A stretch of DNA of 48,159 nt from Candidatus Latescibacterota bacterium. Its GTDB lineage: Bacteria; JAAXHH01; JACQVL01. The translations under genes and the position numbers were made by a program. The DNA is taken from assembly GCA_016209865.1 (NCBI GenBank), contig JACQVL010000080.1:1-48159 (forward strand). Reading direction: 5' to 3'. The notes beneath the pieces were generated by a model. It was not told where the DNA came from. It saw only the letters and a list, made by a program, of their open reading frames with translations, and did not search any database. Positions 1-48,159 of this stretch are shown here, one piece after another; the stretch's first letter is position 1, and the number at the start of each line of letters is the position of its first letter.

Positions 1-135
1 GATGAGGTAGGTGTCGCTCGACACCCGGATGTCCTTCAGGAAGAACAGTCCGTAGACGAACACGATAATCGCCAACAAGATGGCGAACCCGAGCTTGGCC
101 TCGTCCGGAATCCTACCCTTGTTGTGTTCTGCCAT
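1..135 (-). CDS. MlaD/MCE-family lipid transport protein, N-terminal fragment
   Basis: Only the first 45 codons are in the window. They read from an ATG at 135 behind a strong purine-rich Shine-Dalgarno (GGGAGAAGGAG). The fragment has a short polar N-terminus (MAEHNKGRIPDEAK), one hydrophobic helix at about residues 15-33, then the start of a soluble part. This is the N-terminal layout of MCE/MlaD proteins, which sit in the inner membrane as the periplasmic lipid-binding part of the Mla transporter. The call rests on this topology and on the mlaE gene 17 bp upstream in the same direction. The MCE domain itself is outside the window, so another single-pass protein is possible. Confidence 0.65.
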   Translation of the reverse strand, partial: MAEHNKGRIPDEAKLGFAILLAIIVFVYGLFFLKDIRVSSDTYLI

Positions 136-152
136 CGTGCTTCTCCTTCTCC

Positions 153-929
153 CTACAGCAGCGTCCGCGCCAACAGGTAGTCCATCACTAAGATCGACAG
201 ACAGGAGACCACGACCGTGTTCGTCGTGGCCGCGCCCACCCCTTCCGCGCCCGACCCGATGGGCACTTTGAACCCCTGATAACAGGCCACCAGGGTGATG
301 ACCAGCCCGAAGCAGGTGGCTTTGACCAGCCCGAAGTACGCGTCCTTCGTCCGGAACAGCTCGCGCATCCCCTTGACGAACTCCACGGTCGTCACGTCCA
401 TCGTCGTCACCGCCACGAACATGCCCGACAGGATGCCGATCAGGTCGGAGAAGACGACGAGGATGGGCAGCATGACCATCCCGGCTAAGATGCGCGGAAT
501 GGCTAAGTGGATGATGGGATCGAGGGCCATCACCTCCATCGCGTCGAGCTGTTCGGTCACCCTCATCGTCCCGATCTCGGCGGCGATCGTTGCGCCGACC
601 CGGCCGGAGAGGACGAGCGCGCCCAGGACCGGGGCTAATTCGAGGATGACCGACTCGCAGACGACGCTCCCGACCAGGTAGAGCGGGACGTAGGCCTGAA
701 ACTGGTAGCCCGTTTGAACGGACGTCACCATCCCGGCGAAGAACGAGATGATCAGGACGATCGGGAGGGAACGAATCCCGATCTCGATCATCTGGCCGAT
801 CATGAGCGACCAGTAGGAACGGATGCGGGGCAGCATGCGGATGATCTCATAAACCATCTGGCCGAACGCCCCCAGGTGGGTCATCGCCCAGATCATCCGT
901 GTGCCGAGAAATGAGAGAAAGCGAGTCAT
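153..929 (-). CDS. mlaE: MlaE-type ABC transporter permease
   Basis: This is the inner-membrane permease of a retrograde phospholipid (Mla-type) ABC transporter, about 258 residues, normal for the family. It has several hydrophobic helices and the family-specific central stretch LAPVLGALVLSGRVGATIAAE, followed by GTMRVTEQLDAMEVM, which forms the contact with the ATPase. The reading frame can be extended one codon to a TTG at 932. The ATG at 929 is preferred because GGAGG lies about 9 bp before it. An MlaD-like gene follows at 135. No MlaF ATPase gene lies between or beside them, so the ATPase must be encoded elsewhere. Upstream lie CoA-transferase genes, which have no obvious functional link. 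Confidence 0.93.
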   Translation of the reverse strand: MTRFLSFLGTRMIWAMTHLGAFGQMVYEIIRMLPRIRSYWSLMIGQMIEIGIRSLPIVLIISFFAGMVTSVQTGYQFQAYVPLYLVGSVVCESVILELAPVLGALVLSGRVGATIAAEIGTMRVTEQLDAMEVMALDPIIHLAIPRILAGMVMLPILVVFSDLIGILSGMFVAVTTMDVTTVEFVKGMRELFRTKDAYFGLVKATCFGLVITLVACYQGFKVPIGSGAEGVGAATTNTVVVSCLSILVMDYLLARTLL

Positions 930-1035
930 CAAAGTTCTCCTCCGTCGGGGCCGCCGTAATCCGGCCCGAACACTCGTCCCTGATTGCTATTGGGTCAGGG
1001 GTAGGGTCAAGCTGATGCCTTCAGGCGTCAGTAGA

Positions 1036-1689
1036 TTACAGTTTCCTGATAAACCGCAGCCGCGCCGCCGTCCGGCTGGTCAGGTCCTCCGGCTGGACGT
1101 CCGGGGCGAGTTCCTGGACGACCAGTCCCTCCGGCGTCACCTCGATCACCCCGTAGTCGGTGATGATCAGGTTCACTTCCCCCGCCGCCGTCAGCGGGAG
1201 GGTACACCGGGGGACGAGCTTGCACGTGCCGTCGCTGGCCATCAATTCGGTCACGCCGATCACCCGCCGGGCGCCGGTCGCCACGTCCATCCCCCCGCCG
1301 ATGCCGGGCACCCGCTTGCCGGGGATGATGTAGTTCGCTAAGTTGCCCAGTTCGTCCACCTGCAGCGCGCCTAAGATAGCCACGTCGATGTGCCCGCCGC
1401 GGATCATATTGAACGCGGCGGCGCTGTCGAAGAAACACGCGCCCGGCACGACGGTGACATACCCCCCGCCCGCGTCGATCAGGTCGGCGTCCTCGTCGCC
1501 CGGCGCGGGCCGCGGGCCGAGTCCGAGCACCCCGTTCTCCGACTGGAACACGACCCGGATGCCGGGGGGGACGAACCCGGCGACGGTGGTCGGGAGGCCG
1601 ATGCCCAGGTTCACCACGTCCCCGTCCCGGAGTTCCATCGCCGCCCGGCGGGCGATCCAGTCACGACGTGAATCACGGTCTGCGGCCAT
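1036..1689 (-). CDS. scoB: 3-oxoacid CoA-transferase subunit B
   Basis: This is the beta subunit of a class I CoA-transferase (succinyl-CoA:3-oxoacid or acetoacetate CoA-transferase type), which moves CoA between carboxylic acids and acyl-CoAs in the cytoplasm. The 217-residue length is typical. The SENG motif with the catalytic glutamate is visible (VFQSENGVLGLG, about residues 48-59). Further family stretches are GGHIDVAILGALQVD and the glycine-rich GKRVPGIGGGMDVA. It starts 6 bp after the stop of the alpha subunit, so the two are co-transcribed and probably form the usual heterodimer or heterotetramer. The acyl substrate cannot be decided from sequence alone. I see no clear Shine-Dalgarno, which suggests translational coupling to scoA. 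Confidence 0.93.
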   Translation of the reverse strand: MAADRDSRRDWIARRAAMELRDGDVVNLGIGLPTTVAGFVPPGIRVVFQSENGVLGLGPRPAPGDEDADLIDAGGGYVTVVPGACFFDSAAAFNMIRGGHIDVAILGALQVDELGNLANYIIPGKRVPGIGGGMDVATGARRVIGVTELMASDGTCKLVPRCTLPLTAAGEVNLIITDYGVIEVTPEGLVVQELAPDVQPEDLTSRTAARLRFIRKL

Positions 1690-1695
1690 AGTTCG

Positions 1696-2364
1696 TCAGC
1701 GTATCACGCATCCCACCAGGATATCGACATAGACGAACGGCGTCTCGACGTGCTCCGGGTCGAGGTCGCCCACCTCGACGACCTCATCCACCTCCGCGAT
1801 CGTCAGCCGGGCCGCGGTCGCCATCGTCGGGTTGAAATTCCGCATCACCCGTCGGTAGACCAGGTTGCCCTGCCGGTCCGCCCGATAGGCCCGGATCAGC
1901 GCCACGTCCGCCCGGAGCGGTTTTTCGAGGAGGTACTCCCGCCCGTCGACCTGAATCTTCGGCTTCCCCTGTTCGACGGCGGTTCCGAGGCCCGTCGGGG
2001 TCAGGACGCCGCCCAGGCCTGCCCCACTCGCCCGAATCTGCTCGATCAGGGTGCCCTGCGGGACGAGGGTGACGTCCATCTCGCCCGCCGCCATCTGCCG
2101 GCCGGTCTCTGGGCAGAGGCCGATATGGGAGACGAACTCCTGGGAGACCTGCCGATTGACGATCAGCCGGCCGATCCCCCGGTCCTCGAACCCGTTGTCG
2201 GTAACGATCAGACGAATGGGGCGCGTGCCCCGCCGGACGAGCGCGTCGATCAGGGTATGCGGACTGCCGACCGTCACAAACCCCCCGATCATCACCGTCT
2301 GTTCCGGTTCGATCAGGGCGACGGCCTCATCCGCCGTCATGATGTGCGCGTACTGACCGCTCAT
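1696..2364 (-). CDS. scoA: 3-oxoacid CoA-transferase subunit A
   Basis: This is the alpha subunit partner of scoB, 222 residues. Family features are an N-terminal glycine-rich turn (MIGGFVTVGSP, about residues 25-35), GVLTPTGLGTAVEQGK in the middle, and EKPLRADVALIRAYRADRQGNLVYRR. The usual GGFGLCG of SCOT/AtoD proteins is changed to GGFVTVGSP here, so the acyl acceptor may differ from that of E. coli AtoD. Its ATG overlaps the hppA stop by one base (TAATG), which implies translational coupling. Together with methylmalonyl-CoA mutase and epimerase elsewhere in the window, it fits short-chain fatty acid, ketone or propionate metabolism; that link is inferred. Confidence 0.93.
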   Translation of the reverse strand: MSGQYAHIMTADEAVALIEPEQTVMIGGFVTVGSPHTLIDALVRRGTRPIRLIVTDNGFEDRGIGRLIVNRQVSQEFVSHIGLCPETGRQMAAGEMDVTLVPQGTLIEQIRASGAGLGGVLTPTGLGTAVEQGKPKIQVDGREYLLEKPLRADVALIRAYRADRQGNLVYRRVMRNFNPTMATAARLTIAEVDEVVEVGDLDPEHVETPFVYVDILVGCVIR

Positions 2365-4694
2365 TACTCCTTCGATGCTTTACGGCTGATGGCCACGAAC
2401 ACGAGGATGACGAGAATCGCCCCCACCGTGCCGATATACCGGACGTTATCTGGCAGCTTCGACTCGCCGATGATCAGGGGCAGGATAAGGAGGGACACTA
2501 AGTTCATGACCTTGATCAACGGGTTCAACGAAGGCCCGGCCGTGTCTTTGAACGGGTCGCCGACGGTATCCCCGATCACTCCGGCTTTGTGGGCATCCGA
2601 CCCTTTTCCACCGTAGAGGCCCCCTTCGATCGACTTCTTCGCGTTATCCCAGCAGCCGCCGGTGTTCGACAGGAACACGGCGAGCAACTGGCCGGTCAGG
2701 ATGATCCCGGCTAAGAAGCCGGCCAGCCCGCCAACCCCCAGGCTGAGGCCGACGGCCACCGGCGCGAGGATGGCCATCACCCCCGGCGTCATCAGCTCTT
2801 TCTGGGCCGCCGTGGTCGCGATCGACACGCACCGGGCATAGTCCGGCTTGACTTTCCACTCCATGATGCCCGGACTCTCGTGGAACTGCCGGCGGACTTC
2901 CTCGACCACCTGGAACGCCGCCCGGCCGACCGCACGGATGGTGACGGAGCTGAACAGGAACGGCATTGCCCCGCCCAGCAAGAGGCCGACGAACACGGAC
3001 GGGATGTCGAGCTGGAAGTAGTGGCCGAAGCCAGTTTCTTCCCCGAACGAGACGGCCTGCTCCAGCACCTGGATGTCCGCGCCGAACGACCGGAAGAGCG
3101 CGACGGCGGCGATGACCGCCGACCCGATGGCGAACCCTTTCGTGACCGCCTTCGTCGTATTCCCGACCGCGTCTAACTTGGCGATGTACTGCTCCGCGTG
3201 CGTGTGCTCCGCCCGGCCAACCCCGGACATCTCGAAGATGCCGTTCGCGTTGTCTGAGATCGGGCCGAAGGTGTCCATCGACACGATGATGCCCGTGGTG
3301 GTCAGCATCCCCATCCCACACAACGCCACCCCGTAGGCGGCCAGCGCCGCGTCCCCCTCGAAGATGAACGCCGAGGCCATGATGGCGACGGCGATGACGA
3401 TGATCGCCACGACGGTCGATTCCATCCCCTCCGAGAACCCGGAGAGGATCGTCGTGGCCGGGCCGGTCCGGGTCGCCCGGGCAGTCTCCTTCACCGGCCG
3501 GAATTCCAGGGCGGTGTAGTACTCAGTCAGGTAGCTGATGACGACGGCTAAGACGATCCCGGAGAACGTCGCCCAGAAAAACCGCATGTCCGGACTGCCG
3601 TCCGGGTGGGTGATGTACAGGTAATTCACCAGACCAAACCCGATGGCCGAGGTCACCGCCGCGACGACGAACCCCGTCTGAATCGGGCGCATCGGGTTGA
3701 ACTTCTCCTCATCCTTCCCCCGGACGCAGAGCGTCCCGATGATCGACGCGAACACCCCGATGCCCCGGACGAGGAGGGGGAAGACGATCAGCTTCAGGGC
3801 GAGCGCGGCGTCGGTTCCGACGTACGCCGCCCCTAAGATCATGGCGGCGACGAGGGTGACTTCGTACGATTCGAACAGGTCGGCCGCCATCCCGGCACAG
3901 TCGCCGACGTTGTCCCCGACGTTGTCCGCGATGACCGCCGCGTTCCGGGGGTCGTCCTCCGGGATGCCGACTTCGACCTTCCCCACCAGGTCCGCCCCGA
4001 CGTCAGCGGCTTTCGTGTAAATCCCCCCGCCGACCCTCATGAACAGGGCGACCAGACTCCCTCCGAACCCGAACCCGACGAGGACTTTCATCGCCTGCTC
4101 GTGGTAGATCATGAAGATGGCCGTCGCCCCTAACAAGCCCATGCCGATCGTGAACATCCCGGCGACCGTCCCGCAGTCGAACGCGGTCTCCAGGGCACGC
4201 TTGAACGACGTCCGGGCGGCGTGGGCCACCCGCACGTTCCCCCGGACCGCCATGCTCATCCCGATCAGTCCCGTCGCCGCCGAGAGGCAGGAGCCGACGA
4301 GGAACGCCACCCCGATCCCCCAGATCAGCCGCCAGTCCGGATTCCCGTCCGGCGTCCGGTAGATGCCGGAGTAGACGTAGAAGATGATGATGCCCAGTCC
4401 CAGGATGAACCAGATGAGCGTCTTCAGTTGGCGAGTCAGGTACGCTTTCGCGCCCTCCTGGATGGCACGGGACACGTCGATCATCGCTTGAGTCCCCTGA
4501 TCCCGGCCCAGCACCTTGAACGACAGATACACCCCGTACGCTAAAGCGACGACGGCAGACGCCAGGACGGCGTAGAGCATCAGGTTAGCCGTCCGGTCGA
4601 ACGGTGGAAGGACGACGCTGGCCTCATCCGCGAAGGCGACCGTGTTCATCGCCAGCAGAAGGCCGGGAACGAGTGAGAGCATGATCCGCATCAT
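2364..4694 (-). CDS. hppA: membrane-bound proton-translocating pyrophosphatase, K+-independent type
   Basis: This integral membrane pyrophosphatase (776 residues, about 16 helices) couples PPi hydrolysis to proton export. The PPi-binding signature GGGIYTKAADVGADLVGKVE is at about 223-242. The acidic Mg-PPi motifs follow (DDPRNAAVIADNVGDNVGD). A later GPISDNANGIFEMSG and the C-terminal DTVGDPFKDTAGPSLNPL complete the active site. At about residue 511 the sequence reads GNTTKAVTKG. Lysine and threonine at these two positions mark K+-independent H+-pumping enzymes; K+-dependent ones have alanine there. The N-terminus carries an extra signal-peptide-like helix ending AFA-DE, seen in some long bacterial forms. 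It ends overlapping scoA by one base and follows cstA after a 69-bp gap. Confidence 0.97.
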   Translation of the reverse strand: MMRIMLSLVPGLLLAMNTVAFADEASVVLPPFDRTANLMLYAVLASAVVALAYGVYLSFKVLGRDQGTQAMIDVSRAIQEGAKAYLTRQLKTLIWFILGLGIIIFYVYSGIYRTPDGNPDWRLIWGIGVAFLVGSCLSAATGLIGMSMAVRGNVRVAHAARTSFKRALETAFDCGTVAGMFTIGMGLLGATAIFMIYHEQAMKVLVGFGFGGSLVALFMRVGGGIYTKAADVGADLVGKVEVGIPEDDPRNAAVIADNVGDNVGDCAGMAADLFESYEVTLVAAMILGAAYVGTDAALALKLIVFPLLVRGIGVFASIIGTLCVRGKDEEKFNPMRPIQTGFVVAAVTSAIGFGLVNYLYITHPDGSPDMRFFWATFSGIVLAVVISYLTEYYTALEFRPVKETARATRTGPATTILSGFSEGMESTVVAIIVIAVAIMASAFIFEGDAALAAYGVALCGMGMLTTTGIIVSMDTFGPISDNANGIFEMSGVGRAEHTHAEQYIAKLDAVGNTTKAVTKGFAIGSAVIAAVALFRSFGADIQVLEQAVSFGEETGFGHYFQLDIPSVFVGLLLGGAMPFLFSSVTIRAVGRAAFQVVEEVRRQFHESPGIMEWKVKPDYARCVSIATTAAQKELMTPGVMAILAPVAVGLSLGVGGLAGFLAGIILTGQLLAVFLSNTGGCWDNAKKSIEGGLYGGKGSDAHKAGVIGDTVGDPFKDTAGPSLNPLIKVMNLVSLLILPLIIGESKLPDNVRYIGTVGAILVILVFVAISRKASKE

Positions 4695-4720
4695 AGACTC
4701 CTCAATCCCCCCAAGTAAAG

Positions 4721-4737
4721 GCGAACCCGAGGTTCGC
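4721..4737 (-). other. short intercistronic hairpin between cstA and hppA
   Basis: A perfect 7-bp inverted repeat (GCGAACC / GGTTCGC) with a 3-base loop lies 26 bp upstream of the hppA start. On the minus strand it is followed by CTTTACTT, a poor U-tract. It could be a weak terminator, an attenuator or an RNA-stability element between the two genes. Confidence 0.35.
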
Positions 4738-4763
4738 TCGATGATGGATGATGGCGACGGTCC

Positions 4764-6602
4764 TCACACGTTCTGCGCGAGCGCCGGGGTCGACATCGGT
4801 TCCGGCACCGGCTGGCGAGGACGAAACCATTTCGTGATCGCGTCGATGAGGATAATCGCCAGACAGACGAGCATGATGATCGTCAGGCTGGTATCCAGAT
4901 ACCCCCGGAAGACTTCGGACGGGTTATTCTCCAGCCGGGTCAACGGCCAGAAGGTATCGGTGATCAACTGGACCCCGGCGGTCGTCGTCGTCGTCGCGAC
5001 GAAGAGCATCGGGATCAGGGTGACCCAGACATACTTCGCTTTCCCGGAGTTCAGGATGATCGTCGTCCCGACGCACAGGGCGATGACCGCTAAGAGCTGG
5101 TTGGCGACCCCGAACATCGGCCAGATCGTGCTGATGCTGCCGGTGTAGATAAAATACCCCCAGGCACAGACGACGAGGAGGGAGGTGAGAATCGTGCCGG
5201 GGATCCAGTCCGTGCGCTCCATGGGTTTATATACTTTCCCTAAGAACTCCTGGAAGACAAACCGGGCGATGCGCGTCCCGGTGTCGATCGTAGTCAGGAT
5301 GAACAACGCCTCGAACATGATGGCAAAATGGTACCAGTAGGCCATCAGGCCGGCGAACCCGGGGATGCCAGTAAAGATTTTGGCCATGCCGATGGCGAGC
5401 GAGACCGCGCCGCCGGTCCGCCCGGCGACCTTCTCCTCCACCTCGGCTTCCAGGACGGGCAATTCCTCGACGTGATACCCGAGGATCTGGAGGGATTGAA
5501 ACCGCTCCGGCGGGACGTTGATCGCAAAGTAATCCCCCGGGCTCAGACTGGATACCGCGATGAGGGAGACGACCCCGACCAGTCCCTCGATCAGCATCGC
5601 GCCGTACCCGATCGTCCGGCAATGCGACTCTTTCGAGACCATCTTGGGGGATGTCCCGGATGAGACGAGGGAGTGGAACCCAGAGACCGCCCCGCACATG
5701 ATCGTGATAAAAACAAAGGGGAAGACCTTGCCGGGAATGATCGGCCCGCCGCCGTGGATGTACGACGTCAGCGCCGGGATTTTCAGCGTCGGGTTGACGA
5801 GCAGCACCCCCACGACGAGCAGGGCGATCGTCCCGATCTTCATGAAGGATGACAGGTAGTCACGCGGGCAGAGCAGCAGCCAGACCGGAAGCACTGAGGC
5901 GACGAACCCGTACACCATCATCGCCAACGTCACCTGGTCTTTCGTCAGCGTAAAGTACGGCCCCAGAGCGGAGGTCGGGATAAACCGGCCGAGGATGACG
6001 GCGGCGAACAGTCCGATCACGCCGAGCAGCGTCGCTTCCCCGACTTTGCCCTTGCGGATTCGGTACATGTACAGCCCCATCAGGAGGGCGATGGGGATGG
6101 TGGTCGCGATCGTGAACGTCCCCCATCCGCTCTCGCTCAGCGCGTTGACGACGACGATGCCCAGTCCAGCTAAGGCGATGACCAGGACGAACAGGATGGC
6201 GACGGCGGCGGCCACGCCGGCGACCGGGCCGATCTCGCCACGGGCGATCTGGGCTAAGGATTTCCCATCCCGGCGGGTGGACGCGACGAGGACGATAAAA
6301 TCCTGCACCGCGCCGGCTAAGACGACGCCGACGACCAGCCAGAGCAGGCCGGGCAAGAACCCGAACTGGGCGGCCAGCACCGGGCCGATCAACGGGCCGG
6401 CCCCGGAGATGGCCGCGAAATGATGGCCGAAGAGCACCCACTTTTGCGTGGGATAATAATTCTGCCCGTCGTTGAGCCGGTAGGCCGGGGTCTCCCGCAG
6501 GTCGTCCAGGACGCAGACCTTCGCGGCGATAAACGCGCTGTAGTACCGGTAGGCAATGGCCAGGACACAGAGCACCCCGATCATCAGAGGCAGGGCTTGC
6601 AT
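4764..6602 (-). CDS. cstA: CstA-family carbon starvation protein (pyruvate/peptide transporter)
   Basis: This is a multi-spanning inner-membrane protein of the CstA/BtsT family, 612 residues, with some 14-16 hydrophobic segments. Members import pyruvate or peptides during carbon limitation. Family-specific stretches are the N-terminal [21 protein letters not shown], then [40 protein letters not shown] and [19 protein letters not shown]. It starts at an ATG behind a GGAGGAACGCT Shine-Dalgarno. The region between it and mgtE (6603-6791) is mostly a heptamer repeat pair, with no clear promoter. hppA follows, so the pair may be expressed together, giving substrate import alongside PPi-driven proton export; that functional pairing is inferred. 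Confidence 0.95.
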
Positions 6603-6635
6603 AGCGTTCCTCCGCGTTGTCTATCGTCCTGTGAG

Positions 6636-6716
6636 AAGGACGAAGGACAAAGGACGAAGGACGAAAAAGAGAGGGAGGCTTTCACTTTCGTCCTTTGTCC
6701 TTCGTCCTTCGTCCTT
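6636..6716. repeat. inverted pair of heptamer arrays, unit AAGGACG
   Basis: The left arm (6636-6667) holds four 7-bp units of AAGGACG type, the second being AAGGACA. The right arm (6686-6716) holds the reverse-complement units, with the variant again second when read left to right. About 18 bp separate the arms. It fills the space between mgtE and cstA. Closely similar arrays lie at 29126-29344 and 29908-29934. Confidence 0.9.
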
Positions 6717-6791
6717 ATAATAAGGCAGTCCGTCTTCCAAAAGGTTATCAATATAGTCGATGAGCCGATCCTTGCCAAGAGATTTTTCGCC

Positions 6792-8156
6792 CTACATCAG
6801 CCAGTGAATCAGTTTGGTCGCCAGGCCGAGGAAGACCGCGAACCCGACGACATCCTGGCACGCGCTGGCGAACGGACCAGCCGTGACGGCGGGGTCGAAC
6901 CCGACCTTCTCGGAGATGAGGGGGATGACGGTGCCCAGGACGCCGGCGGTCAGCATCGCGCACAGCATCGCCGTCCCGACGACCGCCCCGAACTGCCATT
7001 TGTCCGTCCAGACGACCGCGATCCCGCCCAGGGTGACCCCGCAAGCCAGCGCCATGAGTAAGCCACTCTTGAGCTCGCGAAGCAGGAGCCACCACCAGCG
7101 TTCGACGCGCACGTGACCGGTCGCCAGCCCACGGACGATGATCGCCCCGGCCTGCACCCCGACGTTCCCGGAGATGGCGGAGATGATGGGCATAAACGAG
7201 GCTAAGATGATGACTTTGCTGAGCGTCTGATTGAACCGACTGATGACGACGGCGGCGATCAATTCGACTCCCATCGTCACGAACAGCCAGGGCAACCGCA
7301 TCCGGGCGATCTGGGTAGGCGACCGGTGCTCCATTTCCTCCGCGTCCGACCCGGCTAAGCGCAGCATGTCCTCGGTCAATTCCTCGTGGATGACGTCGAT
7401 CACGTCATCCACGGTGATCTGGCCGATCAGGCGTCTCTCAGTGTCTACCACCGGCAGGATGATCAGGTTGTATTTACGGACGATGTTGGCCACTTCTTCC
7501 TGGTCCATCCCCTCAGGCACGGACACCACATCCCGGTCCATCACCTCCGTCACCGGCCGGTCTGACCGGGTGATGATGAGGTCGGCTAAGGGGAGCGACC
7601 CGACCAGCCGGCCGGCGTCGTCGACGACGTACACGTTGTAGATTTCCTGTCCGTCCATCTCATCGACGGCGCGGCGGATGACCTCGATCGCTTCCCGGAC
7701 GGTGGCCGATTCCGACACGGTGACGAGTTCCACCTCCATCAACCGGCCGGCGGTGTCTTCCTCGTGTTCGAGCACGTCACGGACATCCGACGACGTGGCC
7801 TCATCGAGCTGGTCGAGCACCTCCTCTTGCACGTCGGCGGGCAGCTCATCGACCAGCTCCGCCGCGTCGTCGGACGGCATCTCATCGACCAGGTCGGCGA
7901 GCTCTCGCGTGTTCAGACTCTCGATCAACTCCTCCCGGAGGTCGGCGTCCAGCTCGGCGATCACTTCCCCGGCCAGGCCGTCGTCTAAGAGGCCGAACGC
8001 CTGCTTCCGTTCGTCCGGTTCCAGGCCGCTTAAGAGGTCGGTAAGGTCTGACGGGTGGAGGATGGCTAACAGATCCGTCACTTCCTCGAACGCCTGCCGG
8101 GCGAGGAGATGGCGCACCCGTTCGCGGCCTTCTTCCAGGTTCTGCTCGGTGATCAT
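6792..8156 (-). CDS. mgtE: MgtE-type magnesium transporter
   Basis: This is a magnesium channel/transporter of the MgtE family, 454 residues from the chosen ATG at 8156; the frame stays open for 67 more codons that read into tonB. Domains in order: acidic superhelical N-domain (about 1-130, with repeated LVDEMPSDDAAELVDELP segments), a CBS pair (about 131-260, ending RRLIGQITVDDVIDVIHEE), and a C-terminal membrane part of five helices (from about 280). The membrane part includes the selectivity-filter region FASACQDVVGFAVF. N-domain and CBS pair close the pore when cytoplasmic Mg is high. A 12-bp hairpin lies in its leader, so it may be expressed separately from the exb-tonB genes. It is followed by a repeat and cstA. 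Confidence 0.95.
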   Translation of the reverse strand: MITEQNLEEGRERVRHLLARQAFEEVTDLLAILHPSDLTDLLSGLEPDERKQAFGLLDDGLAGEVIAELDADLREELIESLNTRELADLVDEMPSDDAAELVDELPADVQEEVLDQLDEATSSDVRDVLEHEEDTAGRLMEVELVTVSESATVREAIEVIRRAVDEMDGQEIYNVYVVDDAGRLVGSLPLADLIITRSDRPVTEVMDRDVVSVPEGMDQEEVANIVRKYNLIILPVVDTERRLIGQITVDDVIDVIHEELTEDMLRLAGSDAEEMEHRSPTQIARMRLPWLFVTMGVELIAAVVISRFNQTLSKVIILASFMPIISAISGNVGVQAGAIIVRGLATGHVRVERWWWLLLRELKSGLLMALACGVTLGGIAVVWTDKWQFGAVVGTAMLCAMLTAGVLGTVIPLISEKVGFDPAVTAGPFASACQDVVGFAVFLGLATKLIHWLM

Positions 8157-8185
8157 CGCGTCTGTCCTGCTCACGCCGCCTAACA

Positions 8186-8222
8186 ACAACGGCGATGACG
8201 TTGCACCCGCCATCGCCGTTGT
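8186..8222 (-). promoter_or_regulatory. perfect 12-bp hairpin between tonB and mgtE
   Basis: Arms ACAACGGCGATG and CATCGCCGTTGT are exactly complementary and enclose a 13-base loop, 30 bp upstream of the mgtE ATG. No U-run follows, so a simple rho-independent terminator is unlikely. A processing site, or a leader element acting on mgtE, is possible. It does not resemble the much longer M-box Mg riboswitch. Confidence 0.5.
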
Positions 8223-8247
8223 GGGCTTCCACATGCTGCGCGTGTCG

Positions 8248-8985
8248 TTATCGCAGCTTGAACCGCATCGGCTGCGAGACCCACACCGCCACCGGCTTGT
8301 GATTCTGGATGGCCGGTGTATAGATCCACTGCCGTACCGCTTCCACCGCCGCCTCATCCAGACCTGCCCCGATCCCCTTTATGACCCTGACGTCTCGGAC
8401 TTTGCCACTCTTGTCGATCAGAACATGGAGGATGACCATCCCCTCGACGCCAGCCCTTCTGGCCATCTCGGGATATTTCGGCTGCTGTTGTGAGATGGGA
8501 ACCGGCAGTTCTTCGAACGCCACGAACTCATCGGGGGCGGGCAGCACCTCCTCCTCCACGACGATCTTCTCTTCCTTGGGCGCTTCGACGATGATATTCT
8601 GGGCGCCTGTGTCTCGGATGATGGGCGCGATCCCCTGACTCATCTCCGTCTGCGTCGCGATCGTCTGCTCGGCAGACACTTCCGTGTCAGGGACCGGCTC
8701 CGGGATCCCGACCACCGGGCGAGCCGGGGCGGAGACCGGAACCTCGGGCATCGGCGGGGCGTCTGTCAACGGCGGAGGCGGCCCCAGGTCGGAATACTTC
8801 ACGATCCGGGTGGAGTAGACTTTTCTCGACTCGCGGACCGCCATGACCACGTAATAGTCAACGGCCAGAAAGAGGACGAACGCACTCGCACAAAGGAATG
8901 ATTTCCAGAAGAAGGACTGGTACACCTGTTTCAGCTCTGACTCATTGTGCAAGGGCAATGCCTCAGCGCGCCAGGAAAGGTTCAT
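8248..8985 (-). CDS. tonB: TonB family energy transducer
   Basis: The 245-residue protein has a cytoplasmic head of about 28 residues, one transmembrane helix (about 28-49, SFLCASAFVLFLAVDYYVV), a proline/glutamate-rich periplasmic spacer with PPPPL and PEVPVS, and a C-terminal TonB domain (about 165-245). The TonB domain shows YPEMARRAGVEGMVILHVLID, then GLDEAAVEAVRQWIYTPA. It transmits proton-motive force from ExbB/ExbD to outer-membrane receptors. Its ATG overlaps the stop of the preceding exbD by four bases. The long N-terminal head with a helix starting near residue 28 is common in TonB proteins of Bacteroidetes-like and related phyla. No TonB-dependent receptor is in the window. Confidence 0.93.
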   Translation of the reverse strand: MNLSWRAEALPLHNESELKQVYQSFFWKSFLCASAFVLFLAVDYYVVMAVRESRKVYSTRIVKYSDLGPPPPLTDAPPMPEVPVSAPARPVVGIPEPVPDTEVSAEQTIATQTEMSQGIAPIIRDTGAQNIIVEAPKEEKIVVEEEVLPAPDEFVAFEELPVPISQQQPKYPEMARRAGVEGMVILHVLIDKSGKVRDVRVIKGIGAGLDEAAVEAVRQWIYTPAIQNHKPVAVWVSQPMRFKLR

Positions 8986-9467
8986 GACCCAAACACCTCC
9001 CTTTTCTCCTTATCTTCCAGGACGGTCACGCTAAACCGCTGGATGTTGCCTAAGTACATCTCATCCAGGATGTCCACCATCTGACTGTACGGACTCTTCC
9101 GGTCGATCTTGACGAGGGTGACCAGGCGCTCGTTGAGTTTGTTTTTCTCGATGAGGAGTTTCTGGATCCCCGCCATCTCGATCAGTTGGGGGGTGGCTTT
9201 CCCGATGCTCCAGTACATCCGGCCGTCTTCGAGCATCCGGAGGGTCAGGACGTTCGATTCCGCGATCTCCACCTTGGTCTTGCTCGGCGGGATGTTGATC
9301 TCGATCGTCTGCGGCGCACGGAAGACGGTCGTCACCATGAAGAAGATCAGCAAGAGGAACGCGATATCGACCATCGGCGTCATGTCGATCTTGATCCCGA
9401 TGCGTTTCGGTTTCTTCTTGGCGGCTTTCTGATGACCACGTGGGGCCCCTGTTTCAACGGCTGCCAT
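8982..9467 (-). CDS. exbD: ExbD/TolR-family biopolymer transport protein (second copy)
   Basis: This 161-residue protein has a lysine-rich cytoplasmic tail, then the ExbD signature DMTPMVDIAFLLLIFFM at about 28-44. The aspartate in MVD is the proton-relaying residue in the single transmembrane helix. The rest is a periplasmic domain, ending ...TVLEDKEKREVFGS. It works with ExbB as the motor that energises TonB. It overlaps tonB by 4 bp and starts 6 bp after another exbD, so the operon encodes two non-identical ExbD subunits. Paired exbD genes are usual in Bacteroidetes/FCB-type exb operons. Its N-terminal extension before the helix is about 15 residues longer than in its neighbour. Confidence 0.93.
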   Translation of the reverse strand: MAAVETGAPRGHQKAAKKKPKRIGIKIDMTPMVDIAFLLLIFFMVTTVFRAPQTIEINIPPSKTKVEIAESNVLTLRMLEDGRMYWSIGKATPQLIEMAGIQKLLIEKNKLNERLVTLVKIDRKSPYSQMVDILDEMYLGNIQRFSVTVLEDKEKREVFGS

Positions 9468-9473
9468 CCTGAC

Positions 9474-9959
9474 TCACCTCCTCGCAAGACTCGACATGGT
9501 CTGTGTTGTTGGGGCCGCTGAGGTCTTCTTGGGCCCTCGACTGTCCTCTTCAAGTATGGTGACGAGGTTGAACCGGGTATTCCCCGTCTGCTGCAAGATG
9601 TCCATGATATCGTTGACGGTCCCGAAATCGGCGTCTTTGTCCGCTTTAATGGCGATGCGCAGCTTCGGGTTGCGGATGCGGGCGTCGACGATCGCCTTTT
9701 CCAGCTCGGCCAGCCCGATTTCCGCCTCCGGCTGCTGTCCGATCTTCCAGAGGATAGCATTCTCATCCGACACCGACAGGATCAGCACGTCCGATTCCGG
9801 CAGCTTGACGTTGTGGTGGGACGACGGCAGGGCGATGGGAATCGTCTCGGGCGCCTTGAATTGCGTGGTACTCATGAAGAAGATGAGCAGCAGGAAGGCG
9901 ACGTCGACCATCGGCGTCATGTCGATCTTGATCCCTATGCGTGGTTTCTTCTTGACCAT
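9474..9959 (-). CDS. exbD: ExbD/TolR-family biopolymer transport protein (first copy)
   Basis: This 161-residue ExbD homologue has a short KKKPRIG head, the DMTPMVDVAFLLLIFFM transmembrane signature at about 13-29 with the functional aspartate, and a periplasmic domain of about 110 residues. It lies directly after exbB (18-bp gap, with GGAGGGGC-type Shine-Dalgarno sequence) and 6 bp before the second exbD. The two ExbD proteins share the helix and the general layout but differ in the periplasmic part. They therefore probably have distinct roles in one motor or serve two complexes. The C-terminal tail (KKTSAAPTTQTMSS) looks disordered. Confidence 0.93.
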   Translation of the reverse strand: MVKKKPRIGIKIDMTPMVDVAFLLLIFFMSTTQFKAPETIPIALPSSHHNVKLPESDVLILSVSDENAILWKIGQQPEAEIGLAELEKAIVDARIRNPKLRIAIKADKDADFGTVNDIMDILQQTGNTRFNLVTILEEDSRGPKKTSAAPTTQTMSSLARR

Positions 9960-9977
9960 GAAGCCCCTCCCGTCACA

Positions 9978-10700
9978 CTATGCGGCCCGGCCAGTCAACA
10001 TCGCGATCATTTCCTGCGAGATCTCGTCGATCTGGTAGGTAAAGGTATCCACTCTATTCACGAAGTAGTTGTACGCCACGATGCCCACGATGGCGGCGAA
10101 CAACCCCCCGGCGGTGTTGATGAGCGCTTCCGAAATCCCGATCGCCAACTGGATGGCGTCTGGCGCTCCCCCCGCTTTCCCCATCGCCGCGAACGAACGG
10201 ATCATCCCGATCGTCGTCCCCAACAGTCCAACCATCGTGGCAATCGACGCGATTGTCGACAGGGCGATCAGGTTGCGTTCGAGGAGGGGCATTTCCAAGG
10301 CATTGGCTTCGTCGATCGCCCGCCGGACTTCCGCGATCTGCCGATCGCTCGTCAGGTTTTCCTTCGACACCTGCTGGAAGCGCTCGATCCCAGACCTGAG
10401 AACATTGGCCAACGTGCCACGTTGGGCATTGCACAAGGCAATCGTCCGGTCGAGATCACTCCGACGGATCGCGTCCATCGTCTCTTTCAGGAACACAACG
10501 GAGGAACGTTTCCCCCTCGCTTTCCGCAGGGTCAAGGCGCGTTCGATGATGAACGTAATGTTCATGATCGAGATGGTGATCAGCACCACGACGAGCGGAC
10601 CTCCCTTCTGGATGTATTCAGGGAGCAGGTACAGGTAAATCGCCGTCGACACGATGATGGCGAGCACGAAAATGATCGAGATGAACAACCCTGGGCGCAT
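9978..10700 (-). CDS. exbB: MotA/TolQ/ExbB proton channel family protein
   Basis: This is the proton-channel subunit of the ExbB/ExbD/TonB motor, 240 residues from the ATG at 10700. AGGAGG lies 9 bp before that ATG, whereas the TTG two codons earlier is too close. It has an N-terminal helix pair (about 5-28 and 36-55), a cytoplasmic loop, and the conserved C-terminal MotA/TolQ/ExbB region (about 140-225) with STIASIATMVGLLGTTIGMI, then LAIGISEALINTAGGLFAAI. It is the first gene of exbB-exbD-exbD-tonB. The upstream 237 bp contain a heptamer repeat pair and a tandem CGTACGAG. The genes beyond them (TPR, PstS-like) point the same way and may share the transcript. Confidence 0.94.
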   Translation of the reverse strand: MRPGLFISIIFVLAIIVSTAIYLYLLPEYIQKGGPLVVVLITISIMNITFIIERALTLRKARGKRSSVVFLKETMDAIRRSDLDRTIALCNAQRGTLANVLRSGIERFQQVSKENLTSDRQIAEVRRAIDEANALEMPLLERNLIALSTIASIATMVGLLGTTIGMIRSFAAMGKAGGAPDAIQLAIGISEALINTAGGLFAAIVGIVAYNYFVNRVDTFTYQIDEISQEMIAMLTGRAA

Positions 10701-10736
10701 GACCAAGTTCCTCCTGACGAGAACGTCTCATCGATT

Positions 10737-10752
10737 CGTACGAGCGTACGAG
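10737..10752. promoter_or_regulatory. tandem 8-bp direct repeat CGTACGAG upstream of exbB
   Basis: Two exact copies of CGTACGAG, each containing the palindrome CGTACG, lie 37 bp before the exbB start. A spaced pair of palindromic half-sites suits a dimeric regulator. I could not find a good promoter next to it, so this is only a candidate operator. Confidence 0.3.
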
Positions 10753-10832
10753 AAAAGCGCACTTTTTAAGAGCAGGACAGACCGACATCACTCTACGACA
10801 CGGACTCTGCTGACGGGCATCACCACCTTATG

Positions 10833-10936
10833 ATTTTGGATTGTGGATTTTAGATTTTGGATTAGTCAGCCGACACCGGAGCACAGCGAACCCCTGTGTT
10901 CATCAATCCAAAATCCACAATCTAAAATCCAAAATT
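10833..10936. repeat. inverted pair of heptamer arrays, unit ATTTTGG
   Basis: The left arm (10833-10863) reads four units: ATTTTGG, ATTGTGG, ATTTTAG, ATTTTGG. The right arm (10905-10936) holds the reverse complement of each unit in the same left-to-right order. The two inner units therefore mismatch when the arms fold. The right arm begins one base past the TPR gene's TGA. The 41 bp between the arms and the stretch 10764-10832 show nothing else I recognise. Confidence 0.9.
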
Positions 10937-10937
10937 G

Positions 10938-12896
10938 TCAGTTGTCTTTATCCGCCTTCGCGGCGGCTTCGTTCAACTGCTGCAGTCCTCGTTTGGCGTC
11001 CACGTTATTCGGGTCGAGCTTGAGCACCTCGCGGAACTCCTCGCGGGCTTTGTCCAGTTGGCCGGAGTTGGCGTAGCCCTGGGCGAGCAACAGATGGGTA
11101 AACATGTGTCCCGGCCTGGCTTTGATCGACCGCTGGAGCAGGACGACGCCCTCCGTATACCGTTTCTCGACGAGCAGGATGTTGCCGAGGCCGGTCAGGG
11201 CATCCGGGTGCTCCGCGTCGATTTTTAAGATCTCCTCATATTCTTTTTTAGCCTCAACCATTTTATTCATCTGGAGGTACGTACTGGCCAGGAAAGTTCT
11301 GGATTGGATGTTCTCCGGTTTGATCTGGATCGCCTTTTGAAAGGTGCTGATAGCAAGGGGAAAATCTTTCTTCAGCATGGCGCAGAGGCCGAGGTTGAGG
11401 TACGCCGGGATGGACAACGTATCGATCTCTACTTTCCGCTGCAGGAAGGCGATCGCCTCGTCGTACCGCCGTTCTTTGGCGTCGCGTTCGCGTTGTAAAT
11501 TGTACAGCTCAACCCCAAGCGTAAAGTACACCCCGCTGAGTTTCGGGTTTTTCACCACGACCGGGTCGAGCGACTGCCGCACCGCTGTGACGGCATCCGC
11601 GTACAGCCCGCGGCGGATGTAGCATCGGCCCAACAATTCATACTGGTTGGCGTCGTCTGGCTGGAGCGCGATGGCTTTCTGGAGGTAAGGGAGCGTCTCC
11701 TCGTACCGGCCCTGTTGGAAGAAGACGGCGGCAAGCTGGATGTACGGCCTCACCGAGGTCGAGTCGATGGAGAGGGCTTTCTGGAGGTTCTTGACGGCCA
11801 TGACCGTGTCCGCCACGCCCGCCTGCGACTGTGTCCAGCCCAATTTGTACAACAACTCCGCGTTGTTGGGATCGAGGTCAACGGCATGCTGATACGCCAC
11901 GGCCGCCTTCGGGTACTCCCCCTTGGCGAGCAGCCCATCCCCTAACCCCTCCTGACTCTCCAACGATTTCGGGTTGAGGGAGGCCGCTTTCTCGAAGTAC
12001 GGGACGGAGTCGGACAGGCGCCGTGTCTTATTCAGTGCCTGGGCCAGGTAGAGGTTGGATTCAAAGTGGTTGGGTTGCAGCTCAGTGCTTTTCATCAGGG
12101 GACCGACGGCGTTCGCGTACTGCTTCGCTATCCAGTAGATGTACCCGAGCTGATACCAGGCATCCGTGGAGTTAGGGTTGAGCGTCGTGGCTTTGCGGTA
12201 CGCCTCGACGGCCTCTTCAAACCGCCGACTCTCGAAGTGCAATAGCCCGATCTGGTAGTGGACCGTCGCCGCGTTGGGGGAATTCGGGTCTAATTCCAGG
12301 GCTTTATTGTATTCATTAATCGCCAGGTCCCAGACTTTACGCTTGGCGTAGGCATCGCCGAGGCCGGTATGAAAGAGAGCGGTCTTCGGGTCTTTTGTGG
12401 TCGCCTTGCTCAACAGGACGACCGCTTCAGTCAACGAATCCTGCGCCATCTTGACGAGACCCTGACCGTAGAGGAACCGGGGCTGTCCCTTCGAGGCCGC
12501 ACCCCCCTTTTCGAACGTATCCAGGGCCGCATCGTATTGTTTCTTGTCTAAGAAGAGGAGACCTGACTCGTAGAGGGCATCGGGATACTTCGATTTGATC
12601 TTGACGGCCTCCTGCAGCTCCGCCAACGCTTCGTTTTTCTGACCTTTTCCTTTGAGCGCGAGCCCTAAGTAATAGTGCGCTTCCTCGGATTTCGGGTTCT
12701 TCTCCAGGACGGCCCGGAGAGCCGGAATCGCTTTATCATACTCTTTGTTCGCAATCGCCGTCTTGGCAGCCGCCAGACCTTCTTGCGCGAAGCCGGGTCG
12801 AACCCATCCCGCCATCATCATCCCAAGCCCGAACACCGCCACGAGCGCTATCCGATCCAGGCCAGTCCGGTGCGTCGGCACGCACGGTTGTCTCAT
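10938..12896 (-). CDS. exported tetratricopeptide repeat protein
   Basis: This is a 652-residue protein with a signal peptide (about 1-38, ending PGFAQ) followed by some 15-17 tetratricopeptide repeats covering nearly the whole mature chain. Repeats show the usual A-x-x-x-Y/L ... P motifs (AEAHYYLGLALKGKGQ, DAWYQLGYIYWIAKQYANAV, ALTGLGNILLVEKRYTEGVV). ATG 12896 is preferred to the ATG two codons earlier because GGAGG then stands 7 bp away. It is probably a periplasmic scaffold. It lies 16 bp after a PstS-like gene and upstream of exbB-exbD-exbD-tonB; this PstS/TPR/Exb grouping recurs in Bacteroidetes-type genomes. Its binding partners are unknown. Confidence 0.9.
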   Translation of the reverse strand: MRQPCVPTHRTGLDRIALVAVFGLGMMMAGWVRPGFAQEGLAAAKTAIANKEYDKAIPALRAVLEKNPKSEEAHYYLGLALKGKGQKNEALAELQEAVKIKSKYPDALYESGLLFLDKKQYDAALDTFEKGGAASKGQPRFLYGQGLVKMAQDSLTEAVVLLSKATTKDPKTALFHTGLGDAYAKRKVWDLAINEYNKALELDPNSPNAATVHYQIGLLHFESRRFEEAVEAYRKATTLNPNSTDAWYQLGYIYWIAKQYANAVGPLMKSTELQPNHFESNLYLAQALNKTRRLSDSVPYFEKAASLNPKSLESQEGLGDGLLAKGEYPKAAVAYQHAVDLDPNNAELLYKLGWTQSQAGVADTVMAVKNLQKALSIDSTSVRPYIQLAAVFFQQGRYEETLPYLQKAIALQPDDANQYELLGRCYIRRGLYADAVTAVRQSLDPVVVKNPKLSGVYFTLGVELYNLQRERDAKERRYDEAIAFLQRKVEIDTLSIPAYLNLGLCAMLKKDFPLAISTFQKAIQIKPENIQSRTFLASTYLQMNKMVEAKKEYEEILKIDAEHPDALTGLGNILLVEKRYTEGVVLLQRSIKARPGHMFTHLLLAQGYANSGQLDKAREEFREVLKLDPNNVDAKRGLQQLNEAAAKADKDN

Positions 12897-12912
12897 GGTC
12901 ATTCCTCCGATC

Positions 12913-13794
12913 TCATTTCATTTGAACGATCCGAACGGGCATCGTCGCGGGGACCAGCCCTTCTGAGACGGCGAGCCGCTGGCCTTGCGCACTCGCCATG
13001 AACGTCACGAACCCCGCGACCAGGTCGATCTTCTCCCCGAACGAGCACAGGATGAGCGGGCGGCGCAGTGGATAACTCTGATCGTAGATCGACTGCTGGG
13101 AAGGGACGACAAACGCCCCGCCCTCCTTCTCCGCGACGGCAATCGCTTTGATGTTGCCCTGCTGGACCCAGGCCATGCCGGCACAGCCGATCGCGCCAGG
13201 CTCCTGGGCGACGACCGCGACGAGCTGGCGAGCGGTGCTGCACGCCCGTGCCGTCGCTCCGTACCCTTTCTCGTGCAGCACACGCTGCTGAAACAGCTCG
13301 TACGTGCCAGAATTCCGGTCGCGGATGAGCGGGATGATCGGGCGATCCGGTCCTCCGACCTCCCGCCAGTCGTGAATCGCGCCGGTGAATATCCCTTCCA
13401 GTTGCTCGAAGGTGAGTTGCTCAACCGGGTTCTCGCCGTTGACGATCACCGCGATGGCATCGAACGCGACCTTCTGCGTCACCAGTCGCTGCCGGCCGCT
13501 GTTGACGACGGTCGATTCAGCCGCGTTCAGGTCACGCGCCATGACCGCCAGCCGGGACTTCCCGTTGACCAGGTCGACGAGCGCCTCACGGGAAGTCGTC
13601 GTGTCCACGTCGATCGTCGCCTTCTCGTACAGGGTCGTAAAGGCCACGGCACATCGGTTGAGGTACGGAATCGCGCTCTCCGCACACGACACCACAAGAT
13701 GTCCGCTCGTCGCCGTCTCGCGCGTCTCCTGGTCGGCGCAACTCCACGTGGTCACGAGGACGACCACTCCGGCCATCAGCTCGACCATCCGCAT
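12913..13794 (-). CDS. PstS-like phosphate-binding lipoprotein
   Basis: This is a 293-residue periplasmic binding protein of the PstS type. A hydrophobic N-terminus ends at Cys19 (TTWSCADQ); the lipobox is loose, so lipid attachment is probable but not certain. The fold is recognised from the paired segments FDAIAVIVNGENPVEQLTFEQ and IFTGAIHDWREVGGPD, then the phosphate-loop-like IPLIRDRNSGTYELFQQRV. No pstCAB genes are nearby. PstS-like proteins in exb/tonB clusters are common in FCB-type bacteria, and their ligand is not settled. It starts 2 bp after the upstream small membrane protein gene and is followed by the TPR gene. Confidence 0.88.
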   Translation of the reverse strand: MRMVELMAGVVVLVTTWSCADQETRETATSGHLVVSCAESAIPYLNRCAVAFTTLYEKATIDVDTTTSREALVDLVNGKSRLAVMARDLNAAESTVVNSGRQRLVTQKVAFDAIAVIVNGENPVEQLTFEQLEGIFTGAIHDWREVGGPDRPIIPLIRDRNSGTYELFQQRVLHEKGYGATARACSTARQLVAVVAQEPGAIGCAGMAWVQQGNIKAIAVAEKEGGAFVVPSQQSIYDQSYPLRRPLILCSFGEKIDLVAGFVTFMASAQGQRLAVSEGLVPATMPVRIVQMK

Positions 13795-13796
13795 GG

Positions 13797-14012
13797 CTAC
13801 GCATCATCCTCTGCTCGTCTGGCCGCGAAGCGCACGGACACAAAACGAAAGACCCCGTACAAGATCAGGACCACCCCGAATAACGACCGGAGCCGGGTTC
13901 CACCCACAAAGTCGGGTCCGAGAAGGCCGACCACCATCAACACACCTGCGATCGACAGAATCCCGGCCATCGTATAGCCGAAGACTTGACTGAACGAACC
14001 GGGCCGGTTCAT
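13797..14012 (-). CDS. small two-helix membrane protein
   Basis: A 71-residue protein starts at ATG 14012, with GGAAGGGG upstream. The frame is open further, to a GTG at 14129, but that extension is not protein-like. Two hydrophobic helices (about 11-30, GYTMAGILSIAGVLMVVGLL, and about 40-58, SLFGVVLILYGVFRFVSVRF) are joined by a short loop, with a basic tail (AARRAEDDA). I do not recognise a family. It is the first gene after a good promoter at 14322-14349, 2 bp before the pstS-like gene. It is probably part of the envelope-energisation operon; its function is unknown. Confidence 0.75.
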   Translation of the reverse strand: MNRPGSFSQVFGYTMAGILSIAGVLMVVGLLGPDFVGGTRLRSLFGVVLILYGVFRFVSVRFAARRAEDDA

Positions 14013-14300
14013 CGCTCGTGCCCCTTCCAACCCTTCCGATCCATCACAGAGCAAAGCTATCCAGAGTCTCACAGGATGAGAGATCGCGACACAAGAGGAA
14101 AACCTTTGACCGAAGCCTTGGCGGCTCACAACCCTTTCACAGTACAGGCAGACGTGAATACGTAAAAAATGACACGTTCGTTTATCTTTCCTGAAAAATA
14201 AATAAACCTTTCCTCATACCTGCTGAGGGACGCAGACCTGAATGTTCTATAGAAATAATAGAGGCAATGCGGAGCGACAGGACGAATCTCAGGATTCCGT

Positions 14301-14318
14301 GTGTGCTGTACTGCACAC
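14301..14318. promoter_or_regulatory. 18-bp near-palindrome at the transcription start
   Basis: GTGTGCTGTACTGCACAC has arms GTGTGC and GCACAC and a GTAC core; only the bases flanking GTAC break the symmetry. It begins 3 bp downstream of the -10 box on the minus strand, so it covers the expected start site. That position suits a repressor operator. No specific regulator is recognised. Confidence 0.5.
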
Positions 14319-14321
14319 CAC

Positions 14322-14349
14322 ATATTATGCATTCAGACCATCTTGTCAA
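14322..14349 (-). promoter_or_regulatory. sigma-70 type promoter of the small protein-pstS-TPR(-exb) genes
   Basis: On the minus strand, TTGACA (14344-14349), a 16-bp spacer and TAATAT (14322-14327) form a strong housekeeping promoter. It lies in the only AT-rich gap upstream of seven or eight genes that run the same way. Confidence 0.7.
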
Positions 14350-14393
14350 GAAAAAAAGGAACGATCGCAGAATCGACGCGAGGCATTGCACCT

Positions 14394-16049
14394 CTACTGC
14401 GCACGATACAACCGGACGTGCGTCATATGATTCCACCAGAACGGAGAATAGCCTTGCTTGTTCTTGACAAACCCCTTCACCCACGGCTTGCGGATCTGGG
14501 CGAGGACGGTCTGGTACAGAAACACCCCGCCGGCGTCCGTGGCCAGGGTCTTCTCCGCCTCGTCGTACAACTGCATCCGCTTCGCCGGGTTCATCTCAAA
14601 GTCCGCCGTGTCGACGAGTCGGTCGAACGCCGGGTTCGTCCAGTCATGCCGGCCATGGCCAGACGGTTGCGAGTGCCAGACCATGGCCAACAGGTTGTGC
14701 GGGTCCGGGTAGTCCGACTGGAACGCGCCCAGCCCCACCGGGATGGTGTGCTGGTAGAGGTTGGTCATGTAGACGGTGGTTTCCTGGGGCTGCAGGTCGA
14801 CCGTGATCCCCAGGTGCTCCTTCAACATCCCCTGGATCGCCTGTCCGATGCCGCGCAGCGCCGCGTCGTTGCCGTTCAGCCAGAACGCCACGCGCGGAAA
14901 CCCGCGGCCCCCCGGATACCCCGCTTCCGCCAGCAGCCTGCGGGCCAGCGGGGGATCGTACGCCTGGATCGATTTGTACTTGTCCCCGACGTAGCCGGGG
15001 AACCCGGGCGGCAGCATCGTGTACGCCGGGATGGCCAGTCCTTTCCTGACGACGGTGCAGAGGATATCCCGGTTGATCGCATGGCCGATCGCCTGGCGGA
15101 CTTTCAGGACGTTGAACGGCGGCTTCTGCGTCCGGAAGAACAGGTACCAGGTCTGCGTGTGCGGCCAGGTCACCAGTTCATGCTTGAGCTTCGGGTCGGA
15201 TGTGATGTGCGGGAGGTCGAGCGGGCTGATGTCGTGTAACAGGTCGATCTCGTTATTCTCATACGGCAGGAGGCCGGTCCCGGTCGCCCCGAATTTGATG
15301 GTCACCTTCTCTAACGTGCCTTTGTACGGCCCGTTGTAATTCGGATCGAGCGCGAACACCATCTGCTGCTGGGGCGTCCACTCGACGAGCTTGTACGACG
15401 CGTTGCTGGCACACCGGCCCGGGGTGGCCCACTTCTTCCCGTACTTCTCGAATTGCCAGCGCGGAATCGGGGCCGCCGACAGGTAGGACGTCAGGTAGGG
15501 CAGGTACGGACACGGTTTCTCCGTCTGGATCACGAACGTCAGATCGTTGAGAGCTTTGACTCCGATCGCGTTCCGGTCTTTCAGCTTCCCCAAGTTGAAA
15601 TCGCGCGCGCCCTTGATCTCATAGAAAAGAAAGGCGTACACGTTGCCGATGGACGGCTCCAGGAGGGTCTTATACGTCCACTCGAAGTCGTGCGCGGTCA
15701 CCGGATGCCCGTCGCTCCACCGCGCCCCGCGCCGGAGATGGAACGTCCATGTCTTCCCGTCACGGGACGCTTCCCACCGTTCCGCCGCGCCGGGAATGAG
15801 GTTCTCGCTCTCATCCAGCAGGGTCAGCCGCTCGAACAGGTACTCCCCCCGCCCCGCCCCGTAGTTGTCCAACGTCGCGTCGAGGGTGCGCGGCTCCGGC
15901 CCCGTGTACATGATGCGAAGCACCTGCCGCTCCGGCGCTGCCGCGTCGGGCGGAAGCGGCTTGCCTAAACGATTCACCCGCGGGGACACGGCAGACACGG
16001 TCAGCGCACAGACGAAAACCCCGACCACGACGGTCATCATTCGCCGCAT
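14394..16049 (-). CDS. oligopeptide ABC transporter substrate-binding protein (SBP_bac_5)
   Basis: This 551-residue exported solute-binding protein is of the OppA/DppA family. The signal peptide covers about 1-21 (MTVVVGVFVCALTVSAVS). Family landmarks follow: TLDATLDNYGAGRGEYLFERL, then GKTWTFHLRRGARWSDGHPVTAHDFEWTYK, KVRQAIGHAINRDIL, and PDPHNLLAMVWHS near the C-terminus. It overlaps the end of the heparinase-like gene by 13 bp, so the two are translationally coupled. No permease or ATPase genes are adjacent. It may deliver peptides or oligosaccharide fragments to a transporter encoded elsewhere; family membership alone does not fix the ligand. It is the last gene of the ECF-sigma operon. 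Confidence 0.93.
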   Translation of the reverse strand: MRRMMTVVVGVFVCALTVSAVSPRVNRLGKPLPPDAAAPERQVLRIMYTGPEPRTLDATLDNYGAGRGEYLFERLTLLDESENLIPGAAERWEASRDGKTWTFHLRRGARWSDGHPVTAHDFEWTYKTLLEPSIGNVYAFLFYEIKGARDFNLGKLKDRNAIGVKALNDLTFVIQTEKPCPYLPYLTSYLSAAPIPRWQFEKYGKKWATPGRCASNASYKLVEWTPQQQMVFALDPNYNGPYKGTLEKVTIKFGATGTGLLPYENNEIDLLHDISPLDLPHITSDPKLKHELVTWPHTQTWYLFFRTQKPPFNVLKVRQAIGHAINRDILCTVVRKGLAIPAYTMLPPGFPGYVGDKYKSIQAYDPPLARRLLAEAGYPGGRGFPRVAFWLNGNDAALRGIGQAIQGMLKEHLGITVDLQPQETTVYMTNLYQHTIPVGLGAFQSDYPDPHNLLAMVWHSQPSGHGRHDWTNPAFDRLVDTADFEMNPAKRMQLYDEAEKTLATDAGGVFLYQTVLAQIRKPWVKGFVKNKQGYSPFWWNHMTHVRLYRAQ

Positions 16050-19000
16050 ATCACCCCATCCTCCCCGATGATGTCATACCCGCCGTCATCCCGACGGATC
16101 GCCGTCGCATGCGGGATGACCTCAACCCGGTCGCCCGGGCCGCAGTCGTAAAGCCAGGCGATCGAGCCAGCCGGAAACGCGCGCGTCAGGTCGACCGGCT
16201 CGACGACGGAGACCCGCGCATCACGCCGGAAGCCCGGACGGTGCGAGGCCAGCACGATGTCGTCAACCGGGACCCAGACCGACCGGTCAGCGTTGACCAG
16301 CCACGTCCCGCGGTAATACCCCTGCGCCGCTAAGTAGAGATATGTTTTCGTCACCAGCGACCGGCCGTCCGACCCATGACCGGACACGATGAACCGCCCG
16401 ATGCGGCATGAATCCACCCCGAACCGGACCTGACACCGGTCGGAGTCGCCGTCGATGTCAGTGATCGTGTACGCCGCCCCGTGACGGGTATTTCCGATCA
16501 GGATCATCTCTCCGACGAGGGCGCGAGGCGTCGCGCCCCGACAACGCGCATCCCATTCCACCACGATCATCGAGGGCTCATCCTCGACTGCACTGACCGT
16601 CCCGGACAGCCCGCCCGGAAGACGGAGGGCCACGCCGGTTGTCTCGATCATGCCCGCTCCGATCAAGTCGAGCCGGGTCACCCGTCCGGCCCGGTCCCAC
16701 CGGATGAGGCCGAGGCGGCCGGAGAATTTTAGATTTTGGATTTTAGATTTTGGATTGTTCAACCCGCAATCCGCAATACGCAATCCGCAATCTCCGCCCT
16801 GGATGACCACATCCACCCCGTCTGGGTGCTCGATTCGGAGTCCGACGGCGGCTGGGACCGGACGCCCGTCCTCGTCGCACACGGAAAGGGCGGACACGGC
16901 GTTCGTCTTCGGCGAGTCCCGGAACGGCTCGATCACGGACACGAACCGGCTGGCGAGCGTGTCCCCCCGGTTTCGCAGGATGACGTAGGTCAGCTGGTCG
17001 GGGAGGCCCGGCTTGCGCGGAGGCGGGCCGGCCGCGAAGATCGCCTCGTCCGACGGAACGGGGAACCATATCCTGAGTCCGGCGCGGTCTTCGGACTCCT
17101 GCCACGTCACCGACCAGGGACGATCCGGTCTGCCGCGCCGGACGTTGTCTAAGTACGAGTATCCGCTTCCCCGGTAGGTGTAGTACGACCGTCCCTTCCG
17201 GGCCGGGTCGCGGAGGTCGGGCTCGTCGTAGATGTCCATGAACGGGACGGCTTCCCCGGCCAGGGTCCCTGGCCGTGCCGTGACGGTGAGGCCGTCGACC
17301 TGGAGGAAGGGGGCGTCAAACCCATGCAGGCTGTAATCGTGCTGAACCCCGCCCGTCACGCGGAACAGGTCGATCACGTACCGGGCATCCGGGCCGAGGT
17401 CGACGAGCGCGGTCGTCCGCCGGTACTGGGCGGTGTGGCGGTAGGTCTCCGGCGCGTCGATATCAACAAACTGGAGACCCGGCAGGCTGACAAACCCCAG
17501 CAACCGGCCGGCCGCCTGCGTATCCTGCCGGCGCTCGTCGACCACGACGGTCGCGTGAGCGGCGGTGTTCTTCGTCCAGACCGGTGGGGTCTCCCCTTCT
17601 GCCGCGTGTTCCGGGTAACCTAAATCGGGGATCAGCTTCTTCCCGTATGCGAACACCTCCAGGTTGAGCCGGTCGAAATGGGCGTGTTCCGTCGCCGCCC
17701 GGCCGTAGTAGACCGCCACGGCGGTCTGGGCTTCCCCTTCCCCCGACCGGAGGAGGGCGAGGCCGTACCCGCCGAGCAGCCGGCTGCCGGTCGTCATCGT
17801 CCGGTACTGCCGGGCACCATCATCCACGCCGGACAGCGCCAACGGCGGGGCGAACAGATCATCGACGCTCTCAAACAGGACTCCTTCATCCCGGCGAGCG
17901 GCGCGGGTCTGGAGGAGGTACGCGAAGAGCGGGTCGCGGTACTGCTCGTAGGCGGTGCGCAGCGCGTCGTTCGATAACTCGACGAGGCCGCCGACCACAC
18001 TTCCCGCATCCCCGATCGCCGGGGTGAACCGGTCGAGACAGACGATCTCGGACGGCCAGGAGAACATCCGGCGGATTTTCGGCCGGTCCCAGACGGAGAC
18101 GCCGAGGCGTTCCAGCAGCCGGGCGACCCGACTGAGATGCTCGACCCAACTTGCGCAGTAGCCGGGTGAGGACTCCCATCCGATGCCCTCCCGGAAGAGC
18201 AGGTTGTCGAGCGCGAAGTCGAGGCCCTCTGCATGCGCCGCCTTGTCCCGGAAGAGGTAATCGTCGAAGCTCGTCAGCATCTCTTTGAGCAGGGTGGCCT
18301 CCCCGGTATTCCGGAGCACCCAGTCGACCGCTTCCTCCTGCCGCTGCCGGTCGCCCAGGACGAGAACCGCTGTCAGCAGCGCCTCCTGGTGTCCCCCGTA
18401 GTTGCTCCGAACCTGGCCCCGGTACACGGCCTCGATCCCCTCGATCAGGATATTCCGCTCGATGTGGGCACGCATCCCAGCCGCTCGCGGAGCGAAGTCG
18501 GGGATGTCGATGAGCGCGTCATGGACGCCGTCGTACGCCTCCGCGAACCCCTTGAGGACGCCGGCTTCGGAGATTTGGTTGAAGACCTTCCCCGTGTACT
18601 GAGGGGAGAATTCCACGGCATACATCGACTGGGTGTGGTAGTCCATCGCCGGGTAGACGTCCGCGATCCGGTCGAGCATGATGAGCGCCGTCCGGGCGTA
18701 CCCGGCCTCGCCCGTCAGGACGTACGCCCGCGCGAGCGTGGTCACCCCCTGGATGATCGCGTGCCAGAGGCTCTCACAGCAGTACGCGATGAACCAGTGG
18801 CGGAACCCCGCAGCCTCAGCGCGCCACCCCCAGCCGTCGTCCGGGTACGGCCCGGTCAGGAGGCTCCGGTCGTCCAGCCCCGTCCGGTAGAACGCGCCGA
18901 AGTCGTTGCTGGGGTACGATTCTCCCCCGATCCCGCAGGTCACCGTCCAGGGCGCCGTGAACGGGTCGTACTGCCATCCGCCCTGAGTGTACCCGCTCAA

Positions 19001-19231
19001 TCGCCGGGGCCCGCTCCCGTGGACCGGGCATCCTGTCATGTAATTGACGCTGAACGACCGGGGAACGCGTGCGTCTGGGATGAGGGCGCGAATCGCCTCG
19101 TCGGATAGAGTCATCCAGGGACTGACAGACGCGAGCATCCGGTCCACGATCGTGCGGGCAGAGGCATCCTGGGTGAGACGGTGACGAGCCAGATGGATGG
19201 AGTCCGGGGAGAGGAGAGTCATGAAGGCCAT
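16037..19231 (-). CDS. heparinase II/III-like protein with an in-frame repeat insertion
   Basis: This is a large protein (1064 residues) with the two-part layout of heparinase II/III or alginate-lyase-like enzymes. An alpha/alpha toroid covers about 100-430 (FIAYCCESLWHAIIQGVTTLARAY, then SNYGGHQEALLTAVLVLG). The beta-sandwich heparinase II/III region is at about 520-720 (TEHAHFDRLNLEVFAYGK, a typical H-x-H-x-D segment). The extra C-terminal part (about 750-1064) is less familiar. No signal peptide is evident, so the site of action is unclear. Residues about 812-835 are encoded by heptamer repeats (KSKIQNLKF), an insertion that keeps the frame. It starts 6 bp after the TonB-C gene and overlaps the oligopeptide-binding gene. 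Substrate unknown; activity on acidic polysaccharides is inferred from family. Confidence 0.85.
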   Translation of the reverse strand: MAFMTLLSPDSIHLARHRLTQDASARTIVDRMLASVSPWMTLSDEAIRALIPDARVPRSFSVNYMTGCPVHGSGPRRLSGYTQGGWQYDPFTAPWTVTCGIGGESYPSNDFGAFYRTGLDDRSLLTGPYPDDGWGWRAEAAGFRHWFIAYCCESLWHAIIQGVTTLARAYVLTGEAGYARTALIMLDRIADVYPAMDYHTQSMYAVEFSPQYTGKVFNQISEAGVLKGFAEAYDGVHDALIDIPDFAPRAAGMRAHIERNILIEGIEAVYRGQVRSNYGGHQEALLTAVLVLGDRQRQEEAVDWVLRNTGEATLLKEMLTSFDDYLFRDKAAHAEGLDFALDNLLFREGIGWESSPGYCASWVEHLSRVARLLERLGVSVWDRPKIRRMFSWPSEIVCLDRFTPAIGDAGSVVGGLVELSNDALRTAYEQYRDPLFAYLLQTRAARRDEGVLFESVDDLFAPPLALSGVDDGARQYRTMTTGSRLLGGYGLALLRSGEGEAQTAVAVYYGRAATEHAHFDRLNLEVFAYGKKLIPDLGYPEHAAEGETPPVWTKNTAAHATVVVDERRQDTQAAGRLLGFVSLPGLQFVDIDAPETYRHTAQYRRTTALVDLGPDARYVIDLFRVTGGVQHDYSLHGFDAPFLQVDGLTVTARPGTLAGEAVPFMDIYDEPDLRDPARKGRSYYTYRGSGYSYLDNVRRGRPDRPWSVTWQESEDRAGLRIWFPVPSDEAIFAAGPPPRKPGLPDQLTYVILRNRGDTLASRFVSVIEPFRDSPKTNAVSALSVCDEDGRPVPAAVGLRIEHPDGVDVVIQGGDCGLRIADCGLNNPKSKIQNLKFSGRLGLIRWDRAGRVTRLDLIGAGMIETTGVALRLPGGLSGTVSAVEDEPSMIVVEWDARCRGATPRALVGEMILIGNTRHGAAYTITDIDGDSDRCQVRFGVDSCRIGRFIVSGHGSDGRSLVTKTYLYLAAQGYYRGTWLVNADRSVWVPVDDIVLASHRPGFRRDARVSVVEPVDLTRAFPAGSIAWLYDCGPGDRVEVIPHATAIRRDDGGYDIIGEDGVICGE
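16727..16795. repeat. heptamer arrays inside the heparinase-like coding sequence
   Basis: Two arrays lie in frame in the gene. The left one (16727-16756) has units alternating ATTTTAG and ATTTTGG. The right one (16767-16794) has units of AATCCGC type. The left matches the intergenic arrays at 10833 and 35813. The right, with its leading TTCAACCCGC, matches the array at 31865-31890. The region translates to a low-complexity peptide unlike the rest of the protein. Confidence 0.9.
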
Positions 19232-19237
19232 GCGATG

Positions 19238-20284
19238 TTACGAATGAGGCCGGGGGGCCGAAGTCACCGGGAGGCGACGGGGTGAATGGAACTGGACGGG
19301 CACGCACATCCAGGTATCGACCGGCTGGCCGGCTAAGGTCGCCGGGACGAACCGGGAGCGTTTGATCGCGTTGAGCGCGGCCTCATCGTACTCCCGGTGC
19401 AACGACGAGACCAGGATCGCCTCCGTTACGCGGCCATCCGCCTCGACATGCGCTAAGAAGATGGACATCCCATCCAGCCCGTCGTGTTGAGCCTGGGCCG
19501 GGGATTCGACGGGAGCCAGCTCGACCAGATGCGGAGGCCGGTCGTAGGTCTGGCGCTGGAAGACCCGGCTCATCGCGCGGGCCTGCTCGATCGTGGCCTG
19601 CGGGACGAACGAGACGGTGAGGCCGACGAAGACCGCTTTTCTCCCGCCTTCCTGCGGGTATCCCTGGATCGGACCGCCGATCACGACGGGCGTCCCGTTC
19701 GTCGGCGCAGTTATTTTATAGCTCAAGAGGAGCTGGCCGTACCGCTCGACCGTGACCTGCGTCGACAGCCAGTCGGAGGCGTCTAAGAGGGAGGGAGTGA
19801 CATGGATCAAGTAATCGCGCGCCGGGAAGACCAGGCCCTCGTCCGCTGAATGCTCCTGTGATTCTGACTGGGCCGACAGCCAGGAATCTTTGACGACGAT
19901 CATCCCTTCCTCGGCGGTCAGGAGCTCAAAATGGGCAGACGGGTAGAGGGCGTTCAGACGGTCGTAGTATTGAGCCGTCTCACGGATGATATCCAGCATC
20001 CGGTCGCCATACCGGGAGACCGCCGCCGCTTCGAGCGGGGGGAGGGACAACGGGAGGACGCCGGTCGGCCTGGCCTCGAAGACGTGGACGGTTACCCGGA
20101 CTGACCGGTTCTGCGCTCGACCAGGCTCCCAGAAGGCGATCGCACGTTTTACCCGGGTGCTCAGCGGTTGATCCGCTGATGAGCCGGTGGGAGGCCGCGG
20201 CTGGGGTGACGCCAGACCCCAGTACACTAACGCACTCCCGATGAGGATCAGGATGGCAGGACGGAGGACGGTGGATGAGGGCAC
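19238..20284 (-). CDS. exported protein with C-terminal TonB domain
   Basis: A 348-residue protein starts with a hydrophobic signal or anchor (about 8-26, RPAILILIGSALVYWGLAS), followed by a long middle region without a family I recognise. It ends in a TonB-C-like domain (about 265-340: MSIFLAHVEADGRVTEAILVSS, then YDEAALNAIKRSRFVPATLAGQPV). It lacks the proline-rich spacer of true TonB, so it may be a periplasmic partner and not an energy transducer. It lies 5 bp after an anti-sigma gene and 6 bp before the heparinase-like gene, which places it in an ECF-controlled operon. The 180-residue middle part may sense or bind a ligand; that is speculation. Confidence 0.75.
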   Translation of the reverse strand: MPSSTVLRPAILILIGSALVYWGLASPQPRPPTGSSADQPLSTRVKRAIAFWEPGRAQNRSVRVTVHVFEARPTGVLPLSLPPLEAAAVSRYGDRMLDIIRETAQYYDRLNALYPSAHFELLTAEEGMIVVKDSWLSAQSESQEHSADEGLVFPARDYLIHVTPSLLDASDWLSTQVTVERYGQLLLSYKITAPTNGTPVVIGGPIQGYPQEGGRKAVFVGLTVSFVPQATIEQARAMSRVFQRQTYDRPPHLVELAPVESPAQAQHDGLDGMSIFLAHVEADGRVTEAILVSSLHREYDEAALNAIKRSRFVPATLAGQPVDTWMCVPVQFHSPRRLPVTSAPRPHS

Positions 20285-20289
20285 AACGC

Positions 20290-20832
20290 CTATCCTCTCC
20301 GCAGGCGTCCGGACTGGACAGGAGGGGGATCGAGCCAGATGATGATCATATCAGACCCGGCGACCTGGTAGACGGTGACGTTCGCCGCGCGGCCCTGGAG
20401 GTGGGCATCGCTGACGATCATCCCGTTCCGGGTCACGACGCTCCGCTCGATCTCATGCCGGGTGAACCACGCTTCGATCCGATCATGGCGCCAGATGGCG
20501 CAGAGCGACAGGACGACTAAGAGGACAGCCAGCACCACCCGCTGGAACGACAAGGAGAGCGCCAGGGTCTGCAAGAAGGACGGTGCGGGGGTGTCTGGCC
20601 GGAGACGGGCAACCCGTCCCATAACCTCACCCGCGAACGTGTCGAGGAATCCCGCCGGGGGCGGTCCCGCCCGGAGCCCCTCGACCCGCCCGTGGAACGC
20701 GCGCAGGGTATTGGCCTCCACATGGCAGCGGCGACAGGTATGGAGATGGCGTTTCATCCGACGCTTCACCGGAACCGGCAAGTCATCGCTGACGTACAGG
20801 GATAATTTTCGGCGGACCAGAAAACAGAGCAT
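20290..20832 (-). CDS. membrane anti-sigma factor with zinc-finger-like N-terminus
   Basis: A 180-residue protein from ATG 20832; the frame is open upstream into the sigma gene, but that part is out-of-frame coding. The N-terminus shows the anti-sigma zinc-finger pattern H-x3-C-x2-C (RRMKRHLHTCRRCHVEA, about 24-40). A transmembrane helix follows at about 98-116 (RVVLAVLLVVLSLCAIW), then a short periplasmic tail. It begins 17 bp after the ECF sigma gene, the normal order for a sigma/anti-sigma pair. It should hold the sigma factor at the membrane until an envelope signal arrives. Its tail (about 60 residues) is short and no sensor domain is recognisable. Confidence 0.82.
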   Translation of the reverse strand: MLCFLVRRKLSLYVSDDLPVPVKRRMKRHLHTCRRCHVEANTLRAFHGRVEGLRAGPPPAGFLDTFAGEVMGRVARLRPDTPAPSFLQTLALSLSFQRVVLAVLLVVLSLCAIWRHDRIEAWFTRHEIERSVVTRNGMIVSDAHLQGRAANVTVYQVAGSDMIIIWLDPPPVQSGRLRRG

Positions 20833-20849
20833 CGTCACGCCTCGCGATC

Positions 20850-21398
20850 TCAAGGGTTCATCAACGGCAATAACAGTTTCTTCAGCTTCCGACGGGCGTT
20901 GAAGAGATGGACACGCACCGTCGCCTCGGAGCATTCCATAATATCGCTGACTTCACGACAGGACAGCCCGTGTAAATCTCGCAGCGTGATCACCGCCCGA
21001 TGCGTCGGGGAGAGCCGTTCGAGCGCGTTCGACAACAACACGCGGTGTTCGTGGGCTTCCAGTTCGGCATCCGGCGTCCTCTGCTCGTGCATGAACGGCC
21101 TGAACGGAGTAATCCCGACCGCCTCGGACAGGACGCTGCGCTGGCGGCGGTAATCGATACACGTATTGATGAGAATCCGGTACAGCCACGTCGAGAACGT
21201 CCGGGAGAGGTCGAACGAATCGAGCGCCTGGTAGACCTTGACGAACGCGTCTTGCGCCGCCTCCTTCGCGTCCTCCCAGTCTCCGAGCATCTGGTACGCG
21301 ATGGCGACGGCCTGGTGCTGATACCGCGTCACCAGCGACTCAAACGCGTTGACGTTGCCGTGACGGCACTCGAGGATGTCGGAGCGGTCTGGGTTCAT
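20850..21398 (-). CDS. ECF-family RNA polymerase sigma factor
   Basis: This is a 182-residue sigma-E-like factor starting at ATG 21398. The open frame extends 77 codons further upstream, into sequence that is not protein-like and overlaps the end of selD. Region 2 (about 10-75) has FESLVTRYQHQAVAIAYQML, DAKEAAQDAFVKVYQAL and FSTWLYRILINTCIDYRR. Region 4 (about 120-175) has SPTHRAVITLRDLHGLSCREV and ATVRVHLFNARRKLKKLL. It directs RNA polymerase to a stress or substrate-responsive regulon. It is followed by its anti-sigma factor, a TonB-C protein and a heparinase-like gene. A TATAAT at 21432-21437 lies upstream, but no good -35 accompanies it. This fits autoregulation by an alternative promoter. 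Confidence 0.93.
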   Translation of the reverse strand: MNPDRSDILECRHGNVNAFESLVTRYQHQAVAIAYQMLGDWEDAKEAAQDAFVKVYQALDSFDLSRTFSTWLYRILINTCIDYRRQRSVLSEAVGITPFRPFMHEQRTPDAELEAHEHRVLLSNALERLSPTHRAVITLRDLHGLSCREVSDIMECSEATVRVHLFNARRKLKKLLLPLMNP

Positions 21399-21475
21399 GG
21401 CTGTTGGTCTCAATGTGAATGATTCTGTATAATTATACGTGACAGAACACAAAGCGTTTATGAAAATTTTCTCCC

Positions 21476-22531
21476 TCACACGACTCGAATCGGCGGATGT
21501 CCTGGCTCGGTCAGTTCGCCGATCGCGGTCGCATCCGGCACGCCGGCACGCCGGAGTTCCTCCAACAGACGGTCCGTCTTCTCGTTCGGGACGGCGATGA
21601 GCAGACCGCCGGACGTCTGCGCGTCGCACAACACCGTCCGCATCTCCTCGGAGAGGGACTCCGCCCAGGCAACGCTCTCGCTCTCCTCTAAGAAGCGCCG
21701 GGTGGCGGCCGTCCCGCCCGGAATAACCTTGTCAGCGGCCAACGGCCAGGCTTCAGGGAGGACGGGGACGCGCTCCGCCACGACCCGAGCGCCCACCCCG
21801 CTCCCCGCGACCATCTCACGCAGATGGCCGAGCAGCCCGTAGCCCGTCACATCCGTACACGCATCCACCCCGACGGCGATCATCGCCTCGGACGCCGCCC
21901 GGTTGAGGCGCGTCATCAAGGCCGTCGCGCGAGCGATCGTCGCCTCGTCCACCCGTTCGCGCTTGATGCCGGTGGTGATGATCCCGATGCCTAACGGCTT
22001 GGTCAGGATGAGCACATCGCCAAGCCGGCCTCCGGCGTTCGTGATGATGCGATGCGGGTGGATGAGGCCGGTGACCGCCAGGCCATACTTCGGCTCCGGG
22101 TCGTCGATGCTGTGGCCGCCGATGATCGTCACCCCGGCCTCGTGTGCCTTGTCCGCCCCGCCGCGCAGGATGTCGGACAGCAGGTCGAGGGGTAACTGCT
22201 GCGCGGGGAACGCGACTAAGTTGAGGGCGGTGAGCGGGCGTCCGCCCATCGCGTAGATGTCGCTCAGCGCGTTCGCGGCAGAGATCGCCCCGAAGCTGTA
22301 CGCATCGTCGACGATCGGGGTGAAAAAATCGACCGTCTGGACGAGCGCCAGGTCGTCGCTCAGCCGGTAGACGCCCGCGTCATCGGCGGTGTTCGTCCCG
22401 ACGAGCACGTTCGCGTCCGTGATCGGGGGCAACCGGCGCAGCACCTGCGCCAGGTCCGCAGGGCGGAGCTTGCACGCTCACCCGGCCCCGTGGCTGAACG
22501 CCGTCAGGCGGACGTTCGGTCGATCAGACAT
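21476..22531 (-). CDS. selD: selenide, water dikinase (SelD) with selenocysteine at residue 18
   Basis: SelD makes selenophosphate from selenide and ATP, the selenium donor for Sec-tRNA. Read from ATG 22531, the protein begins MSDRPNVRLTAFSHGAG, then a TGA codon (22478-22480), then ACKLRPADLAQVL. This is the active-site loop (GAG-C/U-x-C-K) of SelD, so TGA encodes selenocysteine at the catalytic position. The rest is typical: TADDAGVYRLSDDLALVQTVD, then FGAISAANALSDIYAMGG, IIGGHSIDDPEPKYG and CDAQTSGGLLIA. The total of 351 residues is the normal length. A strict stop-codon reading would begin at the GTG at 22444 and lose the catalytic loop. The start overlaps the methylmalonyl-CoA epimerase stop by 8 bp. 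Functional selA, selB and selC must exist elsewhere. Confidence 0.95.
22433..22480 (-). promoter_or_regulatory. candidate bacterial SECIS region of selD
   Basis: Starting 27 bases after the first base of the UGA, the mRNA can fold CUGGCGCAG / CUGCGCCGG, nine pairs with one G-U, closing a GUG loop. Bacterial SECIS hairpins sit just downstream of UGA and present G and U in the apical loop, so position and loop fit. The stem is fully coding, and alternative folds with the preceding ACCUG are possible. Confidence 0.5.
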
Positions 22532-22964
22532 CGTGGGACTCCTGAGTCGTGGCGGGCTGCCGTTCGCAGAGTTCGATCAGCACCCCGTTCGTGCTCTTCG
22601 GATGGAGGAACGCGACGCGCGTGCCCCCGGCGCCGGGTCGCGGCTGGTCGTCGATCAGACGAAACCCGCGCTGGCGGACGGCGTCCAGGGCGGCGTCCAG
22701 GTCGTCGACCTCGAACGCCAGGTGATGGATGCCTTCCCCGTGCTTCTGGATGAACCGGGCGATCGGGCTGTCCGGGCTGGTGGCTTCGAGCAGTTCGATC
22801 TCCGTATCCCCGACCGGCAGGAACGCCACCTTCACCCGTTCCGAGCTGACCTCCTCCCGGCCGTGCAGGGAGAGGCGGAGGGTGTCGTGATAGAGCGTCA
22901 ACGCGGCGTCCAGGCTGTTGACCGCGATCCCGATGTGCGCGATGCGGGGAAAAGGGTGACTCAT
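22524..22964 (-). CDS. mce: methylmalonyl-CoA epimerase
   Basis: This 146-residue vicinal-oxygen-chelate (glyoxalase-fold) protein interconverts (R)- and (S)-methylmalonyl-CoA. Two beta-alpha-beta-beta-beta modules are visible. Metal and catalytic residues are in IAHIGIAVNSLDAAL (His at about 10), EIELLEATSPDSPIARFI (the family's E-L-L-E motif), GEGIHHLAFEVDDLD (HH) and GVLIELCE (final Glu). IARFIQKHGEGIHHLAF is diagnostic for the epimerase over other glyoxalase-fold proteins. It sits in a run with the methylmalonyl-CoA mutase large subunit and overlaps selD by 8 bp. The pair supports a propionyl-CoA/succinyl-CoA route; the carboxylase is not in this window. Confidence 0.93.
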   Translation of the reverse strand: MSHPFPRIAHIGIAVNSLDAALTLYHDTLRLSLHGREEVSSERVKVAFLPVGDTEIELLEATSPDSPIARFIQKHGEGIHHLAFEVDDLDAALDAVRQRGFRLIDDQPRPGAGGTRVAFLHPKSTNGVLIELCERQPATTQESHDV

Positions 22965-22997
22965 GCCGGTCTCCTAATAGGGGGCAAAAAGGGTGGA

Positions 22998-24401
22998 TCA
23001 CGCCTCGAGGAGCTTAAACGCCACGGCGGAGAGGAAGCCCGCCAGGGTGCTGAGTCCGACGACGTTGGGACCGCCCAGATGCACCGCCTCCGGAATCATC
23101 GTCTGCGCGATCATCGTCAACATCGCCCCGGCTGCCATTCCCTCGATGCCGACCACAACCGTGTGCTCCACTTCTGCGCCGATCGAATAGCCGACCACCG
23201 CGCCGATCGCCGTCATCACCATTAAGGACACCCATAGCATCAAAATCTTCGGCGCCTTCCAACCCTGATCTTTCATCCCGATACTGCTCGACATCGCCTC
23301 GGGGAAGTTCGACAGGAACAGCCCGGCGATCAGGGTATACGGGATGACCGCTGTAAGCGCCGGAGCACCATACGCTAACTTGGCTGTTAAGATAGCCAGA
23401 AACCCGGCGCCGATGACAAAACTTTCAGGGATTCCATCGAGGAAGATTCCCAACCAGATGGCTAAGGGCGCGCCGCCATGCTCTTGAGCCGCGAGTCGGA
23501 CTTCATGGACCGTCGGGAGGGCCGCCCCGTGGAGCGTCTCAGCCGCTTGCTGTGCCCACTGCGCCGCGGCGGTGTCGGTCGCCCGATCATGGTGCTGCTG
23601 GAGTTCATCGAGCCGCTGACTGGCGATCTGTTTGGTGGCGGCTTCCAGTTCCGGGGAGACATCCCGCAACTTATCGAAGTCTTCTTTGAGCAATTCGAAC
23701 GCGACCGTGTCGTGTCGGGCGACAGCCTGAGCCGTCCGCGGAGCGCCGGTCAACAGGGCGATCTCACCGAGGACATCCCCGGCTCCCAGGGTTTTGAATT
23801 CATCCCCGTTCACGGACAGCGCGATCGCCCCCTGTTCGATAAAGTACATTCGATCCCCTTCATCCCCGGCATCGAACAACTTCTCCCCCGCGTCGAAGGA
23901 GACGGGACGGACATAGTCCACCAACATCCGAACCCGTTCAGGGGGGATGCTTCGGAAGAACTCGATGTGGCCCAGTCGGTGGAGCATCTGCTCGATCTGC
24001 TTCTTCCGACGCTGGCGGAGGTAGGTGATCGTCGTGGCGGCTTTACGCAGGTATCCACCCTTGGAGTTCAGGAGATGATCCAGGATCACGAAGAGAATCC
24101 CTCCGGCGATACTCCCGGCCAACAGAGAAACCATCGAGACCACGGCATCCCCCTGGTGTGAGTCGCCCGTCGCAAATTCTCCACCCTGTCCCACGACCGC
24201 CATCACAGTCGGCGCGACCAACTCGACGCTCAAGGCCGCCAGTAATGCTCCTGCGCCGAAAGCAGTCAGGGAGGCCGTGATCCCTGGCTTGGGTTTCCAC
24301 ACAATACCCAGCATCGACCCCATCGGGAGCGAGACCGCGCTGAACCCCCCTAACAGGAAGGCCCACAGGGCGTATTCGAGAGTGAAGGTCGTGGATTCCA
24401 T
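22998..24401 (-). CDS. ZIP-family metal transporter with an internal cyclic-nucleotide-binding domain
   Basis: A 467-residue protein of unusual design. Three hydrophobic helices lie at the N-terminus (about 8-115). A soluble insert (about 125-300) carries a cNMP-binding domain: IPPERVRMLVDYVRPVSFDAGE, then GDRMYFIEQGAIALSV and the phosphate-cassette-like GDVLGEIALLTGAPRTA. Five or more further helices follow (about 310-467). The second half shows ZIP-like metal-site motifs, GIFLDGIPESFVIGAG and LFLSNFPEAMSSS, plus MIAQTMIPEAVHLGG. ZIP proteins carry Zn, Fe or Mn into the cytoplasm. A cNMP or cNMP-like domain in the middle suggests ligand gating. It lies between the mutase and epimerase genes in the same direction. 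Whether the pocket still binds a nucleotide is uncertain. Confidence 0.82.
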   Translation of the reverse strand: MESTTFTLEYALWAFLLGGFSAVSLPMGSMLGIVWKPKPGITASLTAFGAGALLAALSVELVAPTVMAVVGQGGEFATGDSHQGDAVVSMVSLLAGSIAGGILFVILDHLLNSKGGYLRKAATTITYLRQRRKKQIEQMLHRLGHIEFFRSIPPERVRMLVDYVRPVSFDAGEKLFDAGDEGDRMYFIEQGAIALSVNGDEFKTLGAGDVLGEIALLTGAPRTAQAVARHDTVAFELLKEDFDKLRDVSPELEAATKQIASQRLDELQQHHDRATDTAAAQWAQQAAETLHGAALPTVHEVRLAAQEHGGAPLAIWLGIFLDGIPESFVIGAGFLAILTAKLAYGAPALTAVIPYTLIAGLFLSNFPEAMSSSIGMKDQGWKAPKILMLWVSLMVMTAIGAVVGYSIGAEVEHTVVVGIEGMAAGAMLTMIAQTMIPEAVHLGGPNVVGLSTLAGFLSAVAFKLLEA

Positions 24402-24444
24402 GTTCCCTGCTCTCCTCAGTCAATGGCCGGTGGGTCGGTCGCCC

Positions 24445-26115
24445 TTAAAACCGTTCCGGCCGCTGGTACTCGCCGAACACCCCCCGGAGCGCGTCACAGA
24501 CCTCACCCAGCGTGGCGGATCGCTTGACCGCCTCGATGATGAACGGCATCAGGTTGGCCTCTGTCTTCGCTGCCGCCACTAACCGCTCCAGCGCCGCACG
24601 GGCCGCCCGCTGATCGCGCCCCCGTTTGAACGCCGCGACGCGTTCCACCTGCCGGGATTCCACCACCGGGTCGAGGGCCGGGATATCGGCCGGTTCCTCG
24701 TCGTCGTCGACGAACCGGTTGACGCCGACAATGACCTGATCCCCGCGTTCGATCGCCTTCTGGTACTCATAGGCGCTCCGGCTGATCTCTTCCTGAAAGA
24801 ACCCGCGCTCGATCGCGCCTAAGGAGCCGCCCATCCCGTCGATCATCCGCAGGTACTCCTCAACCCGCCGCTCGATCTCGGTCGTGAGCGATTCGACGTA
24901 GTACGACCCGGCGAGCGGGTCGATCGTATCCGGAACGCCCGTCTCGTAAGCGATGACCTGTTGCGTCCGCAAGGCGATCGTCGCCGACTCTTCGGTCGGC
25001 AGGGAGAGGGCTTCGTCGCGCCCGTTGGTGTGGAGGGATTGCGTGCCCCCTAAGACGGCCGCGAGCGCCTGGAGTGCAACCCGGACGATGTTATTCTCCG
25101 GCTGCTGGGCGGTGAGCGTCGATCCCCCCGTCTGCGTGTGGAAGCGGAGCATCCAGGAGCGCGGACTCTTCGCCCCGACCTGTTCCCGCATGAGACGTGC
25201 CCATAGTCGTCGCGCCGCCCGGAATTTGGCGACCTCCTCGAACAGGTGGTTGTGAGCGTTGAAGAAGAACGAAAGCTGCGGGGCGAACGCGTCGACATTC
25301 AGGCCGGCGGCGATCGTCGCCCGGACGTAGGCCAGTCCGTTCGCTAAGGTGAACGCCACCTCCTGGACCGCCGTCGCCCCCGCCTCCCGGATATGGTATC
25401 CGCTGATGCTGATCGGGTTCCATCGCGGCATCGAGTCGGCGCAATACCGGATGAGGTCGGTCACCAGTCGCATCGAATGGACGGGCGGGTAGATGAACGT
25501 GCCCCGTGCGATGTACTCCTTCAGGATGTCGTTCTGCACCGTCCCGGCGAGGGCGGAGGGGGAGAGGCCCTGCTCCTCCGCGACGGCGACGTAAAGGGCG
25601 ACGAGCACGGCGGCGGTGGCGTTGATCGTCAGGGAGGTGCTGACCCGGTCGAGCGGGATGTCCTGAAACAGCCGACGCATGTCGTCTAAGTCGGAGATGG
25701 CCACCCCGGTCCGGCCGACCTCCCCCTGGGCAAGCGGATGGTCAGCGTCGTACCCGATCTGAGTCGGCAGGTCGAACGCGACGGACAGCCCGGTCTGGCC
25801 CTGGGACAGCAGGTAGCGGTACCGGGCGTTCGTCTCCTCAGCCGACCCGAACCCCGCGTACTGCCGCATCGTCCACAGCCGGCCCCGGTACATCGTCGGC
25901 TGGACGCCGCGGGTGAACGGGTACTGGCCGGGGAAGCCGAGGTCACAGAGGGGGTCGACGTCTGCCGTATCGGCGGGCGTGTACAGGCGGTTCACCGGAA
26001 TCCCGGAGCCGGTCGAGAACGCTGGCTGCCGCTCCGGGGTTTTCCTGAGCACCGGGTCGAGGACTGTCCGCTCCCACTCCGCCTGGGCGTCGTCGAGAGA
26101 GTGATCGGTGTTCAT
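24445..26115 (-). CDS. methylmalonyl-CoA mutase, large (catalytic) subunit
   Basis: This is the catalytic TIM-barrel subunit of an acyl-CoA mutase, 556 residues from ATG 26115 behind AGAAGG. An 18-codon upstream extension comes from repeat sequence and is rejected. The substrate-binding signature is clear: [20 protein letters not shown], then [36 protein letters not shown] and [20 protein letters not shown]. No B12-binding domain is attached and no small subunit follows, so this is the split type whose cobalamin subunit is encoded elsewhere. The neighbouring epimerase supports methylmalonyl-CoA as substrate over isobutyryl- or ethylmalonyl-CoA. It lies after an aminotransferase gene, from which a CACAAAG repeat pair separates it. 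Confidence 0.93.
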
Positions 26116-26143
26116 GATGCCTTCTGCTTCCGAAAAGGCAGGC

Positions 26144-26224
26144 TCACCACAAAGGCACAAAGGACACAAAGAGCGTTCAAATTCTGGATCGTTTTTCTTC
26201 GTGCTCTTTGTGTCTTTGTGGTGA
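26144..26224. repeat. inverted repeat of CACAAAG-type units
   Basis: The left arm (26144-26174) and right arm (26203-26224) carry CACAAAG units separated by one or two bases, in opposite orientation, around about 28 bp. The arms pair as CACCACAAAG...GAGC. The element fills the aminotransferase-mutase gap and adds a spurious open extension to the mutase gene. Confidence 0.85.
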
Positions 26225-26232
26225 ACGCATGG

Positions 26233-27393
26233 TTACGACCGCAGTCGGCTCAGCCGGGCGGCGGCCTCCGTAAGGGTGCTCTGCTTCTTGCAGAACGCGA
26301 ACCGGAGCCGATCCCGGCCGAGGTGCGCTTCCCGGTAGAAGCTGCTCCCCGGGACGGCGGCGATGCCGACGTCCTTGACGAGGTACTGCGCGAACTCGGT
26401 ATCGTCGGCGTACCCGAACGCGCTGATGTCGGTCATCGTATAGTACGCTCCCCGCGGCGTAAAGCACTCGAACCCGACCGAGCTCAGCACATCGAGGAGG
26501 TAATCCCGCCGCGCCCGGTAGTCGGCGGCTAAGCGGGCGTAGTAGTCGGGGCCGAGATGGAGGGCGGCCACTCCGGCGACCTGGAGCGGGGTGGGCGCGT
26601 TGACGGTCAAGAAATCGTGCGCTTTCCGCAAGGCGTCGGTCAGACGGGGACAGGCGACCGTATACCCGAGCCGCCAGCCGGTGACGCTGAACGTCTTCGA
26701 CAGCCCGCTGATCGTGATCGTCCGGTCCTGCATCCCGTCTAACGACCCGATGCTAACGTGCTCCGTCCCGTCGTAGAGGATGTGTTCGTAGATCTCATCC
26801 GTCACCGCGATCACGTCCCACCGCTGGCACAGGCCGGCGATGAACTCCAGCTCCTCCCGCGTGAACACCTTCCCCGTCGGGTTGTTCGGGGTATTGATGA
26901 TGATCGCCTTCGTCTTCGTGTTGAACAGCCTCGCCAGCTCGTCCCGGTCGAACTCCCAATTCGGTTCCTGCAGGGTGATGTACCGCCGCACGGCGCCGGA
27001 GATGATCGAATCGGGGCCGTAATTCTCGTAGAACGGCTCGAAGATGATGACCTCGTCGCCCGGGTTGATGATCGCCAGGAGGGCCGCGATCATCGCTTCG
27101 GTCGCCCCACAGCAGATCGTGACGCCGGTCTCCGGGTCGGCCGAGATGCGGTTGTACGAGCGGACTTTCTCACTCACGGCCGTCCGGAGCACCTTCGTGC
27201 CCCAGGTGATCGAGTATTGATTGTGATCGTCTCGGATCGCCTGGATGGCGGCTTCCTTGATCGCATCCGGGGCGGGGAAATCCGGATAGCCCTGAGCCAG
27301 ATTGATCCCATCGTAGAGCGCGGCCAATCGAGTCATCTCGCGGATCACGGATTCCGTGAAGATGGCCACACGGTCAGCGGTCGTACTCGACAT
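26233..27393 (-). CDS. class I/II aminotransferase (MtnE/YbdL-like)
   Basis: A 386-residue PLP-dependent aminotransferase from ATG 27393, with an excellent AGGAGGAGG Shine-Dalgarno; the upstream extension is discarded. Family marks are GINLAQGYPDFPAP, the PLP-lysine site ISGLSKTFSVTGWRLGY, NTPNNPTGKVFTREEL, and the final arginine region DRLRFAFCKK. The INLAQGYPDFPAP start and overall spacing resemble methionine/kynurenine aminotransferases more than AspC. A second, AspC-like enzyme is at 44290. It heads the run aminotransferase-mutase-ZIP-epimerase-selD, but an array separates it from the mutase. Its amino-acid substrate is not determined by sequence. Confidence 0.9.
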   Translation of the reverse strand: MSSTTADRVAIFTESVIREMTRLAALYDGINLAQGYPDFPAPDAIKEAAIQAIRDDHNQYSITWGTKVLRTAVSEKVRSYNRISADPETGVTICCGATEAMIAALLAIINPGDEVIIFEPFYENYGPDSIISGAVRRYITLQEPNWEFDRDELARLFNTKTKAIIINTPNNPTGKVFTREELEFIAGLCQRWDVIAVTDEIYEHILYDGTEHVSIGSLDGMQDRTITISGLSKTFSVTGWRLGYTVACPRLTDALRKAHDFLTVNAPTPLQVAGVAALHLGPDYYARLAADYRARRDYLLDVLSSVGFECFTPRGAYYTMTDISAFGYADDTEFAQYLVKDVGIAAVPGSSFYREAHLGRDRLRFAFCKKQSTLTEAAARLSRLRS

Positions 27394-27427
27394 GCACGAC
27401 TCCTCCTCCTGTCTGCTTTCTGTCCTT

Positions 27428-27451
27428 CCCGAACCCCTAATCCCGAACCCC
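27428..27451. repeat. single heptamer array, unit CCCGAAC
   Basis: Three full 7-bp units (CCCGAAC, CCCTAAT, CCCGAAC) plus CCC lie just upstream of the aminotransferase gene and 4 bp from the putative -10 box. No opposing arm is nearby, so this is a lone array. Confidence 0.75.
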
Positions 27452-27454
27452 GGT

Positions 27455-27508
27455 AGTATAAGACCCCCGACCCCTGTCAATAAGCATCAAACCTTCCGGC
27501 ACTGTCAA
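27455..27508 (-). promoter_or_regulatory. probable promoter region of the aminotransferase gene
   Basis: Two TTGACA boxes on the minus strand (27475-27480 and 27503-27508) and a TATACT (27455-27460) lie in the divergent gap. Spacing is not ideal: TATACT is only 14 bp from the nearer TTGACA, and the farther TTGACA has only GCTTAT at 17 bp. The region is likely promoter DNA, but the exact boxes are uncertain. Confidence 0.35.
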
Positions 27509-27564
27509 CTAATTTTTGAGGAACCGCTGCGGACTCTCCGTCGAGCGTGAGACCTGAAAAACTC

Positions 27565-27593
27565 TTGACAGGGCTGGGATGAACGAGTACAAT
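27565..27593 (+). promoter_or_regulatory. sigma-70 type promoter of the plus-strand ECF sigma operon
   Basis: TTGACA (27565-27570), a 17-bp spacer and TACAAT (27588-27593) form a near-consensus promoter on the plus strand. The expected start near 27600 leaves a leader of about 160 bp before the ATG at 27759. It rules out the earlier in-frame ATG at 27579, which lies within the promoter. Confidence 0.75.
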
Positions 27594-27758
27594 CGTTTGA
27601 AAGGTTTTCATAAACCAACCCGGCCATCGGTTGATGGAACGGCTCATATTCCCGATCGTGCTGGGGTGAGGAACTGTTTGGGACGTTCCGGTGTTGTTGA
27701 GTACAACCGGCGTCGCCATCTCTTCCCAACTCCAGGTCTCTGCAGGCAGGCGTGGAGC

Positions 27759-28352
27759 ATGGCAGACCAGGATGGGGTCGATCAGAGGCGAACCGAGTTC
27801 GAGCAGGTAGCCCTCGTCTACCTCGATTCGCTGTACAATGCCGCGTTACGAATGACCGGGAACCAGCCGGATGCCGAGGATCTCGTCCAGGAGACCTACC
27901 TCAAGGCGTATCGGTTCTTCCACCGGTTCCGCAAGGACAGCAACTGCCTGGCCTGGCTGTTCAAGATCATGAAAAATAGTTACATCAACCGATTCCGGCA
28001 GAAGGTCAGAGAGCCGATCACGGTTGATTATGAGACGGCGAAACCGGTCTATGAACTGGCACGCCTCGAATCGGGGGAGATCGGGGACAGTCCAGAAGAA
28101 GAGGTGTTCAGTAAGCTCCTGGATGATGACGTTGAACGGGCGGTTCGTGCGCTGCCGGATGAGTTTAGACTGGTCGTGATTCTCTCTGATATCGAGGGCT
28201 TCCAGTACAAGGAGATTGCGGAGATTCTCGGATGTCCGATCGGAACCGTCCGCTCCCGGCTGTCCAGGGGGCGTCGACTCCTGCGGAAGCAGCTCTGGGA
28301 TTACGCTAAAGATCTGGGGTACATCAAGAAGGGCGACAGCTATGGATTGTAA
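27759..28352 (+). CDS. ECF-family RNA polymerase sigma factor
   Basis: A 197-residue sigma factor, the only operon on the plus strand. Region 2 (about 20-85) has VYLDSLYNAALRMTGNQPDA, EDLVQETYLKAYRFFHRF and CLAWLFKIMKNSYINRFR. Region 4 (about 130-185) has LPDEFRLVVILSDIEGFQY, KEIAEILGCPIGTVRSRLSR and GRRLLRKQLWDYA. The linker of about 45 acidic residues between the regions is longer than in the sigma factor at 20850. It is transcribed from a near-consensus housekeeping promoter, not an obvious ECF promoter, and overlaps the following anti-sigma gene by 11 bp. The protein resembles SigR/RpoE-type factors paired with zinc-finger anti-sigmas. Target promoters are unknown. Confidence 0.94.
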   Translation: MADQDGVDQRRTEFEQVALVYLDSLYNAALRMTGNQPDAEDLVQETYLKAYRFFHRFRKDSNCLAWLFKIMKNSYINRFRQKVREPITVDYETAKPVYELARLESGEIGDSPEEEVFSKLLDDDVERAVRALPDEFRLVVILSDIEGFQYKEIAEILGCPIGTVRSRLSRGRRLLRKQLWDYAKDLGYIKKGDSYGL

Positions 28353-29127
28353 AAACGCGAAACGGTTTATGACGCCTTGGATCGACCGGGAATTACAGGC
28401 TGCAACAGGACAGGAATTGCTCAGCCATCTCGAACGGTGTCCGGACTGCAAACGGGAGTTCGAGCTGGAACGACGACTCAAAGCGATGCTCGCGGAACGA
28501 GTCCCCAGGCTGAGTGCCCCGCCGCATCTGTACCAGCTGATTGTCACCGCGCTGGATGCGCCGCCCGTCAGGCGTTCCTGGGGGGAACGTCTCTCCGAAG
28601 TTCTGCTGGTACGCCCACGAATCGGGTTCGCGGCCATCGCGGCCGCGGCCCTCGTCGTGATGACGACCGTGACCTCCCTCCTCTACTCGACGTTTCAACC
28701 GCCCCCGCCCCTGATTGCCGATCTCGTCCAGCACCACACGATGTGCGCCGTGGAGATAGCCTCCGATCAGCCGGAAAAAATCCGCGCCTGGTTCGCCGGA
28801 CAGGTGAATTTTGCGGTCGACGTCCCGCGCCTCGACCGATTCCACTCGCGACTGTTAGGGGCGCATCTGTGCCAGGCGGCCGACCGGAAGATCGCCTACC
28901 TGGTCTATGACCTCAACGGTACCCGGATGTCCGTCTGTCTGCTCACCGGCTCCCCGGTTGACCTCGACCGGTTGAAACGGGTGTCCCGGAAGAACGCCCA
29001 GTTCTATACCGCCGCCTACCGGAATCAGAACCTCGTCCTGTGGTCTGAAGGCAACCGGATTTGTTCGTTCATCGGCCCGGTCAAGCAGGACGACCTGCTC
29101 ACGATGGCCAGCGGGAGAGAATGGTAA
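28342..29127 (+). CDS. zinc-finger anti-sigma factor, membrane-anchored
   Basis: A 261-residue protein whose ATG lies inside the end of the sigma gene, preceded by GAAGGGCGACAGC. The N-terminal zinc-finger domain has CKNAKRFMTPWIDREL and HLERCPDCKREFELE (H-x3-C-x2-C, about 29-36). A transmembrane helix lies at about 95-117 (IGFAAIAAAALVVMTTVTSLL), followed by an extracytoplasmic domain of about 140 residues (for example LGAHLCQAADRKIAYLVYDLNGTRMSVCLLTG) like those of other ZAS anti-sigmas. The domain contains several cysteine and histidine residues (HHTMCAVEIA, LGAHLCQAA), which might sense metal or redox change. The TAA stop merges with the first unit of an AAGGACG repeat. Confidence 0.88.
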   Translation: MDCKNAKRFMTPWIDRELQAATGQELLSHLERCPDCKREFELERRLKAMLAERVPRLSAPPHLYQLIVTALDAPPVRRSWGERLSEVLLVRPRIGFAAIAAAALVVMTTVTSLLYSTFQPPPPLIADLVQHHTMCAVEIASDQPEKIRAWFAGQVNFAVDVPRLDRFHSRLLGAHLCQAADRKIAYLVYDLNGTRMSVCLLTGSPVDLDRLKRVSRKNAQFYTAAYRNQNLVLWSEGNRICSFIGPVKQDDLLTMASGREW

Positions 29128-29344
29128 GGACGAAAGAGCAAGGACGAAGGACGAAAGAGCAAGGACTAAAAAAAGATTTCTTAGGACGCCTGACAAAAGC
29201 TCTTCCTCGCCCATTGCCATGCTGTGCGAAGCATCTCGCCGTTCTTAAGACCCTTCGCTTCGCTCAGCGTGACATTGCGTGAGCGATTCTTACTCATTCT
29301 TGTTTTTGTCTATTTCGTCCTTTGTCCTTCGTCCTTGCCTTTTA
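29126..29344. repeat. heptamer arrays (AAGGACG type) flanking a convergent gap
   Basis: The left array (29126-29168) mixes AAGGACG and AAAGAGC units, and its first AA is part of the anti-sigma TAA. The right array (29316-29344) carries CGTCCTT, TGTCCTT and CGTCCTT and reaches the HD gene's TAA. The pair spans the gap between two convergent genes, so it may fold as a two-way terminator. The 147 bp between them hold the element at 29211-29280. Confidence 0.85.
29211..29280. repeat. probable dispersed intergenic element between the heptamer arms
   Basis: This stretch contains GCTGTGCGAAGCATCTCGCC followed by CCTTCGCTTCGCTCAGCGTG. It resembles intergenic elements of the CTTCGCTCAG...GTGACA type that I recall from other bacterial genomes. 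No second copy is in this window, so repeat status is an inference. Confidence 0.35.
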
Positions 29345-29893
29345 GAGTCCTAACTCGCTCGCCGCCCCCTGCATCGCCTGGATGACGGTGGCGATGTGGT
29401 CGTCCAGACCGATGCCCAGGCTCTCCGCCCCGCGCCGGATATCCTCACGAGAGATCGCTTTCGCGAACGCGGGCGTTTTCATCTTCTTCTTCACCGACTC
29501 GACCGTGACATCCCGAACGCTCCTCGACGGGCGGACGAGCGCGACGGCGGTGATGAACCCCACCAACTCATCCACGGCAAAGAGCCCCTTGTCCATCAGG
29601 GTTTTCCGTTCCAACCCTAAATATTCAGCATGGGATTTGATGGCGTAGATGATGTCCTCCGGATACCCTTTTTCCGTCAGAATGGCCGCGCCCCGCATCG
29701 GGTGATCCTGGGGCAAGGGCGTCGCCTCGTAATCGAAATCATGCAGGAGACCGACGACGCCCCAGCGGTCCGGGTCTTCCTCGAATCGAACCGCGTACGC
29801 CCGCATCGCCGCCTCCACCCCCAGGGCATGCTTTCTTAGGCTGTCGGTCTTCGTGTGCTCGTACAGGAGCGCTAAAGCATCGTCTCGGTTCAT
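29342..29893 (-). CDS. HD-domain phosphohydrolase-like protein
   Basis: A 183-residue cytoplasmic protein from ATG 29893 (GGAAGG upstream). The HD-domain metal motif is visible: His in LRKHALGVEAAMRAYA, then the doublet VGLLHDFDYEATPLPQDHP (HD at about 51-52, further His in DHP) and LFAVDELVGFITAVALV. Proteins of this kind hydrolyse phosphodiester or nucleotide bonds, and many predicted members are uncharacterised. Conserved C-terminal segments (KKKMKTPAFAKAISREDI) match a common HDIG-type uncharacterised family. It is the last gene after the HEAT-like protein, with a short array between them. The TAA stop lies next to another array unit. Confidence 0.85.
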   Translation of the reverse strand: MNRDDALALLYEHTKTDSLRKHALGVEAAMRAYAVRFEEDPDRWGVVGLLHDFDYEATPLPQDHPMRGAAILTEKGYPEDIIYAIKSHAEYLGLERKTLMDKGLFAVDELVGFITAVALVRPSRSVRDVTVESVKKKMKTPAFAKAISREDIRRGAESLGIGLDDHIATVIQAMQGAASELGL

Positions 29894-29907
29894 CCTCAAT
29901 CCTTCCC

Positions 29908-29934
29908 TTTTTCGTCCTTTGTCCTTCGTCCTTA
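29908..29934. repeat. single heptamer array (AAGGACG type)
   Basis: Units CGTCCTT, TGTCCTT, CGTCCTT read left to right in the 38-bp gap upstream of the HD gene. It is the same sequence as the right arms at 6686 and 29316. The TTA at 29932-29934, which is the HEAT-like gene's TAA, is formed by the end of the array. Confidence 0.85.
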
Positions 29935-30942
29935 ATCCTTCCAATAAATGTCCCGGCTCATCGCCAGTTGAATCACCCTGGGACTCCCGCGCCGCCAGTC
30001 GTTGAGGAGGTCGCGGATGTCCTCGCGCAACTCGGGGAATCGGTCCCAGTAGTGCAGGACGAGTTTCGCCGCCTCGACCGTCCAGTCATCATCGTGGGAC
30101 TGATAGACCGTCCGGTCGAGGGCGATCAACACTGGGACAGCGACCTCAAGGTCGACATCCCGCAGGAACCGGATGGCGAAGCGCTGGTCCGGGTCGCGTG
30201 CCAGGTCGATGAGGTGCAGAATAGGCTCCTGGTCGATCCGGCTGATCAGGCGCTGGAGCAACGCCTCGCGCACGTCAAAGAATTTCACGTCCGCTTTCGA
30301 GAGGGCGATCAGGCTGGCCCGTGGGGCGGTCTCACACGCGCGATGGACGACGCCCAGGTACACGTCACCACCCGGCCTGGCCAGCAACGGGAGCGCGACC
30401 TCAAAGAACAAGGGATGCCGACAGACCCCCCAGGAGATCGCGGCACAGACTCCATCATCCGGCTCCGCTTCCAGATGCCGGATGACGATCTCGACCGCCT
30501 CCCGGTGGGGAGCCCGGAGCAACTCGTACAGCGCCTCGCGCCGGAGGAACGCGTCCGGGTCGGAGAGGAGCCCGCCCCAGATGCCCAGATCGAACAGATA
30601 CCGCCACCCCAGCGCGCCGATGATCGCCTCCCGGAGCCGCCGGTCCTCGTCCGGGTTGGCGGCGAGCGCGGCCAGGCGTTTGGGGACGGCCTGGACACGG
30701 TCATCATGCAGCAGGTTGAGACTCAGCCACGGCCGATGGAACCCTAAGACCTGGATGGCAGCGACACGGACGGGGAGGGGCTCCTCCCGGCGCCCGGCCG
30801 ATTCGATCAGCCACTCGACCTCGACAGACTGCAGGGCGACCTGGCGAAGCGCCTGAATCGCCTCCTGCTGCTCCACCCAGTTGTCTTCGTCTTCGTGGAT
30901 TTTCGAGAGTAAGACCGCGAGATGTGCCCGCCCTGACTGCAT
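29932..30942 (-). CDS. HEAT-repeat-like alpha-helical protein
   Basis: A 336-residue soluble protein made of repeated helical pairs with HEAT/armadillo-like features: PVRVAAIQVLGFHRPWLSLNLL, LREAIIGALGWRYLFDLGIWG and FLRREALYELLRAPHREAVEI. I do not recognise a named family. It could be a scaffold for the neighbouring kinase/diguanylate cyclase, which ends 6 bp upstream, but this is inferred only from the operon. The stop TAA coincides with the start of a heptamer array. There is no signal peptide or membrane helix. Confidence 0.75.
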   Translation of the reverse strand: MQSGRAHLAVLLSKIHEDEDNWVEQQEAIQALRQVALQSVEVEWLIESAGRREEPLPVRVAAIQVLGFHRPWLSLNLLHDDRVQAVPKRLAALAANPDEDRRLREAIIGALGWRYLFDLGIWGGLLSDPDAFLRREALYELLRAPHREAVEIVIRHLEAEPDDGVCAAISWGVCRHPLFFEVALPLLARPGGDVYLGVVHRACETAPRASLIALSKADVKFFDVREALLQRLISRIDQEPILHLIDLARDPDQRFAIRFLRDVDLEVAVPVLIALDRTVYQSHDDDWTVEAAKLVLHYWDRFPELREDIRDLLNDWRRGSPRVIQLAMSRDIYWKD

Positions 30943-30948
30943 CGTCTG

Positions 30949-31818
30949 TTACGCTCCATGCACCCGGTTCTTCCCCGTCCGCTTGGCCAGGTACATCTGG
31001 TCCTCGGCCGCCTTGAGCAAGGCGTCGTCGTTCGAATAGTTGTCCTGGAAGGCGGCGGCCACCCCGAAGCTCATCGTGACCGGCTCTCGCCGGCCGGAGA
31101 ATTCTAGATGTTCGATCTCCATACGGAGCGATTCAGCCAGGACGAGCGCGTCGGAGACGGGCATCTGCGGGAGAACGATCGTAAACTCTTCCCCCCCGTA
31201 CCGGGCCACTAAGTCGGCCGGCCGCACGGACGCCGTGAACGTCCGGGCGATCTCGATCAGGACTTTATCCCCGTACGGGTGACCGTGCCTGTCGTTCAGG
31301 TCTTTGAAATCATCGATGTCCGCCATGATGAGAGCAAGCGAGTGGCCTTGCTGGGTGGCCGCCGTGTACGAGCGCTTCAGGGCGGTCTGGAAGTAGGCAT
31401 GGTTGTACAATTTCGTCAGCCCGTCCCGGTAGAGGAGGCTCCGGACGAGCAAGGTGTTCTTGACGCGGAGCCGGATGATCTGGAGTTTATCCGGGTTCAG
31501 GTCGCCCTTGAAGATGTAATCGTCCGCCCCCTCTTCCAGGCCTTCCCGCTCCTGATCCGGGTCGATCGTCAGGTAGATGTAAGGGGGCATGTTCTCCCCT
31601 TCCCGTTCCTTCATTCGCGCGATCACCATCCGGCCGTCGAGTTCTGGCATGATGATATCCATCAAGACCAGGTCCGGCCGGTTCTGCCGGAGCGCACGAA
31701 TGCCCTCCTCGCCAGACTCGACCGTCACGACGTTGTAGCCATCCCGGGACAGAATCTTCTTCAATACTATCCGCGCACTCTGTTAGTCATCGACGACCAG
31801 GATATTCGCCCGTTCCAT
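30949..31818 (-). CDS. response regulator-GGDEF diguanylate cyclase with in-frame TAA at codon 12 (broken)
   Basis: Read from ATG 31818, the product is MERANILVVDD, then TAA (31783-31785), then QSARIVLKKILSRDGYNVV. The stop sits just after the acidic pair of a receiver domain, where most homologues have Glu, Asp or Asn. The rest is intact: phospho-acceptor Asp in LVLMDIIMP, then the GGDEF domain with GLTKLYNHAYFQTAL, MADIDDFKDLNDRHGH, catalytic YGGEEF, and an inhibitory RxxD (RPAD) five residues before it. It would make c-di-GMP. Internal starts exist after the stop (TTG at 31764), but they lose the first strand and the acidic pocket. The kinase lies upstream. Point mutation or sequencing error (GAA to TAA) is the simplest explanation. 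Confidence 0.88.
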
Positions 31819-31868
31819 GATGGCGCTCCATCGTTCGGATGGCGGATTTGACTGTCAGGTCTTCAACC

Positions 31869-31890
31869 CGCAATCGGCAATCCGCAATCT
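31869..31890. repeat. short heptamer array, unit GCAATCC
   Basis: Three 7-bp units (GCAATCG, GCAATCC, GCAATCT) lie 3 bp beyond the kinase stop. The block TTCAACCCGCAATC at its left end is identical to that within the heparinase-like gene at about 16760. Confidence 0.8.
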
Positions 31891-31893
31891 CGA

Positions 31894-33345
31894 TCAGGCT
31901 GGGACGGCAAACGGCACCGAGGCCACAGGCAGGATGACCCGGAAGATCGACCCCGTCCCGACCTGACTGTCGATCTCGATCCGCCCGCCATGCGCTTTGA
32001 TGATCAGGTCGGAGATCATCAGGCCGAGCCCCATGCCGTCGCTCTCAGGCCCTCGGTATTCCGTGAAGACCATCGCCTTCTCTTCCTCAGTCATCCCCCG
32101 CCCGGTGTCAGACACCTGAAGACGGACGCACGGCTCTCCATCCCCATTCCCGGCATGCGGAGCCAGACCCACGTCCACACTCAACCGGATCTCTCCGTGG
32201 GGTGGGGTAAATTTAAGGGCATTCTTGACGAGGTTGTTCAGGACCTGAACGAGTCGAGTCGAATCTCCCACCAGCTCCGGGATCCCGGCATAGTCCTGCT
32301 CTGACGGGGTGATCAAGCGGATGTTCTTGCGGACGCAGATTGGGCTGCACTGCGCCGCACAGAGGGCGATCAGGTAATCCACGGAGACATCCGACTCGAT
32401 CGAAAACTGCATCTGACCGCGCTGCAGTTTGACGTAATCGAAGATATCCCCGATGACCCGGTTGAGCAGCGTCTGGCCGCGCTGGTTGAGGTAGGCGTCC
32501 TCTTTCAGCGACACCAACTCCGGCTCGAGGTCGGGCAATTTGCCCGATACGAGGATCCGGTCGATCATGTCGAGCGTGTCCTGCAGGAAGCTCTGGAGGC
32601 CGAGGGCCGGGTTCTGCAGTTCGTGCGCGATGATGCTGAAGAGCTGCTTCCGGCTTTTCTCGTACAGCTCCCGGGCGCGTTGCAGCTTGCGCTGCTCCGT
32701 GACATCTCGGACGGAGATGTTCTTCCCGACCACTTTTCCCCTGGAGATGAAGTCGGAGAGGGAACATTCAAGACAGAGGTCGTGAAGGACGACCTCGCGG
32801 GTTGAAGGGCCTTCCTCGAACGGGTCGAACGTCAGCCGCCGCCGGAGGGTCGTCCTGGTGTCCCCGCGTCGCAGGCCGAGGACCTGCTCGACGAACGCGC
32901 TGCTCGCCAGCACCGCCCCGTTGAGGTCGATGATCAGAATCTCCCCGACGTTATTCAGGATGGTGTGCATCACATCCTGACTGAACTCCAGCTCGTCCCG
33001 AAGACGCAGAATCTCGGCCTGCTGGCTGAGCGTCTCCCGGAGCTGGTTCCGTTCGGACCGGTACGCCGTGAGCAGGGCGGCGACGTGCGCCTGGACTTCG
33101 CTGTCCTGCGGGGCGAAGGAGTAAGCCCGCTCGCCGCCGCGTTCGACCGAGTGGAGGAGCCGGGGTTGCAACCGGTCGAGCGCCTGTTCCGCCGGACCGG
33201 GGTCCATCTCCATCCGCAGCGCCAACAGGCTGAGCGGATGGTAGGCGATACGATTGGCAGAGACGACATCGATCGCCCGGATGACCGGCTCAGTGTCGAT
33301 CCTCAAGAACGATAACGCTTGCTGGAGGCTGATCGAGTGCTCCAT
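31894..33345 (-). CDS. PAS-containing sensor histidine kinase
   Basis: A 483-residue kinase from ATG 33345 (AAAGGAGTG upstream). There is no membrane helix, so it is cytoplasmic. The N-terminal region (about 1-110) looks helical, with a coiled coil near 85-115. A PAS-like domain follows at about 118-220 (MHTILNNVGEILIIDLNGAVL). The HisKA motif has phospho-His in FSIIAHELQNPALGLQSF. The HATPase has the N-box QVLNNLVKNALKFTPPHG, DTGRGM and MGLGLMISDLI. Helix and H-box details suit a bacterial hybrid-free kinase. Its partner is probably the receiver-GGDEF gene directly downstream. The promoter TTGAAA-17-TATAAT at 33422-33450 lies between heptamer arms. Confidence 0.93.
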   Translation of the reverse strand: MEHSISLQQALSFLRIDTEPVIRAIDVVSANRIAYHPLSLLALRMEMDPGPAEQALDRLQPRLLHSVERGGERAYSFAPQDSEVQAHVAALLTAYRSERNQLRETLSQQAEILRLRDELEFSQDVMHTILNNVGEILIIDLNGAVLASSAFVEQVLGLRRGDTRTTLRRRLTFDPFEEGPSTREVVLHDLCLECSLSDFISRGKVVGKNISVRDVTEQRKLQRARELYEKSRKQLFSIIAHELQNPALGLQSFLQDTLDMIDRILVSGKLPDLEPELVSLKEDAYLNQRGQTLLNRVIGDIFDYVKLQRGQMQFSIESDVSVDYLIALCAAQCSPICVRKNIRLITPSEQDYAGIPELVGDSTRLVQVLNNLVKNALKFTPPHGEIRLSVDVGLAPHAGNGDGEPCVRLQVSDTGRGMTEEEKAMVFTEYRGPESDGMGLGLMISDLIIKAHGGRIEIDSQVGTGSIFRVILPVASVPFAVPA

Positions 33346-33358
33346 CACACTCCTTTCT

Positions 33359-33517
33359 GAACGATGAATGCAGAATGATGAACGATGAATGAAAAACTGA
33401 GGGCGGATGCATTCCAGTTGCATTATAGTCACCCGTTCGCTTGATTTCAATAGTTTTTCTGAAAAAATTTTACGTTGTTTTTTTCATTCATCATCCATCG
33501 TTCATCATTCATCGTTT
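33359..33517. repeat. inverted pair of heptamer arrays, unit GAAYGAT
   Basis: Left arm (33359-33397) has five units such as GAACGAT, GAATGCA, GAATGAT. The right arm (33481-33517) has the reverse-complement type (ATCATTC, ATCGTTC). The kinase promoter lies between the arms. The right arm ends in the PIG-L gene's TAA, and the left arm lies in the kinase leader. Confidence 0.85.
33422..33450 (-). promoter_or_regulatory. sigma-70 type promoter of the histidine kinase operon
   Basis: On the minus strand TTGAAA (33445-33450), a 17-bp spacer and TATAAT (33422-33427) give a strong match. It lies in AT-rich DNA between the heptamer arms. The transcript would contain the left arm in its leader. Confidence 0.7.
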
Positions 33518-35459
33518 ACTTCAGGATCGCCCGTCCATAAAGATACGGGAGTGCCTGCGCGGACGGCCAGAACGACCAGGCGAGACGCGCCTTCTCGATG
33601 TTCGCGCCGACCCCGGCGCGGGTATCGTCGCCATCATAAATGATCGCATTCAGGCCGATCATCTGTCCCGACGCCGGCGCGACGCCGCCCGGCATGTCCC
33701 GCCAGGGAATGGCCGTCTCGATCAGGTACCCGGTCTTCGTGAAGCTCGACGCCACCCGCATCCCCGGCGCAGTCTTCTCGATCACCCCCTGGTTCGCGTC
33801 CGCGTCCCGCTCCGCGCGCGCCTGCCGTCCGGCGGTCGTGCCCGGAAAGATGCCGGTCTTGAAGACGGTGAGGGTGTGTTCGCTCCTGCCGGACGGATCG
33901 ACGCAGATCTCGACCGAGTCGGTCCGCCAGTGGCCCTTGATGTCGTCCGGCGCGATGTTGCAGACGACCACATCGTCCGTCACCTCGACGGCGACGTAGA
34001 GGTACTCCGCGTCGTACCCCGCCCGGAACGTCCCGCTGCAGTCCGCATCCCCGCCGGGCAGCCTGCCCGACCAGAGTGCGGTGGACGGGATGAGGTGAAC
34101 GGGAACGCCCGCCCAGTCGGCGACGTTCCCGTCTATAACGAGCGGGCGGGCAGACCGGGTGAGGATCATGACCGGGAGCGCGTCGATCTTCCCGGCGTCC
34201 GCGATCGTCTTGCCGTCGACCGTCGTCGTGGCAGTGATGTCATACGCGCCTGGGGTAAGACCAGAGGGAACGGTGACGACGAACGGAAGGCGAGTGGTCT
34301 TCCCGGCCGGGAGGTCATACGGCTTCGCGCGGGCATCCGCCGTGAAGCCCGTCGGGAGGGTGAGGGTGATAGTCCCGTCTACTCGGCGGTCGCGGTGATT
34401 CTCCACGATGACCGCGACCGTGTCCGCCATCCCGATCCCGACCGACACCTCGGCGGGCAGGAGACCGACGAGCCAGTCGATCCCTTGGGCGGCTGCCCAC
34501 CGGCGGAACTCCGCCACATCCCGCCGGGGGGCGATCCGCACGTCCAGCGGAGCGAGCGGCTGTGCGGAGGGACTGGCGAGCGCCCGATTCACCGGAGCCG
34601 TGATGCCGTCTAACAGGCTCGTTGCTGACGGCGAGGTCGGGACGAGGGATGTGACGAGGAGGAACGATTCAGGCTCGGATCGCTGCGGCGGGAGCAGCGC
34701 GAACCGGTCGAACCCCTGCGACCGGTAATTCCGGAGGGCTAACGCTTTGATCTCCCCGTAACTCATGAACCGGCCCGGTGAGATGTCGGTGACGGGCACG
34801 CGCAGGGAGGGGTTGCGGTCGGTGTTGTAGTACAACTTCAACGGCTGCCAGGGACGGAGGAACTCGTCCGTGAGTTGCTCAGGGAAGATGGTCGAATCGG
34901 CGGCGGCGGTGAACGCCTCGGTCGCCAGCCGGGCGGCCGCCTGGTGCTGCCCGTGGGTGCCCGGTCCCGGCCACATCGTCACGATCACGTCCGGCCGGAG
35001 GAGGCGGACGAGCCGGACGAGCCGCCGGAGCGCGTCGTCGTGATGCCACACGTCGAACGCGGCCTGGCAGCTCAGGGTGTAGAAGAAATCAGTCTTGTCG
35101 AGAAAATAGACGAGATCGACGCCGTACGTCGCGGTGGCGCGCCGGAGTTCCGCCTCCCGGAGCAGGCCGAGCGCCGGTCCCAGCTCCTTCCCGATCCCGT
35201 TCCCACCGCCTTCCCCTCGTGTCGCTAAGACGACCGCCGCCCGCGCGCCATGATCGAGCACCTCCCGGCCGAACGTGGCGGTGACGCCGCTCTCGTCGTC
35301 CGGGTGCGCGCCGATGAAGAGCAGGTTGACTTTGAGGAGATGATCGGATTGGATGTGCGCGACGGGCTGGGCAGAGACAGGGGAGAGGGAGAGCGTGAGG
35401 GAAACAGAAAGGATGGCGTGGAGGAAAAAAGATGGTGTGATCGTCCGTATGGATAGCAT
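33516..35459 (-). CDS. exported PIG-L/LmbE-family deacetylase with C-terminal sugar-binding-like domains
   Basis: A 647-residue exported protein. Signal peptide about 1-30 (HAILSVSLTLSLSPVSAQP). PIG-L/LmbE zinc deacetylase domain at about 43-280: LLFIGAHPDDESGVTATFG (AHPDD motif) and later PGTHGQHQAAARLA (H-x-x-H). A middle region of about 320-430 resembles NPCBM-associated NEW3 beta-sandwiches. The C-terminal part (about 440-647, VIDGNVADWAGVPVHLIPS, ...) looks like a CBM9-type carbohydrate-binding domain. It probably de-N-acetylates glycans outside the cytoplasm. No Shine-Dalgarno is obvious at ATG 35459, and a REP-like element lies just upstream. The TAA stop joins a heptamer array. Confidence 0.87.
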   Translation of the reverse strand: MLSIRTITPSFFLHAILSVSLTLSLSPVSAQPVAHIQSDHLLKVNLLFIGAHPDDESGVTATFGREVLDHGARAAVVLATRGEGGGNGIGKELGPALGLLREAELRRATATYGVDLVYFLDKTDFFYTLSCQAAFDVWHHDDALRRLVRLVRLLRPDVIVTMWPGPGTHGQHQAAARLATEAFTAAADSTIFPEQLTDEFLRPWQPLKLYYNTDRNPSLRVPVTDISPGRFMSYGEIKALALRNYRSQGFDRFALLPPQRSEPESFLLVTSLVPTSPSATSLLDGITAPVNRALASPSAQPLAPLDVRIAPRRDVAEFRRWAAAQGIDWLVGLLPAEVSVGIGMADTVAVIVENHRDRRVDGTITLTLPTGFTADARAKPYDLPAGKTTRLPFVVTVPSGLTPGAYDITATTTVDGKTIADAGKIDALPVMILTRSARPLVIDGNVADWAGVPVHLIPSTALWSGRLPGGDADCSGTFRAGYDAEYLYVAVEVTDDVVVCNIAPDDIKGHWRTDSVEICVDPSGRSEHTLTVFKTGIFPGTTAGRQARAERDADANQGVIEKTAPGMRVASSFTKTGYLIETAIPWRDMPGGVAPASGQMIGLNAIIYDGDDTRAGVGANIEKARLAWSFWPSAQALPYLYGRAILK

Positions 35460-35475
35460 AAGAACACGAGAGATG

Positions 35476-35521
35476 GATTCCCGCTCCCCGCCTTCGCGGG
35501 GACAAGTTTCGCGGGAATGAC
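35476..35521. repeat. REP-like palindromic element (GGGAATC type)
   Basis: Arms GATTCCCGC and GCGGGAAT enclose an inner stem CCCCGC / GCGGGG with loop CTTC. This is the widespread TCATTCCCGCG...GCGGGAATC type. It lies 16 bp upstream of the PIG-L start. Confidence 0.7.
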
Positions 35522-35546
35522 ACCAGACAAAACGGGTGGGCTGGAG

Positions 35547-35583
35547 AACAAAACAGGGAGCCTTGAATCCTCAAAGCTCCCTG
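35547..35583 (-). terminator. rho-independent terminator after tRNA-Glu
   Basis: The minus-strand transcript folds CAGGGAGC / GCTCCCTG, extended inward by TTTGA/TCAAG pairs around GGAT, followed by TTTTGTTC. It ends the gltX-tRNA-Gln-tRNA-Glu unit before the PIG-L gene. Confidence 0.85.
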
Positions 35584-35598
35584 TGAGTCGTGCAGCAT

Positions 35599-35669
35599 AG
35601 CGGTACGGGGAATCGAACCCCGGTTTGATGGCTGAGAACCATCTGTCCTAGGCCACTAGACGATACCGC
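35599..35669 (-). tRNA. tRNA-Glu (CTC)
   Basis: A 71-base cloverleaf on the minus strand. Acceptor GCGGTAT pairs with GTACCGC (one G-U). The anticodon arm is GATGG-TTCTCAG-CCATC with anticodon CTC, and the T arm CGGGG-TTCGATT-CCCCG. The D-arm CTAGTGGCCTAGG is typical of Glu. CCA is not encoded. The discriminator reads U, unusual for tRNA-Glu. It reads GAG codons; a TTC isoacceptor should lie elsewhere. Confidence 0.95.
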
Positions 35670-35737
35670 CGCGACTGACTCCAAATGTACAGATACGCGG
35701 AAAAATGTCAAGGGAATTTTTCCGCGCTAACAGGTAG

Positions 35738-35808
35738 CTGGGGGGCAGGGATTCGAACCCCGGTTCCATGGTCCAGAGCCATGTGTCCTGCCGCTGGACG
35801 ACCCCCCA
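35738..35808 (-). tRNA. tRNA-Gln (CTG)
   Basis: Minus-strand cloverleaf with acceptor TGGGGGG pairing with CCCCCCA, the weak U1-A72 pair typical of tRNA-Gln, discriminator G. The anticodon arm is CATGG-CTCTGGA-CCATG (anticodon CTG) and the T arm CGGGG-like with TTCGAAT. CCA is not encoded. It follows gltX directly, and a heptamer array lies between them. Confidence 0.95.
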
Positions 35809-35812
35809 GGGA

Positions 35813-35865
35813 ATTGCGGATTTTAGATTTTGAATTTTGGATTGAACCAATCCACAATCCGCAAT
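35813..35865. repeat. inverted heptamer arrays, unit ATTNNGG
   Basis: The left arm (35813-35843) has ATTGCGG, ATTTTAG, ATTTTGA, ATTTTGG units. The right arm (35849-35865) has CCACAAT and CCGCAAT. Outer units are truly complementary (ATTGCGG with CCGCAAT). The array begins one base beyond the gltX TAA and ends 5 bp from tRNA-Gln. Confidence 0.88.
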
Positions 35866-35866
35866 G

Positions 35867-37327
35867 TTATTTCCCCACTCTTACCGTCTCCCCTAACGCC
35901 GCGCACGCCCGATCCAGCCGGGCGAGCGTCGTCTCTTTCCCCAACAGCACGATCAACTCGAACAGGGACGGGCCGATCATCTCGCCCGTCAGCGCGACCC
36001 GCGTCGGATGGATCAACTCCGCCGCCTTCAGGCCGTGCGCGTCCGCCACGTCGCGGGTGATCGCTTCAAGATGCTCTGCTGAGAACTCGGAGGCCGACGC
36101 GAATCGATCACGGAGCCACTGCATCCGCTCGGCGACCCGCTCCCCATCCTTCCAGTGCTTCTCCACCGCCTTCGGGTTGTAGTCCACCTGATCGACAAAA
36201 AAGAACCGTCCCTGGGTAGCGAAATCCACTAACGTCCGGCATCGCTCCTTGAGCAGTTCGATGACCTGAAGGATGCGGGCCCGCTGCGCCGCGAGACCCG
36301 CCTCGTCGATCAGTCCGTCTCGGATGAAAAACGGCGTGACGAGCGGGAAAAGTTCCCCGGCCGACAGGGTGTTGATGTGCTGCCCGTTCAGCCAGTGGAG
36401 CTTCTGGAGGTCGAACACGGTGTCCCGCTTGTTGACCTGCTCCAGCGAGAACAGCGCCATCAACTCCGCCCGTGTGAAGAATTCCCGATCATCCCCGGTC
36501 GACCAGCCCAACAGGGCAAGGAAGTTGACGATCCCATCCGGTAAATACCCGGCGTCCCGGTACTCCGACACCGACACCGCGCCGTGGCGTTTGGAGAGTT
36601 TTTTCTTGTCCGGCCCCAAGATGTTCGGCAGATGGGCGAATTCCGGCAACTCGTACCCGAACGCCTGGAAGAGCTGGATGTGCTTCGGGGTGTTCGATAC
36701 GTGGTCCATCCCCCGGATGACATGCGAAATCTCCATCGCAATATCATCAACGACCACCGCCAGATGGTACAGCGGCCAGCCGTCGGACCGGACGAGGACG
36801 AAATCCCCGATCGTGCTGTTGCCCACCTCGATGTCGCCGAGGATGCTGTCCGTAAACCGGGTCTTCCCCGGTGGGACGGACAGACGGATGACGCGCGGCG
36901 TCCCCTGCTCCTCGTACCGCTGGCGTTCTGTCTCGCTCAGATGGGCGCACCGGCGGTCATACTGCCACGTCCGGCCCTGCTGGATGGCCTCCTGCTTGCG
37001 GGCCTCCAGTTCCTCCGGTGTGCAGTAACAATAATACGCCTTGCCCGCCCTCACCAACTCCTCCGCCCGCTGCTGGTAGAAAGCGACCCGGCGCGACTGG
37101 GAGACGATGTCCTCATCCCAGTGCAGTCCCAGCCAGGTGAGGACGTCGAGGGCGGCGTCCACCCACTCCTGCCGCGACCGCTCCACGTCCGTGTCCTCGA
37201 TGCGGAGGAGGAACGCGCCGCCTGTGCGTCTGGCAAACAGCCAGTTGAACAGGGCGGTGTGCGCACTGCCCACGTGGAGCAGGCCGGTCGGACTGGGTGC
37301 GAATCGAACGCGAACGGGACGGGGCAT
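35867..37327 (-). CDS. gltX: glutamyl-tRNA synthetase, possibly non-discriminating
   Basis: A class I synthetase of 486 residues. HIGH-type motif in FAPSPTGLLHVGSAH (about 9-23), KMSKS-type KKLSKRHG (about 242-249), and a zinc-binding C-x-C-x24-C-x-H (Cys100, Cys102, Cys127, His129), as in E. coli-type GluRS. GluRS charges tRNA-Glu. Bacteria without GlnRS also use it to make Glu-tRNA-Gln, which GatCAB converts. It stands directly upstream of tRNA-Gln and tRNA-Glu, which fits that role, but no gat genes are seen here and discrimination cannot be read from sequence by eye. A 137-residue membrane protein gene precedes it by 11 bp. Confidence 0.97.
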   Translation of the reverse strand: MPRPVRVRFAPSPTGLLHVGSAHTALFNWLFARRTGGAFLLRIEDTDVERSRQEWVDAALDVLTWLGLHWDEDIVSQSRRVAFYQQRAEELVRAGKAYYCYCTPEELEARKQEAIQQGRTWQYDRRCAHLSETERQRYEEQGTPRVIRLSVPPGKTRFTDSILGDIEVGNSTIGDFVLVRSDGWPLYHLAVVVDDIAMEISHVIRGMDHVSNTPKHIQLFQAFGYELPEFAHLPNILGPDKKKLSKRHGAVSVSEYRDAGYLPDGIVNFLALLGWSTGDDREFFTRAELMALFSLEQVNKRDTVFDLQKLHWLNGQHINTLSAGELFPLVTPFFIRDGLIDEAGLAAQRARILQVIELLKERCRTLVDFATQGRFFFVDQVDYNPKAVEKHWKDGERVAERMQWLRDRFASASEFSAEHLEAITRDVADAHGLKAAELIHPTRVALTGEMIGPSLFELIVLLGKETTLARLDRACAALGETVRVGK

Positions 37328-37338
37328 GGGCTTTCTTT

Positions 37339-37752
37339 TTAGTTCGACTCTTCAGGAGCGGCCGTCGGCGGAACAACCGTATCCGCCACGGGCAACGATT
37401 CGGTCATCATCGGTCTCGGACTCTCCGGCGGCATGACCGGTTCCAGGGAAAATTCAACCCCCCCGATCAGTCCCGCCAGGGCGTTGTACAACCATACGAC
37501 GACGGCCGCCGCGATCGCCCCGAACACCGCGTACATCATGGCGACAAGGATGGCGATCACAACCCCGGCAACCCCGGCAACCGTCCCCAGGAGGGACGGC
37601 GCATCCTCCCCGCCCGTCATGCGCAGGAGGCCGCCCAGGAACGTGAGTGCCAGGCCGTAGAGACTCCCGATACACAGCCCGATCACCCCGTTGATGATGA
37701 ACGCGAGCTTGACGACCGGCCAGACGCTGATCCGCTTGAGGTGGTAGACCAC
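37339..37752 (-). CDS. small membrane protein (DUF3566-like), two helices
   Basis: A 137-residue protein starting with GTG at 37752, supported by GAGGAGG 7 bp upstream; the longer open frame runs into a repeat. Two hydrophobic stretches (about 15-42, VVKLAFIINGVIGLCIGSLYG, and about 55-90, SLLGTVAGVAGVVIAILVAMM, with MYAVFGAIAAAVVVWLYN) and a proline-rich tail give a small integral membrane protein. The start HLKRISVWPVVKLAF resembles DUF3566-type proteins. Function unknown. It is between tRNA-Ser and gltX and probably in the same transcript. Confidence 0.75.
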   Translation of the reverse strand: MVYHLKRISVWPVVKLAFIINGVIGLCIGSLYGLALTFLGGLLRMTGGEDAPSLLGTVAGVAGVVIAILVAMMYAVFGAIAAAVVVWLYNALAGLIGGVEFSLEPVMPPESPRPMMTESLPVADTVVPPTAAPEESN

Positions 37753-37781
37753 GCGCGGGCCTCCTCGACTTCTCCCCAAAA

Positions 37782-37857
37782 AGGTTCCAGGAATCAGGTT
37801 CCACGTTCCTCGTGATCCATCCTTCAACCTGGAACATGAAACTTGAAACCTGGAACC
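37782..37857. repeat. inverted heptamer arrays, unit GGTTCCA
   Basis: Left arm 37782-37809 has four 7-bp units (AGGTTCC, AGGAATC, AGGTTCC, ACGTTCC). The right arm (37825-37857) has CAACCTG, GAACATG, AAACTTG, AAACCTG and GAACC. The outer ends are complementary. It lies between tRNA-Ser(GCT) and the small membrane protein gene. Confidence 0.85.
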
Positions 37858-37866
37858 GTCTCAGAA

Positions 37867-37956
37867 CGGAGAGGGAGGGATTCGAACCCTCGGTGGAGTT
37901 TTTGACCCCACAATCGCTTAGCAGGCGATCCGATTCGGCCGCTCTCGCACCTCTCC
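37867..37956 (-). tRNA. tRNA-Ser (GCT)
   Basis: A 90-base type II tRNA on the minus strand. Acceptor GGAGAGG pairs with CCTCTCC, discriminator G. Anticodon loop CTGCTAA with anticodon GCT, long variable arm (about TGTGGGGTCAAAAACTCCAC), T arm GAGGG-TTCGAAT-CCCTC. It reads AGC/AGU. Confidence 0.97.
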
Positions 37957-37974
37957 ATGGCCGGGCACAGAAAG

Positions 37975-38061
37975 CGGCGGGGGTGGGATTCGAACCCACG
38001 GTGCCCGTAAGAGCACAACGGTTTTCAAGACCGTCTCCTTCAACCACTCGGACACCCCGCC
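37975..38061 (-). tRNA. tRNA-Ser (TGA)
   Basis: An 87-base type II tRNA on the minus strand. Acceptor GGCGGGG pairs with CCCCGCC, discriminator G. Anticodon arm ACGGT-CTTGAAA-ACCGT with anticodon TGA, long variable arm, T arm GTGGG-TTCGAAT-CCCAC. It reads UCA and is transcribed first in the pair, 18 bp before tRNA-Ser(GCT). CCA is not encoded. Confidence 0.97.
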
Positions 38062-38073
38062 AGATAGGTTGAC

Positions 38074-38102
38074 AATATAGACACGATCAGAACGGTTGTC
38101 AA
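38074..38102 (-). promoter_or_regulatory. sigma-70 type promoter of the tRNA-Ser/gltX unit
   Basis: On the minus strand TTGACA (38097-38102), a 17-bp spacer and TATATT (38074-38079) lie 12 bp upstream of tRNA-Ser(TGA), as expected for a tRNA promoter. Confidence 0.85.
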
Positions 38103-38135
38103 CAGGAAATTATCCCCCAACCTCCCAACCCCGCC

Positions 38136-38242
38136 GGGCAGATGGGCAGTGGGCAATGGGCAATGGAAGCCATTCCCCCGTCCACTGCCTACTGCCCGGT
38201 GGGGCCTGGGGGCTGTGCGGGGACTGCCTGCTGCCCGATGGG
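38136..38242. repeat. heptamer arrays, unit TGGGCAA/ACTGCCC type
   Basis: The left arm (about 38136-38166) has GGGCAGA, TGGGCAG, TGGGCAA, TGGGCAA units. Two right-hand arms (about 38170-38199 and 38219-38242) carry CACTGCC, TACTGCC and GACTGCC units. The element lies between the tRNA-Ser promoter and the end of dprA. Confidence 0.8.
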
Positions 38243-38258
38243 GAGAGGAGAGGGGGGG

Positions 38259-39359
38259 TCATCCGCGAATGAACACCTTGCCGGGGAGTTGGCGGATGGC
38301 CCCTTTGAGCTCCAGCGCGAGCAAGACCGCCAGGGCCTGGGAGGTCGGAAGGTTGGTGGCGGCGGCAAGGGTATCGATATGCTGCGGTCTGTCAGACAGG
38401 ACCTGATACAGGCGGTCTTCGTCGGGGAGAAGGGAGAGTTGGACCGGAGCCGGTGGAGCAGAGGACGCTGGCAGGGACAGCCCCAGTTGAGGGGCTAACT
38501 CTTCGAGCACGTCGTCGACATGCTGGATGAGTTTGGCCACCCCTCGCTTGATCAACCGGTTGGTGCCCTCGCTCGCCGCGGAAGTGATCGGGCCGGGCAC
38601 GGCGAACACCTCGCGGTCCTGATCGAGCGCGTACTGGGCGGTGATGAGCGCCCCGCTGTCCTGGCCCGCTTCGATGACGATCACCCCTAAGCTCATCCCG
38701 CTGATGATCCGGTTCCGCTGCGGGAAATTGACCGCGTCCGGGTCGGTGCCGATCGGCTGTTCGGACACCACCGCGCCCGCTCGGGCGACGTCATCCATGA
38801 GGCTGCGGTTCTCCGGGGGATACGGCTTGTCCAGTCCCGACCCCAACACTGCCACCGTCCGCCCCTGCCCGCCCAGCGCGCCCCGATGGGCCGCGGTGTC
38901 GATCCCGCGGGCCAGCCCGCTGACAACGGTGAGCCCGTGGCTGCACAGCGCCGCGCTCAATCGTTCGGCTATCAAACGGCCGTACGACGTGGCCCGGCGG
39001 GTTCCGACGATGGCCACGGCACGCTCATCCGCCTCGGTCAGACGGCCCCGGACATAGAGCAGCGGCGGAGGATCGTAGACCTGCCGGAGACGAGAGGGGT
39101 ACTCATCGTCCTGACAGGTGACGAGGCGAACCCCCTGCCGGTCGGCCAGCCGGAGTTGGTCGTCTGCGAATGCGCGATCCCGGTACTCCCGGATGGCCGT
39201 CGCCGTCTGTGGGCCGAGGCCGGGGACGGTGACGAGGGCAGACAGCGGCGCTCGAAGGGCCGCTTCGGGCGACCCAAACCGTTCGAGCAACACCCGAAAC
39301 CGGTACGAGCCGATGCCGGGAACCGCGCTGAGGAGGAGCCAGGACGTGAGGTCGGACAT
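38259..39359 (-). CDS. dprA: DNA-processing protein DprA (Smf)
   Basis: The RecA/ssDNA loader needed in natural transformation, 366 residues from ATG 39359 (GGAG 6 bp upstream). The N-terminal helix-hairpin-helix/SAM region (about 1-60, PGIGSYRFRVLLERFGSP) is followed by the Rossmann core at about 70-290. It has VGTRRATSYGRLIAERL, VVSGLARGIDTAAHRGAL, VLGSGLDKPYPPENRSLM, NFPQRNRIISGMSLGVIV and the typical SGALITAQYALDQDREVFAVPG. A C-terminal DML1/winged-helix domain is at about 300-366. The start ATG lies 16 bp after the obgE stop. comEA and pilM in the same window support natural competence. Confidence 0.95.
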   Translation of the reverse strand: MSDLTSWLLLSAVPGIGSYRFRVLLERFGSPEAALRAPLSALVTVPGLGPQTATAIREYRDRAFADDQLRLADRQGVRLVTCQDDEYPSRLRQVYDPPPLLYVRGRLTEADERAVAIVGTRRATSYGRLIAERLSAALCSHGLTVVSGLARGIDTAAHRGALGGQGRTVAVLGSGLDKPYPPENRSLMDDVARAGAVVSEQPIGTDPDAVNFPQRNRIISGMSLGVIVIEAGQDSGALITAQYALDQDREVFAVPGPITSAASEGTNRLIKRGVAKLIQHVDDVLEELAPQLGLSLPASSAPPAPVQLSLLPDEDRLYQVLSDRPQHIDTLAAATNLPTSQALAVLLALELKGAIRQLPGKVFIRG

Positions 39360-39375
39360 GGATGTCTCCATCTCA

Positions 39376-40374
39376 TTAGACGGAGACCCCCTGCCCAACC
39401 TCGTGCAGCACTCGATGAATCTGTCGCAATAATTCAGGCAGGCCCTCGCCGGTGACGGCGGAGATCGGAAGCGGGGGGCTGTCCCATCGGGCGGCGAGCG
39501 CAGTGAGGGATGACCGATCGGGGAGCACATCGACTTTGGTGAACGCGACGAGGGAGGGTCGTGTGACGAGCGTCGGGTTGAACAGCCGCAATTCCTCTTG
39601 AAGCACCCGGTAGTCATCCGACGGGTCGGGACGGGTGATGTCGAGCAGGAAGAGCAGGACCCGGGTCCGCTCGATATGGCGGAGGAATTGGATGCCTAAG
39701 CCTTTGCCGTCATGCGCGCCCTCGATCAGGCCCGGAATGTCCGCCATGACGAAGCTGTCGTCCTCGTCGATGCGGACGATACCGAGGTGGGGTTCGAGGG
39801 TGGTGAACGGGTAGTCGGCGATCTTGGGCCGGGCGTCGGAGAGCCGGGCGAGGAGGGTAGACTTCCCCGCGTTCGGATGGCCAACCAGACCGACGTCGGC
39901 CAGGAGCTTCAACTCCAGTTCAAGAACCCGCGCTTCTCCGGGTGCGCCGGACTCCGCCCGCCGCGGCGCGCGGTTGGTGGACGTGGCGAACGCCGAGTTC
40001 CCCCGGCCGCCCGTCCCACCGTGCGCGACGATGACGGATTGGCCGGCCTCGACTAAGTCGGCGACAATCTGGCCGGTCTGCGCGTCACGGACGACCGTAC
40101 CCGGCGGGAGGAGGATGACCAGGTCGGGCGCGGTCTTTCCGTGCATCCCCTTCCCCTGGCCCGCTCCCCCGTTCTCCGCCCGGTAAATCTGCTGGTACCG
40201 GAAGTCGATCAGCGTCCGTTTCCGGGCATCCACCCGGACGACCACATTCCCGCCGTTCCCCCCGTGGCCGCCGTCCGGCCCCCCGCGCGGGACATTCTTC
40301 TCCCGCCGGAAGCTCATGCAGCCGTGCCCGCCCCGGCCGGCCTGGACGTGGATGCGCGCGTAATCGATGAACAT
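39376..40374 (-). CDS. obgE: Obg GTPase
   Basis: A ribosome-associated GTPase needed for 50S assembly, 332 residues. The Obg fold (about 1-155) starts with FIDYARIHVQAGRGGHGCMS and glycine-rich GGPDGGHGGNGGNVV. The GTPase domain (about 160-330) shows G1 GHPNAGKSTLL, G2 DYPFTTLEPHLG, G3 DIPGLIEGAH, G4 TKVD and SAVTGEGL. There is no C-terminal OCT extension. It overlaps no neighbour; it starts 6 bp after icd. The Shine-Dalgarno is weak, which suggests translational coupling to icd. Confidence 0.97.
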   Translation of the reverse strand: MFIDYARIHVQAGRGGHGCMSFRREKNVPRGGPDGGHGGNGGNVVVRVDARKRTLIDFRYQQIYRAENGGAGQGKGMHGKTAPDLVILLPPGTVVRDAQTGQIVADLVEAGQSVIVAHGGTGGRGNSAFATSTNRAPRRAESGAPGEARVLELELKLLADVGLVGHPNAGKSTLLARLSDARPKIADYPFTTLEPHLGIVRIDEDDSFVMADIPGLIEGAHDGKGLGIQFLRHIERTRVLLFLLDITRPDPSDDYRVLQEELRLFNPTLVTRPSLVAFTKVDVLPDRSSLTALAARWDSPPLPISAVTGEGLPELLRQIHRVLHEVGQGVSV

Positions 40375-40380
40375 GAGTTG

Positions 40381-41607
40381 CTACATGCGCTCAATAATCG
40401 CCGTCCCGAACTCGGAGCATTTGACTTCCTTCGCCCCTTCCGTCAGGCGGGCGAAGTCGTACGTCACGATCTTCTCCCCGATCGTCCGTTCGAGGCCCCG
40501 GAGGATCCGGTCGGCCGCCTCGTCCCATCCGAGATGCCGGAACATCATCTCCCCGGACAGGATGACCGAGCCGGGGTTGACTTTATCCTGGTTCGCGTAC
40601 TTCGGGGCGGTCCCGTGGGTGGCCTCGAAGACCGCATGGCCGGTCATGTAGTTGATGTTCCCGCCGGGCGCGATCCCGATTCCCCCGACCTGGGCGGCGA
40701 GGGCATCGGACATGTAGTCGCCGTTGAGGTTCATCGTGGCGATGACGTCGAATTCGTCCGGGCGGGTCAGGATCTGCTGGAGGAAGATGTCCGCGATGGT
40801 ATCCTTGATCAGAATCTTGCCAGGCGGCACATTCCCTTTGCAGTCGTCCCAACTGACGAGTTGATCGGAGAATTCTTCCTTCGCGAGATGGTACCCCCAG
40901 TTGCGGAACGCTCCTTCCGTGAATTTCTGGATGTTCCCCTTATGGATGAGCGTCACGCTCTTCCGGCGATGGGTGATCGCGTACTGGATGGCCGCGCGGA
41001 TGAGCCGTTTGCTGCCCGTCTCGCTGACGGGCTTGATCCCGATCCCGGAATCCGGCCGGATGCGCCAGCCGAATTCATTCCGGCAGAAGTCGATCAGCTT
41101 CTTCGCCTGTTCGCTGTAGGCTTCTTGCTCCAGTCCGGCGTAGACATCTTCCGTGTTCTCCCGGAAAATGACCATGTCCACTTTCTCCGGATGCTTGACC
41201 GGGCTGGGGACGCCCTGGAACCAGCGGACTGGCCGCAGGCAGACGTACAGGTCGAGCATCTGCCGCAGGGCGACGTTCAGACTGCGGATTCCCCCGCCCA
41301 CCGGGGTGGTCAGCGGGCCTTTGATCCCGACGACGTAGTCCCGGAACGCGGCGACCGTCTCCTCCGGAAGCCAGGAGCCGGTGGCCTTGAACGCTTTCTC
41401 CCCGGCCAGCACCTCCATCCACGCGATCCGGCGGGCGCCGCCGTACGCTTGCTCGACGGCCGCGTCGAACACGCGCTGGGAAGCCCGCCAGATGTCGGGA
41501 CCGGTGCCATCGCCCTCGATGAACGGAATGATGGGGACATCGGGAACGGCTAAGACTCCGTCGGTCACCTGGATTTTCGTCCCCTCAGTAATTGTGTCAT
41601 ACGCCAT
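40381..41607 (-). CDS. icd: isocitrate dehydrogenase (NADP+-type)
   Basis: A 408-residue TCA-cycle enzyme converting isocitrate to 2-oxoglutarate and CO2. ATG 41607 is supported by AAGGAG 6 bp upstream. Substrate-binding [13 protein letters not shown] contains the serine equivalent to the E. coli phosphorylation site. Other marks are [43 protein letters not shown], the Mg site in [20 protein letters not shown] and [29 protein letters not shown] with the following lysine/tyrosine suggests NADP preference by analogy with E. coli. It is followed by obgE and preceded by mdh, with a 28-bp palindrome in the gap. Confidence 0.96.
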
Positions 41608-41628
41608 ACGATTCTCCTTGGGAAGGTC

Positions 41629-41656
41629 GTAGAGACGCGACATGTCACGTCTCTAC
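41629..41656. repeat. 28-bp near-perfect palindrome in the mdh-icd gap
   Basis: GTAGAGACG ... CGTCTCTAC with a GACATGTC core; only one base pair fails in the whole 28 bp. It begins 6 bp after the mdh stop. It resembles the AGAGACG-type intergenic palindromes of other bacterial genomes and could act as a bidirectional RNA hairpin. Confidence 0.85.
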
Positions 41657-41662
41657 ACGTCG

Positions 41663-42586
41663 TTACAGATTCAATTCCTTGATGCTCTGCTGATACACCC
41701 CGGCCGAGGCATGGAGGGCAGCGCGTTCCGCGTCCGTCAATTTGAGCTCGATGATGCCTTCGACCCCGCTCCGGCCGAGTTTCACCGGAACCCCGACGCA
41801 CACCCCATGCAACCCGTATTCTCCTTCCAGCAGGACTGATGCCGGGACGATTCGGTTCTTGCCCCGGAGGATCGACTCGACCATCTGGACGACCGCCGCC
41901 GCGGGCGCGTAGTAGGCGCTGCCCGTCTTGAGCAGGTTGACGATCTCGGCCCCGCCGTCCCTCGTCCGCTGGACGATCCGGTCGATCGTCTCCTGCGGAA
42001 GGAGTTCGGTGATCGGGATGCCGGATACAGTGGTGTACCGCGGAAGGGGCACCATCGTGTCGCCGTGCCCGCCCAAGATCATCGCGGACGTATCCTCCAT
42101 CGAGACGCCCAACTCCATGGCGATGAACGTCCGGTACCGGGCGCAGTCGAGGACGCCCGCCTGGCCGAACACCCGTTTCCGGCCGAACCCGGACACTGTG
42201 AGCGCGATGTACGTCATCACGTCGAGTGGGTTACTAACCATCAGGATGATCGACTGCGGGGCGTATGTGACGATATTTTCGGTGACCGAGGTGATGATCT
42301 CGGCGTTCTTCTTCAGGAGGTCGAGCCGGTCCTGTCCCGGCTTGCGCGCCAGTCCGGCGGTCACGACGACGACGTCCGCCCCTTCGATGGCTGCATAGTC
42401 GTTCGACCCCACGACCTGGCTGTCGTACCCCAGGACCGGTCCCGCCTCCAGCATGTCTAACGCCTTCCCCTGGGGGACCCCCTCGATGATGTCCACCATC
42501 GTGATGTCGCCCAGCTCCAGTTGCGCGGCGTAGAGGGCGACCGTCGCCCCGACATTGCCCGATCCCACGACTCCGATCTTCGGCAT
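41663..42586 (-). CDS. mdh: malate dehydrogenase (LDH-like type)
   Basis: A 307-residue NAD-dependent dehydrogenase from ATG 42586 (GGAGGG upstream). Rossmann motif [20 protein letters not shown]-binding Asp in [12 protein letters not shown], the specificity segment [16 protein letters not shown] with Arg giving malate preference, SNPLDVMTY, and the catalytic His in [13 protein letters not shown]. It acts in the TCA cycle next to icd. The frame extends upstream into a heptamer array and is trimmed. The gene order mdh-icd-obgE probably reflects one transcript. Confidence 0.95.
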
Positions 42587-42603
42587 CAGACCCTCCGTAA
42601 AGA

Positions 42604-42751
42604 CAGTGACGAGTGACGAGTGGCAAGTGACGAGCAAAAGTCCATCATTTACGTTACGTTGAATCTCATTTCTACGCAAGAGAGAATCGAAAGGCTCCCG
42701 CTCATAAAGAACGGGTCTTACTCGTCACTCGTCACTGGTCACTCGTCACTG
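42604..42751. repeat. inverted heptamer arrays, unit GTGACGA
   Basis: The left arm (42604-42634) has GTGACGA, GTGACGA, GTGGCAA, GTGACGA. The right arm (42716-42751) has TCGTCAC, TCGTCAC, TGGTCAC, TCGTCAC, so the odd unit is third in both. The right arm supplies the last codon and TGA of the NYN gene. Its 36 bp are the exact reverse complement of 48122-48157. The middle 81 bp hold nothing recognisable. Confidence 0.92.
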
Positions 42752-44281
42752 ACTCTCCAGCTTCTCCCGTTCTCCATCCGTGCTCGCCAGCCGGTCCATC
42801 TTGATCAACAGTCCTTCATCGATCGCGTAATACCGGTCGGCCACTTCCATCAGGTCACGGGCGGTATTGTGAGGGAAGGAGAAGACCTCGACGCGTGGGC
42901 CGATCTCTTTCAGCAGGTTGACGAGCGCCACGAAGTCGCCGTCCCCACTGACGAGCACGATGATGTCCAGTTTGTCCGCTATGCCGATCATGTCGATGGC
43001 CATGCCCATGTCCCAGTCGCCCTTGGCGGAGCCGTCGCTCCGGAGGCGCAGGTCCTTGCGCCTCACCTGATAGCTCCGCTGCTGGAGCATCGTCACGAAC
43101 CCGGTCTGATCGACCTCCGGGGTCTGGATGACGTAGGCCACCGCTTTGATCAAGCGCCGGTCCCCCACGGCCGCCTGCAGGAGCTTCTCGAAGTCGAGCC
43201 GCGCCCCGTACTGGCGGGCCGCATAGAACATATTCTGGACATCGACGAAAATCCCGACCCGCTCCGGGCTTCCCTTGGGACGGCGTGCCGTCTCGGCTTT
43301 CTTCTCTTTCTGCGCCTCGACCCGGAGGGTATGGACCTCCTTGTACAGGTCATCGAGCGACCGTTTCACCTCACCCTGTTCCGTCCGGATGGTGTGGACT
43401 GTGGCTTCGATGACCCCTTTCATGTCGGACACGTTCCGCTCGAGCGTCGTCAGGAGCGGGTTGAAGTCGATCGACGGTTTGTCGGCGGCCCGGAGCTTGT
43501 CGAGGTCGTACATCAGTTTACGGTTTTCTCGCTCCAACTGATGGATCTGGGACAGCAGGGAGGGCGCCTGCTTCAACTCATCGGTCAATCGCTGGATCTC
43601 CCGGTCGCGCGCGCCGAGGGCGGCGCTGAGGTCTTTGTTCTCATGCCGGAGGGTATCGCAGGTGACCTGGAGTTTCTTGAGCTGGTCGCGGAGGGATTCC
43701 ACGCGAGTTTCCGTCTGGACGGCCTGCTGCTTCGCCCGCGCCAGTTCCTCCTGGACGACCTGGAGGTCATTCCGGAGCGCCTGAAGTTCCGGTTTTGCCT
43801 TCTGACCCGTCGCCGGTGGTTTGGCTGGGACGGCGGGTTTCTCGGACTCCTGCGCGGCGGGGATGAGCGTGGACGCCTTGGCCAGCATCGTCACGGCGGT
43901 GCTGTTCACCTCCTCCCGGTCGTCGAGCGCCATGGCGGCGATCATCCGGCTGAGCGGCCCCTGATGGAGGTCGAGGCCGTTCTGGGCGATGGCGACGATC
44001 TCCTCGGGCGGCTTGCGCCGCAGGTCGGCGGATTCGCGCAGGGTGGCTTTCGTGAGCGTCCGGGTGATCAACTCGCCGGCGGTCTCATGCTCGAAGAATT
44101 CATTAACCAGGTCGAGGACCAACTTGTGGGCGGGGACCGACTTCGTCCGCATCCCGGCGTAACTTAGACCGCAGGTGTTGCAGAGCTTGACGAGCGTCGT
44201 ATGGTCGAGTGCTTTATCAAGAATCCAGCACAGAGCGTGCGGCTCGAACGCGCGCACAAGACGCTGGTAATCTGTGAGCAT
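42746..44281 (-). CDS. NYN/PIN-domain protein with long coiled coil
   Basis: A 511-residue protein starting at ATG 44281 (GTGAGG 6 bp upstream). The N-terminal helical part (about 1-150) is of unknown family. A long charged coiled coil spans about 165-340 (SLRDQLKKLQVTCDTLRHENKD). The C-terminal LabA-like NYN domain (about 350-500) has VGIFVDVQNMFYAARQ, conserved acidic residues in GDWDMGMAIDMIG and VLVSGDGDFVALVNLLKEIG. NYN domains are PIN-related nucleases, commonly on RNA. The order N-terminal domain-coiled coil-nuclease is unusual, so the coiled coil may oligomerise it. Its last residue and stop lie inside a heptamer array. Confidence 0.85.
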   Translation of the reverse strand: MLTDYQRLVRAFEPHALCWILDKALDHTTLVKLCNTCGLSYAGMRTKSVPAHKLVLDLVNEFFEHETAGELITRTLTKATLRESADLRRKPPEEIVAIAQNGLDLHQGPLSRMIAAMALDDREEVNSTAVTMLAKASTLIPAAQESEKPAVPAKPPATGQKAKPELQALRNDLQVVQEELARAKQQAVQTETRVESLRDQLKKLQVTCDTLRHENKDLSAALGARDREIQRLTDELKQAPSLLSQIHQLERENRKLMYDLDKLRAADKPSIDFNPLLTTLERNVSDMKGVIEATVHTIRTEQGEVKRSLDDLYKEVHTLRVEAQKEKKAETARRPKGSPERVGIFVDVQNMFYAARQYGARLDFEKLLQAAVGDRRLIKAVAYVIQTPEVDQTGFVTMLQQRSYQVRRKDLRLRSDGSAKGDWDMGMAIDMIGIADKLDIIVLVSGDGDFVALVNLLKEIGPRVEVFSFPHNTARDLMEVADRYYAIDEGLLIKMDRLASTDGEREKLESQ

Positions 44282-44289
44282 AGGGAACC

Positions 44290-45489
44290 TCACTCGTGTA
44301 ACTGGGCCAGGCCTTCCTCGATACGATCCAGGCCTCGGACGATGACCTCCATCGACGTCGCGTAGGAGATGCGGATGAAGCCTTCCGCCCCGAACGCGAT
44401 GCCGGGGACGGTCGCCACCTTTCTCTCCTCCAGCAGGTACATCGACAGGTCGAGCGAGCCGGTGATCCGCTGGCCGGCCGGGGTGCGACGGCCGGTGTAC
44501 GCGGAGACGTCCGGGAAGACGTAGAACGCCCCCTCCGGCCTGACGCAGGAGACCCCGTCCATCCGGTTGAGCCGCTCCACGATGGCGTCGCGCCGGCGGT
44601 GGAATTCGTGCACCATCTGCTGGATAAAGTCTTCCGGTCCGTTGAGCGCAGCCACCCCGGCGTACTGGGTGATCGAGCTGGGATGGTTGACCGTCTGCCC
44701 CTGGAATTTCGACGCCCCGGCCATAATCGGCCGCGGTCCGGCGGCATACCCCAACCGCCAGCCGGTCATCGCGTACGCTTTCGAGAGGCCGTTGACGACG
44801 AGGGTCAGGTCGTACATCCGCGCGTTGAACGCGGCCAGGCTGTGATGGGTGGCTCCGTCGTACAGGATTTTTTCGTACAGCTCATCGGAGATGACGAAGA
44901 TGCCCGCGTCCGCGATCACCGCGGCCAGACCTTCGAGTTCCGCCCGGCTGTAGACCGTCCCGGTCGGGTTGCACGGGGAATTGAGCATCAGGAGCTTCGT
45001 CCGCGGGGTGATGGCGGCCTTGAGCTGGTCGGGGGTGATCTTGAACGTCGTCTCGGCGGTCGTGGGCAGGACGACCGGTTCCGCGCCGACGAGCTTCACC
45101 ATCTCCGTGTAGCTGACCCAGTAGGGCGCGGGGACGAGCACTTCGTCCCCGTCTTCACACGTGACGAACAACAAATTGTAGATCGAATTTTTCCCGCCGG
45201 ACGAGACGACGATCTGGGAGCGTTCATACTGGAGGCCTTGATCGCGCAACAGTTTTCGACAGATCGCCTCTTTCAGGTCTTCCGTCCCAGCGGCGGGGGT
45301 ATATTTGGTGTGTCCGGTTTCAATCGCCTGAATCCCGGCCTGCCTGACGTGTTCCGGAGTCGGGAAATCGGGCTCACCGACGGTAAAATTGACCACGTCC
45401 TGTCCAGCCCGGCGCATCGCCATCGCGCGTTCGTTGAGCGCGATCGTGGTGGCTGGAGCAACACGCGCCAGTTTGCTCGACAGTCGCAT
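44290..45489 (-). CDS. aspC: aspartate aminotransferase (class Ib)
   Basis: A 399-residue PLP enzyme of the thermophile/Gram-positive AspAT Ib type. Marks: VNFTVGEPDFPTPEHV, TKYTPAAGTEDLKEAI, NSPCNPTGTVYS, the PLP lysine in VVNGLSKAYAMTGWRLGYAAG, and FIRISYATSMEVIVRGL near the end. Members transaminate aspartate and sometimes prephenate. It starts after AGGAGG, 8 bp downstream of coaD. The residues that distinguish prephenate use cannot be judged by eye. Confidence 0.93.
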   Translation of the reverse strand: MRLSSKLARVAPATTIALNERAMAMRRAGQDVVNFTVGEPDFPTPEHVRQAGIQAIETGHTKYTPAAGTEDLKEAICRKLLRDQGLQYERSQIVVSSGGKNSIYNLLFVTCEDGDEVLVPAPYWVSYTEMVKLVGAEPVVLPTTAETTFKITPDQLKAAITPRTKLLMLNSPCNPTGTVYSRAELEGLAAVIADAGIFVISDELYEKILYDGATHHSLAAFNARMYDLTLVVNGLSKAYAMTGWRLGYAAGPRPIMAGASKFQGQTVNHPSSITQYAGVAALNGPEDFIQQMVHEFHRRRDAIVERLNRMDGVSCVRPEGAFYVFPDVSAYTGRRTPAGQRITGSLDLSMYLLEERKVATVPGIAFGAEGFIRISYATSMEVIVRGLDRIEEGLAQLHE

Positions 45490-45497
45490 GCGTCCTC

Positions 45498-45977
45498 CTA
45501 ACGCTGGAATCTGTGTCGCAGCCGCTCCGAAACGAGGGGCGGCACAAACTGGCTGACATCCCCCCCGAACCGGGCGACTTCCTTGACGATGGACGAACTC
45601 AGGTAGGTGTACTGTTCACTCGGCATCAAGAAGACGGTCTCGATCTCGGGCGCCAGTTGCCGGTTCATCAGGGTCATCTGGAATTCTGCCTCGAAATCGG
45701 AGACCGCCCGCAGCCCCCGGATGAGGGCGATCGCCCCGTGTCTCCGGGCCGCTTCCACGCTCAGGCCGTCGTAGTGGGTGACTGTCACGCTCCCGACCTC
45801 CGCCGTGGCGTTCTGGATCATCTCGATCCGTTCCTCGACCGTGAACAACGGGTCTTTGCGCGGGTTGCGCGCGACCGTCACGACCACCCGGTCGAAGATC
45901 GTCAGCGCCTGCCGAATGATGTCGAGGTGGCCGTAGGTAATCGGGTCGAACGTCCCGGGGTAGAGCGCGGTACTCAT
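45498..45977 (-). CDS. coaD: phosphopantetheine adenylyltransferase
   Basis: A 159-residue nucleotidyltransferase of CoA synthesis: 4-phosphopantetheine plus ATP gives dephospho-CoA. The start is ATG 45977 (AAGGAG 6 bp upstream), not the GTG one codon earlier. The T/HxGH-type motif is in YPGTFDPITYGHLDII, and the conserved tail LMPSEQYTYLSSSIVKEVARFGG closes the active site. It is in the usual rsmD-coaD pair, 21 bp after rsmD, and aspC follows. Confidence 0.97.
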   Translation of the reverse strand: MSTALYPGTFDPITYGHLDIIRQALTIFDRVVVTVARNPRKDPLFTVEERIEMIQNATAEVGSVTVTHYDGLSVEAARRHGAIALIRGLRAVSDFEAEFQMTLMNRQLAPEIETVFLMPSEQYTYLSSSIVKEVARFGGDVSQFVPPLVSERLRHRFQR

Positions 45978-45998
45978 CACCAGCTCCTTCGAGCGTCG

Positions 45999-46550
45999 CT
46001 ACGGAGAGCGGTACACCGTCAACGCGGAGTCTCCGACTGTGCGTGTGAGCGTGATCGCCAGACCAGGGGGGGCCTCGACCGAGAGGGGCATTCTCCGGCT
46101 GTGTTCGATGATGAGGAATCCATCCGCGGTCAAGAGGGAGAGGCGACCGACCGTTCGCAGGATCGTCTCGACGACGGGGGAGCCGTAGGGCGGGTCGGCC
46201 AGGATGAGGTCGAGGCGACGGCCCTGCGCCGCCAATCGGTGAAGGGCACGGACGGCATCGAGACACCAGACTTCACCGCGGTCGGCCAGCCGGCACCGCG
46301 TGAGGTTCTCCCGGATCGTCCGGGCCGCCCGGGGGTCCCGATCCACGAACACCACACCGGCCGCTCCTCGGCTTAACGCCTCGATCCCCAGCCCCCCGAT
46401 CCCGGCGCAAAGATCAACGACAGTCCGTCCGGCGATCCAGCCGGCCAGGAGATCGAACAACGACTTCCGGACACGTCCGCTCGTCGGCCGGGCGAGGCGG
46501 GACGGCCCCCGGAGTTGATGCCCTTTGGCCACTCCTGCGACGACTCGCAC
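45999..46550 (-). CDS. rsmD: 16S rRNA (guanine(966)-N2)-methyltransferase
   Basis: A 183-residue class I SAM methyltransferase acting on G966 of 16S rRNA. The start is GTG 46550, with GGGAGG 7 bp upstream; the longer frame is not coding. Family start VRVVAGVAKGHQLRGPSRL and ARPTSGRVRKSLFDLLAGW match RsmD. SAM-binding DLCAGIGGLGIEALSRGAAG and the catalytic DPPY in LDLILADPPYGSP are present. It is coupled to coaD downstream and pilM upstream. Confidence 0.94.
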   Translation of the reverse strand: MRVVAGVAKGHQLRGPSRLARPTSGRVRKSLFDLLAGWIAGRTVVDLCAGIGGLGIEALSRGAAGVVFVDRDPRAARTIRENLTRCRLADRGEVWCLDAVRALHRLAAQGRRLDLILADPPYGSPVVETILRTVGRLSLLTADGFLIIEHSRRMPLSVEAPPGLAITLTRTVGDSALTVYRSP

Positions 46551-46564
46551 CCCGGACCCTCCCG

Positions 46565-47512
46565 TCAACCCGGTTGTCTCAGCGCCAGCCCGGCGGCCAC
46601 CATGAACGGAGCCCAGAAACCAGCCTGCATGGTCGCTTCCAGGTCTGGGACGACACGCATGCGCTGGAACGGGTCTGCGGGAACGACCGGCCGGCTCAGG
46701 ATGTCGGCCCACCGGGCGCAGACCTCCGGCAGGCCGCTCATCTCGCCACTGACGATGACGCGAGTCGGCACCTCCTCGTGGGGGAAGGTCTTCAGGAGCG
46801 CCTGAAGCTGGGCCCCAAACGCGGTCAACGCCCCGTCAGTCCCGGTGGACGCAAGGGGAACGCCGTCCGCGTCGAGGGACATCGCCGCGACGTACGAGAC
46901 TGTGTTCTGGACGAAGATCACGTCTATCGCCCCGGGTTCGATGTGGACGAGCGCCGTCTTGTGGCCCAGCTCCGACCTGTAGGCCACTTCGAACGCGTTG
47001 AGAAGCGCGATCGTGGCGACACTCAGCGCCGCCGGGGCCAGCCCGGCGTCCTGTAAGAGATGAAAGAGGGCATCCACGGCGGCCTCCCGTGCGGCGACGA
47101 TCAGCGCCGACCGAGTCGCCTCCGACTCGCGTCCCGTCAACGCCGCATCCACGACGTACTGTTCGAGGGGGTCGATGACCGCGTGGGCCGCTTCCCACAT
47201 CAGCCAGTCGTACTGCGTCTGGGCGTCGGCTGATTGATCGACCTGGGAGAGCAGGACCGTGGCGAACCGATTCCGGAGTCCCCCGACCACCGGCCATGCG
47301 GGGTCCCCGTACGACGCGAACACGGTGCGGATGGCGGCCGTCACGTCGGCGGCGTTCTCGAACAGGGCCGCCGGCATCCGGGGAGCGGGCAGGGGTTGAG
47401 CCCCGACCCGGTGGAGGACCGGCCCGGCTGGGGTGTGTTCGATCGCCACCAGCCGGACCGCCTCGTACCCGACGTCAAGCCCGACAGTGATCTGCGGCGT
47501 CTCCGATGGCAT
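46565..47512 (-). CDS. pilM: PilM-like actin-fold protein
   Basis: A 315-residue protein with an actin/FtsA/MreB-type start (TVGLDVGYEAVRLVAIEHT) and later ATPase-fold motifs (TALVHIEPGAIDVIFVQNTV, then RVIVSGEMSGLPEVC). PilM proteins sit at the cytoplasmic side of the inner membrane in type IV pilus machines and bind PilN. No pilN, pilO, pilP or pilQ gene follows here; rsmD does. The call is by fold and rough pattern. A distant general actin-like protein is possible. It is the first gene after a near-consensus promoter and faces the same way as the comEA-like gene upstream. Confidence 0.78.
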   Translation of the reverse strand: MPSETPQITVGLDVGYEAVRLVAIEHTPAGPVLHRVGAQPLPAPRMPAALFENAADVTAAIRTVFASYGDPAWPVVGGLRNRFATVLLSQVDQSADAQTQYDWLMWEAAHAVIDPLEQYVVDAALTGRESEATRSALIVAAREAAVDALFHLLQDAGLAPAALSVATIALLNAFEVAYRSELGHKTALVHIEPGAIDVIFVQNTVSYVAAMSLDADGVPLASTGTDGALTAFGAQLQALLKTFPHEEVPTRVIVSGEMSGLPEVCARWADILSRPVVPADPFQRMRVVPDLEATMQAGFWAPFMVAAGLALRQPG

Positions 47513-47556
47513 GATCTGCCTCTACGGTCGATGATTGTCATCATGAATCCCGGAGC

Positions 47557-47585
47557 ATAATAGCGAGGGGGGAAGGTCTTGTCAA
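47557..47585 (-). promoter_or_regulatory. sigma-70 type promoter of the pilM-rsmD-coaD cluster
   Basis: On the minus strand TTGACA (47580-47585), a 17-bp spacer and TATTAT (47557-47562), a near-consensus promoter 45 bp before the pilM ATG. ATGATGACAATCAT, an inverted repeat, lies close to the expected start and may be an operator. Nine genes (pilM to dprA) run on from it without another clear promoter. Confidence 0.8.
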
Positions 47586-47610
47586 CAGAAAAGTGGCAGG
47601 GGAGCTTGAT

Positions 47611-48114
47611 TCATCGAGGCGGGGCGTGAGGGGAGTCGACACGGACCCACGGTTTGATCTTGACGAGGGTGGCCCGGCCGATCCCTTTCACGTTCATCAA
47701 CTGTTCCACGGTGCTGAACGCGCCGATCTGCCGCCGGTACGCGATGATCCGCTCAGCCAGTTTTGGCCCGATCCCGGGGAGAGTCTGGAACTGGGCGGAC
47801 GAGGCGGTGTTGAGGTTGATCGGCGTGGAGGGGGGAATCGCCTTGCCGGATCGCCGTCCAGCCCGGCCGGGACTGGACTGCGCCGTGCTATCACGGCCGG
47901 CAGCGCGGGAGACCGTCCGCGTCCGGGACGGCGGCGTGGTCGCGGTGCCGGTATCGGCCGCCGCCAACGCGGGCGTGTTCATCCACGGGTCGGGTCTCAG
48001 GTCGGGCGCGACGTCCGCGCGATAGTGTTGCAAGACGGACACGACGCCCCCGACGGCCAGACTGGCGGCCAGAAAGAGGATGGCGCGCCGTTCTTGAGGG
48101 GTGAGGGTGAGCAT
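47611..48114 (-). CDS. comEA: ComEA-like helix-hairpin-helix DNA-binding protein
   Basis: A 167-residue protein with an N-terminal hydrophobic helix (about 10-28, RAILFLAASLAVGGVVSVL), a low-complexity linker rich in Thr, Ser and Arg, and a C-terminal double helix-hairpin-helix domain (about 95-160). The domain has INLNTASSAQFQTLPGIGPK, LAERIIAYRRQIGAFSTVEQ and LMNVKGIGRATLVKIKPWV. ComEA is the periplasmic DNA receptor of natural transformation. No Shine-Dalgarno precedes ATG 48114; a heptamer array stands 7 bp before it. dprA and pilM in this window support a competence role. Confidence 0.9.
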   Translation of the reverse strand: MLTLTPQERRAILFLAASLAVGGVVSVLQHYRADVAPDLRPDPWMNTPALAAADTGTATTPPSRTRTVSRAAGRDSTAQSSPGRAGRRSGKAIPPSTPINLNTASSAQFQTLPGIGPKLAERIIAYRRQIGAFSTVEQLMNVKGIGRATLVKIKPWVRVDSPHAPPR

Positions 48115-48121
48115 CGTATGA

Positions 48122-48157
48122 CAGTGACGAGTGACCAGTGACGAGTGACGAGTAAGA
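48122..48157. repeat. heptamer array, unit GTGACGA, at the right edge
   Basis: The array directly precedes the comEA ATG. It is an exact 36-bp reverse complement of 42716-42751. The window ends two bases later, so an opposing arm outside it cannot be excluded. Confidence 0.9.
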
Positions 48158-48159
48158 AC

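What the first reader, a model, noticed from the sequence alone, without database searches (positions are those of the whole stretch)
6636..48157. At least seven families of 7-bp intergenic tandem arrays in one 48-kb window
Arrays with a strict 7-bp period occur at about 12 places. Unit families are AAGGACG (6636, 29126, 29908), ATTNNGG (10833, 16727, 31869, 35813), CACAAAG (26144, units spaced by 1-2 bp), CCCGAAC (27428), GAAYGAT (33359), GGTTCCA (37782), TGGGCAA (38136) and GTGACGA (42604, 48122). Most are inverted pairs of 3-5 units. They resemble the STRR heptamers of filamentous cyanobacteria. So many unrelated units with the same length and architecture suggest that one process builds or copies 7-mer arrays regardless of sequence.
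Basis: partly seen in the sequence, partly recalled or inferred. Interest (0 to 1): 0.8.

Follow-up and report, generated by a model that had tools for sequence, protein, structure and literature searches.

The report
Heptamer arrays as mobile-element ends
The many different 7-base repeat arrays in this bacterial genome look like the two mirrored ends of a tiny, very widespread genetic element, often carrying one small gene (S23, known until now from insertions in ribosomal RNA), which would explain a long-unexplained excess of 7-base repeats in bacteria.

Summary
The window has 14 array sites: 10 inverted pairs and 4 lone arms, with seven heptamer families plus one 8-9-bp family. Genome-wide there are about 300 period-7 arrays per Mb, against 2 in 550 kb of a Markov control. 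In all 87 close inverted pairs the G-rich arm comes first.

The explanation found: inverted heptamer arrays are the ends of small insertion elements whose gene, when present, is the S23/23S-IVP four-helix bundle (PF05635). Of 115 S23 genes from dozens of bacterial families, 79 have a period-7 array on at least one side and 43 on both, with widely differing heptamers; regions 900 bp away give 6/74 and 0/74, ParE genes 2/29 and 0/29. Cyanobacterial plasmids supply occupied and empty alleles: array-S23-inverted array is present or absent as one block at operon gene junctions. A second gene family, GxxExxY (PF13366), is flanked the same way but with an 8-9-bp period, matching the window's CACAAAG array. 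Period therefore follows gene family; sequence does not.

How the element moves is unknown. Reverse transcriptase was not found in 18 of 28 S23-bearing genomes, nor Y1 transposase in this 83%-complete one. Most pairs here lack S23 and enclose unique loops; that remains unexplained.

The parts
6635..6716 (.). Inverted pair, AAGGACG family: arms 6635-6665 and 6687-6716, loop 21 bp
   Evidence: RNA fold -57.5 kcal/mol, z -9.2
10832..10935 (.). Inverted pair, GATTNNG family: arms 10832-10863 and 10905-10935, loop 41 bp, directly 3' of the TPR-protein ORF on the minus strand
   Evidence: z -7.9
16726..16792 (.). Inverted pair, GATTTTG arm and GATTGCG arm, about 3-bp loop; read in frame inside ORF 16037-19231 (minus strand, heparinase II/III domain)
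   Evidence: z -3.3
26146..26223 (.). Inverted pair, CACAAAG family with 8-9-bp spacing; same unit as the arrays flanking this genome's GxxExxY gene (contig C193, locus L351)
   Evidence: z -7.8
27428..27452 (.). Lone C-rich arm, AACCCCG family (partner family CGGGGTT)
29126..29336 (.). Inverted pair, AAGGACG family with AAAGAGC variant units: arms 29126-29166 and 29314-29336, spacer about 150 bp
29911..29941 (.). Lone C-rich arm, TTCGTCC
31864..31889 (.). Lone C-rich arm, CAATCCG (GATTNNG family)
33358..33516 (.). Inverted pair, GAAYGAT family: arms 33358-33392 and 33484-33516, loop 91 bp
35813..35865 (.). Inverted pair, GATTNNG family, very short loop, 4 bp 5' of a tRNA-Gln gene (35737-35808, minus strand)
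   Evidence: z -4.0
37782..37857 (.). Inverted pair, GGTTCCA family, 8 bp 3' of a tRNA-Ser gene (37866-37957, minus strand)
   Evidence: z -6.5
38136..38205 (.). Inverted pair, TGGGCAA/TGGGCAG family, upstream of a tRNA-Ser gene; same unit family as the arrays around the S23 gene of contig C104 (L200)
42605..42750 (.). Inverted pair, AGTGACG family: arms 42605-42634 and 42720-42750, loop about 86-90 bp, between a lactate/malate dehydrogenase ORF and a NYN-domain ORF
   Evidence: z -7.5
48119..48153 (.). G-rich arm, AGTGACG family, at the contig end (partner not assembled)
   Evidence: the window is a whole contig end

Best explanation
The inverted heptamer arrays are the two ends of very small insertion elements, S23 elements. 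A complete element is a 5' G-rich array of about 3-5 heptamers, an S23 four-helix-bundle gene (PF05635, about 120 aa) in the sense direction, and the same array reversed and complemented. The element inserts as one block between co-directional genes of operons, at gene junctions, and both neighbouring genes remain open. Most copies in this genome are short array pairs without the gene. SHOWN: the arrays, their orientation rule, the tight association with S23 genes across many bacterial families, presence/absence of the whole block at identical plasmid sites, and a different period (8-9 bp) around a second gene family (GxxExxY). INFERRED: that the arms are recognised as a 7-nt-pitch hairpin or strand by the S23 oligomer (PDB relatives 2GSC and 2RLD each have five chains), which would explain why the pitch but not the sequence is conserved, and that arrays without S23 are non-autonomous derivatives or remnants. 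UNKNOWN: the strand-transfer enzyme and how arrays are built. I put about 0.35 on S23 being the trans-acting factor.
For: S23 genes: period-7 array on both flanks 43/115, on at least one 79/115; same loci shifted 900 bp: 0/74 and 6/74; other periods 0-1 both, except period 8 with 12; Fisher P 1e-11 and 1e-17. ParE genes in the same genomes 0/29 and 2/29. Left unit equals reverse complement of right unit within 2 mismatches in 40/43 elements. Units are similar only among S23 proteins >=60% identical (mean distance 1.5 against 3.4; permutation 0/2000 for pairs >=45% identical), so unit and gene are co-inherited and the unit turns over. In this genome 2 of 3 S23 genes lie inside inverted arrays, AAGGACG and GGCAGTG families. 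7/7 plasmid S23 genes are flanked. Occupied and empty alleles at sites A, C, B, D, E, F. G-rich arm is 5' in 87/87 own pairs and in 59/66 S23 elements. S23 co-directional in 15/16 loci with parallel neighbours. GxxExxY: period 8-9 arrays, 0/24 period 7. Independent published sightings: heptamers GACAGAT directly upstream of S23p in the Coxiella 23S rRNA IVS (PMC4990558); 70-75 convergent GGGAATC pairs in Xanthomonas (PMC4692102); S23 of X. campestris is PDB 2GSC.
Against: Only 3 S23 genes were found for an estimated several hundred array pairs in this 83%-complete genome, and none near the most abundant family, AGTGACG. Loops of the S23-less pairs are mostly unrelated unique sequences, not shrunken copies of one interior. 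36/115 S23 genes show no array at the threshold used. No fixed-size target-site duplication: short repeats GTAAT, TTCTA and ATG at three junctions, none exact over 5 bp in a strict comparison, and no signal in this genome. The third own S23 (C153) lacks clear arrays. S23 counts come from database genomes of mixed quality and some loci are not independent.
Confidence: 0.72

Rival explanations
1. S23 and GxxExxY genes are passengers. An unidentified host or mobile enzyme builds and moves array-bounded segments, and small genes are captured between arms.
For: Most pairs here carry no gene; loops are unique. Two S23-less cyanobacterial elements bear the same arrays as S23 elements but enclose a roughly 100-nt structured segment (L246, L247). 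RT and Y1 transposase are not universal.
Against: Array period is specific to the gene family (7 for S23, 8-9 for GxxExxY), which a common external machine would not predict. ParE genes are not captured. Arms and S23 are co-inherited among S23 >=60% identical.
Confidence: 0.3
2. The arrays are simple sequence repeats made by polymerase slippage with a 7-nt preference, as proposed in the SSR literature (cited in PMC4679880 and PMC4692102).
For: Copy number varies between alleles (L234 against L235; Coxiella strains, PMC4990558). Slippage can change array length.
Against: It does not predict inverted pairs, the G-rich-arm-first rule 87/87, bracketing of S23 genes, the 8-9 period of GxxExxY, or block presence/absence.
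Confidence: 0.05
3. The arrays are regulatory sites (protein-binding sites, terminators or processing hairpins) maintained by selection, as proposed for paired hepta/octanucleotide sites in Geobacter metallireducens (PMC2700814) and TAACTGA repeats in Beggiatoaceae (PMC4679880).
For: Folded pairs are very stable (z -3 to -9); they sit at operon junctions and beside tRNA genes.
Against: Insertion polymorphism at otherwise intact operons, unit turnover and S23 bracketing point to elements; some copies may have been co-opted.
Confidence: 0.1
4. A REPIN/RAYT-type system: pairs of inverted palindromic repeats mobilised in trans by a Y1 (RAYT) transposase.
For: Same layout in outline: gene flanked by inverted repeats plus many gene-less inverted pairs. 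Y1_Tnp is found in 25 of 28 S23-bearing genomes.
Against: No Y1_Tnp in this genome (83% complete), nor in G077 (100%) or G109 (93%, 10 S23 genes). Arms are tandem arrays, not REP hairpins.
Confidence: 0.06
5. An RT-dependent system related to diversity-generating retroelements, S23 acting like its homologue Avd.
For: Published sequence/structure similarity between Avd and PF05635 (PMC10053308). S23 inserts co-directionally with transcription.
Against: RVT_1 not found in 18 of 28 S23-bearing genomes, including this one and the single-contig genomes G073, G074 and G116. RTs too divergent for PF00078 would be missed.
Confidence: 0.08

Closest known systems
23S rRNA intervening sequences (IVS) encoding S23 protein (Leptospira, Coxiella and others)
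   Same: S23/PF05635 gene between terminal inverted repeats; Coxiella IVS has tandem heptamers GACAGAT just upstream of S23p, variable between strains (PMC4990558)
   Different: Here the elements lie in protein-coding operons and intergenic DNA, ends are arrays of about 3-5 heptamers on both sides, units differ from element to element, and hundreds of gene-less pairs accompany them
STRR and other heptanucleotide repeats of cyanobacteria, Xanthomonas GGGAATC, Beggiatoaceae TAACTGA, Geobacter paired repeats
   Same: Period 7; many intergenic copies; Xanthomonas has 70-75 convergent inverted pairs (PMC4692102); Geobacter sites are paired on opposite strands with variable distance (PMC2700814)
   Different: Those reports treat the arrays as SSRs, G-quadruplexes or binding sites; none that I could read links them to S23
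REP/REPIN and RAYT transposases
   Same: A gene flanked by inverted repeats plus many gene-less inverted pairs elsewhere
   Different: No Y1 transposase found in this genome; repeats are tandem arrays with free sequence; two gene families with two periods
GxxExxY (PF13366) elements
   Same: Same layout, gene bracketed by inverted short arrays, sometimes at operon junctions
   Different: Period 8-9 instead of 7; protein of a PD-(D/E)XK-type family; known to me only as an annotated protein family, not as an element

Membership tests
S23 / 23S rRNA IVS element | S23 (PF05635) gene | tested here: met
   3 genes in this genome over cut-off; 120 loci examined. Not in the window itself.
S23 / 23S rRNA IVS element | Terminal inverted repeats around the gene | tested here: met
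   arm units inverted in 40/43 elements with arrays on both sides
S23 / 23S rRNA IVS element | Located in a 23S rRNA gene | tested here: not met
   loci lie in protein-coding operons and intergenic regions; so this is IVS-like, not an rRNA IVS
S23 / 23S rRNA IVS element | Excised from RNA by RNase III | not testable with these tools
   stable stems predicted; no RNA data
Cyanobacterial STRR | Tandem heptanucleotides, intergenic, multicopy | tested here: met
   296 arrays per Mb; one in-frame exception
Cyanobacterial STRR | Same unit sequences as the described STRRs | not tested
   original STRR paper not held; AAGGACG 27-mer does occur in Nostoc, Leptolyngbya and Oscillatoria records
REPIN/RAYT | Y1 (RAYT) transposase in the genome | tested here: not met
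   0 matches in this genome at 83% completeness; absent also in G077 and G109
REPIN/RAYT | REP-type palindromic hairpin units in inverted pairs | tested here: not met
   arms are tandem heptamers
Diversity-generating retroelement | Reverse transcriptase | tested here: not met
   no RVT_1 in this genome nor in 17 other S23-bearing genomes
MITE | Shared conserved interior derived from a parent element | tested here: not met
   loops mostly unrelated; one near-identical pair L015/L084, otherwise shared parts are mainly a GCGGGAATCC-type palindrome and arm-like sequence
DNA transposon | Fixed-length target-site duplication | tested here: inconclusive
   GTAAT, TTCTA and ATG short repeats at three plasmid junctions; strict overlap test gave 3 bp in one of three; none significant in this genome (P 0.085)

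The most novel reading that the evidence does not exclude
A class of minimal mobile element whose ends are recognised by repeat pitch and polarity rather than by sequence: a small oligomeric protein (S23 for 7 nt, GxxExxY for 8-9 nt) counts units, so any heptamer can serve, and the protein with host enzymes moves or writes the arrays. This would be a sequence-free, period-defined recognition of mobile DNA or RNA ends.
Probability: 0.3. Interest if true: 0.95.

Novelty: new variant of a known kind. Interest (0 to 1): 0.82.

Why it matters
Heptanucleotides are reported as the most abundant class of long simple repeat in many bacterial genomes, and slippage has been the offered reason (PMC4679880, PMC4692102). 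Linking the arrays to S23 elements gives a concrete and testable origin, joins three literatures that do not cite each other as far as I could see (rRNA intervening sequences, STRR/heptamer repeats, Avd-like proteins), and predicts a role in mobility for one of the commonest small proteins of unknown function in environmental genomes. The rule that period follows protein family while sequence is free is unlike the ends of any mobile element I know.

Tried and rejected
Long-gap array pairs as cargo transposons: the genes between them were ordinary (sigma factor, HAD, tRNA methyltransferase-like, rubrerythrin/VIT1-like, M48 protease), so they are neighbouring elements, not one. S23 inside the 110 AAGGACG loci of other phyla: only 2 loci (L163, L185) had an S23 gene by my profile, so this shared unit is mostly seen without the gene. 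RT and Y1 as universal partners: rejected. Phage carriage: one S23 query found nothing in 50,697 phage records. TSD in this genome: not significant. Rfam on the window and on L237, L245, L246, L247: only tRNAs in the window, so the structured cargo of L246/L247 is no known family. Arms as exact inverted duplications: rejected, 0 of 42 four-unit pairs identical in hairpin order, and hairpin-order mismatches exceed those of shuffled partners (P 0.003); perhaps selection against perfect palindromes, a hypothesis only.
Full report
1. Observation. The arrays are real and period 7 is exceptional. In an unbiased 550-kb sample of the genome there are 163 period-7 arrays, 34 of period 8, 19 of period 9 and few of any other period, against 2 in a third-order Markov control; the window has 17 against 0-1. 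Two dimers tested genome-wide occur 90 and 240 times, their reversed-text controls 0. The window holds 10 inverted pairs and 4 lone arms. One pair (26146-26223) has 8-9-bp spacing, and one array (16726-16792) is read in frame inside a large ORF.

2. Anatomy. In 0.95 Mb of sampled stretches there are about 300 arrays; 87 inverted pairs lie within 260 bp, and in all 87 the G-rich arm is 5'. Arms are mostly 24-32 bp. In the AAGGACG and AGTGACG families the outermost and innermost units are usually the consensus and inner units vary. Paired arms are less complementary than randomly re-paired arms of the same family (P 0.003). Loops are mostly unique sequence. Six of the seven window pairs folded as RNA give z-scores of -4 to -9 and the seventh -3.3.

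3. The same heptamer in unrelated phyla. The 27-mer AAGGACGAAGGACRAAGGACGAAGGAC was found in at least 110 stretches, with records named Bacteroidota, Planctomycetota, Omnitrophota, Cyanobacteria, Chloroflexi, Verrucomicrobia, Acidobacteria, WOR-3, Gammaproteobacteria and others. Among 96 relatives only G012, of the same order, has a single copy, so array families turn over fast. Loci from other phyla also show period 7 as the main period and carry many other heptamers (these loci were chosen for AAGGACG).

4. The link to S23. From memory I suspected the S23/four-helix-bundle family. This genome has three PF05635 genes; two lie exactly between inverted arrays, of the GGCAGTG and AAGGACG families. 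S23 genes drawn from genomes of dozens of other families show the same, with widely differing heptamers. With 120 loci: both flanks 43/115, at least one 79/115; windows shifted by 900 bp 0/74 and 6/74 (Fisher P 1e-11 and 1e-17). Arms carry the same unit in inverted orientation (40/43 within two mismatches) and the 5' arm is G-rich in 59 of 66. Units are shared only between S23 proteins at least 60% identical, so gene and unit travel together but the unit changes quickly.

5. Control families. ParE genes from the same genomes: 0/29 both, 2/29 one flank. GxxExxY (PF13366): 0/24 with period 7, but 8/24 with period 8 and 9/24 with period 9 on at least one flank, and inverted arrays visible by eye in most (CACAGAGG, CACAAAGG, CGCAGATT, CGCGGAT...). 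The single GxxExxY gene of this genome is bracketed by CACAAAG arrays, the unit of the window pair at 26146. So period goes with gene family.

6. Occupied and empty sites. Plasmid records gave six sites. Site A: Trichormus plasmid with S23 and TCAGAATTCAG-type arrays between two transfer-region genes; Aulosira and Nostoc carneum plasmids (97% identical flanks) read straight through; a third (L242) has a decayed copy. Site E: Nostoc plasmids with S23 at a stop-start junction, TTCTAAATCAGGAG...GATTCTAGTTATG, against empty TTCTAGGTTATG in the same operon of sister plasmids. Site F: the next gap of that operon in pNsp_c holds a different S23 element with GGGAAAA-type arrays, empty elsewhere as GGTAATGGG. 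Sites B, C and D (Calothrix; Nostoc; the cmr2-cmr3 gap of Picosynechococcus PCC 7003 against PCC 7002) agree in outline, with less exact junctions. L245 carries a gene-less pair in the place where L234 has S23. The block comes and goes as a unit and the arrays are absent from empty sites. S23 runs with its neighbours in 15 of 16 loci with parallel flanking genes, and with the upstream gene in 26 of 31.

7. Mechanism. Shown: block insertion, polarity, gene-specific period. Inferred: recognition of the arms by an S23 oligomer at one unit per subunit or contact; solved relatives 2GSC and 2RLD each have five chains, which fits a five-subunit ring but does not prove it. Not known: catalysis. RVT_1 was not detected in 18 of 28 S23-bearing genomes, including single-contig ones, and Y1_Tnp not in this genome, G077 or G109. 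Short direct repeats at three junctions (GTAAT, TTCTA, ATG) suggest staggered joining or microhomology but no fixed duplication.

8. Known work. Coxiella's IVS has heptamers GACAGAT upstream of S23p and 28-bp terminal inverted repeats (PMC4990558). Xanthomonas has 70-75 convergent GGGAATC pairs, and the authors note heptamer over-representation without a cause beyond slippage (PMC4692102). Geobacter metallireducens has paired hepta- and octanucleotide sites on opposite strands read as regulator sites (PMC2700814). TAACTGA arrays in Beggiatoaceae, Cyanobacteria and Bacteroidetes were suspected of horizontal spread with no mechanism evident (PMC4679880). Avd of DGRs is related to PF05635 (PMC10053308). 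None of the papers found states the general S23-heptamer link; the library lacks subscription papers and preprints, so prior description cannot be excluded.

9. Limits. The window itself contains no S23 gene; its arrays are assigned by shared units and layout. The abundance of gene-less pairs with unique loops and the absence of S23 for the main family AGTGACG are not explained. The organism is an unnamed, incomplete draft genome. Threshold choices (score 9, 160-bp flanks) set the percentages, but controls used the same or a similar scoring (190-bp flanks for ParE and GxxExxY).

Noticed in passing
L344-L373, flanks of the GxxExxY match; window 26146-26223: GxxExxY (PF13366) genes are bracketed by inverted arrays of 8-9-bp period, a parallel class to the S23 elements, and multicopy in the same genomes.
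   Followed up: partly
L246:2500-2690 and L247:2500-2730: S23-less cyanobacterial elements with the arrays of the L237 S23 element enclose a conserved roughly 100-nt segment with two stems that look to have compensatory changes; no Rfam match.
   Followed up: partly
loops of many pairs, e.g. L019:3387-3437, L026:16658-16734: A dispersed palindrome (CATTCCCGCGCAAGCGGGAATCCA type) recurs inside array loops across this genome, as if inserted there preferentially.
   Followed up: no
window 35598-35865 and 37782-38205: Three of ten array pairs sit within 4-80 bp of tRNA genes (Gln, Ser, Ser).
   Followed up: no
L335 (Picosynechococcus PCC 7003 plasmid): An S23 element separates cmr2/cas10 and cmr3 of a type III-B CRISPR operon; the PCC 7002 plasmid pAQ6 lacks it.
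   Followed up: yes
own-genome pairs: Paired arms match each other in hairpin order worse than randomly re-paired arms do; unit variants tend to follow the same 5'-3' order in both arms.
   Followed up: partly
window 48119-48159: The contig ends inside or next to an array, so these repeats probably fragment the assembly.
   Followed up: no
S23 loci: 12 of 115 S23 genes have period-8 arrays on both flanks, so 7 is the rule but not absolute for S23.
   Followed up: no

Follow-up and report, generated by a model that had tools for sequence, protein, structure and literature searches.

Selenide, water dikinases (SelD) with selenocysteine (Sec) at the catalytic position have long been known; they account for 19% of the SelD genes in a reference set (PMC4561486). 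They are well documented, and their presence in several lineages was pointed out in the initial annotation of the DNA studied here. Sec-containing SelD or SPS proteins are found in many bacteria, in some archaea and, as SPS2, in eukaryotes. The E. coli enzyme (3u0o) is a full-length homologue of the SelD described below and has the same SHGAGxxCK loop, but carries cysteine where the selD gene of our window, a stretch of 48,159 nucleotides from a Candidatus Latescibacterota bacterium, has TGA.

This gene lies on the minus strand at 21476..22531, from a start codon ATG at 22531-22529 to a stop codon TGA at 21478-21476, with a single in-frame TGA between them at codon 18 (22478..22480). Read as Sec, this codon gives a predicted product of 351 residues with Sec18 at the catalytic position. 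When the TGA is translated as a residue, the protein matches TIGR00476 over its full length (395.9 bits, cut-off 125) and NF002098 at 383.6 bits (cut-off 299), and contains the Pfam domains AIRS and AIRS_C. Alignment with E. coli SelD (E=4e-81) places the TGA opposite the catalytic Cys, the loops reading RLTAFSHGAG[U]ACK in the window and RLTQYSHGAG[C]GCK in E. coli; since the residues 5' of the TGA also align, the upstream segment is coding. Among relatives, position 18 and Lys21 of the loop GAGUACK are invariant columns, position 18 being Sec or Cys in every aligned row. These alignments agree with the earlier recognition of SHGAG and ACK as flanks of the SelD catalytic loop, in which Cys or Sec is invariant.

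The frame proposed in the initial annotation is correct to the base at every coordinate. It had also been anticipated that an automatic caller would start at GTG 22444 and lose the active site, and a table-11 ORF finder does just this, returning only the portion of selD that begins there. The gene model is thereby corrected, as automatic annotation would discard codons 1-29, the active site among them. The truncated frame is what speaks for a real nonsense mutation, which would leave either a pseudogene or a shorter protein, begun at GTG 22444 and devoid of the catalytic loop. Such a mutation is exceedingly unlikely, however, given that translation and alignments show conserved, open coding on both sides of the TGA, that the loop residues SHGAG and ACK are intact, and that the ATG is preceded at 7 nt by a good Shine-Dalgarno-like sequence, AGGAG (22539..22543, minus strand), whereas GTG 22444 has no obvious ribosome-binding site. 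By chance, a nonsense change would strike the catalytic codon of a 351-codon gene in about 1 case in 351.

TGA occupies the catalytic codon in 66 of the 92 SelD genes inspected and a Cys codon in the other 26 (window included), a ratio that is not an estimate of frequency, the genes having been ranked by how closely they resemble an alignment made up mostly of Sec forms. The sample comprises 80 named SelD loci from GTDB genomes (55 TGA, 25 Cys) and 12 stand-alone SelDs from a second genome search, the window's among them (11 TGA, 1 Cys). A relative from the same order, G001, has TGA in its SelD too. In a quick tree the Sec and Cys forms are intermixed, with 11 changes needed, and the window SelD falls in a mixed part, its nearest neighbours being Sec rows, with no supported clade. 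A reversal from Cys to Sec, which would be rare, was considered and set aside in view of this placement.

Could the true codon be TGC or TGT, and the enzyme a Cys-type SelD misread through a sequencing or assembly error? A single base separates TGC from TGA, and a close homologue with 54% identity, L024, does have Cys at this codon. Elsewhere in the same genome bin (L261:7615, plus strand, contig C47), moreover, an open reading frame is split by one TGA (RDG-U-LHSGDLG). We take this frame to be acyl-CoA synthetase-like, with homologues that presumably have Trp at that point, and its TGA is probably a nonsense mutation or an assembly error rather than Sec; it probably arose from TGG, and a lone erroneous TGA is thus conceivable in this assembly. 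Against such an error in selD stand the position of the TGA, at exactly the codon where relatives most commonly have TGA, and the presence in the same genome of selB, tRNA-Sec and another selenoprotein gene. We therefore regard an error as very unlikely.

The machinery is found in the bin to which the window belongs (3.75 Mb in 356 contigs, 83% complete, 1.7% contamination). Contig C14 carries a full-length selB (C14:6944-8833; 337 bits, cut-off 242) and, 64 bases past its stop codon, a tRNA-Sec with a UCA anticodon (C14:8916-9009; 68 bits). This contig and C80, discussed below, match the window in GC content and tetranucleotide make-up (r 0.98-0.99). A genome devoid of selA, selB and selC had been named as evidence that would speak against Sec; what the bin contains is selB and tRNA-Sec. 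The stronger claim, that a Sec-type SelD proves an active system of selA, selB and selC, went too far as regards selA, the canonical form of which was not found in the 83% complete bin. Searches of the bin likewise returned no SepSecS, so that the SepSecS route was rejected, no selenouridine synthase YbbB and no 16S gene. Most genomes of the same order have both tRNA-Sec and canonical SelA. Genome G011 was considered as a natural Sec-minus case and rejected, as its selB lies at a contig end and the missing tRNA-Sec is probably a gap.

A scan by coding bias of the fetched stretches (about 0.87 Mb, 23% of the bin) revealed one further convincing selenoprotein gene; a search for other TGA-containing genes had been proposed in the initial annotation. 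It lies on the minus strand of contig C23 (L237:3847-4224), begins MRITLYEKPTUSKCREAV, and encodes an ArsC-like protein (TIGR00014, 107.1 against 106.05), that is, a glutaredoxin-type arsenate reductase with a UxxC motif, in which Sec substitutes for the catalytic Cys. The ATG is preceded by a GGAGG ribosome-binding site, and the gene has a canonical-looking SECIS hairpin with an E. coli-like loop, GGUU, which we take to sit about where the SECIS loop of E. coli fdhF sits. Arsenate reductases of the Sec type are already known (PMC1088965, PMC13188914). Formate dehydrogenase, which the initial annotation had put forward as such a gene, proved otherwise; the best FdhA in the bin, on contig C206, carries Cys and was rejected as a co-client. 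Within the window, the in-frame TGA candidates checked included no other gene with a Sec-like context.

These observations also bear on the idea that TGA has been reassigned throughout the genome, for example to Trp, and does not encode Sec at all. Single in-frame TGAs, and nothing more, point that way. Both selD itself and the adjacent epimerase gene end in TGA, the scan of about 0.87 Mb found no general read-through of TGA, and a dedicated tRNA-Sec is present; reassignment is accordingly improbable in the extreme. Given the selB and tRNA-Sec genes of the bin and its further selenoprotein gene with a canonical-looking SECIS, the sequence data indicate that the UGA of selD is almost surely decoded as Sec. 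The proposal that SelD is itself a selenoprotein is supported by the same three features, together with TGA being the commonest state in relatives.

A candidate bacterial SECIS hairpin, CCUGCG-GACCUGG-CGCAGG, follows the selD UGA (22444..22462, minus strand). It has a 6-bp stem and an apical loop, GACCUGG, that starts with G and lies at 22 to 28 bases past the UGA, with 21 nt between, which is off the position used by most Sec-SelDs. Its stability is not significant (z-score about -1.1 to -1.8), 26 of 200 shuffles of a 43-nt piece folding at least as well, and a 9-bp hairpin immediately 3' of it is an alternative. Among relatives the region 3' of the codon has a mean fold of -9.2 kcal/mol for Sec genes versus -6.8 kcal/mol for Cys genes, a difference (P=0.014) that is not corrected for relatedness or GC. 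Folding of the bases after the TGA, proposed earlier as a check, thus gives a hairpin that is compatible with a SECIS but not a strong one, and constitutes modest evidence. The case for Sec in SelD rests on protein conservation and the machinery, not on the hairpin; the position and stability of the hairpin count against it, as does the failure to find canonical SelA or SepSecS.

The only SelA match above cut-off in the bin (351 bits), on contig C80 (L182:3892-5310), is a paralog in which GGDGLVGGPECG aligns with SGDKLLGGPQAG of the E. coli and Aquifex SelA proteins. This substitution, GDK to GDG, implies loss of the lysine that holds PLP, which we take to be Lys295 in E. coli. Most genomes of the order have two SelA genes, one canonical (GDK) and one without the lysine, which is replaced by Gly or, in G001, by Glu. 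In a tree the lysine-less forms and the copy from the bin make up a separate clade with 100/100 support, several of its branches being long. No GDK form was found in the 83% complete bin, and canonical SelA likely lies in the missing 17%, the unassembled part of the genome. It is highly improbable that the organism lacks canonical SelA altogether and that the C80 paralog makes Sec-tRNA by a changed mechanism, supplying SelD and ArsC.

The lysine-less paralog is more unusual than the Sec-SelD, and the literature searched yielded no paper about it. Homologues occur in the same order at L171, L173-L178, L180, L185-L189 and L198, with GDK changed to GDG, GGG or SE; the gene is kept across the order, with canonical SelA elsewhere in most genomes. 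Wherever the contig stretch covers both of its neighbours, one is a DUF2064/CofC-like gene and the other encodes a class II aldolase. At L181:10001-15261 and L182:1566-6016, and also at L175 (G013) and L197 (G011), it lies in a PVM-like bacterial microcompartment cluster with class II aldolase, acetate kinase, PTAC (PduL), a BMC-H shell protein, aldehyde dehydrogenase, HU and ThiL. In most g3 genomes it accompanies the aldolase, with acetate kinase, PTAC, BMC and AldDH not seen nearby. A 'selA' annotation by itself is no proof of Sec synthesis.

We conclude that this is very probably an ordinary bacterial selD with Sec as catalytic residue, its UGA decoded by SelB and tRNA-Sec with a hairpin aiding. 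SelB and tRNA-Sec would read through the UGA at 22480-22478, the hairpin just downstream assisting, and the resulting Sec18 enzyme would convert ATP and selenide into selenophosphate. Selenophosphate would donate the selenium from which the cell makes its own Sec-tRNA, so that SelD would partly supply its own production.

The gene upstream, encoding methylmalonyl-CoA epimerase (22524..22964, minus strand; TIGR03081, 161.5 bits, cut-off 115), overlaps selD by 8 bases. The overlap, described earlier as an unusual context, is real, but its significance was overstated; no epimerase homologue is present in 109 further loci fetched around genes for SelD or SelD-like proteins, a conserved pairing was rejected on these grounds, and the overlap looks local.

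Other arrangements occur in the same order. In family f3 (L035-L047) a Cys-type SelD domain replaces the stand-alone Sec-SelD, mostly in open frames of >700 aa, L035 showing an N-terminal FAD-type oxidoreductase; most f3 genomes with this domain retain tRNA-Sec. These oxidoreductase-SelD fusions resemble the window protein in their SelD domain, with a CAGCGAK loop, and differ in the N-terminal oxidoreductase and the Cys, the window SelD being stand-alone and Sec-containing. Compared with the known Sec-containing SelD and SPS proteins, the window SelD shares the family, the position of Sec and the machinery. It raises no new question about SelD; it also puts the Sec trait on record for a bacterial family that has been little sampled. 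Sec-type SelDs are common and familiar among bacterial selenoproteins, and the window SelD joins them as an ordinary new member, differing from those described only in its host lineage and its neighbours, the upstream epimerase gene among them.

Follow-up and report, generated by a model that had tools for sequence, protein, structure and literature searches.

We analysed a window of 48,159 nucleotides (contig JACQVL010000080.1, positions 1 to 48,159) from the Candidatus Latescibacterota bacterium assembly GCA_016209865.1, in which tandem arrays of 7-bp units overlap or closely adjoin the stop codons of eight genes. The arrays were read directly and located with Tandem Repeats Finder, and the gene names were supported by Pfam. 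An AAGGACG array on the plus strand (29126..29166) begins with the AA of the stop codon TAA (29125-29127) of an anti-sigma (zf-HC2) gene, and an AAGGACG-type array on the minus strand (29911..29941) overlaps the TAA (29932-29934) of a HEAT-repeat gene, in the context AAGGAT[TAA]GGACGAAGG. Likewise, an ATGAACG-type array (33484..33517, minus strand) has the AA in common with the TAA (33516-33518) of a PIG-L gene, tAA+ACGATGAATGATG, and a GTGACGA array (42720..42750, minus strand) takes in the last codon and the TGA (42746-42748) of an NYN gene, CAG[TGA]CGAGTGACC. An inverted AAGGACG arm (29314..29336, minus strand) lies 5 bp from the stop of an HD-domain gene (29342-29344), an ATTGCGG array (31864..31890, minus strand) 4 bp from that of a histidine kinase gene (31894-31896), and an ATTTTGG array (10905..10936, minus strand) 2 bp from that of a TPR gene (10938-10940). 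The nearest unit of a set of ATT-type inverted arms (35818..35865), ATTGCGGATTGTGG, is 1 bp from the gltX stop (35867-35869). The preliminary description had named these eight sites as lying within about 6 bp of a stop, and direct reading found all eight in place, overlapping the stop or at most 5 bp from it. Small corrections concern the TPR gene, for which it had given 1 bp and the distance is 2 bp, and the kinase gene, where its 3-5 bp becomes 4 bp.

That list was selective, since the window also holds arrays away from stops and one pair inside an open reading frame (ORF). The PIG-L array has an inverted partner (33358..33392, plus strand) close to a kinase start, with a promoter-like site, TTGAAA-17-TATAAT, between the two arms. 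The GTGACGA array has one (42605..42634, plus strand) upstream of a malate/lactate dehydrogenase gene, and the ATTTTGG array one at 10832..10863 (plus strand). An AAGGACG inverted pair (6635..6716) lies 75 bp from the MgtE stop, an ATT-type inverted pair (16726..16792) runs in frame within a 1064-aa heparinase-like ORF, and a GTGACGA array (48119..48153, plus strand) sits about 4-8 bp from a gene start instead of a stop. Another array (26148-26220) is 12 bp from a stop, and arrays at 37826 and 38143 lie by tRNA genes. The window contains other repeats as well: at 29226-29292 a dispersed repeat of 67 bp, GCGAAGCATCTC...CTTCGCTTCGCTCAGCGTGACA..., is enclosed by the inverted pair and recurs in the genome, and a dispersed repeat of ~145 bp with GGGCAGT arms (38111-38257) has genome copies that are 86-91% identical. 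A response-regulator/GGDEF gene has an in-frame TAA close to its start (31783-31785), where a relative (locus L202) has GAA; this is either a nonsense mutation or a mistake of assembly. The Pfam receiver match of this gene begins at profile position 14.

To place these arrays in a wider setting, we sampled 862 kb (23%) of the source genome, a 3.75-Mb draft in 356 contigs, as a first sample of 656 kb and an independent replicate of 206 kb. The contigs were picked by number, irrespective of array content, and genes were called with a Markov-model caller built for the analysis, whose stops are reliable and whose starts are less certain. A scan of the 656 kb gave 86 intergenic repeats at lag 7 and 30 more that were mostly within genes, while counts at lags 4-6 and 8-13 were near zero apart from an echo at lag 14; extrapolation from the sample gives roughly a thousand arrays in the genome. 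Array lengths peaked at 24 and 30-32 bp, or ~7n+3, corresponding to 3 or 4 heptamers plus 3 bp. There are about ten or more sequence families, the main ones being, in canonical form, ACGAGTG, ACCACCG, AAAATCC, AAGGACG, ACCCCTG, AAGAGTG and AACCCCG. Discrete length peaks without a tail are unlike the product of slippage. In four-unit arrays the variant units were mostly interior and the final unit was never variant, suggesting that arrays behave as whole copies. In two inverted pairs of the window (10832-10935 and 6635-6716), both arms have the same variant heptamers, and these follow one another identically from left to right, unmirrored. A stricter regular-expression test gave 3 in-order pairs, 1 mirrored pair and 7 ties, too few cases to establish a rule.

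The majority of 38 neighbouring array pairs were inverted. In a frequent intergenic layout, an array with its G-rich strand in the sense direction stands at the upstream stop, and the second arm, if there is one, is its inverse and sits directly before the next ribosome-binding site. Such same-family inverted arms, together with nested pairs of different families, would fit arms of miniature transposable elements that have a conserved body and insert as a single unit. Inspection showed, however, mostly unique DNA between the arms, with promoter-like sites in it, and many arrays are single arms without a partner; we regard this explanation as quite improbable. A dRS3-like hairpin repeat, GTCATTCCCGCGnAAGCGGGAATCCA, is frequent between heptamer arms in many intergenic regions (e.g. 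L025, L045 and L060).

Array edges were strongly biased towards stops. In the 656 kb, 67 of 112 stop-facing outer edges overlapped a stop (40) or lay within 6 bp of one (27), compared to 10 of 118 start-facing edges by the same criterion; the replicate gave 21/38 and 3/34, respectively. In tandem regions of the first sample the median edge distance was 2 bp to the stop vs 37 bp to the start, and the nearer gene boundary was a stop in 66 cases and a start in 23. The observed counts were compared with three placement nulls: uniform, with a 12-bp margin at starts, and with this margin plus a 20-bp overhang at stops. For the 67 edges observed, the expectations were 25.7+-3.3, 36.6+-3.1 and 52.6+-3.8, the last reaching a maximum of 66 in 2000 runs. 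For the 21 edges of the replicate they were 8.9, 12.5 and 17.8+-2.3, and the most permissive null was not exceeded by the replicate alone. The stop bias is thus real and replicated, and the arrays lie closer to stops than random intergenic placement predicts in both samples, as the preliminary description had anticipated. Since the most permissive null raises the expectation to 53 and 18 edges (~80% and 85% of the observed counts), part of the effect is packing; short gaps, exclusion from the start side and tolerance of a small overhang account for most of the bias but leave a remainder.

Placement alone does not account for two features: an excess at 0-6 bp, which is small, and a strong rule of orientation. 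At 0-6 bp, 27 edges were seen in the 656 kb vs 10 expected under the most permissive null, and the following 6 bp held only about 6. This sharp excess counts against simple tolerance and is what would be expected if insertion were actively targeted to gene ends, that is, to stop codons or adjoining structures. Targeting would also fit the near-exact preservation of protein ends described below. Against it, divergent regions, which have no stop, hold arrays just as often (33% of divergent intergenic regions, compared to 30% of convergent and 23% of tandem ones); arrays also occur inside ORFs, and there is no sign of a target motif or duplication. Active targeting is unlikely in our judgement. 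The first of the two options in the preliminary description, insertion targeted to stops or tolerated at them, finds support in its weaker sense, with a strong stop bias and with stops supplied by the arrays where their sequence permits.

The orientation rule was examined in both samples. Within 30 bp of a stop, the nearest array had its G-rich strand reading outward from the gene in 77 of 86 cases; within 30 bp of a start, this was so in 37 of 51. Among arrays overlapping a stop or within 6 bp of it, 85 were G-rich and 3 C-rich in this direction (both samples combined), compared to 20 and 10 at 7-30 bp. The G-rich strand of GTGACGA, AAGAGTG and ATTTTAG units contains TGA or TAG, and stop overlap was largely confined to the families bearing these motifs: of 112 stop-facing arrays whose G strand carries a stop motif, 46 overlapped a stop, vs 3 of 38 arrays lacking the motif. 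Family A has a conserved A-rich leader, AAAA[T/G]C, which is found in stop and other contexts alike and can complete a TAA; TAA made up 13 of the 27 stops in the 0-6 bp class vs 123 of 426 elsewhere. Two observations speak against explaining the orientation by tolerance: families without a stop motif are also G-rich-outward (10:1 at 0-6 bp), and the rule holds near starts too. Also counting against inserted and tolerated copies, no transposase, target duplication or base-resolution empty site was found; the relatives compared share ~65-80% DNA identity.

The comparison with orthologous loci, which had been proposed in the preliminary description, showed that genes with an array at the stop end almost exactly as their orthologues do. 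For 15 genes compared with same-order orthologues, the median end difference was 1 residue and 14 were within 4, resembling the end differences of 40 control genes. The PIG-L end was identical to those of its orthologues, the HD protein was 3-4 residues shorter than most relatives and the gltX product 4 residues shorter. C-terminal truncation by insertion was ruled out by these near-equal ends. In a related genus (g3), the corresponding loci lack heptamers and have unrelated tandem repeats of 11, 14, 16, 19 or 22 bp that begin at or beside stop codons (L189, L192, L194, L204 and other loci). Unrelated repeats at the same position suggest that the site after a stop is generally permissive. In another genus of the order, inverted-pair repeats of roughly eight bases follow stops, near that of the kinase at L202 and after that of a dehydrogenase at L083 (G013).

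The position beside stops, and the fact that inverted arms could pair, would also be consistent with the role at mRNA 3' ends suggested in the preliminary description, with arrays acting as terminators or stabilisers. In Xanthomonas, transcripts start or stop somewhat more often at quadruplex-capable repeats (Rehm et al., PMC4692102). This role found no support here and we consider it distinctly unlikely: the divergent regions are as well populated as the others, many arrays are single arms, and arms also occur on 5' sides and inside ORFs. In addition, arrays are found in 33 tandem regions of <=75 bp, in which the median length outside the array is 25 bp, and a terminator in such a tight gap would cut a probable operon.

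Dispersed heptamer arrays are known from cyanobacteria as short tandemly repeated repetitive (STRR) sequences, in the literature on which we found no account of placement at stops. The closest parallel is the work of Rehm et al. 2015 (PMC4692102) on GGGAATC heptamers in Xanthomonas, which are intergenic, mostly of four units and found in inverted pairs, and on GGGGA(C/T)T in Nostoc, which has a similar distribution and few inverted pairs. There the G-rich strand is in the sense direction within 50 bp of stops or overlapping them and antisense before starts; no function was found, and quadruplexes were discussed. The arrays described here have in common with these the 7-bp unit, the intergenic over-representation, the size of about four units (length peaks of 24 and 31 bp), the G-rich strand rule at stops and starts, and the inverted pairs. 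Heptamers adjoining stops were thus already known from Xanthomonas and Nostoc in 2015, and their placement is the same here. In contrast to the Rehm-type arrays, which have at least three consecutive G per unit and are under-represented between divergent genes, 183 of 244 arrays here lack GGG and divergent regions are not depleted. Many families coexist, and one recurs in distant bacteria.

These differences bear on the idea, put forward for Xanthomonas and Nostoc, that G-quadruplex formation sets the four-unit size and the strand rule. The unit number and strand placement match those reported (PMC4692102), and some families here do have GGG runs. However, the arrays without GGG (for example AGTGACG, ATTTTGG, AAGGACG and AAGAGTG) show the same lengths, and their stop bias is at least as strong (72/117 vs 16/33). 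As three quarters of the arrays behave alike without GGG, quadruplexes cannot be the general reason, and we hold this explanation to be highly improbable. What is new is that many families are unable to form G-quadruplexes and that one is scattered over distant bacteria; since the non-quadruplex families behave the same, the stop association is separable from the G-quadruplex idea.

Two other systems are related more loosely. The TAACTGA heptamers of Beggiatoaceae are intergenic, give stops in all frames and overlap the upstream stop in 13 sets (MacGregor 2015, PMC4679880); they differ in being a single sequence, lying mainly before start codons and hardly ever being inverted. In Geobacter metallireducens, paired heptamer/octamer sites of three to five tandem 7-8 bp units occur on opposite strands at variable spacing, and a further set, present at 49 loci, consists of four GGGACCG heptamers (Aklujkar et al. 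2009, PMC2700814). These sites differ in being proposed to bind a regulator and in having insertion sequences at fixed distances; placement at stops is not described in the accessible sections of that report.

The families here differ widely in their spread. The AGTGAC pattern had 345 matches in the source genome and 0 in 15 genomes of the same order. The ATTTTNG pattern had 152 matches in the source genome and was present in 25 of 384 genomes overall, although low complexity may account for some of the matches that have T at the free position; a reversed control was almost absent. The occurrence of ATTTTNG was patchy: two genomes from outside the order had 84 and 78 matches and one relative had 14, and the genus g3 genomes had none. 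In a genome outside the order, the arms at locus L245 again bracket an intergenic region, and 7 of 25 edges were at stops, a count based on few edges and a weak gene model. The AGTGACGAGTGACNAGTGACGAGT (GTGACGA) pattern was also found in nineteen IMG/VR viral contigs (L255-L273).

Taken together, the size classes and families, the stop and orientation bias, the near-unchanged protein ends and the tie between stop overlap and stop-bearing families point to dispersed repeats that are probably tolerated at the edges of ORFs where they supply the stop, which is the best reading of the data. The arrays would be copies of short dispersed repeats of 3-4 heptamers plus 3 bp, often in inverted pairs, that arrive by insertion and build up in non-coding DNA. 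Short intergenic gaps would bring the copies close to stops, and the ribosome-binding site would close the start side to them. A copy falling on the last codons of an ORF would be kept when its G-rich strand gave a new stop within a few codons, through GTGACGA or ATTTTAG, or through an A-rich leader that completes a TAA, so that selection may have sorted the orientation of the arrays. More tentatively, an unrecognised mechanism could carry heptamer cassettes of fixed length (24/31 bp) from one bacterial genome to another and around each of them, placing them at the edges of ORFs in one set orientation so that they come to serve as stops. These results suggest that repeats, as they spread, can come to provide ordinary genes with their stop codons and leave the proteins little changed, and a genome of roughly a thousand arrays is a place to study the mechanism of their spread.
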